DNA of 64,000 bases from Enchytraeus crypticus (lineage: Eukaryota > Annelida > Clitellata > Enchytraeida > Enchytraeidae): assembly GCA_905160935.1 (NCBI GenBank), contig CAJHZI010000417.1:971501-1035500 (forward strand), in the 5' to 3' direction. Position 1 is the first letter of the stretch, and every line of letters starts with the position of its first letter. Under the pieces are notes generated by a model that made no database searches, was not told the DNA's origin, and saw only the letters and a list, made by a program, of their open reading frames with translations. Positions 1 to 64,000 of this stretch are shown here, piece after piece. Both the position numbers and the translations under genes were made by a program.

Positions 1-116
1 TTGACGTGTGTACGTTATTGCTGAAATTGATTTGGCTTTGATTGGGAAGACATTAAAATTAATTTTTTTTTCTTGAATAATTTGATTCAGCATCATGACT
101 TTAATTAATATTAACT

Positions 117-760
117 TGATAGCTCAGCAGCTGTGTACCTGGTAGCTCAGCAGCTGTGTACCTGATAGCTCAGCAGCTGTTTACCTGATAGCTCAGCAGC
201 TGTTTACATGATAGCTCAGCAGCTGTTTATCTTATAGCTCAGCAGCTGTTTATCTTATAGCTCAGCAGCTGTTATCTGATAGCTCAGCAGCTGTGTACCT
301 GATAGCTCAGCAGCTGTTTATCTTATAGCTCAGCAGCTGTTTACCTGATAGCTCAGCAGCTGCTTATCTGATAGCTCAGCAGCTATTTATCTTATAGCGC
401 AGCAGCTGTGTACCTGATAGCTCAGCAGCTGTTTATTTTATAGCTCAGCAGCTGTTTACCTGATAGCTCAGCAGCTGTTTATCTTATAGCTCAGCAGCTG
501 TTATCTGATAGCTCAGCAGCTGTGTACCTGATAGCTCAGCAGCTTTTAATCTGATAGCTCAGCAGCTGTTAATCTGATAGTTCAGCAGCTGTTTATCTGA
601 TAGCTCAGCAGCTGTGTACCTGATAGCTCAGCAGCTGTTTATTTGATAGCTCAGCAGCTGTTATCTGATAGTTCAGCAGCTGTTTATCTGATAGCTCAGC
701 AGCTGTTAATCTGATAGTTCAGCAGCTCTTACATAATAATTGAACAGCTGTTTACCTGAT
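117..760 (+). repeat. 23-bp minisatellite (about 27 copies) before the acceptor at 816
   Basis: The unit is about 23 bp with core TAGCTCAGCAGCTG and a variable TTTACCTGA-type spacer; I counted about 27 copies, the last ones degenerate. The core matches the start of the following exon (TAGCTGAGCAGCTG at about 820-833) at 13 of 14 bases, and most units carry ATAG just before the core. It therefore looks like a tandemly amplified acceptor edge. Confidence 0.85.
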
Positions 761-816
761 ATCTGAATGTTTGTTTTAATTGATATCTTAGGCAACTGGT
801 TTTCAATCACCGACAG

Positions 817-1048
817 GCGCTAGCTGAGCAGCTGAGAGCCGAGGATGTAGCAGCTGTATGCAGCAGCAGCAGCAGCTGTGCTACCAGCAACAGTCCAGCG
901 TTACTGCTGCACATGTGTGTCGTGCTGCTATGTGAGACAGTGAGTCAGTGCATGATTCAGGCACCAGGGCGCTCTGTGCCTCATCTCATAGCCTATCTAC
1001 AGCACCATCTACCCGCTGATCAGTACGGCATGCTCACTGGTGCTCAAG
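817..1048 (+). CDS. penultimate coding exon of an unrecognised protein
   Basis: The exon is open in one frame for 77 codons plus one base, between an acceptor (ACCGACAG) and a donor (CTCAAG|GTCAGA). The translation starts ALAEQLRAEDVAAVC and ends HHLPADQYGMLTGAQ, and is rich in Leu, Ala, Ser and Cys with a helical, hydrophobic middle (ALLLHMCVVLLCETV). It ends in phase 1, which fits the exon at 2296. I do not recognise the family; a helical-repeat or scaffold protein would fit, but that is a guess. The rest of the gene lies left of the window. Both edges of this exon have tandem copies in the flanking introns. Confidence 0.6.
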
Positions 1049-1116
1049 GTCAGAGATATCTCTTGTATATATAATAGTATCTGTTCATCTAATAGCTCGT
1101 CTCTATAACAGCTACA

Positions 1117-1163
1117 GCTGACCAGTACAGCTCACTGCTACTCAAGGTCTGAGCCAGTAGTAT
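1117..1163 (+). repeat. second copy of the exon end and donor of exon 817-1048
   Basis: The stretch from GCTGACCAGTACAG to CTCAAGGTCTGAG repeats, with substitutions, the last about 35 coding bases and donor of the exon (GCTGATCAGTACGG to CTCAAGGTCAGAG). It lies about 100 bp downstream in the intron and keeps a GT after CTCAAG. Confidence 0.65.
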
Positions 1164-1276
1164 CTCTTTTAGTGCACTGCCCACTGGCAGGTCCATGGTA
1201 TATAGCGCCTCCACTCTTCTCTGTCTTCCGCCTTCCTCTTCATTTCCATATATGAGTGGGTCTTTAAATCATCTCT
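1164..1276 (-). mobile_element. LINE-A 3' end fragment with 14-bp target-site duplication
   Basis: This is a 113-bp antisense copy of the LINE-A 3' end (same sequence as at 18424 onward), with its short CT-rich tail on the left. It is flanked by direct copies of TGAGCCAGTAGTAT at 1150-1163 and 1277-1290. The insertion split the duplicated exon edge at 1117. Confidence 0.75.
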
Positions 1277-1659
1277 TGAGCCAGTAGTATGAGCGCTTAT
1301 ATAAAGGTTCGGATCAGCATGTGAAGAATATCTAATCCAGAACTACCTCGTCGCTTTCGAGACAGAAAACGGACTTTCACGTAGATTTAGCTTTAGCGTT
1401 TAGTCAATGCTATCTATCTGGTAACTTTGATTGTACGCATATTAATAGGTTCATTTTGTTTTAATTGCTAGTTCTTTTATAATTATAATTAATGCATGAT
1501 CCTTCTGAACTCTATTCAAAACTTTTAAATTATATATTTATTAGTAAAATCTAAATTTTTATTTTTTTACTTAGCGCTTTAATCTTAGTCATTTATAAAC
1601 TTAAGTTGCATTATGTAGTTTATGATAATTTACGCACTATTTGATTGATTGCAGGTATA

Positions 1660-2042
1660 TTTTTCCCTGACATCATCCCTGGATGAGGAAACGGACGTTA
1701 AACCTTTATTCATCATCATCATTATCCTACCTTGAATCCCAGTTCAACCAGGGTCACGATACAAATAGACTGTGTCAAATCCTCACTGTCCTACACCACA
1801 CCACCAGCCAATCCCCTATTTGAGACTTCCGTTAAATTTTTGTAGCAATTTCTGGAGCCTAGGCGCTCACCAACCGAATGCCCTTTCTGACGTTGGTTTG
1901 GATCTTAGTGCTTTAGTCGCCTTCTACTACACGTGCAGTCACCGGTTGGTCAATTCTTCAAACAACCCGGACACAACGCGGAGCAACCTTTATATTAATA
2001 AAGATTTAACACGTTAAACCTTTATTATTATTATTATTATTT
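1660..2042. mobile_element. LINE-C-type 3' tail with an inserted SINE3 copy (minus)
   Basis: The segment 1664-1712 carries the tail motif GATGAGGAAACGGACGTTAA that also ends the LINE at 60300. It is followed by (ATC)n and an antisense SINE3 copy (CTTGAATCCCAGTTCAAC start, about 1713-1995), then a second TTAAACCTTTATTATT tail at 2015. No protein is encoded. Confidence 0.6.
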
Positions 2043-2099
2043 TAGTAATTATTATGTTTATCAACTTGAAAGACTGCAGCCTATATGTTAGATGACTCT

Positions 2100-2120
2100 G
2101 AGAGAGAGAGAGAGAGAGAG
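2100..2120. repeat. (GA)n microsatellite
   Basis: Ten GA units in the last intron of the plus-strand gene. LINE-A copies end in (GA)n, so this may be a relic of such a tail. Confidence 0.8.
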
Positions 2121-2295
2121 CACTGTCACCATATACAAATAGGAATAAACATTTTTAAAAATCTGTTTATATTATTGATAAAGATTGATTGATTGTAAGG
2201 CCAGTCAATCGGTTGATCATTTAATCGAACGATGGACTTCTTCTTGGTTGGTTGATATATTTATTAATTATTGATCGTTAATTGATTGATTGTAG

Positions 2296-2474
2296 AACTA
2301 GTATTGAAGCATTTAACACTGGCGCAGTCGAGTAGATCAGGTGACACAGCTAATGGGGATGAGTTAGGAGCTGTGTGCAGAGAATTGAATGAGTCGTTGT
2401 CTGCTGTCAAGCAGCTCGCTCTCACCGTCAAAAAGTCTGCAGCAGCTGCAGCAGCTACGACAGCAGCTGAGTGA
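2296..2474 (+). CDS. terminal coding exon of the same unrecognised protein
   Basis: After the acceptor TTGATTGTAG the frame completes a Glu codon with the G left by the exon ending at 1048, then reads LVLKHLTLAQSSRSGD, a stretch containing AVCRELNESLSAVKQLAL, and an alanine-rich tail ending TTAAE before TGA. The tail is coded by CAG/GCA-like repeats. Phase match and composition support a real C-terminus. A polyadenylation signal follows at 2657. The function is unknown. Confidence 0.55.
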
Positions 2475-2656
2475 CAACAACTTATTAATAATAGACATAC
2501 GAACTCTATGCTATTGTTGGTCAATATTGGTATATCGTAATTAGTTCTAATATTAAATTATTCAGTTTAAATGTTACTAAAATGTTCTTGTAGCTCAGAC
2601 TTGACTCTGCTCTGAATACGAGATCGTTTCATTAATGTGCTGAATACTTATTCGAA

Positions 2657-2662
2657 AATAAA
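2657..2662 (+). promoter_or_regulatory. AATAAA polyadenylation signal of the plus-strand gene
   Basis: AATAAA lies 183 bp past the stop codon at 2474, and a second AATAAA follows at about 2669. This is a reasonable 3' end for the gene; no transcript data are available. Confidence 0.45.
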
Positions 2663-2825
2663 CAAATTAATAAAATGTTGATGCTAATTTGACGTGGAAT
2701 TTGCCGGGTTTCTTAACTATTAATGGTAGCAGGAGTAATTTATCAGGTAATGTAGTTAAGTCCAGCGAGAGAATAAAGCTGAATAAGATAATAAATAATA
2801 ATAATAAAGAGAATAAGAGAGAGAA

Positions 2826-2962
2826 AAGCTGGTAAAGCTAAGGATTATTTCAGTTTCCTCACCCGAAAGCGATGTCAGTGATGGGCGAGCCCAGCATTTG
2901 AACCCGGCACATACTGATCCGCGGTCGAGTATCTTACCGACTTCGCCACTGGTTCCAGCCTA
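2826..2962 (-). mobile_element. SINE1 (tRNA-derived), minus orientation
   Basis: Near full-length copy. Read on the minus strand it has GGAACCAGTGGCGAAGTCGG (A-box region), GGGTTCAAATGC-like B box, and the CTGACATCGCTTTCG to TTAGCTTTACCAGC tail. SINE1 is the commonest dispersed repeat in the window. Confidence 0.8.
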
Positions 2963-3377
2963 TTACATTCGAATATGGCGTTGTATGGAGATTGAAGTAC
3001 ACCAGATTGATGACTACTGTTCTGCTGAATTACACATGGTATCATAAGTAGTTCAGTAGTTAATGTTCGGGAGCCTTACGATAGTTCCTTGTAGTTCTTT
3101 GTACTGTGAGAGGTTCGCTAAACCTGGATTGCAATAAATGAGCCTCTTGTAGTCCTAGTTCTTGGCTGTATCGACTTAACGGCGCAGTCCATTTATAGGC
3201 ATACTTGGAGAAGAGGTTTTTCCTTTTTATTGATTTTATCAAGTTAATGTAAGGTTGTCTAGTTGAATGGATTGCAGCTATGCATAGTGTTAATTAAATT
3301 TTCTTAAATTATTTATCTGATTTAAACTTTACAAGAATTTTTTAATTATACTGAATCTAAAGTTATATTATTCACTT

Positions 3378-3526
3378 AACGTAACATATCTTTCTTATTG
3401 GATGTAAACGTGATACATCTTTCTTATTGGATGTAAACGTAGCATATCTTTCTTATTGAATGTAAACGTGATATATCTTTCATATTTGATGTAAACATAA
3501 TATATCCTTCTTAATGGATGTAAACA
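3378..3526. repeat. 34-bp minisatellite, about 5 copies
   Basis: Unit resembles ATATCTTTCTTATTGGATGT plus AAACGTG. The surrounding 2963-3880 has no other recognisable gene or element. Confidence 0.8.
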
Positions 3527-3879
3527 ATCTTCTTGCTAAGCAATCTTGAGCTCCTTTTACGACGTGTCAGTTTACAGTAATTTAAAACTTGATGTGACCT
3601 TCTGATTAACAAATATGAGGTCCAGTCAGTTTTAGAACTGCATTCTAAAGTTCGAAGAATTTTTAGTTTAAGAGTATTACTTCCCGTACATAGCTTTTGA
3701 ATTTAAACGGACTTTAAAGGTTCTTTTGTGTCAAGAATGCATCATCCTCCACTTAGCCTGTTTACCGCTGAAGTGTGTGATAGGCCTGCTTTTATCTCTA
3801 AACCTTGTATGTTCTCAGGCATGTTATATTTTATTAAGCCACTTATTTTAGTACACTTTAATACCTATCCCGATGATTT

Positions 3880-3975
3880 AGTAATTATTTTATTTGGAGG
3901 TCCCTGACATATCCCTGGATGAGGAAGCGGACGTTAAACCTTTACTATTATTATTATTATTTATATTATTATTAT
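3880..3975 (+). mobile_element. LINE-C-type 3' tail fragment
   Basis: GGTCCCTGACATATCCCTGG, then GATGAGGAAGCGGACGTTAA and (TTA)n. Only the 3' end of the element is present. Confidence 0.6.
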
Positions 3976-4439
3976 TATTTGCTAGACTTATATAAAAAAC
4001 TTTTGTGTACAATTTTTTTTAATCAGAGATAAGTGGTACTGTAGCTTTTCCTTATGAGCTTGAAAGCTGACTGATTGGTTAGGAATGTATACAATGGAGC
4101 TCAGGTTTGACTTAACACCACTGAGAGAAGGAAACTCAGAAGGTAACATTATTTAACAATAATATAATTAATGTCAATTTAAATAAGATAATGTATAGAA
4201 CAACGAGAACGTACAACAACGTAAGACAATTATATCTCTAGTGTGCTACAGTTGACTAAAACAATACCATAACAATATCATATCAACATGTGAATCGAGT
4301 GTAACATCTATACATTGCACTGGTCTAACAAACTAACAAAGTAAAAACTATTTACTGTACAGCGACTATCAATCAATAAGAATTTAACGTCAGGTTCCTC
4401 GCCATACAGCAATGTCAGGGACGTCATGATGACTAGAAT

Positions 4440-4690
4440 TAATTGTAACATCATCATCATCTTCCCTTGAACCCGGTTTATTTAGGGTAGGGATACCAAT
4501 AGATCTTTTTCCATTTGTTTTAGAAATTTCTTAACAATTAATTTCTGGAGACAAGGCGCTCCTCAACCGAATAACCTTTCAGACGTTGGTTTGGATCTTA
4601 GTTTTTTTGTCGTAGCTTTACGACACGTGCAGTCCACAATTGATGTATTCTTCAGAAACCTGGAGACAACACGGGTAATACTGAAATTAA
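4440..4690 (-). mobile_element. SINE3 copy, minus orientation
   Basis: Antisense relative of the element at 54478. It has ATC repeats, a diverged CCCTTGAACCCGGTTTATTT start, and the internal GACGTTGGTTTGGATCTTAG block shared with the copy at 1713-1995. Confidence 0.6.
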
Positions 4691-5024
4691 TTATAACAAG
4701 TTGTATAATTCTGAGTAAAGCTCGAAGTGGGTTTCATATCGTGAAACCACTATATCCATTGTTCACGTGCAAAATAAACCTTCGATAACTTTTGAAGCAA
4801 TCGCTTAAGTTTTACTTATCTCATATTCTCTATACTGTACATACCTAGTCCGTCCGTATTTATAACTTTACACACTCTTTGCACACAACAAATCCTTATT
4901 GTTAGCTTCAGCTTTAAAATATGAAGGTATAACAAACGCTATCCGATTATTATATAGGTAACGTCAGTTAACGAGTTAAAGATACACGTGCAATTATCCT
5001 GCTTATTGTAGTTATTTAGTCTCT

Positions 5025-5400
5025 CTTCAGTGCACTGCCAAGTGGCAGATTCAAGGTACTTATTCATACTCAAAGTCTGCTTTCTCGCTCCATAAGAGCA
5101 CTCCTTAGATCAACAAGTTAATCCCTTCACAAAGTCTATGTCTTATCCATACCTTATGTAGTCTAAATCTTGGGAAAAGTGTGGCTTCTGAGGTTGTTTC
5201 CCGTTGCCTTTTTCAGTTAGATGGATTAATTACCGTTTAATCCTGGGGGAAAATATTTCATGGTGAGGTGAGTCCTCTTTTGCCATCGTCAGCTCCTGCC
5301 TTAGTTGCCTCTTACGTACATGCAGCAGATTGTTTGCGGTTGCCCTATTCTGCAGTGGTCCAACCACACCCGAGCTCATCTCGGGGAAGTTATTTAGTAA
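5025..5400 (-). mobile_element. SINE4 copy, minus orientation
   Basis: About 370 bp, near full length. It is the reverse complement of the element split at 55315-56352: TCAGTGCACTGCCAAGTGGC end at left, GAGGCAACTAAGG-type middle, and the GGTGTGGTTGGACCACTGCA head at right. Confidence 0.75.
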
Positions 5401-5499
5401 TAAATTATAAAAATTACTTCAAGTCAATTCACAGGACGGATCAGAAAGTTATCGTTAACTAACAAGCAATACAAATAAATATATCGTCCAGCCACTTGG

Positions 5500-5637
5500 C
5501 TAGAGCCAGTGGTGAAGTCGGTAAGATATTCGACCGCGGATCAGTATGTGCGGGTTCAAATCATGGGCTCGCCCGTCACTGACATCGCTTTCGAGTGAGG
5601 AAACTGACGTTAACCTTAGCTTTACCAGCTTTTATAG
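5500..5637 (+). mobile_element. SINE1, plus orientation
   Basis: Full-length copy from TGGCTAGAGCCAGTGG to TTAGCTTTACCAGCTTTT, with A-box region AGTGGTGAAGTCGG and B box GGGTTCAAATC. Confidence 0.85.
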
Positions 5638-5924
5638 GAGGCTAACAATTCTTTTATTAGTGAGCTCATTAGCTGCGCGCAGTCGTGGGGAGACTGGATT
5701 TGACGGTCTTCAGTTTGGCTAATTTTTCGGACTACTTTTTCATCGATTTACGCTGAGACTAACCTTTAAGTTAATTGCTATTTAAGCAAGTAGGCCCTAC
5801 ACTGATCTGCAAAAAGGCATATAATCGGGTTGCTTTAATTGCCCCTCTCGAAAATTGATGTTGCCAAGAAGTTATTTAATCGTTAGAACTCATATACCCG
5901 ATAGAGGCCTACAGTAGTTATCTA

Positions 5925-6135
5925 ACAGTAACATACAATACTTGTCTATTCGATATTCGCCATTTTGTGTAACACATACGACAATAGTTATTTATCCGAT
6001 AGTAATTATATATCCGATAGTCAGTCAAGTTTAAACAGATGATCGTTATGTATTAGATATTAGTTGTATAGCAGATAGTTGTTATCTATTCGATAGTAGT
6101 TATCTAACAGGTAGTTATCTATCCGATAGTAGTTT
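5925..6135. repeat. degenerate 18-20 bp repeat containing the TH stop codon
   Basis: Units of the type GTTATCTATCCGATAGTA run from the 3' flank into the last seven codons of TH (QQTTIG then stop, ACTATCGGATAG on the minus strand). Confidence 0.6.
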
Positions 6136-6293
6136 GCTGTAGTTTGTTGATGGCTGAGTTGAGAGTGGCCACGTCACCCTTGATAACCCTGATCAGATCG
6201 GCCAGACAGCTCGTGCTGGACAGAGCCACAATGGACTGAGTGAACGGGTCGTAGCGAAACTCACATGGGCGCTTTATGCCCGCTGTGTACTGT
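6119..6293 (-). CDS. TH: TH exon 11: end of catalytic domain and tetramerisation helix
   Basis: Follows acceptor TTGATTGCAG. The first base completes the Arg codon from exon 10. It encodes QYTAGIKRPCEFRYDPFTQS, matching the family's RPFSVRYDPYT strand, then the C-terminal helix (LADLIRVIKGDVATLNSAIN) that joins subunits into tetramers, and ends IG then stop as vertebrate TH does. It fuses what are two exons in vertebrate PAH. The last codons lie in a tandem repeat. Confidence 0.92.
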
Positions 6294-6340
6294 CTGCAAT
6301 CAATCAATCAATCAATTAATCAATCAGTGGCTATTATCGA

Positions 6341-6500
6341 TTGCTATTTGGCTGGAGCCAGTGGCCAGTGGCGAAGTCGGTAAGATACTCGACCGCGGAT
6401 CAGTATGTCCCGAGTTCAAATCTTAGGCGCGCCCGTCACAGACATCGCTCTCGAGTGAGCAAACTGACGTTAACATTAGCTTTATTAGCTTTACTTTTTT
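6341..6500 (+). mobile_element. SINE1 in TH intron 10
   Basis: Plus copy with a duplicated head (CCAGTGGCCAGTGGCG) inserted between the real exon 11 and its duplicated edges. Confidence 0.85.
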
Positions 6501-6501
6501 A

Positions 6502-6665
6502 TGTGAACGGGACATTGCGGAACTCACAAGGACGCTTTATGACTGCTATGTAATGTCTGCAATCAATCAATGGTTATCATCGATTTATATGTGAACGGGT
6601 CGAAGTGAAACGCATAAGGGCGCTTTATGCCTTCCGAATATTGTCTGCAATCAATCAACCAATCA
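6502..6665 (-). repeat. two extra copies of the TH exon 11 start with acceptor
   Basis: Two 65-75 bp segments (about 6502-6570 and 6590-6665) each carry ATTGCAG and about 54 bases of exon 11. Both remain open in the exon 11 frame and read HYIAVIKRPCEFRNVPFT and QYSEGIKRPYAFHFDPFT, against QYTAGIKRPCEFRYDPFT in the real exon. Neither has a donor, so they are edge duplications and not full exons. Confidence 0.8.
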
Positions 6666-6934
6666 ATCAATGATTGCTTCCATTAATTAAAGATTGAAAA
6701 TTTACTTAATCTTATGCTTCGAGATCATTATCTATCCATCAATCGATCGATTAAGCATTGAGTCCTGTGATTGAATTACGTGATAGATATATTTAGTATT
6801 TTATTTATCGACAACAAATTTATTAAAATATTTAATTAGAGAGCCTAAATCTCCGATAAGGACAAATGTTTGAAAAATGAAACTTCTTTCTTTAATTCAT
6901 TCATCCAATGCTCAATTAACTCATTCAATCGCCA

Positions 6935-7066
6935 CTGGCGGTGTCGGTAAGATACTCGACCGCGGACCAGTATGTGCGGGGTTCAAATCCTGGACTCGCC
7001 CGTCATTGACATCGCTTTCGAGCGAGGAGACTGACGCTAGCATTAGATCTACCAGCTTTTTTATTC
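6935..7066 (+). mobile_element. SINE1 in TH intron 10
   Basis: Plus copy, lacking the extreme 5' end: GCGGTGTCGGTAAGATACTC, B box GGGTTCAAATCC, TCTACCAGCTTTTTT end. Confidence 0.8.
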
Positions 7067-7668
7067 ATTCCTTCACTCTTTCATCCACTCATTCATTCAT
7101 TAGCTGTAAATCATCTGATCTCATTTATTCGTTCCCTCATTCACTTTACTGAGTCATTCATGCATTCAATCATTAATTAACTGTAAGTCATCTCATTCAT
7201 TCATTCTTTGATTCTTTCATTCATTCATTAGCTGTAATTCCTCTCACCTCATTCATTCGTTTCCTCATTCATTCTTTGATTCTTTCATTCATTCATTAAC
7301 TGTAAGTTCTCCCACCTCATTCATTCATTCTCTCATTCATTCATTCATTCACTCATTCACTCTTCCATTCATTCATTCATTGGCTGTGAATCCTCTGATC
7401 TCATTCATTCGTCCCTCATTCATTTTACTGATTCATTCATTCATTCATTCAATCATTAATTAACTGTACATCATTTAACCTCATTCTTTCATTCATTCAT
7501 TCAGTAACTGCAAGTCATCATTCATTCATTCATTCTTTAATTAGCTGTAAGTCATTTCATCTCATTCCTTTATTCATTCATTCATTCATTAGCTATAAAT
7601 CATTTCACCTCAATCATTAATTAATTCATTCATTCAATCATTCATTCATAAGCCGTAAGTTCTCTCAC
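7067..7668 (-). repeat. tandem array of the TH exon 10 donor edge, about 9 copies
   Basis: Units of 40-55 bp combine (ATTC)n with blocks such as TAACTGTAAGTTCTCCCACC followed by TCATTC. The real junction on the plus strand reads GCCGTAAGTTCTCTCACCTC followed by ATTTTATC. On the minus strand the best units read GAATGAG|GTGGGAGAACTTACAG against ATGAG|GTGAGAGAACTTACGG at the real donor, so several intact decoy donors follow the exon. Confidence 0.75.
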
Positions 7669-7898
7669 CTCATTTTATCTTTCATATCCTCGAAGGACTC
7701 ACAGATGAAGTAAACCTGCTGATAGTCCTGATCGTCATACTTCTGTACGGCTGTTTTGTTCGGCTCAAACATCAGACGCTGCGGCACGTCAGACAGGCTG
7801 TGCTTAAGCTCTCCGTAAGCTGACAGCAAACCGGCCCCGTAGGCTCTCACCTCTCCGTCCTGACGGCACAGCCCAAACTCCACCGTGAACCAGTATAG
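7669..7898 (-). CDS. TH: TH exon 10: catalytic core with the iron-ligand Glu
   Basis: Acceptor TTGATGCAG, donor ATGAG|GTGAGA, length 230, equal to vertebrate PAH exons 10 plus 11. It begins [11 protein letters not shown], whose Glu is the third iron ligand, and continues [16 protein letters not shown], a pterin/substrate-site segment typical of TH. The end [13 protein letters not shown] matches the family. Confidence 0.95.
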
Positions 7899-8175
7899 CT
7901 GCATCAATCAATCAATCAATCAATCAATCAGTCACATGCCAAACTTAAGCCTAAACCAGTATAGCTGCATCAATCAATCATTCATTCAATAAATCAGTCA
8001 CGTGCCAAACTTTAGCCTAAACTTATATAGCTGCATCAATCAATAATTCATTCTCTAAATCAGTTATATTCCGGACCCCATCAAGAATCAATAACACTGT
8101 AGCAATCAATCAACAAATCACTCACAGGCCATGCTACGCAGTGAACCACTACAGCGTATCATTCAATCAAACTCT
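7899..8175 (-). repeat. 63-64 bp tandem copies of the TH exon 10 acceptor edge
   Basis: The plus-strand segment CCAGTATAGCTGCATCAATC at the junction recurs at about 7955 and, diverged, at 8020 and 8140. Each copy holds the first 9-12 exon bases, the CAG acceptor and the CAAT repeats of the intron edge. Confidence 0.75.
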
Positions 8176-9009
8176 ATCTATAGCCAGCATATCCAGGTGC
8201 TTCCATGCAATGTCAATAACGACGCAAGCGGAGTCGTTAAAAAAATAAGCGGGAAGTGAAAAAGTAGGAAGTTTTAAAAATAAGGGGAAGTGGAAAATCG
8301 TCCAAATATGCGGTATGAGTTATTTATGCATCTTTGCTCAAAGGGGACGGACGCACCTGAGTATATATGTATCAATCATTCAATTAGCAAGCTGCTGAAA
8401 TTACATTCAGTTTCACTTGGAATTAATATACATGTAGATGTATAAATATACAGTATAATTCAAACTATACATTTAAAATGACCGACATCAAACTTAAACC
8501 ATTGTAATAGCATCACTACAATATTTTAAGAATTCATTAAAATTTATTGTAACAACACTGATTAATAACATCCGAATATCGATATATAATTAGTAGATTA
8601 ATGGCCTAAGGCCTAATTCCATTGAATTTGAACAGGTGTGCCAGAAGAGCTACTTCAATCAACTCAGTCTAACCTTCACGATATGTAGTATAAAGTTAAC
8701 CAGTCAATCACTTCTTAATTCAAAAAGCAAAAAACAAGAGGCCGAGTTCTTCCGTGAATATAACTATGCAATAATATTAATTTTAACTATAAATCAATCG
8801 CACTTCGAATTACTCTGTGAACTCAATCTCCGATCACTAATTGGTCACTCAACAGTCAACATGGTACCTACAACTTCAGCAGATCCAGTTTATAACGTAC
8901 ATGTAAACCATTTACCACAGGATGGTCATCGTTAGCAACGCAAGGTGAATAATAATTATTTAAATATAGAATAAACATCCTCCTTGATTACACAACATAA
9001 AATTCAAAT

Positions 9010-9100
9010 GCTAAAAGCTAGTTAAACTTTAGTTTCCAGTCTCGAAAGATCAGTGACCTAGTGAGCTCTGGATTTGAACCCTGCGCCTAGAGATACGCAG
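9010..9100 (-). mobile_element. diverged SINE1-like fragment
   Basis: Antisense B box (GGATTTGAACCC) and a degraded tail TTTAGTTTCCAGTCTCGAAAG. Old, partial copy. The rest of 8180-9110 shows no gene. Confidence 0.45.
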
Positions 9101-9207
9101 ACGAATAAATAACTCAATCATGCTACAGGTTCAGCGCACAGATCATACGATGAAGCTGTTAATGATATCCAGCTCATACTCTGCACATACAACAGATTTG
9201 CACAGAC

Positions 9208-9334
9208 CGTGGCGATCTTTTCGATGTCTTCATCAGAGGCGCCGAGAGAGGCGAGACCAATCTCCTGAGAGAACTGGGCGAAGCTCGGGTCACTCAGCAT
9301 AGGAACGTGGCCCAGCAGCTCATGCACGCAGTCA
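9208..9334 (-). CDS. TH: TH exon 9: iron-binding HELLGH segment
   Basis: Acceptor TACTGCAG, donor GCCACG|GTCTGT, length 127, equal to vertebrate PAH exons 8 plus 9 (70+57). It begins by completing Pro and reads [20 protein letters not shown], with both histidine iron ligands, then [20 protein letters not shown]. All family-invariant residues I can place are present. Confidence 0.95.
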
Positions 9335-9905
9335 CTGCAGTACAATATAATCAATACAACACAATACAATACCGTATAATACAATACAACACAATACAAT
9401 ACCGTATAATACAATACAACACAATACAATACAGTACAGTACAACACAAAGCAACGCAGTACAGTACAAGTCAGTACAGTGCAGCGCAGCACAATACAGT
9501 ACAGTACTGTACAGTACAATGCAGCACAATACAATACAATATAATACAATAAAATGCGACACAGTACAAAACTATACAGTGCAATACAACATAAAACAAT
9601 ACAATACATTGCATTACAACACAATACAATACACTTCAATACAATACTAGATTTATACTAGAGTTAATAGAAGTAATGATGAGTATAATACCATGTAATA
9701 CAGTACAATACAATTGAAAACGATGAGAAGGAACAATTAAATAAAATATAGCTACAATAAAATGTAATACAATGTAATTCAATATGAAACAAAGCAATGT
9801 AATACAATACAATAAAATAGAATAAATGCAATACAATTGTATAACAAATTACTATACGGTACACTAAACTATAATACAATACATAATGCATGCAGTATCA
9901 TGATA
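9335..9905. repeat. degenerate pentanucleotide array (ACAAT/ACAGT) before TH exon 9
   Basis: About 570 bp of (TACAA)n and related units such as CAGTACAATACAGTACAGT. On the minus strand this is TATTG/TACTG repeated up to the acceptor TACTGCAG, so the acceptor itself looks like one unit and similar TACTGCA/TGTACTG words recur upstream. A 9-kb stretch of alternate-frame openness here is an artefact of this repeat. Confidence 0.85.
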
Positions 9906-10287
9906 CACAAGGTAATACACTGCAATACTACATTTCACCATTGTTGCAGTGTTACTAATACCGGCTACAGCAGTAACTAACTTGTAACATATATTCAGAT
10001 AAATTGCACTGAATTCAATTCCCATCCCTGTAGGCCTACATTATTCTTCGCAATTAATATATGAATTATTATCAACAAAATTCAAAAGTTATCTGACAGA
10101 TGAAGTTTATAATATTAGGAAGTATAGAAAGTCGTCATGTAGAATAGGCGTAGTTACAGGCTCTTAGGCAAGTCCACAAAGACACACGCAACAAGGTCAA
10201 TATTTAAGCGTACTCAGTTATATGTTCAGAGTTAAAAAAAAGACATTGTAACTGAGAAATTAGATAAAATACGACAGGCATTAAAGC

Positions 10288-10627
10288 GCTACTAACGGGT
10301 CTTCTGTATGATCAGCTTAGCGCTGTGTCTGATGTACTGAATGCTACTAACGGTTCTACTGTATGATCAGCTTAGAGCTGTGTCTGATGTACTGAATGCT
10401 ACTAACGGTTCTTCTGTATGATCAGCTTAGAGCTGTATCTGATGTACTGAATGCTACTAACGGTTCTACTGTTTGATCAGCTTAGAGCTGTGTCTGATGT
10501 ACTGAATGCTACTAACGGTTCTACTGTTTGATCAGGCTTAGAGCAGTGTCTGATGTACTGAATGCTACTAAAGGTTCTACTGTATGATCAGCTTAGAGCC
10601 GTGTCTGATGTACGGAATGCTACTAAC
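10288..10627 (-). repeat. 55-bp tandem copies of the TH exon 8 end and donor, 6 extra copies
   Basis: Unit starts at about 10288, 10343, 10398, 10453, 10508, 10564 and 10619; the last is the genuine exon 8 end. Each unit contains about 40 bp from the coding sequence of [14 protein letters not shown], the donor ACC|GTTAGT and 13-15 bp of intron ending CAG. The copies have lost the reading frame but most keep the donor. Confidence 0.9.
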
Positions 10628-10763
10628 GGTTCTACTGTATGGTCAGGCTTAGAGCCGTGTCTGATGTACTGGGTGCACTGGAACACTCTGAACGCGAGGC
10701 TTGCCAGGAAGTCTCTAGCGGTCAACAGTCCAGCGACAGGACGCAACTGAAATCCGCTCTGTC
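10628..10763 (-). CDS. TH: TH exon 8: substrate/pterin-site segment
   Basis: Acceptor TTGATAG, donor GAACC|GTTAGT, length 136, identical to vertebrate PAH exon 7. It reads [20 protein letters not shown] then [20 protein letters not shown], nearly invariant in TH. Its last 40 or so bases are the seed of the 55-bp array that follows in the intron. Confidence 0.95.
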
Positions 10764-10769
10764 CTATCA

Positions 10770-11140
10770 ACATCAAATAACAATAATAGTAATAATTATT
10801 ATTATTATTTATTATTATTATAGTAATACCAATGCCCTGGCATTAGCCCTGGCAATGCGTTGCTGCTGGCTCAGCTGCCAATAGGAAGTCACTTAAGTAG
10901 GCCGCAGTCTCTAGAATAATAATAATAATTATTATTATTATTATTATAATTATAATTATAATTATAATTTCTCGGAAATTATATTAATAATACCTCGGGT
11001 TCTTTACATCCGAGTAAATAAATTAGTATTATTTTTAAATAACATTAACAGTGTTAATAATAGAAATAAAATAATAATAATAACAAAAAAAGATATAATA
11101 ATAATAATAATAATTCTAAACTAACAATATAATTTTAAAA
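10770..11140. repeat. AT-rich trinucleotide repeats (AAT/ATT)n in TH intron 7
   Basis: Several (AAT)n, (ATT)n and (TAATTA)n blocks, including a stretch able to fold (TAATAATAATTATTATTA at about 10918). No gene seen. Confidence 0.8.
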
Positions 11141-11469
11141 ACGCTACGAAAGCTTAACCCGAGTTAACTGCAGTGCATAGATTGAAATATCGATATAAAG
11201 ATAATTAAATATATTGGATATTAGTGAAAGAAAAGCAAAGGATTTTTAACCTGTAACAGAATTATTTGATTTCATCACTAATTTCACCGTTGTAAACTAT
11301 ACACTATACTTCTCGTTTGATTCTACATCAATTAACGACATATTCTCTTTGAAGGAATGGAAGAACGAATTAGTTAAAAACAAATGAAGAAAGGTGCCAG
11401 ACAATTGTAAAAGATGAAGAAAAAGAGGAGAGAGACACGATGAAGAGGAGTTAGTGAAGCTAGGGAGGG

Positions 11470-11516
11470 AGAACATCTAAAGGAATATGAAGAGAGATAG
11501 GGAGAAAGATAGAGAT

Positions 11517-11547
<31 letters not shown>

Positions 11548-11580
11548 GATAGAGATAGAGAGAGACAGATGGATATAGTG
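11470..11580. repeat. (GATA)n/(GA)n array just past the TH exon 7 donor
   Basis: GAGATAGAGATAGAGAGAGA-type repeat starting within about 15 bp of the weak donor AAAA|GTTATA. Confidence 0.8.
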
Positions 11581-11586
11581 TATAAC

Positions 11587-11732
11587 TTTTGAGGAAGTTA
11601 GAGACATCTTGTTGTTGGGGGATGTTGAACTCGCTGTAACCACACTGCTGTTCCAGTAGCTGCAGAGCTTTCATGTGTTCTCTACACGCGTGCGTGGGAT
11701 AGAGCTCCACCAGGTGTTTGTACACGTGACCC
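11587..11732 (-). CDS. TH: TH exon 7
   Basis: Acceptor ACACACAG, donor CTCAAAA|GTTATA, length 146; with exon 6 (51) it sums to the 197 nt of vertebrate PAH exon 6. It completes Trp from exon 6 and reads [20 protein letters not shown] then [20 protein letters not shown], matching LYATHACGEH and GYREDNIPQLEDVS of TH. The acceptor lies at the edge of a long (CA)n tract. Confidence 0.93.
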
Positions 11733-11736
11733 CTGT

Positions 11737-11990
<254 letters not shown>

Positions 11991-12014
11991 TACATGAATG
12001 TTAAACATTAAATA

Positions 12015-12193
12015 GCAGCTGCGAAATGCTGCAAGCTTGTCTTACTCCACGTCCAATTTCACCTTCTTCTGAGTATTCCTATTGGATTTTGAGTACTGTT
12101 CTTTGATATACATATACAGTATATATATATATACACATATCAAAGAGCAGTACTCAAAATCCAATAGGAATACTATTGGATTTTGAGATTATT

Positions 12194-12200
<7 letters not shown>
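12015..12200. mobile_element. LINE-A internal fragment with an inverted copy
   Basis: 12015-12109 matches the LINE-A reverse transcriptase region seen at about 19290-19378 (CTTACTCCACGTCC, TTCTGAGTATTCCTATTGG). The last 37 bp are repeated in inverted form at 12137-12173 with one mismatch, around an AT-rich loop, followed by a further short direct piece and (TA)n to 12240. Confidence 0.7.
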
Positions 12201-12236
<36 letters not shown>

Positions 12237-12492
12237 AATAAGCGGATGATATATACATGTAAACTAAAATATGCTATAAGTTTGTGAGTACATTAGATAT
12301 TTGTATTTTTTATTATTAATGCTATATAATTTAATATAACAACAATATATCTGTCTAGTGTACAATTTTTAAAAACAGTAATATTATATAGTACTACTAT
12401 GTGTAACATATTCACCTTCTTCTATATGTGAATATGTATTATCAATATCAGTAAACAGTTAGGCTAGATTAAAGCGGATGATATAAGCTCAC

Positions 12493-12543
12493 CATGTCTT
12501 GATCTCGTCCTCTGTATACTCAACTCTTGGTATCGGCTCTCCA
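12493..12543 (-). CDS. TH: TH exon 6 (51 nt)
   Basis: Acceptor TTCTTACAG, donor ACATG|GTGAGC. Encodes GEPIPRVEYTEDEIKTW, matching GDPIPRVEYTAEEIATW of TH. An intron here splits what is one exon in vertebrate PAH. The motif GCGGATGATATA next to the donor also occurs once at about 12241. Confidence 0.93.
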
Positions 12544-12924
12544 CTGTAAGAAATGATGCAACGAGTTTTAACAAATATTACATCTATTACTTTTAGTATT
12601 GTTGTTAGTAGTAGTATTATATTTCTATTATTGAGATATGCGCTTGGTGAGATTGTTTAGATTTAAAACTGTTTAGTGTTGAATGACAAATTGGTGTGAA
12701 ACTATGTGAAGTTATGTGATATTGATAATTTAAAGTCATATGATTTTTACTACATTAAGTTAGATTATATTGATAAAATACAATCTATTATATTGACTCT
12801 GAGAAGTTATGCGACATAGACTAATAGTATCACATAATAAACTTAGCTGATATTGAGAATGAGAAGAAATATGATACTGAGAGTGTGAAGTTATGTGTTA
12901 TGGAGAATGATACAGACAACGAAC

Positions 12925-12992
12925 CCTTTGTATTGGAATGCTATACCAGCAATCTTCTGACGCCTCTCTCTGTACTCTGTGTCTGCAAATCC
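12925..12992 (-). CDS. TH: TH exon 5 (68 nt)
   Basis: Acceptor ATGTGCAG, donor AAAGG|GTTCGT, length 68 as in vertebrate PAH exon 5. Encodes GFADTEYRERRQKIAGIAFQ then YKG, matching [20 protein letters not shown] of TH. Confidence 0.93.
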
Positions 12993-12994
12993 CT

Positions 12995-13123
12995 GCACAT
13001 TTATTTGTGCATAAATATACATGTATATTTATTTATTTGTGCATAAATATATATATATATATAATGTATATATATGCATATATTTATATATTTTTGCATA
13101 TAAATATATATATATATTTATTT

Positions 13124-13169
<46 letters not shown>

Positions 13170-13180
13170 TTACTTATTGA
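12995..13180. repeat. (TA)n-rich array at the TH exon 5 acceptor
   Basis: Begins with two copies of ATTTATTTGTGCATAAATAT, which overlap the GTGCA of the acceptor edge, then long (TA)n. Confidence 0.75.
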
Positions 13181-13274
13181 TAATATCTATATTATATCAT
13201 ATACATTTAGACATATTTATAAAAAATTTAAACGAATGGAAAAATCTAAAATAGGGGATTGACTGATGGATGAG

Positions 13275-13418
13275 AGAGAATTGAGACAGTCTATTCGTAT
13301 CCCGACCCTAGTTAAACTGGGATTCAAGGGAAGATGATGATGATGATGATAATGATGATGATGATGATGATAATATACATGTTATATATATATATATGTA
13401 TATACTGTGTATATATAC

Positions 13419-13464
<46 letters not shown>

Positions 13465-13545
13465 AGTATATACATATATATATATACATGTATATGTGTA
13501 TATATATACAATATATATATATATATATATATATTGTATGAGAGA
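13275..13545 (+). mobile_element. SINE3 3' end, (GAT)n tail and (TA)n
   Basis: GTTAAACTGGGATTCAAGGG at 13312 is the SINE3 3' end; it runs into (GAT)n and then about 170 bp of (TA)n with TG/CA interruptions. Confidence 0.65.
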
Positions 13546-13614
13546 TGAGATTAACTATTTGTGGAAGTTTAAATGGACAGTATAATTTCTACGCATAATT
13601 AGCTAAAAATGAGT

Positions 13615-13660
13615 CAGCAGAATATATATTTATACGATTGTATAAATATATATTCTGCTG
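13615..13660. repeat. perfect hairpin, 21-bp arms
   Basis: CAGCAGAATATATATTTATA plus C, a GATT loop, then the exact reverse complement. A second, looser palindromic stretch follows to about 13720. It could be a MITE remnant or a small hairpin RNA. Confidence 0.8.
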
Positions 13661-13759
13661 ATACATTTATACATATTTATTTATATATTTATACGAATGT
13701 ATAAATAGTAGTATTTTCTGCATTAATATACTCTACATACACTATACACTATACACTAT

Positions 13760-13905
13760 AGGCTGGAGCCAGTGGCGATGTCGGTAAGGTACTCGACCGC
13801 GGATCAGTATGTGCGGGGTGCAAATCCTGGGCTCGGCCGTCCCTGACATCGCTTTCGAGTGAGGAAACTGACGTTAACATTAGCATTAACATTAGCGTTA
13901 GCATT
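13760..13905 (+). mobile_element. SINE1 in TH intron 4
   Basis: Plus copy from GGCTGGAGCCAGTGGCG; the tail has extra TTAACATTAGC units. Confidence 0.85.
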
Positions 13906-14580
13906 ACATGCAGAAATATCTGAAGTTCTACAATTAGCCTAGGTCTAACTTTAGACCTGCAGAACATATACTGATAACATTTCATCTTGTATAGAAAATG
14001 AAAATATATTGAACGTTAGTGTGGTATAGTGATGTATGCCCCTCTTACCCTACTAAGACCTGGTCGATTAGAGTATAGTTTCTGTAGCACAATCGCAAGA
14101 CAATCGAACTCTTAGCCTTGAACAACCGATATAGAACTAAGCATTGCGTCACAGCTACTATGTATGCGGCCTTGTAATAGGAGGGAAGTCAGACAGTCAG
14201 TCAGACAGTCAGTCAGAGAATTAGAGAGTTGGAGTATTCGATAGTAAAACTATAGTCGCCATCGCAGCCTTTCGCCTGGTTCTTGGTACTGTGTTAGCCT
14301 CCTCTTCAGACTAATCTACTCCCTCACACAGATACAACAACACACATCACAGTACCACATAAGTTCTGATGGGGCTAAGTTAGATTCAAAACTCTAAGGT
14401 TAAATGTCACGTCTGTTGAAGTACAAAAATGTACTGTCCGAAAGATTATGTGTGCATACTTACTGATGTATGTGTACTTAATTATTTGCTTACTTTATTT
14501 ACTTACATACTTGTTTACTTTCTTAATTTCTTTCTTTCTTTAATACTATATATCGATTTAGTGATTGATTTATTTAATAC

Positions 14581-14669
14581 CGGGTGCTGTTGATCGAGAT
14601 CAGGATCAAACTTTGAGAGCAGATGAGTACATTTATCAAGATCGGAGATGTGCCGAGGGATCCACAGCT
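14581..14669 (-). CDS. TH: TH exon 4: start of the catalytic domain
   Basis: Acceptor GCTTGTGTAG, donor CACCCG|GTATTA. Encodes [20 protein letters not shown] then [10 protein letters not shown], the well-known [21 protein letters not shown] start of the TH catalytic domain. A short AT/CTTT-rich tract borders the donor. Confidence 0.93.
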
Positions 14670-15034
14670 CTACACAAGCAACAACAACTGAGAGCTTATG
14701 TTTGAGTACAGTTTGAACAGTTTGAATACCATAAATACATTCTCTGAAGTAAGCTACTTCATAAATACTTCATAATCGCCACTGGCTCCAGCCAATAGAT
14801 TGATATACATTGAAGCCAATACAATAAAATTAGTTATTTCATAATAAAATGTACAGTTAGTAGCATCGTTAATGTGCAATCATACAATAATACGAATCCC
14901 AATGTCGTTAAAAGCTATGAGGCCTAGTAAATAACCTCAGGCCCAACCGAGTACCATAGTACAAGAGTTAAAAGACTGTATCTTGTATACATACTATACA
15001 ATAACTAACATATATAATCAGTGTCATAGATAAT

Positions 15035-15092
15035 ATCTCATACTATTATCTACAGCAAGACTGTTATCTGTGTCATAGATAACATCTCTTAC
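15035..15092 (-). repeat. 49-bp copy of the TH exon 3 end and donor
   Basis: Units at 15035-15083 and 15084-15132 are 49-bp tandem copies (core GTTATCTATGACACAGATA), with a partial third at about 15015-15034. The right-hand unit holds the real donor AATG|GTAAGA; the left one keeps a GT (AATA|GTATGA). Confidence 0.85.
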
Positions 15093-15309
15093 CATTATCT
15101 ACAACATGACTGCTATCTGTGTCATAGATAACGGTCAGATCCACTACGCAGCTCAATTGCTTCACGCTCTTCAGTATCCCAACACTTCCTCTCTTTACTG
15201 TCTCGAGCTGTATCAGCAACTCCAGTCCCTTACTCTGCGTGACGTCATCACTAGCAGGTGCCCTCTGAGTGACGTCATCAGTAGCAGGTGCTCTCTGAGC
15301 TCTGCGCGT
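15093..15309 (-). CDS. TH: TH exon 3: regulatory (ACT-like) domain
   Basis: Donor AATG|GTAAGA. The start may be 15309 (phase 0) or 15311 (phase 2), depending on whether a microexon precedes it. It reads TRRAQRAP, matching TRPAQRP of human TH, then a 10-residue coding repeat (QRAPATDDVT, QRAPASDDVT), then LELLIQLETVKRGSVGILKS, matching the VRLEVRRGDLAALLSGVR strand-helix. Two perfect TGACGTCA octamers lie in the repeat at 15240 and 15270. Confidence 0.85.
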
Positions 15310-15311
15310 CT

Positions 15312-15490
15312 CTAGGTGCAGAACATTTACCTGGTGTGACTACAAACAGAACATTGACCTGGTGTGACTACAAACAGAACATTTACCTAGTGTGACTACA
15401 GACAGAACATTTACCTGGTGTGACTACAAACAGAACATTTACCTGGTGTGACTACAAACAGAACATTTACATGGTGTGACTACAGACAGA
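15312..15490 (-). repeat. 28-bp tandem array at the TH exon 3 acceptor, about 6 copies
   Basis: On the minus strand each unit reads TTCTGTTTGTAG (acceptor-like), TCACACCAG, then GTAAATG (donor-like). The real acceptor is the degenerate last unit, TTCTGCACCTAG. Each unit thus looks like a 9-base exon with both splice signals. Confidence 0.85.
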
Positions 15491-15539
15491 AAACGGACAT
15501 ATAGCTATGCGACAAAACTGAATTATAATACAATGTGTT

Positions 15540-15680
15540 ACAAAGATGTTTAAATTTTCAATACCGTAGTCTATTGTTTATTTTTGGTATTCTTTTGGCG
15601 TCTGTTAATGCTGAGTCTGCTTGAGACGTCCCTGACGACTCAGACTCCGCAAATGTCTTTTACCAATGCCATTTGGATGC
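15540..15680 (+). other. LINE-C-tail-like fragment
   Basis: GCTGAGTCTGCTTGAGACGTCCCTGAC resembles, in pieces of under 20 bases, the tail region seen at 50462 (GCAGAGTCTGCTAGAGACGT). The remainder of 15680-16080 shows nothing recognisable. Confidence 0.35.
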
Positions 15681-16079
15681 TACCGTATGTTTTATCCTTA
15701 CTGATTGATTGATTGATGAATTTAGTGCATTAATTAAGCAATAAACATATTCAATCAATAAATTGCAATTTAGCGCATAGTTCCACACCTGCAGGAGAAG
15801 GTAGGAACCTTGAGTATAGATTGAAAGAAGAAATTATAAATATAATCAAGTTCTAAATAAATACTTAAGAATAAATATTTAGATATTTATATATTGAAAG
15901 ATAATGCGATAATTAAAGATAATTTTATATTCTTTCCTAAGCGTACAGAAATATATATCAGATAGGGCCTACAACTCTGATGACGAAGAAATGACACTGA
16001 CATCTCTGATAATGAATAATGAAAACAAAACGGTCCCATGCTTAAGAGACAAACGTCACATACTCACATTCAAGTTTGA

Positions 16080-16758
16080 CTAATTCAATTTTAATCTGAA
16101 TGAAATATGTAGCAGGAAAGCACAAGCAAATAAGGCCTTTGGTAATAAGAGAGAACATTTAACAAAAAGTCTAAAGAAAGCCACACAGATTAATAGAGCG
16201 AAAACCTTGGTATGCAGCACCCTATTACTAGTACATGAATGTGAAACATGGACCTTTTAAGTAAGGAAGGTAGGAGGAAACTAGAAGCTTTTGGAAATGC
16301 AGAAATGGAGTAGAATCGAAAAGATTAGCTGGACCCAAAAAATTACTAATGAAGAAGTTCTGGAGAGAGTTGGTACAGATGGACAGTATAAAATGCATTA
16401 AGAAATAGGAAGAAGAGTTGGATAGGACGCATTCTAGCAGGGATACTTTATTAAAAGATAAAAGAGGTCACAGAAGGTAGATTAGAAGGAAAGCGAAGAA
16501 GAGACAGAGCGAGATTAGGAATGTTAGATGAAATAAAGAGGCAGTCAAGTGTGAACACGAATTGGAAAACGGAAGGCAGAAGATGTTCACTAAGAGAACG
16601 ACAGACTACATTTAGGTGAGGGTTTATTCTTTTGTGAAGTGACTAACTCGATATTCTATTGAGTGCTCTTTATGTAGCGTGAAAGCAGACTGAGATTATG
16701 AATATGCACCGTGGATCTCTTCACTGGCAGAACACTAGAGAGAGAGATAGAGACAGAA

Positions 16759-16790
<32 letters not shown>
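16080..16790 (+). mobile_element. diverged LINE-A 3' end, then SINE4 3' end and (GA)n
   Basis: 16080-16605 is a plus-strand, degraded relative of the LINE-A C-terminal region (compare ACATGGACCTT, GAAGAAGTTCTGGAGAGAGT, GGAAAGCGAAGAAG). 16614-16740 is the SINE4 3' end (TTTTGTGAAGTGACTAACTC, AGAACACTAGAGAGA), followed by (GA)n. Confidence 0.7.
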
Positions 16791-16792
<2 letters not shown>

Positions 16793-16879
16793 CACAACAT
16801 TAGCTACAAAATCTAAATAAATAAAATCTGAAAAATGTCTAATTCAATCAAATATCCCCGTAATGATAAAATCTGAGCT

Positions 16880-17175
16880 GCCTCAACATTCATCCATTCA
16901 GATGAATTACTCAATCACTGCTGCCTCAGCATTCATCAACTACTCAACTGTTGCTGCCCCAGCATTCATCAACTCAGATGAATTACTCAACTGTTGCAGC
17001 CTCATAATTCATCAACTCAGATGAATTACTCAACTGTTGCTGCCCCAGCATTCATCAACTCAGATGAATTACTCAACTGTTGCAGCCTCATAATTCATCA
17101 ACTCAGATGAATTACTCAACTGTTGCTGCCCCAGCATTCATCCATTCAGATGACTTACTCAACTGCTGCACGCTA
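16880..17175. repeat. about 60-bp minisatellite, 5-6 copies
   Basis: Unit built from CAGCATTCATCAACTCAGAT, GAATTACTCAACTGTTGC and TGCCC/AGCCTCA. TH intron 2. Confidence 0.85.
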
Positions 17176-17744
17176 GCATTTCACTGAGAGAGAATTGAAA
17201 CGCTTCTAGGCACCATTGATTGAACGTTAGCACTACAACATCTTTCCTCAGGACGTTTCATGATTTATTACATGATATTTCAATTAGAAAACATTTCCAG
17301 GACACTACCGATAAAATATTTCTAGTCATACAATAACACCGTCATCTATGATAACATAAGCAATATAGAAAATAATAAAAACGGGTAAACTAAAGTTGCA
17401 CTTAATAGTCGAAAGTTATTCTCCAATTTTAAAGCTGCAACGTCTATGCAAGTGCACGGGCCCCGATAAGTAATAAGGTCTAATTTATTAACCCTACACT
17501 ATCCTCTAACATTCCTGAATTTAAATATTTGAAACTAAATAATTGAATGCAATTGAATACAAATAAAAGTTAACTTCTGTTCCTCACGAAGGCGAAATTC
17601 GATGTCGCCCATAATATACTTATACCACTAGCCTACTAAGTTAGCCAAGATTTATTTGATCGTTGTGAAATCGCCACATTCTGATCAACCAAATATATTG
17701 TGTCACCACGTGTAGACAGCGTGTATGTTCCCTGAGTTTAAAAA

Positions 17745-17875
17745 AGCTAAAGCTAATGTTAACGTCAGTTTTCTCACTCGAAAGCGATGTCAGTGACGGC
17801 GAGCTCAGGATTTGAACCCCGCACATACTGACCCGCGGTCGAGTATCTTACCGACATCGCCACTGGCTCCAGCCA
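17745..17875 (-). mobile_element. SINE1 in TH intron 2, same strand as TH
   Basis: Complete antisense copy from AAAAGCTAAAGCTAATGTTA to CGCCACTGGCTCCAGCC. Confidence 0.85.
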
Positions 17876-18045
17876 ATAAGGGCTTAGTTCCCCAATAAGG
17901 ACTCTATTCAGGGTAGTTAAAGCAAATGAGCGAGCGATGACTCAAGAGAACTAAATAATTACAATCATGAGTGACAATATAGGTAATTGTGTATTTGCAG
18001 TAATTGCAAGCCAGTAGATTGAAGTGAATTATTGTGTATACTTAC

Positions 18046-18312
18046 CTCCAGTGAAGCGAATACCCTAGTGAGACCACTCTCTGTCTCCCCACTCTTCAGA
18101 CCAATCAGAATCATGCATCGTCTCACGTGACCTGCACGTGATTTATGAGTCACCTTCTGCTCACCGTTGATGACGTCATTGTCTTCATCGATGACGACAT
18201 TGATAGTGCTCTCGTCGTGCTTGACATCGTCGTCGTAGAGATGAGCGGCATTGGCCACAGTGTCCAAGCGAGCGTCGTCTATCAGCGAGCGTCGTCTCCA
18301 CGATCCCCAGTG
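18046..18312 (-). CDS. TH: TH exon 2: N-terminal phosphoregulatory region
   Basis: Acceptor TTGTTGTCTAG, donor CTGGAG|GTAAGT, 89 codons in phase 0. It begins HWGSWRRRSLIDDARLDTVA; RRRSL is a PKA consensus and aligns with the Ser40 site of vertebrate TH and RRRSLVDDAR of fly TH. An acidic linker follows (HLYDDDVKHDESTINVVIDE), then RCMILIGLKSGETESGLTRV and FASLE, the start of the ACT-like fold. A TGACGTCA octamer lies at 18171. After the donor the frame stays open (VSIHN), but GTAAGT is far the better reading. Confidence 0.9.
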
Positions 18313-18423
18313 CTAGACAACAACAATAACAACAACTATACACTAGTGCTAGACTATAACAACAACAACAATACACTAGTGCTACACTACAACAACAACA
18401 ACTATACACTAGTGCTCAACAAC
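18313..18423 (-). repeat. tandem copies of the TH exon 2 acceptor edge (right-hand part)
   Basis: About 35-bp units, plus strand CACTAGTGCTAGACTATAAC and (AAC)n. The minus strand reads TTGTTGTTGTCTAG|CACT at the real acceptor and (GTT)n-TAG|CACTAGTG in the copies. The array resumes at 19640 beyond the LINE insertion. Confidence 0.8.
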
Positions 18424-19628
18424 TCTCTCTCTCTCTTAGTGCACTGCCTACTGGCAGGTCCATGGTACATTACGCCTCCACTCTTCTCTGTCTTCCGGCT
18501 TCCTCTTCATTTCCACATATGAGTGGGTCTTTAAATCATCTAACATACCTAATCTCCGCCCGCACCTGCCTATTTTTCCTTCCATTCTACCTTCTATGAC
18601 CTCTTTTAAGAGACCTTCCCCCTTAGAATGTGTCCTATCCATCTCTTCTTCTTATTTCTTAATACATTTATCAACTGTCTATCTGTGCCAACTCTCTCCA
18701 GGACTTACTCATTTGTAACCTTTTGAGTCCAGCTAATCCTCTCCATTCTTCTCCAAATCCACATTTCCAATGCCTCCAGTTTCCTTATATCTTCCTTCCT
18801 TAAGGTCCATGTTTCACATCCATACAATAGCGTGGTCCATACAAAAGTTTTCACTATCTTTATCTTTGTGTCTCTCTTTAGACTTTTTGTTAATAGTTCT
18901 TTTCTACTACCAAAGGCCGCTTTTACTTGTGCAGTCCTACTGCATATTTCCGACTCACATTTCCCATAATCGGTTATAGTATGACCCAAACTTGAAACTC
19001 CTTACCTGTTCCAATTTCGTACCATTTATTGTGATATTAACTTTACCTTTATTATTGGACACTCTCATAACCATGGTCTTTTTTATATTAATCTTCATGC
19101 CATATCTTAGGGCCGTATCATTCAGCCTATCCATTATCTTCTGCAATCCAATCTCGCTGCCCGCTACCATTCCTTGGTCATCTGCAAATCGTACATCTTG
19201 TAATAAATTCCCTCCTACTTTTATTCCTTCTTCCAAGTCTTCCATGGCTTCCTCCATCATTGCCTCAGCGTAAATGTTAAACAGCAGCGGCGAAATGCTA
19301 CAACCTCGTCTTACTCCACGTCCTATTTCACTTTCTTCTGAGTATTCTTGTTGGATTTTGATTACTGCTCTTTGATTCATGTACAAGTTCAAAATTAGTC
19401 TTCTATCTCTCCAGTCAATTCCTATTCTTTTTAAGATATTCATCATCGTTATCCAATCAATCCTGTCAAAGGCCTTCTCGAAGTCTACAAAGCATACGAA
19501 AACGTCATTTCCATATTCAAAGCTTCTTTCGCAAAGAACCCGCTTTACTCCTATTGCTTCTCTTGTGCCGCATCCCTTCCTAAAACCAAATTGCGTCTTG
19601 CTCAGTATCATCTCTGCTTTCGACTGAA
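18424..19628 (-). mobile_element. LINE-A, 5'-truncated, reverse transcriptase region, with 11-bp TSD
   Basis: A 1205-bp insertion flanked by TGCTCAACAAC at 18413-18423 and 19629-19639. On the minus strand it encodes reverse transcriptase blocks: TQFGFRKGCGTREA, FVDFEKAFDRIDW, GRGVRRGCSISPLLFNIYAE, VRFADDQGMV (the FADD catalytic box), and, past a frame change near 18960, a C-terminal region LYGCETWTLRKEDIRKLEAL. The 3' end runs into (CT)n on the plus strand, meaning a (GA)n tail. It is a non-LTR retrotransposon; the clade (RTE or Jockey group) is not resolved. It is not functional because the 5' part is absent. Confidence 0.93.
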
Positions 19629-19830
19629 TGCTCAACAACAACATCAACTATACACTAGTGCTGCATAACAACAACAACAACTACTACTGCTACTATACAC
19701 TAACACACTAGTAGGCACCAACAACAACAACACACTAACACTTTAGAGCGCGACAACAACAACAACATGATGCTGATTCATTAGTACGCAACAACAAGAA
19801 GATGAAAACGCTAACAGTGCTAAAACAACA
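19629..19830 (-). repeat. left-behind half of the exon 2 acceptor array
   Basis: (AAC)n blocks with CACTAGTGCTGCATAAC and CACTAACACACTAGTAGGC words, continuing the array broken by the LINE. Confidence 0.75.
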
Positions 19831-20489
19831 ACGACAACTGTTTTAGAATTTTTGAAAATATAGGCATTATCTCAATATTTTTTCTAGGCCGCATGGTAAG
19901 TCATGGTAAGCCCCTCAGTTCTCGCTCTTTGAGATGTAATAAACGACCTGTGAGAAACAATAAACAGGTAAGTCACGCTCTCTAGGACAGACGGACTCCT
20001 AAAAGTCTCATTGGTTACTGTGATTATATTCACCCTAAATATAACAGGAATGCATTGCCATAAACAGGTACTTTAAAGTTCATCAGTTCATCTATAAAAT
20101 TGTCAAAAGAGTCTCAGACGACAAGTACTGAGCAGCTGATGACGCGAATCCACACTACAATTACTCAGTTGTAGACTATCCGTGCAGATTCTAAAATAAC
20201 CGATCAGTTTCAAGTTCATTTACCGAAGAAGACACCAGTGATAACCGAATAGTGATAACCGAATAACTCAAGCGAAAAAACGAAGTTCAGCTATTTCGAG
20301 CTCGGTTAGCACATGGTTGGATGGCTCGTAAAGCTATAGTTCTGTTAATAGGGAGTATCCAGTAGGGCAGACGATCAAGAGATAGAGAGAGTTGTTGTTG
20401 TTGTTGGTGTCAACAGCAAGAACATAAACTGTAAACTAGACTAGCGATATATTCTGTATGAACTAGTCCAGAATACAATTTCTGTCCCA
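19831..20489. other. TH intron 1 stretch with no recognised feature
   Basis: Mixed unique sequence. A short GATAACCGAATA direct repeat occurs at about 20239, and (GTT)n at 20393. No gene seen. Confidence 0.5.
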
Positions 20490-20935
20490 ACTGCCTCTCT
20501 CCTCTATCATCACACTGACGAGCCTCTCTCTTCTATCATCACACTGACGATCCTCTCTCCTCTATCATCACACTGACGAGCCTCTCTCCTCTATCATCAC
20601 ACTGACGAGCCTCTCTCCTCTGTCATCACACTGACAAGCCTCTCTCCTCTATCATCATACTTACGAGCCTCTCTCCTGTATCATCACACTGACGAGCCTC
20701 TCTCCTCTATCATCACACTGACGAGCCTCTCTCCTCTATCATCACACTGACGAGCCTCTCTCCTCTATCATCACACTGACGAGCCTCTCTCCTCTATCAT
20801 CACACTGACGAGCCTCTCTCCTGTATCATCACACTGACGAGCCTCTCTCCTCTATCATCACACTGACGAGCCTCTCTCCTCTATCATCACACTGACGAGC
20901 CTCTCTCCTCTATCATCACACTGACGAGCCTCTTA
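20490..20935. repeat. 29-bp minisatellite, about 15 copies
   Basis: Highly uniform unit CCTCTCTCCTCTATCATCAC plus ACTGACGAG; few substitutions, so recent or homogenised. Confidence 0.95.
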
Positions 20936-21169
20936 TGTAAATTTGCCATTGAAACTGAACAACTCTCTTTTGGCGCATAGTCGTAGATGCCGCTAGTAAA
21001 ACCATGGACGATACATGTTCTATCTCTCGCTGTTGCACTGTTACTTCACTTTAAACATTCCACCTCATGCCATCTCTTCTGTCAAATCCTTTACATCCCT
21101 CAATTACTGATATTACATTGAATTTTTTTGATCATAAATTGAAGGAAATTCCAGTAGAGCTTAATCCTG

Positions 21170-21595
21170 ACTTACAGGTCACTCCAATCATGATTGATCC
21201 TGATTGACAGGAGATCAGTAATTAATTATTGATCCTGATTGACAAGAGATTCTGTAATTATTGATCATGATTGACAGAGATTCTGTAATTATTGATCATT
21301 ATTGACAGGGGATTCTGTAATTATTGATCTTGATTGACAGGAGATTCTGTAATTATTGATCATTATTGACAGGAGATTCTGTAATTATTGATCTTGATTG
21401 ACAGGAGATCAAGTCATTATTGATCTTGATTGACAGGAGATCAAGTCATTATTGATCCCGATTGACAGGAGTTCAAGACATTATTGATCCCGATTGACAG
21501 GAGTTCAAGACATTATTGATCCCGATTGACAGGAGTTCAAGACATTATTGATCCCGATTGACAGGAGTTCAAGACATTATTGATCCCAATTGACA
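21170..21595. repeat. 29-33 bp minisatellite, about 13 copies
   Basis: Unit of type TTATTGATCTTGATTGACAG followed by GAGATTCTGTAA or GAGTTCAAGACA; two subtypes occur in blocks. Confidence 0.9.
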
Positions 21596-22700
21596 CGCAA
21601 TTTCAGTACTACATACGTCGACTACTATTACCGTATTTCACAAAACGTGAACATAAAACAAAGTCTTTCGAATTAAATTAAATTAAATTACAAATTAAAA
21701 ACTTTAAACTACATTAAATGCAATGGACATACGAGATTCATTTTAAGTGATGCTTACGCCTTTGAGGTGGCAATATACATTTATAAATGTATATCCCAGA
21801 GAATGTATTTAGGAATTATTGGAATACAAATTTTATTATAAATTAACTTCAACATCACCTTTAATATGGATTTCGTCCGCTTAGTCTATCTTGTATCACT
21901 ATTTTCTAATGTGACCCTCATGCAGTCGAATATCTTTAATCATATAATAAAAGAAAATCTGAGCTGATAAAATTAATACTTAAATTCTCTCGTCATCTAT
22001 AAATCAGCAAACGCCTCACCGGGTCACCCTCGGGTCTTCTGTATTCTTCTTTCCTCTTTTCAAACGCGCAGAACATGAAAATGCTATTAGAGCGCTAAGA
22101 GATGATATACACACTCTGAAATTAGCCAGTCATTCGTCAGTCGAATGTGTTCAAATCAATACAGCGTACACATTATTATCGGAGTGATTAACAGATGGAA
22201 GGATGAAGTGAGACAGAAAATAAGGTAGATACAGATAGAGAATGGGAGAGAGATAAGAGACAGAGACATAGAGATAGTGAGAGACATAGAGAGAGAGAGA
22301 TAAGCAGACGCAGACACCAAATTTACGAAAAGTCATCTTCAGCATAAGTAAAACCGTGAAACAGAGGCAAATAGAAGAAGACAGACATCAAATTATCTAA
22401 AATTAAAGCTAAGGATCTAAATTAAAAGCTAAATTAAAAGCTAACGTACTAACTTGCCGAGCTAACTGGGCTTTACTGTTTATTTGCATAGAAAATTTAT
22501 TATTATAACAATTTGTGATATAGTCTATGTCCCGTATTTTGTCCAGGACATTGAAAAATAGACTAAACGTTAGCGGAACGTGCCGTAATAGCCTACTAAG
22601 CAGATTCTGAAGCCATAATTTTCCAAGTTATACTTTTGCCAAAGGTGTGGATTAGGCAAAGAACTTTGTAAAAACAATAAAGTTTTTTATTAATCATCTG
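21596..22700. other. TH intron 1 stretch without a gene
   Basis: AT-rich unique sequence, with a short GA-rich block at about 22225-22310 and a triple AAATTAAAAGCTAA repeat near 22400. Confidence 0.5.
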
Positions 22701-22703
22701 GAG

Positions 22704-22835
22704 CTGGAGCCAGTGGCGACGTCGGTAAGATACTCTACTGCGGATCAGTATGTGCAGGGTTCAAATCCTGGGCTCGCCCGTCACTGACATCGCTTTCGAG
22801 TGAGAGAACTGACGATAACCATAGCTTTTTAACTT
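22704..22835 (+). mobile_element. SINE1 in TH intron 1
   Basis: Plus copy from GAGCTGGAGCCAGTGGCGAC; tail GACGATAACCATAGC. Confidence 0.85.
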
Positions 22836-23795
22836 TATCTCAGAAGCCAACTTTTACCGCTGTATCTGAGGTAATAAGCTTAAGTAAAGCTAATTGCTAA
22901 TGCTGGATTGGTCGATGTTGGACGAGAAAGTTCATCCTGATTGGTGAAATTCATCCCGAAGGAAGCGGAGCAATGGTTTTATATTTGCATTGCACACTAT
23001 CTTGAAAGAGCATTTCTGAAAACAGCGTCGTTTTGTCGCCCTCAAGCATGATACGGTCATGAGGATGATTGGTTTGTCTGAGCGAGTGGAGAGAAGGAAT
23101 GGGTGGGACAGAGTGCCTGGATCAATAAGCGGAAGTAGTTAGGGTTGAATGAAGCTATCAGAAATCAATCATTAATCTCCACCCGTATCGATATCATCCA
23201 TTCATAACTTCATCGCGTCAATAGAACACCACCCTCCTTCCCTCTCTCCCTCCCTCTCTCTCTCTCCCATTGCTTACCTTCTGTTCACCCTCCCTCCACC
23301 CGCCCCACTGGACCTCCGTTCAAGCATGCCTGCTTTGTCATAGTCAGTGGTAAACTCTTTAAGACGTTATATTAATTTAACCATCAAGAGCATGCCTCAT
23401 GATGGATGAATCTATCTAGTAAAAAGAAACCTTTGCAGAGTTTCATCATCATCAGTTACTTGCGTTCTGTACAGAACATAGGGCGGCAACATTCCTCCGT
23501 TCGTTTCTATCATCAGCAATCTTCACAGAGCCTTCCCATGAAATGTTTAATGCTCTCAAACCTGTGCAGGGTCTACAGCGATTATAATCCTTTTGTTCCT
23601 AGCTTGTCGGCTTGGATGCTGTTTAGTAGTAATCGATGTTGTTATGGACTACAGTAGCAGTCTAAGTTTTCCTTTTGTTTTATCTCATGATATTTAGTTC
23701 AACATTTGAGGATCTTTCTAGACAGCACTATTTACAGATTAATACTTTACGCATACGTTTATATACAACAATCACAAGTATCTCATTCATTTGGG

Positions 23796-23798
23796 GAG

Positions 23799-23859
<61 letters not shown>

Positions 23860-23876
23860 GAGAAATAGAGAGAAAA
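23796..23876. repeat. (GA)n microsatellite
   Basis: About 80 bp of GA with few interruptions. The flanks 22840-23790 and 23880-24600 show no gene. Confidence 0.9.
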
Positions 23877-24607
23877 AGTACTCGCTTACGCGAGTGTCGT
23901 ATTCCAATCTTGTTTCAAATTCCCTCAACAGGCGGAGTCTAGCTGATAAACGAGATAAACTTAAACTTATATCAAAACAACTATTTTTAGACTCTTGATG
24001 AAATATTCTGAAGCTTACAGGATACTAATGAAATAATCCATATTTTACTATAGTACAATTTCTGTCATTGGTCACATACATATGTAAATACTGAACTGAT
24101 AACGTCAAATCAACATATTGTAGTAACTGGTAATATATTTTTTTAATACATCCTCTTTAAATTCAAGAGTTATTTTATATATTGGAAAATTAAAACTTTC
24201 ACAAAATGCAATTGTGGCACACGACATATCACGACATGTCGACATAGACTACAATTAGAAACTTATAGAAACTGCGCGAGGAGTATCAACTAGCTTCATA
24301 CTGGAGATCAATTTCATTAGAGAAATGTTAAGGGCGTGTATTGATGTACATGTACATGCAGGCATGGCTTTGAAGCTGTTAAACTCCACATAAACAGTAT
24401 AGCTAGTGGAATCGACTGCTGGAAATAATCTAGCAAACATTTCCTGTGAGTGGCGCATCTATAAATTACGCGGTAGAAAGCTATATTTATTGTTAATAAT
24501 GACACGATCACTTCACTACAGTTATTAGCTCTCCTTACGTCGTACAGTCAGTCTGCTTGTCAGTCAGTCAGGCGTAGCAGTCACGCATCACTGACAGCCT
24601 GACTCGT

Positions 24608-24860
24608 CAATGTACAGCAGCAGAGGAGTGGAACAGCAGTTATCTGAGCACTACAGCAGCAGAGGAGTGGAACAGCAGCTACCTGAGCACTGCAGCAGCA
24701 GAGGAGTGGAACAGCAGCTACCTGAGCACTACAGCAGCAGAGGAGTGGAACAGCAGCTACCTGAGCACTGCAGCAGCAGACGAGTGGAACAGCAGCTACC
24801 TGAGCACTGCAGCAGCAGACGAGTGGAACAGCAGCTATCAGAGCACTACAGCAGCAGCTG
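24608..24860. repeat. 39-bp minisatellite, 6 copies
   Basis: Unit CAGCAGCAGAGGAGTGGAAC plus AGCAGCTACCTGAGCACTA. It is a multiple of three, so it stays open on the plus strand by chance of length. The minus strand has a donor-like CTCAG|GTAGCT in each unit. Confidence 0.9.
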
Positions 24861-25089
24861 CATCAAGGCCTGCAGCAATAATCCCTGCAAGCCGTGATTG
24901 TCAGCCTGTCTGCTGCTATCAGCCTGGCTGATGGTGAGCCTAGGTGATTTTGTGGACCTGCCTGCTGTAAGTTCGGTTGTAAACTGTTTTCATATCTTCA
25001 ATATTTGCCTGGACAGTACTCAAGACACTGATGACTACGCTATCATTGTCATGAAGCTATCCGTTATTATGAGTTTAACTTCTACTTCG

Positions 25090-25410
25090 AGCCTGGCTGT
25101 AACTATGGGCGTGGCTGTCACTGTGATGGTGACTGTTGCTATTGTCATGGCTGTAACTGTGGGCGTGGTTGTAACTGTGGGCGTGGCTGTAACTATAGGC
25201 GTGGCTGTAACTGTGGGCGTGACTGTAACTGTGAGCGTGGCTATAACTATGGGCGTGGTTAAAACTGTTGGCGTGGCTGTAACTGTGGGCGTGGATGTAA
25301 CTGTGGGCGTGACTGTAACTGTGGGCGTGGCTGTAACTGTGGGCGTGACTGTAACTGTGGGCGCGGCTGTAACTGTGGGCGTGGCTGTAACTGTGAGAGT
25401 GGTAGGCGCG
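25090..25410. repeat. 18-bp minisatellite, about 17 copies
   Basis: Unit GTAACTGTGGGCGTGGCT with variants. Open on both strands because 18 is a multiple of three; not judged coding. Confidence 0.95.
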
Positions 25411-28040
25411 ACTATTAATAAGTATCTGGTGCTCCAATACCTGTACTAAATTACTAATCGTGACGTACTAACAAAGTGATCTACCGAATTACAAGTGTAA
25501 ACTAGATACTACTGCTGTGTTCACGCTCTTCAACAGTACTTAATCTATCACAATATTAATCTCAACTTAAAGTCTGGGTCTTAGAGGCTGGCCTCCTGAT
25601 ATTGGCAAATACGTTTTCCGAGATACATATAGTTTCCGTTATATGCCTTCTTCAGATTTCGCTTAGTTACATCTCAAGTAACATGTTTTATAACGGTTGG
25701 TCTAATCCGGACGTGACAAGTATACTGGTTGGAATAATCTGAACTGAGATAAAGTTACTTTTCAAATTTGAAACTATTCACTCACATCTCAATGTGAATT
25801 TCATATTAATACTTACACTAATTAAGAAATAACTCTAATATTTAAACTAAAGTCGACTTTTAACGTCTGTTTCATCTCTCAAAGGGATATCAGTGACGAG
25901 TTGAACCTTGTTCTTCATACCTAGCGCTTAGTCAATAGAGCGTTGTGTCTAGGGCTCAGCTAATGTTAGAAATCATGATCATGATCATCACGAACCATCA
26001 TGAATCATCATGATGATCATCATGAATCATCATGATGATCATCATAAATCATCATGATGATCGTCATGAACTCGTTTGCTTCAGCCACAAGTCCATCGGA
26101 CATCACATGAATATAACAAGGCACTTGTTTATAGCCTTAATTAAGCAAAGGGATAGAAACAGTGGCAGAGAAAGCTGAAAAGAAATAACAAAACTTGAGA
26201 AAAATTAAAATAATAAAAAGCACAAATACATAGAGAAATAGTTTCTGGGACAGTAAAATATATAATTTATTTAAAAAATAAACTGAGCTAAATACGAGAG
26301 ATGGTAAAATATTTTTTATATAGGCCTCCCAATAGCATGCCAACTCTTGTAGCAACAATTTCGCATTATTAACAAGCCATCGCTTTTCATAATTCAAATT
26401 CGAGATTTTTATACTAGCAAGGCATATGATGAAAATGTACACTTTAAACTTTACGATAGTTTATGGAATAAATTCTTTAGAGTTACATATATAGAAATCT
26501 GTGATTCTATCTCTTTCCTATTGTCAAACGATTCAAATATGTTATGTTACAATAGCGCAACGTTGAAATACCGCTGCCTCTTTTAAAAAAATGTCTTTCT
26601 ACAGTGAGTGGGGGAATACTGAAATGGCCTAAACCAAATCAGAGAGGTCCCACCTAACCGTCAGGAAGCGTACGTGACTGATTCCACTTTCACCACTTCC
26701 GCCTTCTACGATTTCCGCATCCGGTGGACTACCCCTATCAGACTGCACGTGACCCCGTCTGTCGACTATTAATAGCAAAGCGATCCTGAGACTAATGGTC
26801 AATTGATTTACTGATCTTATAATTCAGCGCTGAGTGCTGATCAAAGCTTTTTCTGTTTGACAAAAGCAAAACTGAGCACAAAATTTGCTATTTCATCGGC
26901 GTGTGAATAAAATTAATAATATCGATGTATAGTTATGATTTAACGCCGAAATGAAAAGAGTGCGATATTAAGATACATTCGCTAGTAGTATTATTGACAA
27001 AACCCTAAAAGCTTTTCTTTGATTAACGATGGCCTTGCGATCAATCTCCGCATTCCAATCAATTTCACTTAAAATTATGTTACTTTTAATATCATTGACA
27101 AGATTAAAATTCATCATATGTGCTACGATTAAATATTTTACACTAATTTTTTTACAAAAAATAGCTAAGCAAAATTAGAGTTATTATACAGAGCATTCTA
27201 CCAGAAAACAGGAAGTTGCGAGTTGGAACCATAACAAGATTTAATTATTTGTGATGGTTTTAGAGTCAATCTCCGAATTTTATACTGAAAGTATCTTTTT
27301 TAGTTCGGCTTTTCAGCAACCCCACAAATAAAGCCTTGCAAGTTTTTTCTTTTAATTTTAAACTGGTAAATTTTTTAACAGACGGATTTAGATTTATAAT
27401 TTCACGGTGACCAAAACAACGGATACACTGGTGGAATTCTTAATCACTTGTAATTATTAAAATTTATTCTTGTTTAATTAAATCTCCTATTGCAATCCTA
27501 TATTTCATTATACACATACTTATTCTCATACTTAGTCTCAGTCTTATTCTCATACTATAGTAAAATACTTAGTTTAGTAACGATGACAGTAACGTAGTTA
27601 AGTAATTATTAAATGGAAGTGAGTCTTGCAACTACTAACTAGTTGGGGAACTACTACTTTCACATAGACAACGGTGTCCATAAATGGCAGTCATATTATG
27701 AGTACTCTCCAAACTGAGAAACTTCGAGCCTCAGACTAAGTTTAATTGATGTTGAACAGCTCGCAGTTTCATACCCTCAGTTGACGTCTTTGCGCTCGAA
27801 TTACAGTGAGAAAACGGCTTTTAAACCGCCAGTGCATTGGACTCATTAGACGTCGGTGAATTTATCTGTAAAACTTCTTCATTTCAGTATCTTCTTTGTG
27901 CGAATTTTTGTATTACATACAGTTGTTTGATGAGAGTTTTCTAAAAAAACTGAGAAACCCAGCAGTGAATTGATAAGTTTGAGGATTTCTACCATTTCTG
28001 CATGCTACTGTTACTTCATGCATTGCCGAGCGTTGCTCCT
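25411..28040. other. TH intron 1, mostly unique sequence
   Basis: Contains a diverged antisense SINE1-like tail at about 25855-25950, a TCATGATGATCATCATGAA-type palindromic repeat at 25972-26070, and a GC-richer block at about 26640-26790 with two CACGTG-like words (GCACGTGACC). The GC-richer block is the best candidate for regulatory sequence in this intron, but the evidence is thin. Confidence 0.4.
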
Positions 28041-28253
28041 TTGCTAGACTTACCTCTACGCTGTAGACGTTCTACACTATTAGCTAGACTTACCTCTACA
28101 CTGTAGACGTTCTAAACTATTAGCTAGACTTACCTCTACACTGTAGACGTTCTACACTATTAGCTAGACTTACCTCTACGCTGTAGACGTTCTACACTAT
28201 TAGCTAGACTTACCTCTACGCTGTAGACGTTCTAGACTATTAGCTAGACTTAC
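28041..28253 (-). repeat. 40-bp tandem copies of the TH exon 1 donor, 5 extra copies
   Basis: Units begin at 28041 (partial), 28081, 28121, 28161 and 28201; the genuine donor is in the sixth, at 28241. On the minus strand each has GTAGAG|GTAAGTCTAGC, so all six donors match the GTAAGT consensus. Use of the next donor would add 40 nt and shift the frame. Confidence 0.95.
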
Positions 28254-28331
28254 CTCTACACTGTAACTCTTTTGAAACGCGAGCCTCTTTTTTACACTCT
28301 CCAGACTACAGTTACTGCTCCCTGAAGCCAT
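28254..28331 (-). CDS. TH: TH exon 1: start codon and first phosphosite
   Basis: 26 codons from ATG (context AACATGG) to GTAGAG|GTAAGT, phase 0. The peptide begins MASGSSNCSLESVKKRLAFQ and continues KSYSVE, matching KKSYSIE near the start of fly TH and the Ser19 region of vertebrate TH. The upstream sequence is (AAC)n. Alignment plus the strong donor make this the likely first coding exon. Confidence 0.87.
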
Positions 28332-29430
28332 GTTGTTGTCGTTGTTGTTGTTGTTAGTTTCTTACTTCTCTTGCCTTTGCTATTGTCGTATATTCGTTCT
28401 GATATTTCTTTTAGTTAGTTGCTGCTAATTTATAATTTATAAATGTACAAAAGGCTTTATAGCTCTAGAGAAGAAGATGAGATTTACATAAAACTTGGTT
28501 ATAACAAAAGGATGAATGAGGTTACTTCTGTAGCTCTGTAAATATTAAATCAGAGATGAGTAAACAGTTTATACGACTTGCCCATGGGGTTGTTTAGGCC
28601 TACTTTGCTTGGGGTGTGTATAGGCACGTCACAGTAGAATATACCAATCGATAATTCTCGCGCAAAAGGAGGCAACCTTAGGATCATCCAATGGAGGGGG
28701 GGGGTTGCGGGGGACATGTCCCCCCAGAATCTTGATTGGGGGAACACTAATGTTAATGATCCGCCTAAAAATCGAAAGTATACGGGAGAGGTCATTACTG
28801 TTAGTGGCTATTTCTGGAGGGGACATTTCCCATTGCAATGAGTTGTTGTGGGGACCCGTCATTAACACTGGTAGGCCTACTTAGAGTTATTGGATAATGA
28901 TGTCCACTATGCAAAAAGTCAAAAGTGTGTTTGAAAAAAGAAACACCGTCATTATTGAAAGGAATTGCTCCAGCCGGACTGATATCAAGATTCAGGCAAA
29001 AATTTTTTTTCTGCGTAAGATCGAGCTTTATAACTTGCATTCTTGATTGATGGTGTAACTGATCCAGTTTTTGCTCAATATCCATAATATGGTATGACAC
29101 GCTGGGCAGGATAGTTACCGTATAGTAACGTATAGTCGTATACGTATAGTATAGTAACGTTTAGTACAGTTATATCAACGCCCATGGAAGTTCGTAAATT
29201 GTTTTCGGAGATCTTAAAACTAGCTAGATAGATGCCTGTTTGTCTTGACAGCCTCATTTTAATTGCGAAGTTGAAAGAAGGATCAGTGAGACACTTGAAA
29301 ACTTAGTTGCGTATCAGTGGCACCATGATCCAAAAAAGGCTTAACAGCGTAACGGCCTATGTTACATTAACAAGGACATACTAGAAACCGTACTGATCAA
29401 TATCAGAAAGTAGGCTATGCTATCAAATGC
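28332..29430. other. upstream of TH: 5' UTR/promoter area, no gene recognised
   Basis: (GTT)n at 28334-28360 borders the start codon. A G-rich block near 28693-28745 (runs of G and CCCCCC) resembles ends of degraded DNA transposons. A TAGTAACGTATAG repeat occurs at 29110-29170. No TATA box can be assigned with confidence. Confidence 0.35.
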
Positions 29431-29434
29431 TATT

Positions 29435-29666
29435 ATTCTCTCTCTCTCTCTCTCTCTGTCTCTATCTTAGTTCATTGCCTACTGGCAGGTCCATGATAGG
29501 CCCCTACATAACGCCTCCACTCTTCCCAGTCTTCCGCTTTCCTCTTTATTTCCCTGTATGAGTAGGTCTTTAAATCATCTAACATATCTAATCTCGGCCT
29601 GCCTCTGCCTCTTTTTCCTTCCATTCTAGCTTCTATGACCTCTTTGATTACACCATCCCCCTTAGT
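29435..29666 (-). mobile_element. LINE-A 3' part, left portion (split by hAT)
   Basis: (CT)n followed by the antisense LINE-A 3' end (TTGCCTACTGGCAGGTCCAT). It is broken at CCCTTAG by the hAT element and resumes at 31472. Confidence 0.85.
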
Positions 29667-31471
29667 CAGTGGTTAAAGTATAAATTTTCTGTAGCGGGAA
29701 CCCTAAAAAGTATCCGGGGCCCTAAAATTTCTTCTAGGTCCCTAAAATTTCTTCTGGGCCCCTAAAATTTTTCTGCGGGCCCCTAGAATAACATTCGGGC
29801 CCCATGCATCACATTTATTCATTTATTCATTTATCACACGCATTCCACAAAAGCTACATGACAAATGTTCTACAATAGAAGAAAAAGCGTATGAACGGAA
29901 ATAAAGGCCTTGGTGAGGCACTTATATATTCCGAGATGATAAATCGTAGAAACCAAATTATATGCGCATTAAAAACATATATCAGATAAATTAAGTAATT
30001 TACGCTTATTCCATTGAGTCCCATAAAATAGTTGAGAGACAAATAAAGTTTAAAAATTACTGTGAATTATGTGTGAAGTTATACAATCAAAAGGTCCTTG
30101 AATATCACTACCAAAATCACTTGAATTTAATTAGATGATTTAGAGTAATATAAAAACAACAGAATAACGCACTTAGCTAAAATAAATTGAACGAGAACAA
30201 TAATAGGTTAAAATATAATGTCAAAGCGCGTAGCAGTTTCTCATAAATTTGCTAAGATCAGTTTCGTTAAGTCTTTTCTTAAACGAATCTACAGAGGGAG
30301 CATTTACTGTGCTAGACGGTAGTTGGTTCCATATGCTTATACATCTATTTTTAAAGTGGTAACGCTCAGCGTTACATCTAAAGGGTTTAGCATAAAGAGT
30401 GGCGCCATTGTTTCTTGTGATTCCACTTTTAAAAGTAAAAAAATCCTGACTAGGTAAATCAATCAACTGGTTCATTATTTTATAATAGGAGATTAGGTCT
30501 GATTTAATTCGACGAAGTTCAAGTGGTTGGGCATCAAGTAATTTTAATCTCTGTGGGTAAGGATGTTCTTTTAGTCCAAAAGTCGTTTAGTAAATCTTTT
30601 TTGCACTGATTCGATTAGGTCAGTATCTTGCTTTCGATAAGGTGACCAAAGATTTGAACACTCTAATATTGGGCGGACAAATACAGTGAAAGCTCTAAAC
30701 AACAAGGTTTTAGCTTTTGACTTGAAGGAATTTAGTATAATTGCCGCCTTTCTACGTGCCTTATTACAGAGGGACTGGATATGTGATGAAAAGGAAAGAT
30801 CCTGTGAAAATAGGATTCCTAAGTCAGTAACCTTATCTACTCTTAACAAGGAGACTGACCCTAGTTTGTAGTTATACTCTATTAGAGGACCTCTACTATT
30901 ACTGAAAGATATAACTTGGCATTTGTTGCAAGCAAGCTCCAATTGCCATTCTTTAGCCCAATGAAGGATATTATTTATATTTTGTTGAAGGGAATCACAG
31001 TCAGTAGGTGATTGTATACATGAAAAGAGTTTCGCATCATCTGCAAACAGATGAAGGGTATTAATATCGGGACAACTATCACATGCGACTCTGCGAGCCA
31101 TTAATAGATTACCAGCCATTATCAGATTATATCTAATTAATTGAGAATATACCAAATTTAATCAGATAAATATCAATTTCAAATAAACAAATAAGCAAAA
31201 AATATACAGTAAGAAAATTTCTAAATAAGGAAATTCTTGCGAAAACTACAATCTCTACATTTCTTACAAACAAATCTTGCTATTTTGTGGGGATATCTTG
31301 GATAAGCGTTATTTTTTCTGAAACCGGATCGATAGAGTATTATGAGATCCCACAAGTCTTTTAAGAGATCCCGCTAGAAAATTAAAAAAAAATGTTATGG
31401 GATCTCTAATGCTTAAAATCTGTGGGCCCAGGATCGCAGATCCCACGGGATCCCACTTACTTTAACCAATG
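29667..31471. mobile_element. hAT-type DNA transposon, 1805 bp, holding a LINE
   Basis: The ends are CAGTGGTTAAAGTA and (inverted) CATTGGTTAAAGTA. The insertion duplicated 8 bp of LINE-A, CCCTTAGT on the left and CCCTTAGA on the right. CAGTGG termini and an 8-bp duplication are typical of hAT. Subterminal repeats CCCTAAAATTTCTTCT (left) and GGGATC words (right) are visible. No transposase is seen; the interior is occupied by LINE-B. Confidence 0.75.
29815..31190 (-). mobile_element. LINE-B (Jockey/CR1-like), 5'-truncated, inside the hAT
   Basis: On the minus strand it encodes reverse transcriptase from about the FADD box onward: INTLHLFADDAKLFSCIQSP, KVTDLGILFSQDLSFSSHIQ, FVRPILECSNLWSPYRKQDT, and after a frame change near 30550 CISIWNQLPSSTVNAPSVDS with FKKRL. 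The 3' end near 29815 has an ATTTATTCATTT-type tail. The N-terminal and endonuclease parts are missing. Confidence 0.85.
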
Positions 31472-31714
31472 CCCTTAGAATGTGTTCTACCTCTCCCAAC
31501 TCTTATTACTATTTCTTAATACAGTTATCAACCGGCTATCTTGTACCAACTCTCTCCAGAACTTCTTCATTTGTAACCTTTGGAGTCCAGCTAATCCTCT
31601 CCATTCTTATCCAAATTCACAATTCCAATGCCTCTAGTTTACTTGAGGCATTGGAATAAACATCTTCCTTCCGGTCCATGTTTCACATCCATACAATAGC
31701 GTGGTCCTATATAT
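31472..31714 (-). mobile_element. LINE-A 3' part, right portion
   Basis: Continues the element of 29435 (AATGTGTTCTACC to CATACAATAGCGTGGTCC). Confidence 0.85.
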
Positions 31715-31774
31715 ATTTAACGTTAGTAATTCAGTGTGTAACTTTTAATTTCCATAATCCATTAGAAGTTAACT

Positions 31775-31819
31775 TAGCTGGAGCCAGTGGCGATGTCTGT
31801 AAGATACTCGACCGCGGAT

Positions 31820-31876
<57 letters not shown>

Positions 31877-31880
31877 CATA

Positions 31881-31929
<49 letters not shown>

Positions 31930-32025
31930 TATATGTGGGGGGGGGGGTTCAAATCCTGGGCTCGCTCGTCACTGACATCGATTTCCAGTCAGGAAACTTA
32001 ACATTAGCTTTAGCAGCTTTTTACA
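31775..32025 (+). mobile_element. SINE1 split by a (TA)n expansion
   Basis: SINE1 head (GCTGGAGCCAGTGGCGATGT to GACCGCGGATCA) to 31821, about 110 bp of (TA)n and a G run, then the B box and tail (GGTTCAAATCCTGGGCTCGC) from 31942. The repeat arose in the ATCAGTATGTGCGGGG segment between A and B boxes. Confidence 0.9.
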
Positions 32026-32321
32026 GTTTCTAGTTTATAATAACACTATGTTATCGCCTTTTGACACCTATACATGAGGCTATATTTATGTCGGGTACTC
32101 TGACAGAAAGTATCTTGAAAATATTATTTTACTTTGAATCTTCAAGATAAGTTTGAGAAGTGTATGTACAGGTATCTTGTATCTTCACGATACTTTAGAA
32201 AGCGTGTTTATCTTGTATTTGACTTTTTAAAAATTATCTGGTCCTGGTTGTTCAACACTGGCTGTAGCATCTTAAATAAATCGATTTCATACAATAGGCT
32301 TAAATAACAAAAATGACTTGT

Positions 32322-32460
32322 CAGTGGCGGATCCATGAATTTTGTAGGGGGCAAAATTTTTTGGACAGTGTACACATTTAATTTTTTGCTTAGGCCTACG
32401 CCTCGCCTTTTCCAGGACATGTGACGCAAGCAGAACAAATGCTGGGGGGCTCAAAACATT
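32322..32460 (+). mobile_element. hAT-like terminus (fragment)
   Basis: CAGTGGCGGATCCATGAATT with a following AGGGGGC is a common hAT 5' end. No matching right end or duplication was found; TTTAACCAATG at about 32866 may end a different copy. Confidence 0.35.
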
Positions 32461-32964
32461 TTTACTACTGCGCTCGGCTCCTCGGTGTTTCTTTTTTCCC
32501 TATCTTACCCTCACCTCCACTCATAACCGTACTAAAGTAGGGGTAAATCCTAAAATACCTAAAATCCTACATTGTTTTGGAAAAAAGTATGTTAATTTTT
32601 TCACCTCTGAAAAAACTTAGCGGCTCTAGACGAATTTGGGCTTTGGCTGGTTGCGCCAATGCTCCGGGACAGAGTTAATATTTTTTACTTTACTTTTTTA
32701 CTCTTATATAGTAGTTATAATAAAGTGGAAAGTGAGAACTATCGAAACGGTCCCAAATTTTCGGGCCTCCCTCCATTATACAGGGTCCTTAGTATGGGGG
32801 CCATATTTGACAAAATTTGAACTAGTGGAACTGAGTTCCCCCGCGTTTCCCTCCTCCTCCCTGTTTAACCAATGCTCCTACATAATATTTACACATTGCA
32901 CCAAACACAATAACAATATAATTTTAAAAATTTAGTCGGCCGACCTAAGGGGGGCCAATGTGTG

Positions 32965-33095
32965 TTGCTAATTAGGATAAGAAGATACTCGACCGCGGAT
33001 CAGTATGTGCGGGGTTCAAATCCTGTGCTCGCCTGTAACTGACATCGTTTTCGAGTGAGGAAATTGACGTTCACATTAGCTTTATTTTTTATGAC
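32965..33095 (+). mobile_element. SINE1, 5'-truncated
   Basis: Starts at AAGATACTCGACCGCGGATC and runs to the TTAGCTTTATTTTTT tail. Confidence 0.8.
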
Positions 33096-33727
33096 TTTCT
33101 CAGCCACTAATAACTGTTATACTTACTCATTCAGAAATGAAGCTGTATTATTACTAAGATTTTCGAGTGATGAGAGCTGTGGTTGTAACAGTTCTGTCTG
33201 TAGACCACGCGTCCCGCTGAGCAAGAGTCTTGATTGTGATTGGTTGATCTAAACTACCAACTCAGCTTCCTATTGGTGGAAGCATTAGGTGGTACAGTGC
33301 TACCACTGAGCCTTTGAAAACAAGCCAATCGTTTAGTTGCAGCCTTGAGCAAGCTGCTTAGCAATCAATGCTATGAGCAGAAGGCGAGGTGGACATTCAC
33401 TAAGGCAAGCTCAGAACGGGTGTAGAAGACAGTTGAAAAATCGACAATTAACTGCACTCCTTGCCCGTGGGCCAAAACATTAATAGGCCAATTAATACCA
33501 AAAATATAATTAATAATTCAACCAGTAATTATTCTGTGATCTTGGAAGATTTCTAACAAAAATCATTGGATAATATGAATGTACTGTTATACGGTTGACC
33601 ACTACTTTTGAGGTTGTTTTCTTTTGATTCAAAAGTGCCTGAGGTTGAAGACTACTTTAGTATATATAGCTCATATACGCCACTTATATAATGCAATACT
33701 TGTTGCCGTTGTCGTTAGAGTTATAGT

Positions 33728-33788
<61 letters not shown>

Positions 33789-33800
33789 CAAGAGAGAACT
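33728..33800. repeat. (GA)n microsatellite
   Basis: About 60 bp of pure GA. Nothing else is recognisable in 33100-33900. Confidence 0.9.
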
Positions 33801-33899
33801 TCCTAACTCTAAGTAGTTATATTTTATTTGCACTCTAGCCAGCTATAGCAGGAACTTTGAATTGCAAGTACTCATCTATTTGGAGACTAAGCTATAAGG

Positions 33900-34020
33900 T
33901 CAAGTTTAACGTCAGTTCCTGCTCGAACAGCATCATAATTATGTCAGTGATGCAGTGATCGAGCACTGGACTTGAACCCTGCACCTACTGATCCGCTGTC
34001 GAACAACTGTAGACAGCTAT
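33900..34020 (-). mobile_element. diverged SINE1 copy
   Basis: Antisense tail TTTAACGTCAGTTCCTGCTC, B box GGACTTGAACCC and TGATCCGCTGTCGA. Confidence 0.55.
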
Positions 34021-35250
34021 AACAGAAGCTCTGAATTGTAAGTACTCATCTATTTGTAGGCCTATAGTAACTGTAACTTTTTTACTGTACACGGCTAGTA
34101 AGAACACTTTAATTGTAGGCTAAGTATTCATTTATTTGTATTGTAGACAGCTAGTAGTAACTCTGTATTTGAAAGTATTCAGATAATTAATTCCAAGTTA
34201 GTCTCAATAAATGCTTGGTCAGGAACAATTTCTTACTCAAATCGACTATAATTAAATTTGCGAAATTTCTATTTTACAAAATAATGCTTGCGCACTATGA
34301 ACGGTAAAGATCACAAGCGCTGTCATTCAAAACATTTGCAAAGCATTTTGCAAGAAGTGGCACGAGATTATTCTTTCAACGCATAGCCAACTCTTCAGCT
34401 CATCATCGATTTACAAGTTACTATTATTATAAAGGTCTTACAGTTTACATTTTACCGAACACTCGCGTAGTTTCTAGCTGACAAAATAAGATTTTTAATC
34501 TAGTTTCTCCTTGTCTTTCTCTACTCAATATAAGAAAAAGTACTAAACATATTCTTTATTATTATTAAGTATATTTCACACTCTAGATACTGTATCTACA
34601 TATGTAGATTAAAGATATCATTATTAGTTAAAGCTTGTATTATAGTATCATTATGAAAGTCTACTTGGAAATTGTTGGTTTTGTTAGGGTTTTTGGTCGT
34701 AACTGTTTGAATTATTTTGGATTTTTGAAGTTCAGCTTTGTAATTTCTATTTAAAAAATTTCGAAGTGAACTTCCTTCACGTTAGACAAAAGATTTGATC
34801 ACTTGCAGTTAAACAGCATGGCACGGATTCAAGTCACTGACAGACAGTTCCTAAAGAACAGTGATCAAGAAACAAAGATTAAACCTATCTATCCAAGTAT
34901 TTGATTGATTTTCACTTATTCCTCTCCAAAGTTTTTAATTATTTCAAGTAGTAAATAATGTAAATATAAAGATGTAGATAAGTCTTTTCTCTTCGTTAAC
35001 GCGATAGCTTATATTTCTACAAACTTCTGTGGCAGTTTTGTTGCAGTGAAGACTCAACCACTGGCAGGGAGTTCAAATCTCAATGTGTACAGCCACATTA
35101 TTTTCATATGCTCAATAAAAATTGATAACTGAAATCACACGTATCACGGTTAAATTAGCCAGGAGGAAAACTGGACTAGTAAAGAGCGCCTAAACGAAAA
35201 CAATCTGCGTTGAGCGTTGTAGTAAATATTCATAAGAAAAAATGTTACAA
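34021..35250. other. intergenic, no gene recognised
   Basis: AT-rich unique sequence with no recognised repeat. Confidence 0.4.
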
Positions 35251-35272
35251 ACTCAACTCAACTTTATTCAGA

Positions 35273-35278
35273 CAATTA
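35273..35278 (-). promoter_or_regulatory. candidate AATAAA polyadenylation signal for ACBP
   Basis: TTTATT on the plus strand (AATAAA on minus) lies 1.5 kb past the ACBP stop. The interval 35280-36770 is free of recognised mobile elements, as a long 3' UTR would be. Inference only. Confidence 0.35.
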
Positions 35279-36770
35279 TATATGGCAATGAAAAACAAGC
35301 CGTTTGAAGCCGTTTGCTCCAGCAAGTAGTAGAAATATACTTAAACAACATACATGGAAGAAACCTGTTACTAAAGAAACAAAAACAGCACAAGTTGATA
35401 CCACAGAATTTGGATGAAATTACAACATGCACAGTAATCAATCAATACAGAACGAAATGAAATTATATGAACTGTCTGTCACCTATATATATTCAACAAA
35501 ACGATACTCTAACCGTCAAACATTTGGAATCTTAACAAGCCTCTAGAAAATCTTCTAGCTTAACTTAGCTTTTCCAGTGCTAACAATCCATTAGCAAGTT
35601 AACAACATAAACAATTGAATCAAACAGTTTCATAGGCAATAGTGTTGCACAGTGCTCTGTCTTATTGTGCATATGCTCTTAATGCTATTACCATATCTGC
35701 TAGGAATATAAAAACTACCTTAAGACCGCGGGTTCAATCTCATTCAGACATAATTTCATACATAGCTTGCAACTTAGCTTTATAGATTTGTGTAGAAATA
35801 TCAGCAAGTCACTTGTTGATTAAGTTCTGATATCAGTTAGCCTAAAGTTGCAGTTGGTGTTTCTAACAACATCATAGCATTAGAGCGATACCGGAATGTA
35901 CTGATCAACACAAATGTAACTTAGCATTCAACGGGCACTAAAACACTGCTAAGTACAAGCCATTGTAATGTAATAGCAAAAAATCAAGGATTAACAAACA
36001 GACAACTATGATTACAGTTTTACATTGGTACACTGGTACACAAATATTTTCATAACACAGTGTTTATTTAACATAATTCACCCCTAAGAAGAGGTCTAGG
36101 GCTCAAGGTGGACTGATCAATGTCAGATCATGCTAATACTTGTGAACTGAACGAGTATTTGTATTCAGTATGAGCAAATCCATGTAGTATACACAATACT
36201 TCATGTAATGAATGATGAATGTGCCATCAATTTGTTCATATTGCAACAATTACCAAATAAATATAAACATGTGAATACATGAATTTTAAGAAAATTAGTG
36301 ACATGCAACTAAATTAGAATTAGACAGTTAAAAGTGCAGCACTACTATTATATTATTTAACTATTCATATTATATTTGGCAGTTATAATCACTTAGCTGT
36401 CTGCGTACAAAAAATTGCCAATGACTGAATGCTGACAAGTGCAGCAGATTATATAATTATAGTGTAACTCATCTAAAATTAGTGCAGTTACGACTGTCCT
36501 ACTAGAGCCCTGCTGCAATAAAATGCCATATCTTAAGCTTTACATTACCTAGTAGCAATGAATACGAAAATAGTCTGTGTAGCAAGTATATTTCTGCTAT
36601 CAAAATGAGCAACCTGACTAAGAAGCAGTATCAGATAAATTTAGCATTACATCAGTACAAGCTGTGCTACATCACTACACAACAGCTGTTCACAGTAGCA
36701 CAAGCTGTGCTACAAGAGATGAGCAGCAGTGCACAGCTGTTCAAGGCTGCTCAGCTCACACAGCTGCTGT

Positions 36771-36847
36771 TTACTGGAGCCCATAGGTTTCAATGAGTCG
36801 CTTCACTACAGCTATGTACTGCTGTTCTGCATCATCCTTCGACAAAC
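36771..36847 (-). CDS. acyl-CoA-binding protein, last exon
   Basis: Acceptor TGTACAG. The first base pair completes Gly from exon 3; it reads LSKDDAEQQYIAVVKRLIET then YGLQ and stop, matching [22 protein letters not shown] of human ACBP. This is the fourth helix of the bundle. Confidence 0.92.
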
Positions 36848-36904
36848 CTGTACACACAACACGTTTATAAACAATGAGTGTACAGGTACACACTGCATGT
36901 ATAA

Positions 36905-37180
36905 CAATAGTAATAATAATAACCTCCGACAATTATAGTGATATCATGGCCGGTGTCCGGTCTTCGAGACCACTTTACATGTTCCATAGCAGGTTATTAT
37001 TAATTCTCTCCATGGTTAATCATATCTTTGCTATTGATAGCGCCAATACAATCTCCGATACAAGATTAACCTTCCGTGAGCCCAAGGAGATATCCATCAC
37101 TACTTGACTGATCTGGGCTATGAACCTGGGCCACTTGTATCCGAGGCAAACATTCTAACCATTACGCCATATCCCCTCCC
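36905..37180 (-). mobile_element. SINE2 (tRNA-derived), minus orientation, in ACBP intron
   Basis: About 275 bp. The minus strand begins GGGGATATGGCGTAATGG with A box and later GGTTCATAGCCC (B-box position), and ends in (TTA)n. Same family as 45430 and 59080. Confidence 0.85.
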
Positions 37181-38029
37181 CAAAACATGAAAATAAAGTA
37201 TGAGAGAGTAATTGTACTTTACTTGTTTAAATCTCATACACACTTTTATCACTACTAATTTTCAAGAGAGTGCTATACTGACATATTGACTTTCTCTTAA
37301 TAAAAACTTGCGAAACGATTTAGGAGTAGAGTAGTGCTTTCAATTTAAAATATTACATAAACAAAATCTGTCAAGCTAATAATTACTCATTTACAGATTT
37401 TGCTAGCCTGTTGGACATACAGATATACTCTAACACAAATTACTATGAAATACAACATAAATTAATATTAATTAGCAAGTCAGAAGAACAGTCAGAATTT
37501 TTTGAAGTGGGCCTGAAAGAAAGGAGAGTTGATCTTCCTATAACCTTATCTCAGTTGACTGTCAAACAGCAAAACCATGACATTCTTCTTCTAAATAATT
37601 CCATCATTTGTCTAACATCCATCCTTTGCCTTGGTCTTCCTCTATAACTCTTTCCCTGTATTCTCCATTAAATTACACCAATCAGCTCCCATAATATCAT
37701 CTCTGTCCCCTAATGACCTATTCATTCATTCATGCAATCAATCAATCAATCAGTCAATTAATCATTAGTTAAATATCAACTCCCTTTCAATACTTCTCAG
37801 TAGCATTAACTATATTGTAAGCTAAATTGAATGTTAAGATCTATTTCTGCACCAAGATGGATTACTTCTGTCTAGTTGTTGCTCAATGTTGCCAGTGATG
37901 ATTGTAGCACTCTAATTGTTGTTGTTATTATTATTATTAGTACTTAAAACAAACGCCTCCTGCTTAATGTGCAACCGTGCTAAATGGATCATTCCACAGG
38001 TACATTTGATATATAATAATGGTAATCAT

Positions 38030-38145
38030 TATCATCATCATCATCATCTTCCCTTGAATCCCAGTTCAACCAAGATCAGGATACGAATAGACTCAAATCC
38101 TCTCTGTCCCACATCACATCATCAGTAGATCCCCTATTTGTGACT
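38030..38145 (-). mobile_element. SINE3 fragment, minus orientation
   Basis: (ATC)n then CTTCCCTTGAATCCCAGTTC, as in 1730. Confidence 0.7.
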
Positions 38146-38256
38146 TTTCTACAATAATGGTAATATTTAAGAATAAGTAGTTCCGAGTACAACTAATGCC
38201 AATAACAACATGACTGACTAACAGACTCTGATTAAACAAAACAAAAGAGAGCCAAC

Positions 38257-38319
38257 CTTTTCTCTTGCTCCACTCGTCCCATTTTGCTTTACCGGCAAAA
38301 TCTGTGAAACCAGGGCGAG
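38257..38319 (-). CDS. acyl-CoA-binding protein, third coding exon of the domain (63 nt)
   Basis: Acceptor GTGTGCAG, donor AAAAG|GTTGGC. Encodes RPGFTDFAGKAKWDEWSKRK, matching [20 protein letters not shown] of human DBI; the exon length is identical. It holds the KAKWDAW acyl-CoA contact motif. Confidence 0.95.
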
Positions 38320-38496
38320 CTGCACACACACATAATCATTAATTATAGGTAGAAATAAATAAATCAATAACTATAATTCTCCTCAATAAATTTTAGAGGC
38401 ACTTTTATGAGTACAGAAAAAGAAATATAGCGACCACAATGCTGAAAAGTGGCAACATCTGAGCAGCTTAGTTATGTAAACATGCATTAGGAAATT

Positions 38497-38560
38497 AAAG
38501 CTGGTAAAGCTAACATTAATGGCAGTTTCCTCACTAGAAAGTGATGTCAATGATTAACAT
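38497..38560 (-). mobile_element. SINE1 3' end fragment
   Basis: AAAGCTGGTAAAGCTAACAT to GAAAGTGATGTCAATGA. Confidence 0.6.
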
Positions 38561-38939
38561 TAGCAAATTAGCCATTAAAGAATATTTTATTTTCGTAGAT
38601 GGTGTAGAAGTAGGATAAAACAAAAAGAATGAATTTTAAATTATTATATTTTAATGAAATTTAATTTGCCATAGCAAGTTCAACATTTACTGTACTAGTG
38701 TTCTAAATTGTCAATACATTAATATCCTAACAGTTCCTGGGAAGTAAATACCAGTTGATACTTTTTAGACTAATCTTAGAGCATCATAAGCAGGTTTAAA
38801 ATATACATGTTTAATTAATGTGGACTCAGCAACACTAAACTACTGCCTATCACTGGGCACCTGTCTAACCAAATTCTGAACCATGAATTATCTACACATC
38901 AATTCCAATGAAGTAAGTTCAATAGCTAGAATATCTGAA

Positions 38940-39240
38940 GAGAAATATCTGCGACCATCAACACTAGCACACTAACATCAAGAAATCATATCAATACATA
39001 GCATCACAAGTAGCATCAATACATAGCATCACAATTTAATATCAATGCTAGTGTCAACACTAGCAAGAATGCTAGCATTTACACTAGTATCAACAAATAG
39101 TATTAATACCAACATTAGTATCGCAATTAGCATCAACAGATAGTGCTAAGTTAAAAAATATTATTCATGATAGCATCAATAAATTGCATTAGAAGATAGC
39201 AACCTCACTAGCATCTACAGATACACAAACATACAGCACA
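38940..39240. repeat. degenerate TAGCATCAATA-type repeats
   Basis: Loose repeats of TAGCATCAACA, ACTAGCA and CATCACAA in the intron after ACBP exon 2; period irregular. Confidence 0.5.
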
Positions 39241-39354
39241 ACACTAGCCAGTTGAATGATCATCAGGCCATTGTTATCATATTTGTTGAGAATACAGATG
39301 CTCACAGTAAACACTGTTGTTACATTACACACAAGATTGCATATTACTACTAAC

Positions 39355-39472
39355 AAGTGTTTACGTCTCCAACGGTCGCCTGCTTGTAGTAACTGTAGAC
39401 CTCCAACATCTCGGGGTCGCTTGGCTTCTTCACCAGCTTCTTAACATCCTCAGCCGCCTTCAAAAATTCAGC
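39355..39472 (-). CDS. acyl-CoA-binding protein, first exon of the domain (118 nt)
   Basis: ACBP is a small cytosolic four-helix protein that binds long-chain acyl-CoA esters. This exon reads [20 protein letters not shown] then [19 protein letters not shown], matching [20 protein letters not shown] and [14 protein letters not shown] of human DBI. Length 118 equals the vertebrate exon and the phase matches (donor ACTT|GTTAGT). The acceptor TTTGAAG is weak and (AAC)n-flanked. The short exon with the start codon is not identified. Confidence 0.93.
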
Positions 39473-39829
39473 CTTCAAACAACAACAACAAGAACTACAA
39501 GACATTGCACAGATACTGCTGGCACACTGGGGCAAATATACCTTACACTCCCTTCTAGTGAAACCTATACCAATGATACTGTTTCAATGATACTCATTGA
39601 AACTCGACCGTACTATGGTACAATTTAGTATAACATATCTTCACCAGAATGCACATGAACATGATATTTCCATGTACCACAAGAAGCAACTTTAAATAAA
39701 TAAATCTAAGAATAAATATAATATAACTCAGACAACAAACGGAAAATCTTAGAAATCTCAATAAAATCAGTTCAAGAAGGATATGAGGCTTTCTTCGCTT
39801 CAAGCCAATACAACACCTCAAATTTAGAA

Positions 39830-39888
<59 letters not shown>

Positions 39889-40054
39889 TATATACATAAT
39901 ATTATATTTTATACACACACACATTATATATACTGTTTATATAAATATGTGTATATATATATATGTGTATATATAAATATGTGTATATATATATATAATA
40001 TATATATATATATATAACATGTTATATATATATATATATATATGTAACATTGTG

Positions 40055-40091
<37 letters not shown>

Positions 40092-40123
40092 CGTACACAC
40101 ATTATATACATGTATATGTATAC

Positions 40124-40178
<55 letters not shown>

Positions 40179-40195
40179 TATAATATATACACAAT
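39830..40195. repeat. compound (TA)n/(TATG)n microsatellite
   Basis: About 365 bp of TA with GTA, CA and ACATG interruptions. Confidence 0.95.
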
Positions 40196-40494
40196 GTACA
40201 TATATACATACTTACACTTATACACACACAGGAATAGTTATAATATATTATATTATTATATAAATTATATCATAACAAGTAATCAAACTTACACTGGACA
40301 TTATGAAGATTTTAATAAATTCACTGAGCAGGAGCACGGTGTGTACAGAATATCTCCAAGACTAAATGCTGTCAAGTATTATATAACTACAATAAAAAAT
40401 TCAAAAGGTTATGATTAAACAATTGTACATAACTACATGTGTCATGATATGCATCTCTTTTTAAACACTTAAACACTTCTTTAAACCCCGTTCT

Positions 40495-40610
40495 ACCTAA
40501 AGCTGAGCCAAGTTTAACGTTAGTTTCAAGTTTGGAAAGCATCAGAGATGGAAGAGCACTATATTTGAACCCAGTCAACATCTTTTTATTCTGCAGTTGG
40601 ACAAATAACC
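40495..40610 (-). mobile_element. diverged SINE1-like copy
   Basis: AAGTTTAACGTTAGTTTCAA tail and TATTTGAACCCAG B-box position; heavily degraded. Confidence 0.4.
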
Positions 40611-40899
40611 AATATGCTAGCCATTGATAACTTTGCCAATGCCATAGAACATACAGAGAGTAGAAAATATATAAATAATACTAAGCAAGTAAAGTATTCT
40701 GATTTAATAGCTTTACAATACCTAAAAACACTTAATGTCAGTTACAATCAGATTGAAATACTCAGAACAAACTTTGGGAAATTTAGGCTAAAACAGATCT
40801 TACTTTAGTAGCAATCATAAAATAGAACTAAACATGATAATTTAAGCATTTTTGATCAAATTTTTGATTTAGGCTATTTTGTAATGAGCTTAACATTCC

Positions 40900-41035
40900 T
40901 ACCAAAGGTGGGATTTCTTACTAATATATTATTATGAAGAGACTGCATGGTGGGATTTCTTACTAATATATTATCATGAAGAGACTGCATGGTGGAATTT
41001 CTTACTAATATATTATTATGAAGAGACTGCATGTC
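40900..41035. repeat. 45-bp minisatellite, 3 copies
   Basis: Unit GGTGGGATTTCTTACTAATA, TATTATTATGAAGAGACTGC, ATG. Recent, few differences. Confidence 0.9.
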
Positions 41036-41039
41036 TATT

Positions 41040-41320
41040 CTTTCTCTGTCTCTCTCTCTCTCTCTCTTTCTAGTGTTCTGCAAAGTGGAAAGTCCAAGGT
41101 ACATATTCATACTCAGGCTGCTTTCGTGTTCCAATTATAGCACTACAAAGATCAAAGTTGAATCCTTCAGAAAAGACTATGACTCAACTATACCTTAAGT
41201 AAGTTTAAAGCTTCGGAAAAGTATGGCTTCTGAGATGGTTTCCCGTCATTTCCCTCAGTTTTTGCTTTGTCGCCTCTTATGATACGTGAAGGTAATGGTT
41301 GGTCTATTAATAATGGTTAA
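41040..41320 (-). mobile_element. SINE4 copy, minus orientation, with (CT)n tail
   Basis: (CT)n, then CTAGTGTTCTGCAAAGTGG, TTGAATCCTTCAGAAAAGAC and GGCTTCTGAGATGGTTTCCC; the head is missing or diverged after 41310. Confidence 0.7.
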
Positions 41321-41464
41321 AATCTTCAGTGTCCAGGTCAAAACATGAAAGACAGACATGACATTTGTACTATGGATACAAATTTAAAAACATTATGAAT
41401 ATTAACATTAATCACAATATTTTAACCAAAGCTGCATAAATGTAAGATAAATATTCTAAAACTC

Positions 41465-42155
41465 TCTCTTTGTGCACTGCCTACTGGCCGGTTCATAGTA
41501 TATAAGTGTTTTCCATTTTCCTCTTTGATTCCATATATGATAAGATTTTTCAATCATCTAACATACCTAATCTTGATCAGTATCTACTTCTCTTTCCTTC
41601 CACTCTACCTTCTATGACCTCCTTAGTAAACTATCTCCCGTTAGAATGTGTCCTATCCAATTCAAGATTCCTATTTCTTCTAGTATTTATCAACTGTCTA
41701 TCTGTACCTGCTCTCTTCAAGACTTCTTCATTTGTAACTTTTTGGGTTCAGCTAATCTTTTCCACTCTTCTCCATATCCACATTTCCAATGCTTCTAATT
41801 TCCTGACATCTTCCGAGAGGAACCACAGATTCAGACATTCAGTTTATGGGCTTGGTTGATAGGCCACATCTTCCTTAATGTCCAATTGTCCATGTTTCAC
41901 ACACGTATAATAGTGCAGTCCATTCCAAAGTTTAGACTAGCTTTGTATTTTTCTTTAGACATTTTCTTAAGAGTATTTTCCTATTACCCAATGTCTCTTG
42001 TGCTTCAGCAATCCTAGTGAATATTTCAGTCTTACATTTCCCATAATCTGTTATGGCATGACCTAGATATTTGAAACTCCTTACTTGTTCAAAACTCCTA
42101 TAATTTGTGATTTTGCCTTTACCTTCTATCCTGGGACACTCTCATTTACTCAAAC
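41465..42155 (-). mobile_element. old LINE-A copy
   Basis: Diverged antisense LINE-A 3' region from TGTGCACTGCCTACTGGCCG to TTTGTGATTTTGCCTTTACC, with small rearrangements near 41820. Confidence 0.75.
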
Positions 42156-43075
42156 AGCCACTAAAAACCGTTACTTATAATGAATAAACTGACCATATTG
42201 TTAACATTTCTATAAATTTCCGAGATAATACACGGATAAAGTTAAAGCCTTAGAAAAAATATGAAAGCTTGACAGTACATTTTGAAATTCGGTAATTAAA
42301 AATATTTTAAACAATGCTCAGTACGGTAGAGCATGATATATAACAGAAATATCAATTAGCACCGGTATTTATTAATTAATCAATTAGATAATGAGCTTAA
42401 TTAACACGCTATCACAATTTAATCGTTCTCTTTAGTGAACTCTGCACTGCTAAGTCTTGTTTTTGATCTTAAATACACTGCTGCCATGACATACAGCGAA
42501 AGAATTCGGAGTATATTTTAAATTCGTTTTTCATTTCTTTCATTCTATTTCCCAGTCCCACAAGAAACCTTGAAGAAGGCACCCTACTCACAGGACTTTG
42601 CATACATACTTTCGTCACAATGAATGAAGTTTACCTAATGATAATAATTATTATTATAATAAATGATTTAAATAATTTAGAATGTCTTAATAGCGTAAGG
42701 GTAACGTCATGAAATTTTAAATGACAGATCCTGAGGTGAACTGAACTCTCGTGGATTCGAATCCCGGCCGCGATAATCTGAGAGTAAAATCTCGGACATT
42801 CACTGGACTGGTTACACGGAAAATGGAATAAAATGCCTAACGGTTTAAACATGTGGTATTAAAAAGTGATAGATATCAACATAGTTGATCATTTCACTAT
42901 AGTGCGTGTTTTACTTTAAAGCTTTGCTTAAAGAGAACGCATTGCTTACAAGGTTGCCTGACCTACAAGTCTAGAGCTATCACTATCCCGGGCAAAAATA
43001 CATGTCCCACTTACTACAAGTGCGACGGCCTTCCTCGATACAGTCATCTACTAGGTCCTCAAAGTTAATTACTCT
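42156..43075. other. intergenic; possible tRNA-derived SINE at 42690-42840
   Basis: Mostly unique. ATAGCGTAAGGGTAACG and GGATTCGAATCCCGGC at 42690-42770 resemble A and B boxes of a tRNA-derived repeat; parts recur, diverged, near 43860-43950. Confidence 0.35.
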
Positions 43076-43079
43076 AGGG

Positions 43080-43295
43080 CCACCTAGCATTCCTTCTCGC
43101 AGCAATTAAGCTCTCCAAGCGCTCATTCCAGCACACTGCTCTGGAATTCTCTTCCTTGCACTTTGGGCAGCCCCCCCATCTTCTCGTGATCATCCTTTCC
43201 TTCTGTATGAACAGTTTTATAGACGGTTGAAGGTTTTTCTCTTTGACCTCTCCTATTCAACCAGTTCACAGGAACTGAGACCAACACGTAAACCT
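43080..43295 (+). mobile_element. LINE-C-like C-terminal fragment
   Basis: Plus strand contains a broken LLWNSLPCTLGSPPIF stretch, resembling TIWDSLPANLRSC near the end of the LINE-C reverse transcriptase at 60000. Degraded. Confidence 0.5.
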
Positions 43296-43318
43296 CCATT
43301 CCACTAGTACGTACGTAC

Positions 43319-43510
43319 CTTCCTCGGACTGACTTCCCGGATTTTGGCTTGCACCGTTTTTGGACCCCACACTCTGCTCATCAGACTGGATTTGGTACCA
43401 TACAGCTCAATGTTGTCATGGACGACTGTAGCACAATTCTGTTGTGGTTGGTTGTGGAAAGCACTGTTCCACAGGCCTGGATTTACTTCCGTGATGACCT
43501 TGAGCCTGAC
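43319..43510 (-). CDS. coding exon of unknown identity (64 codons)
   Basis: On the minus strand this is open between acceptor ATCTAAAG and donor AGGAAG|GTACGT, phase 0 to phase 0. It reads VRLKVITEVNPGLWNSAFHN, QPQQNCATVVHDNIELYGTK and SSLMSRVWGPKTVQAKIREV, a normal globular composition unlike the repeats around it. The family is not recognised. It ends in phase 0, as required before the ACBP exon at 39472, so it could be an upstream exon of that transcript or belong to another gene. The plus-strand frame is also open but looks less protein-like. Confidence 0.5.
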
Positions 43511-44980
43511 CTTTAGATGTGAGTAACAATATATTTGTTTGTTTTTATATTTATATTTCAATTAGCAGTAAGTCTAAATACCTTAATACTCATGATAGTC
43601 TTAGTTTAGTAGTATTTATATTTCATGAAGAAACTTATAGGTTCTGATTGTCTTAAATGTTTGAGCGATGTTCAGAGCTTCGAGTATTATTGAAGATGGT
43701 TATAGCAGGATCAGAGTTCCATTCTCATCTTCCTGGAAAATGCCTGGAGTTTGTTGGTCATGAAAATAATGTTGGATTTTTTCCTTATATACAATTTTTC
43801 GCTGAACTTACGTTTTTACGTATGTTAAAATGGTGTTCAGTGGATAGAGCGTCAAAAGAAGTTCTGAAATTTAAATGGCGATCCTGAGATGTACTGAAAT
43901 GCCATGATTCCTGGGAGCTGATCGGAGAGTAAAATGTTGAACAATCTCGGAATCGATACTTGAGTAATTGATTAGCTCCATATTTTATGACGTCCAAATA
44001 TACATTAATCGGCGGTTTTATTGAGTGGTTAGCCACTTTTCTATTTTATTAATGCCATTGTATGACATTTCAATATTCGTAAGTTGGTTAACACTAGTTG
44101 TGGACTGGGTCTTTGTCGACTTGATAACTTAACATTCCCTTTTTGCATTTTATGAACCTTTTTCGACTGGTAACTTTGAGTTCATTTGGTAAAATTATAT
44201 TTCCAAAAACTCTAGCTTTAGTGCTTTGCCATTGGCTACTGATCTAACAGCTCATTGAAATTTTCTAAGGTATATTTTATGTGAGTTGATGTGCTAGCCA
44301 GTAGCATAACACAAAAGCTTTGACTTCTTGGAATTCTAACCTCACCGACTTAATTTGAAGTTGAGGGTCTAAAAAGTTCATAAAACAAAATTTAAGATGA
44401 TTTTTAAGTTATGACTGCGACCAAGACCCAAGCCATAACTAGAAATCGGTAACTTTTTTAGATGAGCCATAAAATTAGATACTAGTTACACATTTATAAA
44501 TACATTAACAAAGAAGTTAAACCATAGGCTAGATAAGAAGAGAATGGGCATTTACGATCAATGGTATGATATAATTTTTGTTTAAGCATAGAATTATAAG
44601 TTCATCTTGACCGCTGTTGGCTCAGAGCTTAATTGTAGCAGACTTCCAGGACTTAGAGGTGTTAATATTGCATATATCGTCATAAATACGGATTTGAACT
44701 TATACTTCTGTAAGTTATTCGCAGATTAAACCTTCGTTCTCAAATTTTTTACCTAAAGCACAAGTTATACCATCAATATTGAAAGTGACAGTTCTCACCA
44801 TTAACCTTCCTTTCACTCTGGAATATATACATAAGTATTTGACATTGATATTTACTTAATTTTCGTGTTTACTGGGTAGATAAATTGTATTACTCTGTAA
44901 TAGTTGTGTTGATGGAGAGTAATTGTTGGAATATCACTCACACTACGAGAGTAGTCATGAAATAGAGGGGGTTAATTGGG
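43511..44980. other. intergenic, no gene recognised
   Basis: AT-rich unique sequence apart from the possible SINE remnant near 43860-43950. Confidence 0.4.
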
Positions 44981-44984
44981 GGGA

Positions 44985-45130
44985 AAGGGAAGAGAGTTGG
45001 AGGAAGACTGAGACATGGGATGCTGGATGATCTGATAGCAAATTCATATACTGAGATGAAAAGGAAGGCTGAGGGTAGAATAGGTTGGAAGAGTTATATG
45101 CCATAGACCAGCAGTGCACTAGAAGAAGAA
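44985..45130 (+). mobile_element. LINE-A 3' end, diverged
   Basis: AGAGTTGGAGGAAGACTGAG, ATGAAAAGGAAGGCTGAGG and CAGCAGTGCACTAGAAGAAG match the LINE-A 3' end at 56080-56200. Confidence 0.7.
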
Positions 45131-45429
45131 GAATTGGGGTGCTAAATGGGGGCTTGATTCTAGCCCTTATATGTTTATATGGGCAATGGATTGAAAGCTC
45201 TGAGGGCTGAGCACCTAATTTAGGGGGCTTAGCCCCCTGCCAGCATTGTCTCTGGGCTCTCAGGGGCTTTTAAATAGAATTAATGAGCAAAACACATGAT
45301 TTAAGTTACATGGAAAAACTAAACCCTCAGAATTTTTGTTTTTAAAATAGATAGGCCTGAAAAAATGACTGAAAGTTGTTGTGGGACTGTGAAACCTAAA
45401 CCTCCAGACTAAAGCCTAGTTTAACGTTG

Positions 45430-45720
45430 CTTGGGAGGGGATATGGTGTAATGGTTAGAGTGTTCGCCTCGGATACAAGTGGCCTGGGTTCAAAGCCCAG
45501 GTCGGTCTAGTAATGATGGATATCCCCTTGGGCCCATGAAAGGTTAATCTTGTATCGGAGCTTACTGCCGATTGGCGCTATCAAGAGCAAAGATATGAGT
45601 AACCATGGAAAGGATTAATAATACCCTACCAGGAACCTCTAAAGCAGTCTCGAAGACCAGACACCGGCAGTGACACCGCTATAGAAATTGTAGGAGGTTA
45701 TTATTATTATTATCTGAAGG
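45430..45720 (+). mobile_element. SINE2 (tRNA-derived), plus orientation
   Basis: The head GGGGATATGGTGTAATGGTT and GGCCTGGGTTCAAAGCCCAG form good A and B boxes. About 210 bp of unrelated body follows, ending AGGAGGTTATTATTATTATT. Confidence 0.9.
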
Positions 45721-45861
45721 AAGACCAGTGACATGCTAATCTCAGTAGTGAACACAAAGTCTACTGACTCGCAGTCAGAAACCATACTGATCCTGTTACC
45801 GGCTCAGAGGCTTGAAATTGTCATGCTATTAATAAATTTACCTGCACAAAATTGAACTTCA

Positions 45862-45903
45862 GCTGAACCCCTTTATCTTCTATTGAAGATAAGGGGGTTC
45901 AGC
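45862..45903. repeat. 19-bp-arm hairpin
   Basis: GCTGAACCCCTTTATCTTC, loop TATT, GAAGATAAGGGGGTTCAGC; one mismatch. Confidence 0.85.
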
Positions 45904-45952
45904 AATATACATATCTGCTATTGAAAAACTTGCTAACATGCTAATGGCATAG

Positions 45953-46849
45953 TGTAATGGAGAGAATAAATTGATACACATGACTTGATGTATTGATACA
46001 TGACTTGATGTATTAATACATGACTGTATTAATACAGGACTGTATTAATACATGAATTGATAACTGTATTAATACAGTTAATGGATAACTGTATTAATAC
46101 AGTTATTAAGATTACAGTGGAATATAAATGATGATAATTAGAAGTAGAAGTTGAAGATGTGTTTCACGTCCGTTGTCGCTCTGATGATGACTTGGGAACA
46201 TAGCTGTAGAGCCCGGCACGGGATCGATCTGTTGTTCAGCCAGATAGGCCACTGATGAAATGAAGGACCGCTAAGATTGCAGTGGTAATTAATGAGATAA
46301 ACATAGTTAATTAACAGCGCCTGCTATGTTCTATTTTATTAGTCCATATTTTATCTCAGCAACATGCATACTCTAAACTACACTTTAGCTGTCTCTATAT
46401 TAAGTTATAGTTGCTAATACGATAAGCGTAGTATTTAAAGCTCCTAGCCTATGAACGTTGTGCCTAAAAGCTCCAGCGCTGTCTGATCACTATAGGCACC
46501 TGCCTCCCAATTAACCATCGCTTTCCTGTTGCATCCTTCCAGCAACAGGAAATTACCCGATAATTTTACACTATTTTCTCTATGTAACTGTCCTCTACTG
46601 CGAATGCTTACGTCGTCTGACCTCTCTCTCTCGCTGCTAGTCCAAATGATCTCGCTCTAGCTGCTAGCTAGCGCTTTATATACATGCACTAGCGTCATGT
46701 ATGAATATATCCTACTCTAGCGTCCTGTATTAATACAGTTATCCATTCATGTATTAATACAGTCCTGTATTAATACAGTCATGTATTAATACATCAAGTC
46801 ATGTATTAATACATTAAGTCACGTGTATCAATTTATTCTCTCCATTACA
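45953..46849. mobile_element. MITE-like element with long repeat-rich TIRs, just upstream of PRKAR1
   Basis: 897 bp. The ends are TGTAATGGAGAGAATAAATT, inverted at the right end, with TIRs of about 130 bp made of tandem TGTATTAATACA-type palindromic units. ATAG is duplicated at 45949-45952 and 46850-46853. The centre codes for nothing visible. The family is not assigned. Confidence 0.8.
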
Positions 46850-47055
46850 ATAGACTAGTCACCAATATCGGGACTAGTTCTTCTTATGATCTTAAATTCT
46901 ATAAAATATCAGGCCCTGCCTCAGTTTCTTTAGTTCTAACCTATAGAGTCAGTCTTAAAACTAACTACCAAACGTGTGTTTAAAAGCAATTAAATAAACA
47001 GTGTTTCTTTCTGTATTTAGACACACACTACAGTCAGTAATAACCCAAAATAGAA

Positions 47056-47238
47056 ATGGTAGAGAAGGGAGGAAGCCACATTACAGGAGACGCACAGCCC
47101 AGTGCTAAGGAGGTGGAGCAGTATGTACAGCAGCACAACATACAGAAGCTGTTGAAGGATTGTATAGTGAGGCTGTGTGTCACCCGACCTGATAACCCTT
47201 GTGCCTTCATACGCCAGTACTTTGAAGCTCTTGAAAAG
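47056..47238 (+). CDS. PRKAR1: PRKAR1 exon 1: start and docking domain
   Basis: 61 codons from ATG (AGAAATGG) to GAAAAG|GTCTTG. EVEQYVQQHNIQKLLKDCIV followed by RLCVTRPDNPCAFIRQYFEA matches [20 protein letters not shown] and FLREYFERLEK of human RI-alpha, the helix pair that dimerises and binds AKAPs. Cys in LKDC and RLC fits type I subunits. Confidence 0.94.
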
Positions 47239-47744
47239 GTCTTGTCTGTTGTTTGTAATTTAGAAGTTTATCTTTGCTTAAGTGATTGCTTAGCTCAGTA
47301 TGGTCACTTGAATGTACCGGTATGCCTAGTGTAATCTAAAATATAGGTTCTAAGATACCTTGAATAGATAAGCTAGACTGCAGCGTATTTGACTGTTATT
47401 GATGGCTTGATTATGCACGTATATTGTTATCTTACTGCTCTTATTGTTATCTATTTATGTCTATTTCTGTGTTCCATATTTTTTATTTGAGTATATCTTG
47501 TTCTTGTAATGAAAATTTATTTCATTGCTATATAGGCCTATTGTCTTATGATTTTTAAAAAAAATTTATGTGGACCTTATCTGATTTATTTTGTAAAAGG
47601 TTATGACACTATTGAGAACATCCATAACGAACATGGTAGAAGTACTTGAATTAATATTCTGATTGTACTTTGAGATAAAGCAATGTTGTACACCCAGGAT
47701 ATAGTAATGTGTTACAATTTTATTTTAAGTTAACTTGTTTATCC

Positions 47745-47830
47745 GTGACGGGCAAGCCCAGGATTTGAACCCACACATATACTGATCAGCTGTCGGATAT
47801 CTTAACGACAGCCCCACTCGCTCCTGCCAA
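47745..47830 (-). mobile_element. SINE1 fragment in PRKAR1 intron 1
   Basis: GACGGGCAAGCCCAGGATTT to CCCCACTCGCTCCTGCC; the tail is missing. Confidence 0.65.
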
Positions 47831-48109
47831 CTTGAACAAATGTAGAAATCGAAATTTTACTGCTACATATGAACAAAGAGCCTTTGATTGTGTAAACAGA
47901 AAAATATTAATTTAGATGATCCAAAAACTTTCCAAATGAAGATGAATTATGCATAATAAAAAGCCTCATTGAAAGCAGTAAGATAAAATATTGGAATGGC
48001 AATTGTGTGGGTAAAGAGTTCTCTATTAACACAGAGCTACCACTGTCTTAAGTCCAATTCTGTTAATTTTTCTCTCGCAACGTCACTAAAGCAACGAAAG
48101 TAATGTACA

Positions 48110-48400
48110 TTACTGCACATGCATTAGACTATATTTTATTGTATTCAATATTTACTCCACAGTATTGATATGTATTCTGCTGTTATGCTCTAATTTCCTT
48201 GATACATTCTAATGTATTGTATTTTCTTGTAGATTATTTTTACTACATTGAATTGTATTGTGCATGTATTGTACTTATAAAGTTGTACTTTACTGTATTG
48301 TAGTTCATTTGTACTCTGCTGCATTACATTTAATGCATATGTACTCTGTTGTATTATACAACAAATAGAATAAAAGTATTATGTGTTATATATATGTGCT
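48110..48400. repeat. degenerate TGTATTGTACT repeats before PRKAR1 exon 2
   Basis: Loose pentanucleotide repeats (TGTAT, TGTAC, TTGTA) reaching the acceptor TGCTGTGTAG, like the array before TH exon 9. Confidence 0.6.
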
Positions 48401-48406
48401 GTGTAG

Positions 48407-48583
48407 AAAGGGGAGGGAGGAGCTCAGGTGGGGGGAGGAGCAGCTGCTGATGAGGCAGAGCCTGCAGCAGCTGTGACAGCTGTGAGTGACGGGGGAGCTG
48501 CTGCTCCTAAGAAGAGAACACGTCGTGGTGCTGTCAGTGCTGAGGTGTATAATGAGGAAGATGCTGCGACCTATGTTAAAAAG
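48407..48583 (+). CDS. PRKAR1: PRKAR1 exon 2: linker and pseudosubstrate
   Basis: 59 codons. A Gly/Ala-rich linker (KGEGGAQVGGGAAADEAEPA) leads to KKRTRRGAVSAEVYNEEDAA and TYVKK, matching RRRRGAISAEVYTEEDAA of human RI-alpha. RRGAV occupies the kinase active site as a pseudosubstrate. The linker differs from vertebrates and looks repeat-derived. Donor AAAAAG|GTCTCG. Confidence 0.92.
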
Positions 48584-49139
48584 GTCTCGCTGAATTTATT
48601 TATTTTGTACTCTTTTGGTATCACATATGATATAGCACAAGTAATATTGAGTTTCCTTGCTCAGTTTATAGTTATCATATATCCTTCACCTTCCCATGAT
48701 TATAGATAGTTAATAGTAATTGTTGCCTTTTAATAGCACATTGATTACAGCTAGCATGGACATAAATTCTTATGTCTATGCTATTAAAAGTGTTATTAAT
48801 CTTCCGACATCTAAAATGTACTATTAATCTTCCATTATTACATTACTTGATTAAATGTGTTATTAATTAATATGTGCTATTAATCTTTCGACATCTAAGG
48901 ATTTTGTATTCAAATCTACTTTATTACGAGTAATCATTTCCTTTTAATTTTTGTTTATAAATATGCTTTACTTCAACTTGCCTACCTAAAACAATGCCTA
49001 TTTTGTCTGTCTTTTCATATTATCTCATAAATGATGTAGATTGAAAAGAAGTTTAGCATTCTTCATTTACTGAAGAATGAGTGTTGTCTCTGGATCAACA
49101 ATTACCTGACACTGAAGACATAGGATGCCATCATCGTGG

Positions 49140-49360
49140 CTGACAACCTGGGTCATCAGCTGTGAGCATTTGATGAACACTTGATGTGTGTGTGCTGACC
49201 TTGATGAACCCTTGATGTGTGTGTGTGCTGACCTTGATGAACCCTTGATGTGTGTGTGCTGACCTTGATGAACCCTTGATGTGTGTGTGCCGACCTTGAT
49301 GAACCCTTGATGTGTGTGTGCTGACCTTGATGAACCCTTGATGTGTGTGTGTGGTGAGTT
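49140..49360. repeat. 30-bp minisatellite, about 7 copies
   Basis: Unit GACCTTGATGAACCCTTGAT plus GTGTGTGTGCT. Lies 40 bp before the exon 3 acceptor but does not copy the exon. Confidence 0.9.
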
Positions 49361-49405
49361 TGCTCATCCTGTTTATCAGATTCCTGTGATGTTCTATTGT
49401 TGCAG

Positions 49406-49497
49406 GTGATACCTAAAGACTACAAGACCACGGCAGCTCTGTCGAAAGCTATCGAGAGGAACGTTCTCTTCTCTCACCTGGATGATAATGAGAGGAG
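49406..49497 (+). CDS. PRKAR1: PRKAR1 exon 3
   Basis: Acceptor TTGTTGCAG, donor GAGAGGAG|GTAGGG. Encodes [20 protein letters not shown] then [10 protein letters not shown], matching [38 protein letters not shown]. Confidence 0.95.
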
Positions 49498-49985
49498 GTA
49501 GGGTTTTCCTATAGCTAGCATTGTGTTAGGAATGATAGTGGAACAAGTTAGGGTGTTCTTATAGTTAACAGTTTGTTAGTAATGATAGTGGGAGGAGTTA
49601 GGAGGATCTTGTAGTTAACAGTTAGTAATGATAGTGGGAGGAGTTAGGATGATCTCATAGTTAACAGTTAGTAATGATAGTGGGAGGAGTTAGGATGATC
49701 TCATAGTTAACAGTTAGGAATGATAGTGGGAGGAGTTAGGATGATCTCATAGTTAACAGTTAGTAATGATAGTGGGAGGAGTTAGGATGATCTCATAGTT
49801 AACAGTTAGTAATGACAGTGGGAGGAGTTAGGATGATCTCATAGTTAACAGTAGTAATGATAGTGGGAGAAGTTAGGATGATCTCATAGTTAACAGTTAG
49901 GAATGATAGTGGGAGGAGTTAGGATGATCTCATAGTTAACAGTTAGGAATGATAGTGGGAGGAGTTAGGGTGATCTCATAAATTG
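49498..49985 (+). repeat. 46-bp tandem array of the PRKAR1 exon 3 donor edge, about 10 copies
   Basis: The real junction reads GATGATAATGAGAGGAGGTA plus GGGTTTTC. The array unit reads AATGATAGTGGGAGGAGTTA then GGATGATCTCATAGTTAACA. The copies have GTTAGG where the exon has GTAGGG, so weaker decoy donors are kept. Confidence 0.85.
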
Positions 49986-50089
49986 AACTGTTTAGTGTAT
50001 ATAAGTAATATTGCAGTTGAAGTAGTTGACATGTAAATGATTCGTAAATTGTAAAAGCAAACTAAAATTTACTCTGCCGGATATGTAAA

Positions 50090-50225
50090 AGGCTGGTAAA
50101 GCTAATGTTAACATAAGTTTCCTCACTCAAAAACGATGTAAGTGACAGGCGAGCCCAGGATTTGAGCCCCGCACATACTGATCCACGGTCGAATACCTTA
50201 CTGACATCGCCACTGGTTCCAGTCA
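50090..50225 (-). mobile_element. SINE1 in PRKAR1 intron 3
   Basis: Full antisense copy from AAGGCTGGTAAAGCTAATGT to CGCCACTGGTTCCAG. Confidence 0.85.
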
Positions 50226-50355
50226 CACAATAAGTAATGATATATTAGATATAAACAAGGCAGGCTTAATCACTGATGATTATATTATATATACTTGTAA
50301 TGATTTAAGTTTAATGATATGTGTAATGATTTGTATGCAATGTTTTTGATTGTAG

Positions 50356-50417
50356 TGATATCTTTGACGCAATGTTCGCAATAAATCGTCAAGCAGGAGA
50401 AATCATAATTCAGCAGG
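50356..50417 (+). CDS. PRKAR1: PRKAR1 exon 4: start of cAMP site A
   Basis: Acceptor TTGATTGTAG, donor CAGCAGG|GTAAGA. Encodes [20 protein letters not shown] and QG, matching [20 protein letters not shown]. Confidence 0.94.
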
Positions 50418-50454
50418 GTAAGAATTTGCTTTGCCGTTTTTTTTACCATTACAG

Positions 50455-51244
50455 TTTGCTGCAGAGTCTGCTAGAGACGTCCTTGACATTGCCTTCTGGT
50501 GAGGAACTGATGTTAGAATTCTTATTGATTGCTTGATTCATTCATTACACCTGTTTAATTAATAATGCAGTTTTTGTGCTACTGTAGTAAGTATCTCTGA
50601 GTTGATTGATAACTTTAGAGAGAAAGAAGAGAGAGAGAGAGAGAGACATATGTTTATTTCGACAACAAACATCAGTGTGAAGTCACATACATAATAAGTG
50701 TACAAAAAGAGAAATAAAAGTGCAAGATTACAACATAATCAATGATGCAAAATTAAAACAATCCCAATACCATACAATCGGTCCCTAGTGAGAGCATTGC
50801 TCTATCTAGCTAGTCGCCGATATGGTAAGGGAAAGTGCTTTGAATTGAGTTGAATCACGTCCATCCCACTCCGGTAAAACCGCACAACAGAAATACATGA
50901 AGACAAAGTGAAAAAGGACACAAAGGCCACGAAGGCACCAACATGTGCCCGTAACACATATAGCAATTTAAAATCATATAAAGCAGTTAAAAGTTTATAG
51001 CAATCAAGACATTCAATCTAAGCCTAATATTACTTACTTCAAAATACATTACCCTACACATACCCTACACATTAGCAGGAAAAAGTATCTTAATACACTA
51101 AAACCTATTCACGAATAAAATTTAAAACACCAGCATATACAAAATCATAAAATATTACGTACGTTTGTTTTAGTTATATAACTAATTAGCAATCAACTTA
51201 AAATGAACATGCATTTGCAGTCCATACCAAGAAACTCAGAAATA
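50455..51244. other. intron 4: LINE-C-tail-like fragment, (GA)n and an unassigned stretch
   Basis: GCAGAGTCTGCTAGAGACGT at 50461 resembles a LINE-C tail. (GA)n occurs at 50620-50645. 50650-51180 looks like a dispersed repeat 3' end (TTTATTTCGACAACAAACAT) but I could not place it. Confidence 0.35.
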
Positions 51245-51257
51245 CATATATATATAT

Positions 51258-51329
<72 letters not shown>

Positions 51330-51338
51330 TATATATAT

Positions 51339-51379
<41 letters not shown>

Positions 51380-51385
51380 TATATA
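51245..51385. repeat. (TA)n microsatellite with (CA)n
   Basis: About 140 bp of TA with a short CACACA block. Confidence 0.95.
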
Positions 51386-51772
51386 CTTTAGTCATTTTTG
51401 CTTCTATCAGAATAGCTTACCAGTTCTTGAATACAAAAGATTTATATAGGATACTAAAATTATATACATTATTTAGAGAGAGATCCTTATTAGATCCAAA
51501 CACAGCATATACCATACAAAATCAAAACATGCACACGGAAGTCAAATTGAATAGACACCAAAACAATATAAAAGAAATGTTTGAAAAGAGAAATATACCA
51601 TCATCATACAAATTAAGCGGAGACAGAACAATGGCCATCAAAGAGAATGAGAAGCTTTCTATCTAGTTGAACACCAATTTATGCAGAGTTAACAGACGAG
51701 CAGAATCATACAGTACAATAATAAAGTAAATTGGCCTACATTTTTACCATTTAAATAAATTCGAATTAAATA

Positions 51773-52536
51773 CAGACTGGGGCAAAAAATAATAATCCCC
51801 TAGCGAAATCTCAATAACTTCAAGAAAACTGTACCATTCTTTACTATATTTTCGTAGCTTCTAGGGGAGGAATTTCTGCGCATCTCCTGCACATTTGATA
51901 AACATATTTTTAGTAGTTACGGAATTACAGCTTTTCTACGAGAAAAGTGCAAAAATCAATTTTAAGAAGGTTTTTTTGCAATGTCAGTCATTGCTTTTTA
52001 AGAAAATATCGACCCTGAAATGGGCCGTTTGCTTAAGTGGTAGAATATAAGCCTACACTACCATGTTAGCTGCTTCAATAAATGATACTAAAAGTTAGTT
52101 CTTCTGTTTAAATTATTTCTAAATTTTGAAGACATTTTCCAATACTTTTGCTTAATAAGGCTTCCTGAAATTGATTTCAACACTTTTTTCAGAAAAAGCG
52201 CTGTATTTTTGTTACTTCTGAATATATTTTCACCAAATTTGCAAGTTAAGTGTAGAAAGTCATCCTGTAGAAGCTCCGAAAATTTTGTAAAGCTATTTTG
52301 AGTTTTGTCGAAGTTACTATGACTTACGTTAAAATAAGTCTTGTTAAAATTGATTTTTGCACTTTTTTCGTAGAAACGCTGTAACTTTGTTACTATTTAA
52401 CAATTTTTCATCAAATTTGCAGGATATATGTAGAAATTCCTCCTCTAGAAACTCTAAAAAGTTTGTCTAAATATTTTGAGTTCTGTCGAAATTATTGAGA
52501 TTTTGCTAGGGGATTATATTTTTTTGCCCCAGTCTG
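51773..52536. mobile_element. mariner-type MITE with long inverted repeats, TA duplication
   Basis: Ends CAGACTGGGGCAAAAAATAA and its inverse (TTTTTTGCCCCAGTCTG), flanked by TA. The arms extend inward with AATCCCCTAGCGAAATCTCA and, further in, AAAATTGATTTTTGCACTTTT-like words in inverted order. 764 bp, no protein. Confidence 0.85.
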
Positions 52537-53239
52537 TAGAGTGCACGAACAGTAGAAGTAGAGTGTAATGAATATTAGATTTCCTGATAATTAGAGGTTA
52601 AAATCCCATCCAGAATTGTGATATGAAGCAGACGTTACAGAGTTTTTGATGTTGCTCAGTATAATAGACTTAACGGAAAACTTTTCACTGATGATCATAT
52701 AGTTAAAACTTAATTATGTCAGGCTTGCTGGCTCATTCAAGAATCTTAATTACTTTACACTAGCACATTTAAGATATCTTTCGGTCTCTGTTGTTTAAGT
52801 TAATTGACTGTCAATCATTCAAAATCGATATAATAGATATAAATGTATATATATAAGCAGAAGCAGTAGCATGATTGGTTAGGTTTGTGCAATTGTAAGC
52901 CAATGGGTGCAGAGTTGAAATTCAGTACTCTTGAAATGGCTAATAGGCTTTCGAGGCAGAAAACAAAATAAGGCTTTAAATAAGGCTTTAGCCTTCTACC
53001 TCTTCTGCATTTTACAATCCTGACCTCATAATCCTCAACTGGAATTTAAATTCTAATAACTTAGCAATTATAAATTTTTAGAGGACTTTTCATAGGTCTT
53101 CTTTTATCGAAAAGGACAGCAATGACTCGGGTCCTATAAGTGTATAGGCATGTATTCAGGAGATCCTTAAGTGTAGTTCAAGTAGACATGTATGCTGGTA
53201 GCCTGTAAGTAAAGAAGACTTGTATTTATTGTTTGGCAG

Positions 53240-53286
53240 GGGATGAAGGAGATAACTTCTACGTTATAGACGCTGGTGAAGTGGAT
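53240..53286 (+). CDS. PRKAR1: PRKAR1 exon 5 (47 nt)
   Basis: Acceptor TTTGGCAG, donor GTGGAT|GTTAGT. Completes Gly and reads DEGDNFYVIDAGEVD, matching DEGDNFYVIDQGETD. The donor at GAT, rather than one base pair later, keeps phase with exon 6. Confidence 0.92.
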
Positions 53287-53501
53287 GTTAGTAGGTTTTT
53301 ACTTTTTAGTATACATAGGAATTGATTACTATATTTCTTTTCTTTGTACATCACTTTCATTTGTGGTATGAGTGTATTTACTAATACAACATAAGTTCAA
53401 TTGTAATATAAGAAGCTTCAGTGCTTTGTGGCAATAACTACAATCGTTTGAGATACATCAAATATCAATTGAGTCGATATGCAGTCATTCATGTACATAT
53501 A

Positions 53502-54448
53502 CAGGGTGAGTAAAAAAAAGATTACACTTGCAAAAACTTTGAATATCTCAGGCTATTGCTAATATTTTCCAATATAACTTTTACCAATTACTAAAGGACT
53601 AATTTCTGAAGGGGTGGCCAATTTTCATCCATTTTGGTACTTAGATTGGCCAGTTATGAAAGTTTCAGCAGAGCAAACCCCCATTTTTAACGTACTGTAA
53701 ATATAAATTCTATTTAATTTTATTTTTATTTTGGTGCTCAAAAGGGCCGTTGTAGTAGTTCAGAAAGTACAAGTTGTATCTGCTAGCATTGCTGACTATT
53801 CGACTATTCGATATGCTTTCCTCCCGCTGCTACACAGGACTGCAGTCGCTTTCGGAACGCTAGGACAGCCTTGTTGATTCCTTCTTGGGGCACCCAGATT
53901 GATTGTAGCACTTCCTGAAGTTCTGTCTTGTTTTTAGGCTTCGGCTGGTGTTTCTGATAGAGATGCAGCATGGTTCTCTAGACATAGTAATCCAGAGGAT
54001 TTAGATCGGAAGAGTTTGGAGGCCATTCATTCTTCTTAATGAAATCCGGGTTTCTCTCGCTGATCCATTCCTGTGCATGACGAGATGCATGAGCTGGAGT
54101 ACCATTCTGCTGAAAGATGAAACTGCTTGGTAGAAGAGCATAGCAATCATCAAACAGCTCCGGAAGCAAAGTATTGACGTAATACTGTGAGTTCACCTTT
54201 ACCTTCTCGGCAATGAAGTGCATTCTGCCCTTACCGTTGTAGCAAACGCCATTTTTAGGTAAAATTGGGGGGTTGCTCTGCTGAAACTTGCATAACTGGC
54301 CAATCTATATACCAAAATGGATGAAAATTGGCCACCCCATCAGAAATTGGTGTGTTAGTAATTGGTAAAGGTTTTATTGGAAAATATTTACAATAGCCTG
54401 AGATATTCAAACTTTTTGCAGGTGTAATCATTTTTTTTACTCACCCTG
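53502..54448 (-). mobile_element. Tc1/mariner transposon, 947 bp, TIRs about 195 bp, partial transposase
   Basis: CAGGGTGAGTAAAAAAAAGA at the left and its inverse at the right, flanked by TA. The minus strand at 53978-54223 encodes part of a DDE transposase: FIFQQNGTPAHASRHAQEWI and WPPNSSDLNPLDYYV, the second and third catalytic regions of the mariner type. Most of the transposase is absent, so this is a non-autonomous or deleted copy. Confidence 0.9.
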
Positions 54449-54477
54449 TATAGCTACAGTATGTATAATATCCATTG

Positions 54478-54740
54478 AGCCTTCTTGTGTCCGGGTTGCC
54501 AAAGAATAGACCAACCGTAGACTGCACGTGTCATAAAAGGCGACAAAATACTAAGTTCCAAGCCAACATCAGAAAGGAATTTGGTTTGTGAGTGCCTAGG
54601 CTCCTGAAACAGCTACAAAATTTTCTAAAATGAATGGAAGTTTCCTCGCCCACAGAGAGGAGTGGAGAAGGTCTATTCATGTCCACACTCTAGTTGGACT
54701 GGGATTCAAGGGAAGACGATGATGATGATGATGATGGTAT
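54478..54740 (+). mobile_element. SINE3, plus orientation, with (GAT)n tail
   Basis: Runs from TTCTTGTGTCCGGGTTGCC to GTTGGACTGGGATTCAAGGG, then AAGACGATGATGATGATG. Best complete copy of this family in the window. Confidence 0.75.
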
Positions 54741-55314
54741 AGTATCCATGATAAATATGTCCATACTCATATGAGAACTAAATTGATTTGTACAATGATT
54801 TATAATTATATTAATTCAAGCATAATAGATAGAGTTAAAAAGGTCCCATGGCTGCGTCTAATGTTACATTTTGTTGTTTCTAACTGCACCATGTTTGCTA
54901 TTTTGTTACTATGCCTCTTTTTATCCAATCAAGAAACTATTTTTTCCTTCTTATAATTGTATTTATTTTTTGTGTATTCATTGAATATAATAATTATTAA
55001 AATTGGAATCTTACAAATAAACTAGAGAAGTGAGCTGAAACAGTGGCGAATTGCTTGTTTTGATGTTTTTGCTGTTTTGGTGCTGAATTTACTGTATGTT
55101 ATTGCTTCTCTGTTAACTATACCTATGTAGGGATTGTGGACATGCTTGTTTCATTGTGTGTATCTCTTGGAATAACGATTGGCTGGTACAGTGTAGTATA
55201 TGTTGAATTATGCTAATTACTCCTGAGATTAGTGTTACTGTACTTTGTACGATTGAGTAATTAGTACAAGTAATATTTGTATGAGTAGATTTATGTTAAT
55301 GTATATGAACATGT

Positions 55315-55550
55315 GCTCCCCGTGTTATGCTCGGGTGTGGTTGGACCACTGCAGAATGTGGCAACCGCAAACAATCTGCCTTGTGTACGTAAGAGGCGAC
55401 TAAAGGCAGGAGATGAGGATGGCAAGAGGGGACCCACCTCACCATGAAATATTTTCCCCCATGATTAAATGGTAATTAATCCACCTAATTGAGGAAGGCA
55501 ATGGGAAACCACCTCAGAAGCCATATTTTTTCCAAGCTATAGGCTACATA
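55315..55550 (+). mobile_element. SINE4, left part (split by LINE-A)
   Basis: TGCTCCCCGTGTTATGCTCG to AAGCTATAGGCTACATA. It resumes at 56206 after the LINE insertion. Confidence 0.85.
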
Positions 55551-56205
55551 TATAATATGAGAATATACAATATGAGAGTGTCCAATAATTAAGGTGAGGT
55601 TAATATCACAATAAATGGTACGAAATTGGAACAGGTAAGGAGTTTCAAATATTTGGGTCATACTATAACCGATGACGGGAAATGTGAGACGGAAATATGC
55701 AGTAGGACTGCACAAGTAAAAGCGGCCTTTGGTAGTAGAAAAGAACTATTAACAAAAAGTCTAAAGAAAGACACAAAGATGAAAACTTTGGTTTGGACCA
55801 CGCTATTGTATGGATGTGAAACATGGACCTTAAGGAAGGAAGACATTAGGAAACTGGAGGCATTGGAAATGTGGATTTGGAGAAGAATGGAGAGGATTAG
55901 CTTGACTCAAAAGGTTACAAATGAGGAAGTCCTGGAGAGAGTTGGCACAGATAGACAGTTGATAAATGTATTAAGAAATAGGAAGAAGAGATGGATAGGA
56001 CACATTCTAAGGGGGGACGGTCTATTAAAAGAGGTCATAGAAGGTAGAATGGAAGGAAAAAGAGGCAGGGGCAGGCCGAGATTAGGTATGTTAGATGATT
56101 TAAAGACCCACTCATATGTGGAAATGAAGAGGAAGGCGGAAGACAGAGAAGAGTGGAGGTGTTATGTACCATGGACCTGCCAGTAGGCAGTGCACTAAGA
56201 AAGAG
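55551..56205 (+). mobile_element. LINE-A 3' fragment inserted in SINE4, 12-bp TSD
   Basis: ATAGGCTACATA is present at 55539-55550 and again at 56206-56217. The insert carries an open frame for the last 186 codons of the LINE-A protein (55626-56186), with RSFKYLGHTITDDGKCETEI, WTTLLYGCETWTLRKEDIRK, WIWRRMERISLTQKVTNEEV and RKKRWIGHILRGDGLLKEVI. The 3' end is GGCAGTGCACTAAGAAAGAG. It looks the youngest copy here, although truncated. Confidence 0.93.
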
Positions 56206-56352
56206 ATAGGCTACATAAGGTATGGATATAGACTTTGTGAAGGGATTAACTTGTTGATCTAAGGAGTGCTCTTATGGAGCGAGAAAACAGACTTTGAGTA
56301 TGAATATGTACCTTGAACCTGCCACTTGGCAGTGTACTGAAGAAGAAGAAGA
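56206..56352 (+). mobile_element. SINE4, right part
   Basis: Continues AAGGTATGGATATAGACTTT to GGCAGTGTACTGAAGAAGAA. The last 30 bp resemble the LINE-A 3' end. Confidence 0.85.
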
Positions 56353-56716
56353 ATATGAACATGATGTATTTGTACATGTAGATTTATGTTAAAGTGTTTG
56401 AACATGATGTATTTGTATGTGTAGATTTGTTAACATATGTGAACGTGATGTATTTGTAAATGTAGATATATTTTAATGTGTGAACATGACATAGTTGTAC
56501 GTGTATATTTATGTTAACATATGTGAACGTGATGTATTTGTAAATATAGATATATTTTAATGTGTGAACATGACGTAGTTGTACGTGTATATTTATGTTA
56601 ACATATGTGACTTGATGTATTTGTAAATGTAGATATATTTTAATGTGTGAACATGTATTTGTACGTGTAGATTTATGTTCACGTATATGAACGTGATGTA
56701 TTTGTAATACATGTAG
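56353..56716 (+). repeat. tandem array of the PRKAR1 exon 6 acceptor edge
   Basis: Units of about 43 bp: GTAGATTTATGTTAACATAT, GTGAACGTGATGTATTTGTA. The real edge is ACATGTAG|ATATACGTTAACGACACGTA then TGTGAGC. GTAG, ATAT/TTAT, GTTAAC and ATGTGA recur in order in every unit, about 8-9 copies. Confidence 0.85.
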
Positions 56717-56815
56717 ATATACGTTAACGACACGTATGTGAGCACCATTGGTGAGGGATTCAGCTTTGGAGAGCTGGCTCTGATCTACGGTACACCTCGT
56801 GCTGCTACCATCAAG
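56717..56815 (+). CDS. PRKAR1: PRKAR1 exon 6: phosphate-binding cassette of site A
   Basis: 33 codons, phase 0. [20 protein letters not shown] then [27 protein letters not shown] is the cassette whose Glu and Arg bind cAMP. Donor ATCAAG|GTTCCT. Confidence 0.95.
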
Positions 56816-56889
56816 GTTCCTGTCGATTGTCATCTAGTTGTTAGTCACTAGACACCATGGTTATCATCATTACTACTGACGATGATGAC

Positions 56890-57012
56890 AGTGGCGATGT
56901 CAGTAAGATTTTCGACCTAGGATCAGTATGTGCGGGGTTAAAATCCTGGGCTCCCCGTCACTGACATCGCTTTCTAGTGAGGAAACTGACGTTGACATTA
57001 GCTTTTTTTAAT
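56890..57012 (+). mobile_element. SINE1 in PRKAR1 intron 6
   Basis: GACAGTGGCGATGTCAGTAA to GACGTTGACATTAGCTTTTT. Confidence 0.8.
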
Positions 57013-57411
57013 CAATGAGAGCTGTTGGGTGTTCTAAGCAATAGCATTTTGTATTTATATGTATGGATGAATCAGTACTTTATGTCCTTGCAGAACACGA
57101 AGTCCAGTGCATGCACCTCACTGATTGGAAAGACTGGTGTTTATTGTAGTGCTCTCTATTGTTGTGTGAAAGCTTATGAAATTATTAAAGTTCAATCCTC
57201 AGTACTGTTCAAGTGTAAGTGAAACATTTGTGTCATCGGTGCAGGATGTTGTGTCTTTGTCTCTAATATCTAATTAGAACATGTGAGGCTAAAAGTCACG
57301 CCAAAACTCTTGCAATGATTGTTGTGTGTTACTCCTACATAGTACAAATAAAGAATTTATTTGCTTGGTATGGACTTTTCCATTCATCAAGAACATGTGA
57401 CAAGTTTTTAA

Positions 57412-57525
57412 GCTGGTAAGCTACTTGAAAGCGTTGCCAGTGACGAGCGAACCCAGAATTTGAACCCCGCGCGTACTGGTATTTGATCTGTGATCAAATA
57501 TCTTAACGACATCGCCACAGTGGCG
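57412..57525 (-). mobile_element. SINE1, diverged, in intron 6
   Basis: AAGCTGGTAAGCTACTTGAA, B box AATTTGAACCCCG, AACGACATCGCCAC end; internal insertion near 57480. Confidence 0.65.
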
Positions 57526-57724
57526 ATGTTTTTTAAAATCATGTTTTATAATTTTTGCAACCATGTTAAATGACAAAACGTAATCACTTGTGTAATCATC
57601 TCGCTCTTCAGCTCAGCATATTGTTAGAGATGAAGTTCTAATGTAATCTGAGGCCTCTTTCACAAGAGATCGTGTAGTTAGATTGCTTTACTGTGATTAT
57701 TTATTCGCTATAAGCAGTATACTG

Positions 57725-58140
57725 CAGTATACTCTCTCTAGTTTTCTGCCAAGTCGCAGATCCAAGATACATATTCCTACTTACATACAGCTTTCATTCT
57801 CCACAAAGAGAACTTGACCAATTAATGAGTGAATCCTTAACAAAATACTATGGTTTATCAGCACCTTAATGTTGCCTGGGATACTGAAGAATAGACCAAC
57901 CATCACCTGCCCGTATCGTCGGAGTCGATAAAGCATAAACTGAGGAAAGTAACGGGAAACCACCTCAGAAGCCATATCTTTTTCTAAGTGATAGGCTAAG
58001 GTATGGGTAAGGCATGGTCTTTTGCGAAGGGCTTAATTTGTTGATTTATGAAATGTTCTATATGGAGCGTTACAGCAGACCCGAGAATATGAATATGAAC
58101 CTGCCGCTGGGAAAAACACTGGAGAGTGAGAATGTAGCCT
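57725..58140. mobile_element. two SINE4 fragments in inverted (head-to-head) arrangement
   Basis: 57725-57865 is antisense 3' end (CTCTCTAGTTTTCTGCCAAG). 57880-58135 is sense (ATACTGAAGAATAGACCAAC to GGGAAAAACACTGGAGAGTG). Confidence 0.65.
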
Positions 58141-58321
58141 ATAACTTGGGAGTTTAAGGTGATTTCCAATTATCTTCTTTAATTCTTGCTCATTCGCCTC
58201 TTACGAATTCTGCAGTTTACGGTTGATGGATCTTAAGCGTACCAGATAAAACACGTGGACTATTTTACTCTATGCTAACCAATTTTTGATTTAAGTAATA
58301 ACTGTGTATTGTTGTCACTAG

Positions 58322-58381
58322 GCCAAGACTGACGTAAAGCTGTGGGGCATCGACAGAGACAGCTATCGAAGAATTCTCATG
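58322..58381 (+). CDS. PRKAR1: PRKAR1 exon 7 (60 nt)
   Basis: Acceptor TTGTCACTAG, donor CTCATG|GTTTGT. Encodes [20 protein letters not shown], 18 or more of 20 residues as in human RI-alpha; it contains the site A capping region. Confidence 0.96.
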
Positions 58382-59079
58382 GTTTGTCTATTGTCTATTC
58401 TAATAAAAACTAATACATGCACAACGATTAGCATCTGATTACAAATAAATGCCTACATAGCTGTCATAGATATTTTAACATAAATACTACACTAAAGCTA
58501 TAACATCACTTCCAGAGAATAGAAGCATGAGTAGTAGTTAAACACATAGAGATATAATGTTGTAGATAAACATAATGAAATCTTCACATTCTTAAATTCA
58601 CTTCTAGCGAAAACGAAGGAATTTACACTTGTAACGAAAGTTCTGTTGACTGCAGTCGACTGCAAAGCAAGGGATCTTTATTTGACCTCGTTAAAGTAAA
58701 TAATTATGCATATTAAATAAAATGTACATTTAGATAAAGGTAAAGATTCGTTTGTTTTTCTCTTACTGATGAACCGGGAACAAGACGGGTCGTCATACTT
58801 AAGTGCTCTTATAGTGTTAAACATTGCTAACTATGCTAACTATGCTACTATGAAGGAAATCTTTTCTAGAGAGTAAAGATGAAATAGGGGAAGGGGGATT
58901 ACAGAATATAATATATACCGAGAATGAGTAAATTGAGCAATTTTTGTGAACGCTTCCTAAATAGTGCATAGCATTTTGAATGCCTTCAGAATGCAAATTA
59001 TCTTTTGCATTATCCTCAAATAGTGGTATTTGCTGGTATGTGTGAGGATTCAGTACTAAATACATAAGTAAACATAAAA

Positions 59080-59360
59080 TAATAATAATAATAACCTCCA
59101 ATTGTTTCTTTAGAAGTGTCATGGCCGGCGACCGGTCTTCGAGACTGCTTTAAGTTTTCCTGGCAGATTATCAACCTTTCCATGATTAATTATATCTTTG
59201 CTACTAATAGCATCAATTGGCTTCAAGCTCTGATACATGATTAAGCCTCCATGGGTCCAAGGAGATATCCATCATTTGTTGACTGAGCTGACTTTGAACC
59301 CAGGCCACCTGCATCAAAGGCGAACACTCTATTTTGCGCTATGTACCCTCCTCTTTGAAT
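59080..59360 (-). mobile_element. SINE2, minus orientation
   Basis: Starts (AAT)nAACCTCCAATTG and ends with the antisense tRNA-like head (TTTGAACCCAGGCCACCTGC, TGTACCCTCC). Confidence 0.85.
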
Positions 59361-59379
59361 ATTTGAATGAGTATATAAT

Positions 59380-59453
<74 letters not shown>

Positions 59454-59454
59454 A

Positions 59455-60302
59455 TTTTCATAAAGTTTCAGAATCTTGCTCTTTTACCTTCTCAATCCGC
59501 CAAAAATCTTGGAGTCATATTTGATGAAAACCTTGACTTTAAATGCCATATCTCTTCTGTTTGTCGCGCTTCTTTCTTTCAGATTCGTCAGATTAGGCAA
59601 ATACGTCCATCCCTTACTAGAAATTCAGCCACTATCCTTGCTAATTCTATAGTTCATTCAAAGCTCGACTACTATAATTCATTATTACATGGGTTGCTTA
59701 CTTCTTCTCTCAATCGTTTGCAGCACGTCCAAAATTCTCTTGCATGTGTTGTTTGTAAGCCCTCTCGACTTCAATTTTGCTCTCTTTCTCTACTTCGCAG
59801 TCTTCATTGGCTCCCTGTTAATCAACGCATAAAATATAAAATAGCTCTATTAACTTTTAAAACTCTGCGATTTGGCAAGCCTTCGTACTTATCTGAAATT
59901 CTTCTTCCCTATCGTCCCTCACGTGCACTTCGCTGCACTGATTGGCAATGCCAATCTTCTCTCAGTTCCAAATATTCTCACGTCATTGGGCAGACGTTCA
60001 TTTTCTTACGCAGCACCCACAATCTGGGACTCTTTACCTGCTAATCTTCGCTCTTGTTCTTCTCTTTCAACATTCTCTAGCAAGCTTAAAACTTAACCTT
60101 TTCCCACCATAGACATAATCAATCTACCTTGACCGTTTTTTTATCACCGGACTGGCTTTCGTTTAGGACCTTACTTCTCCGCAGCACATTTCTTTCGCAG
60201 ATTGGTCTGGGTGAATTGATCTGTAGTGATGTGTGCTGTTGGGGACGTCTCTGACATCATCCCTGGATGAGGAAACGGACGTTAAACCTTTATTTATTAT
60301 TA
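59455..60302 (+). mobile_element. LINE-C (CR1/L2-like), 3' part, flanked by (TA)n
   Basis: The plus strand encodes the C-terminal reverse transcriptase region: SAKNLGVIFDENLDFKCHIS, LANSIVHSKLDYYNSLLHGL, SLLRSLHWLPVNQRIKYKIA, then after one frame change near 59930 SFSYAAPTIWDSLPANLRSC. The 3' UTR ends CATCCCTGGATGAGGAAACG then GACGTTAAACC and (TTA)n. (TA)n tracts bound it at 59380-59450 and 60303-60382. The 5' portion is missing. Confidence 0.9.
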
Positions 60303-60340
60303 TATATATATATATATATATAATTATATATATATATATA

Positions 60341-60381
<41 letters not shown>

Positions 60382-60560
60382 GGTGTATATATGAATGATA
60401 ATATGATCTTATCTGTATGTGCAGGAAATGGCATTTATAAAAGATAGGTTTGTACTTTTTGTGTGTATATGCTTAAATGTGCGATGTGTTCTTGTTTGTG
60501 TATTTATAGGAATATACAATAGGAGTAACTATTGAAATTTAATTGTCTTTACATTTACAG

Positions 60561-60621
60561 GGAAGTACTATACGTAAACGTAAGATGTATGAAGAGTTTC
60601 TCAGCAAAGTTCCTATTCTTG
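60561..60621 (+). CDS. PRKAR1: PRKAR1 exon 8 (61 nt)
   Basis: Acceptor ACATTTACAG, donor ATTCTTG|GTTAGT. Encodes [20 protein letters not shown], matching [20 protein letters not shown], the helix joining the two cAMP sites. Confidence 0.96.
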
Positions 60622-61140
60622 GTTAGTGTCAGTTCTATCCAAATCTTGTGAACTCTTCCTTTTATATTTTTCTATCTAAAGTTGCTATGCTCTCTCATAT
60701 TGCTCTCTTTCAGCATTTCCATTTGATATTACGGTAGCGAAGTAAAAATACCTCATTACAAGAAATTAGTACTCAAATGATACTTTTATTTGTAATGAAG
60801 TAGCCAGTATGTCTTGAGTATTTGTTACTTGTAACTAAAGTTCGAGCTTCTCAAACATCTAATCAAGCGTATCAGATAATTACATCACATTTGATATTCT
60901 GGAAGCTTGAATCGCTGTGTTAAGTAGCTGTGCGCCTGTTTTCGGGCGTTTAAACCCGAATATATGGTTTGAATACACCGCGTTGAACAAGGATTCTGTG
61001 TCTTAGAATATACTACAATCAGTGAAAATATTTCAATCAGTGCATCAGATGCCCTTGTGCTTCGGTTCATGGCATTCCATGCTGCCTGACGTTTAACAAA
61101 ACTACTATGGTGTATCCGACCATATGTTTGAATGTTTGTC
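60622..61140. other. PRKAR1 intron 8, first part, nothing recognised
   Basis: Unique AT-rich sequence. Confidence 0.4.
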
Positions 61141-61284
61141 ATTTCAAAGCATAGGTAGTGGCAAACTGAGAGAATGCAAGCACAACTGTGATGAGGTGGT
61201 AGTTCCTCAATCAGTGAATCATTAACGGTTTCTGATGTAATTAGGACGAGATTAACATCAATTATCTGAACTTGCTATAATTAG

Positions 61285-61695
61285 TCAACTATATCGTCTT
61301 CGTCTCTTTTGACTACTTATGCTTAGCTTCTGTCGATTTTTAAACCCAGCCCACCAGTCTTTCCCGGCTATTTTATTTTCTTGCCAGCTAGCAGGCATAC
61401 TAAGACTGTTTGCCTTGGCAAACTCATATGCTAACTCAGAGCATTGTTTTAGAGACAGTCCATGAAATTGATCTGCCAATGACTTCACATGTGCAGCTAG
61501 ATCTTGTTCCATTTGAGGACTGAACACAAAATGTCTAAGTGTTATGGCTGCATAGCCCACGACACTATTAGGATTAGTGTCACGCTTATCTATGAATCGC
61601 TTCAAAGTCATTCGATCCACATTGAAGTCCTTGGCAGCAGCCCGGATAGGTATTCCACCTCGAACTGCTTGAGAAGCTCGTTCTAAAACGTCCAC
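61285..61695 (-). pseudogene. pogo/Tigger-type transposase N-terminal fragment
   Basis: 136 codons on the minus strand. An N-terminal Psq-type helix-turn-helix (RASQAVRGGIPIRAAAKDFN then VDRMTLKRFIDKRD) is followed by a CENP-B-type segment (GLSKLQ-like LSLKQCSELAYEFAKANSLS, IAGKDWWAGFKNR), the order seen in pogo, Tigger and jerky-like proteins. The catalytic domain is absent on the left, so the frame ends early after SQKRRRR. It may be an exon-like start of a deleted element. No flanking duplication was found. Confidence 0.75.
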
Positions 61696-61893
61696 TGGTA
61701 CTTTACCTTTCTCAGATATTCTTTTATATATACGCGGTATAATGTTTAATCAATAACCTAAAACAATAAAAACTGGCATTAATTATAATTAGACGTAAAT
61801 TGTAGGCCTATGATCGATGAACAGCAGTCAATTAACGATCAACATCCTAGTAGGCTTATTAAATAACTAGGCCTACAGAACTAACTCTGATTC

Positions 61894-61969
61894 GGGTTAG
61901 TTGAGCCATCTTGAATAGGGTGAGTTGAGCCGGCTCAACTCACCCGATTCAATATGGCTCAACTAACCC
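61894..61969. repeat. 76-bp near-perfect palindrome (38-bp arms)
   Basis: GGGTTAGTTGAGCC and GGGTGAGTTGAGCC, then their inverses; 36 of 38 positions pair, with no loop. A fifth related word, GGCTCAACTAATCCACC, is at 62333. It lies 200 bp upstream of the transposase fragment, so it may be transposon end sequence. Confidence 0.9.
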
Positions 61970-62473
61970 CATTACTACCAATCTCTATTCAGCAGTAACC
62001 TATAAAAAACCGAGCCGTGTAGCCACCAACGAAATACGGCTATTTGTGTAGCAACACCATATGAATTATATACTACTACTTTAACTAAAAGCATATTGTG
62101 CGTATAAAAATAGAAGACAATGAAGTTTAAGCCTAGATTTTCGCTTTTCACTCAAAAAGTGTTTATTTTCAACAAATTGCAGAAGCGAAATTCGTCGCCA
62201 TCTTTAATATTTTAATTAGTGCAGAGTTGCCAAACTCTACAAAGTAACAAACTCTTCATAACTCTACAAACCATTCTCTGCCGGTTACCATTCTTACTGA
62301 GGCAGTAATAGCTGATGGATCAACTGTCCCGCCGGCTCAACTAATCCACCCTCCACCATGGGACAGCTTGATTTCGTGAACGACCGGCTACATGAGGCTT
62401 TTTTACACTTCACTGGTCAACCACTCTGCTTAGCCGAGCCAGCTCCTTTGAGCTTATCGTCCTAGCTCCTTCC

Positions 62474-62689
62474 TCATTGGCGTAAGATTAATTTTAAATT
62501 TGACAATGTTTCTTCAATATTGTTCAAATTAGTTAGGAGCAATGCAAATTCCCATTTTTCCATCCTCATGATGGGAAACTCTTTCATCTTTTCCACCGTG
62601 TAACGCGGTAAGTCAGTGAAATGCTTATTCTCATCGATAAATGAGATTGCCGACAAAATATCGGCGATCTCCTGTCTTGCTTTATTCAC
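62474..62689 (-). CDS. small open frame, 71 codons, unknown
   Basis: Reads [20 protein letters not shown] and later [20 protein letters not shown]. Composition is protein-like (charged helices). It sits between the pogo fragment and the exon 9 array and could be part of the element. No family recognised; no start or splice support. Confidence 0.2.
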
Positions 62690-62694
62690 CTTTA

Positions 62695-62839
62695 TTTTAC
62701 AGTTGCTGGTGTTTTATTGTAAAACAGAAAGTGAACCAATGGGAGCGCATTTTACAGTTGCTGGTGTTTTATTGTAAAATAAAAGGTTTGGACCAACGAG
62801 AACTTATTTTACAGTTGGTGGTGTTTAATTGTAAATCAG
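62695..62839 (+). repeat. 55-57 bp tandem copies of the PRKAR1 exon 9 acceptor edge, 2 extra copies
   Basis: TTTTACAGTTGCTGGTGTTT starts at 62695, 62750 and 62807. Each unit continues to a (CAG/AAAG) acceptor position and the first about 20 exon bases (TTTGGACCAATGGGAGCGC in the real exon; GTGAACCAATGGGAGCGC and TTTGGACCAACGAGAAC in the copies). Confidence 0.92.
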
Positions 62840-62961
62840 AGAGTTTGGACCAATGGGAGCGCTTGACAGTGGCTGATGCGCTGGAGCCCGTGCAGTTCGC
62901 TGATGGGCAGGAGATTGTGAGGCAGGGAGAACCCGGTGACGACTTCTTCATTATCACTGAG
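62840..62961 (+). CDS. PRKAR1: PRKAR1 exon 9: cAMP site B
   Basis: Acceptor GTAAATCAG, donor ACTGAG|GTAGCT. Completes Glu and reads [20 protein letters not shown] then [20 protein letters not shown], matching [20 protein letters not shown] and GEPGDEFFIILE. Confidence 0.96.
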
Positions 62962-63029
62962 GTAGCTCTACACTCGTTGTTGTTGTTGTTGCTAAGAAAA
63001 TTCAGATATGTTACGTTATATATTATTAT

Positions 63030-63110
63030 ATTCAGATATGTTAAGGTCCTTTTACTCATCCTTATGAGGAAACGGACGTTAAGCCTTTATTATTATTGTT
63101 ATTATTATAT
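63030..63110 (+). mobile_element. LINE-C-type 3' tail
   Basis: ATGAGGAAACGGACGTTAAG then CCTTTATTATTATTG. Confidence 0.55.
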
Positions 63111-63264
63111 CAAACAACTATGTAATCTGTGGCACACGTATCATGTAGGCTGCATGTAGGCAGCCACTATTGTCAAGCCCTAAAATAGAATTGACCTTAA
63201 TTAACGGGACCTTAATTAATATAAATTCTTTCAACCGACCCCACTTCATGCTAATCTGCAGACA

Positions 63265-63335
63265 TAATAAGAATAATAAGATAATACTAATAATCCAGAA
63301 TAATAAGATAATACTAATAATCCAGAATAATAAGT
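63265..63335. repeat. 30-bp repeat, 2 to 3 copies
   Basis: AATAATAAGATAATACTAAT plus AATCCAG. Confidence 0.85.
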
Positions 63336-63484
63336 AATACATGTATTTCTCTTAGTGTGTGTTTTACTGGTATTCGTTAAAAATAAATAATGAAACAGAA
63401 GTGATGAATATCTTCTTTTCACTACTTCAGTCTATGGATAGGGAGGCATGGGATATATTATAGACTACTGTTGTGTGTGTGCAG

Positions 63485-63566
63485 GGCAGCGCGCAGGTGC
63501 TGCAGAAGAAGTCGGATACTGGTGAACAAGTGGAGGTGGGAAAACTGGGACCATCAGATTACTTCG
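63485..63566 (+). CDS. PRKAR1: PRKAR1 exon 10 (last in window)
   Basis: Acceptor TGTGTGCAG, donor TACTTCG|GTTTGT. Encodes [20 protein letters not shown] then LGPSDYFG, matching [20 protein letters not shown] and [13 protein letters not shown]. The remaining exon(s) lie beyond 64000. Confidence 0.95.
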
Positions 63567-63829
63567 GTTTGTCCTTCATTTATCTCGTACAATATTTGAT
63601 CGTTCTAAGACTTATACCAATCATCTGATGTTTAAGGTGCTGCCTGGTTTAACTCCTGCCTAGAGTGCTTGCATCAGTGATGAAGCAAGCACTGGATTGG
63701 AATTTTCTTCTACTAATCCCGAGTCAGACAACTTACTCATAGTCTACCGCTCTGCCCTATTTACGAAACAAGTGCTTCAAATACTTCAAACTTTGAAATT
63801 CTCCGACTTTTCTTTCGAGGACTCTTTTT

Positions 63830-63893
63830 GGTTATAGACTATAAAGGAAGAAGGGACCTGCCAATGGGCAGTGCATTAAGAGAGAGAGAGAGG
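63830..63893 (+). mobile_element. LINE-A 3' end fragment with (GA)n
   Basis: GGACCTGCCAATGGGCAGTG then CATTAAGAGAGAGAG. Confidence 0.65.
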
Positions 63894-64000
63894 CTCTCCA
63901 AATGTGCTAATATATCTTGACCTGTGCTTTAAACATTAGAGCTGAAGCGTTACTCTTGTAAAATCACCCGTGAGAATTTCCAATTGAATTGCTGAGTTGC

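Follow-up and report, generated by a model that had tools for sequence, protein, structure and literature searches.

Minisatellite-like tandem duplications that cross splice junctions have been described in amphioxus as 'mirages', in Adh3, the globins BflGb6 and BflGb9, troponin C and PGBD5 (PMC3087553, PMC3902484). As described there, mirages copy the end of an intron together with the edge of the exon at both 5' and 3' boundaries, with units of 10–72 bp in Adh3, 150–160 bp in the globins and 60 and 108 bp in PGBD5, and many of the copies carry AG/GT signals (PMC3087553, PMC3902484). The inner copies of the BflGb6 mirage were found to evolve in concert, with the cluster boundary exempt, length instability of mirages was reported and normal splicing was suggested (PMC3087553, PMC3902484). 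Related descriptions include the gain of introns by tandem duplication, in the AGGT model of Rogers and the potato RdRp case (PMC4974935), and the Caenorhabditis elegans intronic minisatellite CeRep25B, which is over-represented near alternative splicing regions (PMC4039745). The arrays analysed here, from the annelid Enchytraeus crypticus, are the known mirage kind in a second phylum. An earlier note on this DNA had assigned them to no named class, a statement that the amphioxus work overturns.

The window, i.e. the whole 64,000-nucleotide stretch that was analysed, contained 42 junctions in TH, PRKAR1 and UFL1, which were modelled by hand from homology, splice signals and reading phase. At 8 of the 42, the authentic junction was the exon-proximal unit of a tandem array, and TRF itself joined the array to the exon in 7 of these 8 cases, the eighth being the PRKAR1 exon 3 donor. 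The earlier count of at least eleven arrayed junctions in three genes is thereby lowered to eight in two genes, TH and PRKAR1; no UFL1 junction qualified. The phases of neighbouring exons agreed with use of the exon-proximal sites in all 7 exon pairs that were read through.

The TH gene (6119..28331, minus strand) was identified by a match to Pfam PF00351 and by reading, and was modelled with 11 coding exons, from the coding part of exon 1 (28254–28331) to exon 11 (6119–6293), with the exon 2 donor placed by reading phase. Its exon 1 donor (AGAG|GTAAGT) lay in a 40-bp array of 5.6 copies (28043..28265, minus strand; exon link by TRF), and its exon 3 acceptor, CACACCAG|GTAAATG (boundary 15330/15331), in a 28-bp array of 6.2 copies (15319..15491, minus strand; exon link by TRF) in which AG was retained in 4 of 5 decoys. 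The exon 3 donor (boundary 15092/15093) was spanned by a 49-bp array of 2.4 copies with an exonic part of 40 bp (15017..15132, minus strand), the exon 8 donor, CC|GTTAGT (boundary 10627/10628), by a 55-bp array of 6.9 copies with an exonic part of 44 bp (10288..10671, minus strand), and the exon 10 acceptor, GATGCAG|CTATACTGG (boundary 7898/7899), by a 66-bp array of 2.7 copies (7888..8064, minus strand), all three as delimited by TRF. The exon 2 acceptor at 18312 was not straddled, as a gap of 10 bp separates its 33-bp neighbour array of 2.8 copies (18323..18416, minus strand) from the exon, which the array only abuts. A TTGTA microsatellite likewise abutted the exon 9 acceptor and did not include the exon.

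PRKAR1 (47056..63566, plus strand; 10 exons modelled inside the window) was recognised by an RIIa domain above the cut-off and by cNMP-binding domains that fell under the cut-off and were assigned by reading. The 46-bp array at its exon 3 donor (49480..49980, plus strand; boundary 49497/49498) was delimited by TRF at 49525–49980 (9.8 copies); its first unit begins at about 49480 and is the donor itself, diverged beyond the reach of TRF, so that the link to the exon was made by reading. TT replaced the donor GT in all 10 copies found there. The exon 6 acceptor, CATGTAG|ATATACGTTAACG (boundary 56716/56717), belonged to a 41/84-bp array (56356..56727, plus strand; TRF, 8.9 copies at 41 bp and a match of only 71%), and the exon 9 acceptor (boundary 62839/62840) to a 57-bp array of 3.0 copies with an exonic part of 23 bp (62694..62862, plus strand; TRF). 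A 23-bp array in UFL1, the plus-strand gene at 817, was rejected as a straddling case: it occupies 117..727 (plus strand) and ends 64 bp upstream of the chosen acceptor (boundary 791/792), and the sole likeness to the exon that was seen was a CAGCTG-rich stretch of 14 bases at 821, which lies some 30 bp into the exon.

Because the window had been chosen for its arrays, more weight was given to an independent sample of 147 junctions from six other gene sets, selected irrespective of repeats. This sample comprised 89 exons: myosin (43 of 81 listed), AMP-binding (13/16, excluding L052–L054, three identical single-ORF matches), kinesin (7/128), SNF (6/93), kinase (7/137) and AAAH (13/18 matches, the five of TH being excluded). 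Junctions were called by script with generic splice-site weights, as opposed to weights trained on the E. crypticus genome, and 31 of 178 candidate edges were removed for weak site score or distance. The script called straddles at 13 of the 147 junctions, and these 13 were read individually, the remaining 134 junctions being script-called only. On reading, 10 straddles held (~7% of sampled junctions), including one (L041) in which a stop at its start proved to be the acceptor TAG, and one (L030) whose donor had been placed 27 bp too far and was reset to an upstream site. Two acceptor straddles (L082 and L083) were rejected, their true acceptors lying further in, and one (L072) was ambiguous, its overhang of 35 bp exceeding its 31-bp period. 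A further good straddle, at the L050 donor, lay outside the 147 owing to the score filter. The copied exonic parts were coding sequence that matched the family models, such as the AMP-binding motif SGSTGKPKG in L058 and TRDSLKILGTVGEP in L063. Mirages are apparently common in E. crypticus.

Across the 19 accepted arrays, units measured 28–130 bp and both donor and acceptor edges were hit. A genome-wide search with the TH exon 8 and exon 1 arrays returned no second full match beyond the window in the one assembly searched; PAH/TPH otherwise matched at the paralogous exon (77% and 75%), and the exon 1 array had one partial match (73%, at C675). For these two arrays, the dispersal expected of an introner-like or transposed element was therefore not found. 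The variation of units from site to site and the gene-private nature of the two searched arrays argue for a repeated process rather than one spreading element, as the earlier note had proposed.

Decoy donors and acceptors are present in the copies, as the earlier note had also stated. GT or AG was intact in 46 of 64 decoy copies in the accepted arrays, compared with 44.6 expected from unit divergence, i.e. decoy sites decay at the same pace as the rest of the unit. These figures supersede a count of 58/78 versus 54.7 expected, for which both rejected junctions, L072 and the L030 donor at its wrong position had still been counted. The copy finder was ungapped with a threshold of at least 60% identity and missed some copies (at PRKAR1 exon 6, 1 was found). 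Adjacent decoys resembled one another (0.87) more than they did the authentic unit (0.83). That decoys might be kept for a purpose, as spare sites for robustness or for regulated alternative splicing, would fit the many copies at authentic strength, e.g. the five additional copies at TH exon 1 whose donors score the same as the authentic one (11.8 bits with generic splice-site weights). We regard this as very improbable, since intact decoys were no commoner than divergence predicts, 45 of the 46 would break the frame if used (by a shift or an added stop; 41/42 in a superseded count without L030 and L041), and frame-preserving spacing occurred in 13 of 46, near the chance value of one-third.

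Tandem copy number is frequently mis-assembled, and the arrays could in principle be artefacts of a hybrid (MaSuRCA) assembly. The published E. crypticus assembly is indeed described as a PacBio/Illumina hybrid (PMC8460440). The copies nevertheless differ from one another by single bases and are spread across several genes and contigs, in donor and acceptor contexts, such that an artefact is extremely improbable.

Whether arrays are commoner at junctions than chance was answered in opposite ways by two measures. Straddle counts were not above random placement, either in the sample (13 vs 11.3 expected, P = 0.33) or within gene spans in the window (7 vs 4.1 expected, P = 0.11; relative to placement across the whole window, 7 vs 3.0 expected, P = 0.04), and they stand against the reading that arrays are seeded at exon edges. 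They were set aside as a test of seeding because most random straddles overrun one unit into the exon: the exonic overhang stayed within one period in all 19 accepted straddles (L072, if accepted, would break this rule), compared with 31% per straddle under random placement. Minisatellites covered ~1% of exon interiors and 9% of the last 10 exonic bases. These observations could reflect a selection filter, in which duplication occurs uniformly, exon interiors are cleared of it by purging, and duplications across a junction survive through one good copy, with no hot spot; straddles not significantly above random and overhangs never longer than one unit are both what it would give.

Purging, however, creates no excess, and array ends were in excess at junctions. 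In the sample (120 arrays, 147 junctions), 30 array ends lay within 50 bp of a junction compared with 9.4 expected, approximately threefold. By bin, there were 12 ends versus 4.7 expected in [-50,0), 18 versus 4.7 in [0,50) and 12 versus 18.0 in [100,300), so the two bins that flank the junction held 2.6 and 3.8 times as many ends as expected; a single array may count at more than one junction, equally in the data and the null. The direction was kept at four minisatellite thresholds. The L083, L082 and L030 junctions had been corrected with the arrays already seen, ahead of the final count, and without these corrections the ends were 11 and 17 versus 4.9 and 4.8. Among 87 arrays mostly outside dispersed repeats, the excess was weaker (21 ends within 50 bp vs 7.8) and still reached 2.1 times (9 vs 4.2, P = 0.012) and 3.3 times (12 vs 3.6, 0 of 500) on the two sides. 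It was weak on the intron side of donors (5 vs 1.9, P = 0.045; with arrays confined to introns, 5 vs 3.1, P = 0.18) and on the exon side of sampled acceptors (5 vs 2.6, P = 0.11). In the window, 9 ends fell within 50 bp of a junction compared with 2.3 expected, an excess that came from the exon side (7 vs 1.2, P = 0.0007) rather than the intron side (2 vs 1.1, P = 0.31). The earlier proposal that duplication starts at exon edges thus gains support from array ends, although not from straddle counts, and we consider the selection filter somewhat unlikely.

Minisatellites covered 20–23% of intron at 40–200 bp from the exon and 9–14% past 200 bp, and dispersed repeats, under a crude mask that may include some tandem DNA, covered 20% of intron within 50 bp of the exon and 30–35% past 50 bp. 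The distribution of dispersed repeats would fit a reading in which ancestral introns of tens of bases placed the seeds beside exons and later insertions grew the middles, so that clustering would be a relic of age. This alone does not explain the exon-side excess of array ends, and the excess remains, somewhat smaller, in non-dispersed DNA (old unrecognised insertions would escape the mask); we judge this history to be unlikely. Microhomology was looked for at two-copy duplications: 3 or more additional bases matched in 17 of 34, a pattern indistinguishable from a third partial copy. The GATT microsatellite, as a candidate seed at acceptors, gave 5/12 with versus 13/71 without (P = 0.12).

We conclude, with good confidence, that the arrays are junction-spanning minisatellites of the mirage kind, probably produced by local tandem duplication that prefers edges, with neutral decoys and presumably exon-proximal splicing. 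Duplication with breakpoints flanking an exon edge would copy 8–83 coding bases, the splice signal and part of the intron. The extra copies would sit in the intron and be spliced out, because the exon-proximal copy still gives the correct junction; later, copy number would shift and the intronic copies would homogenise with one another. Decoy sites would drift neutrally, and therefore splicing must as a rule take the exon-proximal copy. Tandem duplications probably begin preferentially near exon edges, and it is a tentative suggestion, one that we hold at somewhat under even, that exon edges are tandem-duplication hot spots in this annelid lineage, with several percent of junctions accompanied by near-identical decoys that are ignored. 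If so, mirages would have arisen independently in annelids and cephalochordates, and would both lengthen introns and serve as a natural experiment, on the scale of a genome, on how splice sites are chosen. Where splice sites of equal strength stand in a row, tens of bases from one another and presumably with a single one in use, they form a natural test of such choice, in which factors beyond sequence (exon proximity, first-come recognition and exon definition) become testable. If the pattern holds genome-wide, it would also be a mechanism of intron growth that can be counted, and would supply material from which new introns could arise.

A curiosity from a handful of lancelet genes is now extended to another phylum. 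Like mirages, the E. crypticus unit consists of exon edge, splice signal and intron (8 of 42 window and 10 of 147 sampled junctions), the arrays occur at 5' and 3' exon boundaries, and the two that were searched are locus-specific; the difference is one of host range, annelid here and cephalochordates there, not of structure. Intron gain in the AGGT model and potato RdRp shares a boundary-crossing tandem duplication that gives extra splice signals, but makes a new intron, whereas the E. crypticus copies lie inside an existing one (PMC4974935). The internal tandem repeats of human duplicated genes similarly alter gene structure through minisatellite expansion, but concern segmental-duplication paralogues, and junction-anchored arrays are absent from the described parts (PMC2812944). 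CeRep25B is one repeat family, whereas the E. crypticus arrays are copies of their host junction (PMC4039745). Beyond the descriptions of mirages, E. crypticus adds their presence at ~7% of sampled junctions, a measured clustering of array ends near exon edges, and decoy sites that decay no faster or slower than the unit around them.

Arrays reported by TRF with a period of 15 or more and a score of 80 or more straddled 7 of the 42 splice junctions that we modelled in the window from homology, splice signals and phase (20 in TH, 19 in PRKAR1 and 3 in UFL1), and an eighth, the PRKAR1 exon 3 donor, was recognised by reading rather than by TRF. TH was assigned from a PF00351 family match, the C-terminal exons of UFL1 from a PF25041 match, PRKAR1 from an RIIa match above cut-off together with cNMP-binding matches below cut-off and reading, and an ACBP exon in the window from a family match. 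At all 8 straddled junctions the authentic site is formed by the unit adjoining the exon, with the remaining copies extending into the intron; TH exon 8, for example, ends in ...ACAGTAGAACC with GTTAGTAGC following across the junction, and its 55-bp unit, 44 bp of which are exonic, is present 6.9 times. Phases of the flanking exons matched the exon-proximal site in 7/7 exon pairs read through (TH E1-E2, E3-E4, E8-E9 and E9-E10; PRKAR1 E3-E4, E5-E6 and E8-E9). Since the UFL1 array does not straddle a junction and the arrays at the TH exon 2 and exon 9 acceptors only abut them, there are 8 such junctions in two genes, not at least eleven in three genes as the earlier note had claimed.

Other repeats were observed in the window. 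Immediately upstream of their acceptors, TH exon 9 has a TTGTA microsatellite (9341-9647) and TH exon 7 a GT-rich one (11745-11978). TH exon 3, with arrays at both edges, also contains an in-frame 30-bp tandem duplication (15233-15299, minus strand; APATDDVTQR/APASDDVTQ). A 36-bp array (6034-6134, minus strand; 2.9 copies) runs from the TH stop codon region into the 3' UTR, so duplications also straddle a coding-sequence edge that has no splice site. Translations revealed four reverse-transcriptase-like open frames, which we take to be of LINE type, at 18958-19647 (-), 30574-31161 (-), 55593-56183 (+) and 59379-60041 (+), and a short dispersed element, presumably SINE-like, that carries variants of ...GDVGKILDRGSVCAGFKSWARPSLTSLSSEETD... 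at 2759-2959, 5525-5719, 6874-7149, 13752-14015, 22694-22897 and 50065-50244.

An independent sample of exons was taken, blind to repeats, from part of the listed family-search matches (myosin, AMP-binding, kinesin, SNF and protein kinase), with the TH paralogues on contigs C126 and C760 added; 89 exons gave 178 candidate edges, 147 of which passed score and distance filters. Straddles were called at 13/147 junctions and read individually (10 valid, 2 wrong calls, 1 ambiguous), the remaining 134 being script calls only. Three AMP-binding matches left out of the sample (G000:C181:850345-851400, C181:862660-863715 and C488:14196-15251) have the same score, 279.5 bits; the open frames around them are 2282-2600 aa long, and the two C181 matches lie on opposite strands.

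Straddle counts did not significantly exceed those from random placement of the same arrays over the loci (sample, 13 vs 11.3 expected, P 0.33; window, 7 vs 4.1, P 0.11), which speaks against preferential seeding at exon edges. This count is less informative because under random placement the exonic overhang is at most one unit in a minority of straddles (31%), whereas it never exceeds one unit in the accepted ones (19/19). The informative measure is the position of the array's exon-proximal end relative to the junction. Sample array ends within 50 bp numbered 12 vs 4.7 expected on the exon side and 18 vs 4.7 on the intron side (vs 6.6 with arrays confined to introns), with a deficit at 100-300 bp (12 vs 18.0); the intron-side excess was weak at donors (5 vs 1.9) and the exon-side excess weak at acceptors (5 vs 2.6). 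Window ends gave 7 vs 1.2 on the exon side and 2 vs 1.1 on the intron side. Arrays mostly outside dispersed repeats, as defined by comparing sample loci with one another (87/120), gave 9 vs 4.2 and 12 vs 3.6, respectively. Minisatellite coverage agrees with this clustering, at ~1% in exon interiors and 9% over the final 10 bases of exons; in introns it is 20-23% between 40 and 200 bp from the exon and 9-14% past 200 bp (paired near vs far, 0.18 vs 0.08, n=67, P 0.014). Microsatellites at the sample loci showed an intron-side excess near junctions (15 vs 3.2) and no exon-side excess. The proposal that arrays are commoner at junctions than by chance thus holds for array ends within 50 bp but not for straddle counts.

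A whole-genome search with the TH exon 8 and exon 1 arrays found no other full occurrence of either; the exon 8 query also matched, over the coding part, paralogous exons on C126 and C760, and the exon 1 query gave one additional partial match (73%). Junction-near and other arrays were alike (median period 41 vs 33, copies 3.3 vs 2.9; 45 vs 143 TRF rows). Ordinary local tandem duplication would be the simplest origin of junction-spanning arrays, probably tolerated across junctions because every spare copy is intronic, with some added preference for exon edges. Tandem GATT/TTGA tracts, which contain TTGAT, presumably a branch-point-like motif, occurred in the last 60 intronic bases of 12/83 sample acceptors and at 0/64 donors (background ~3%). 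Such tracts might promote slippage at acceptors; their association with arrays there was not significant (P 0.12).

Accepted arrays numbered 19: eight in the window, ten in the sample, and L050, a straddled locus outside the 147. Of the 64 intronic copies found in them, 46 kept GT or AG, vs 44.6 expected from how far the other unit positions have diverged. These counts give no hint of selection for or against the decoys, a reading qualified by the PRKAR1 exon 3 array, which accounts for 10/18 lost sites. Many decoys, such as five TH exon 1 donors, score as high as the authentic site; 13/46 intact decoys keep frame and 1/46 keeps it without a stop. Judging from sequence, distal copies would either be rarely used or have their products degraded.

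The genome analysed, in which the window lies at G000:C324:971501-1035500, comprises 524.19 Mb in 802 contigs. Contig C802 (15,205 bp) contains COX1, and over the 15,000 bases examined its recognised protein genes all lie on one strand, in the order nad3-nad2-cox1-N-cox2-D-(168-bp gap)-Y-G-cox3-Q-nad6-cob-W-atp6, which we take to be the annelid mitochondrial order; the gap between D and Y has room for atp8. COX1-like fragments on C361, C424, C796, C373 and C166 (the last under the family cut-off) are perhaps nuclear copies. The published E. crypticus genome paper gives 525.2 Mb, 910 scaffolds and 35.4% GC, and a 15,205-bp mtDNA with Lumbricus gene order and one non-coding segment relocated (PMC8460440).

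The earlier note knew of no named class for such arrays, yet one exists: in amphioxus, junction-spanning minisatellites are called mirages and are known from the genes Adh3 and PGBD5 and those for globins and troponin C (PMC3087553, PMC3902484). Among the papers listed from an open-licence library, we found no annelid report of such arrays. Earthworm metallothionein genes have first-intron minisatellites, and the consulted part of that work makes no mention of repeats across splice junctions (PMC12783039).
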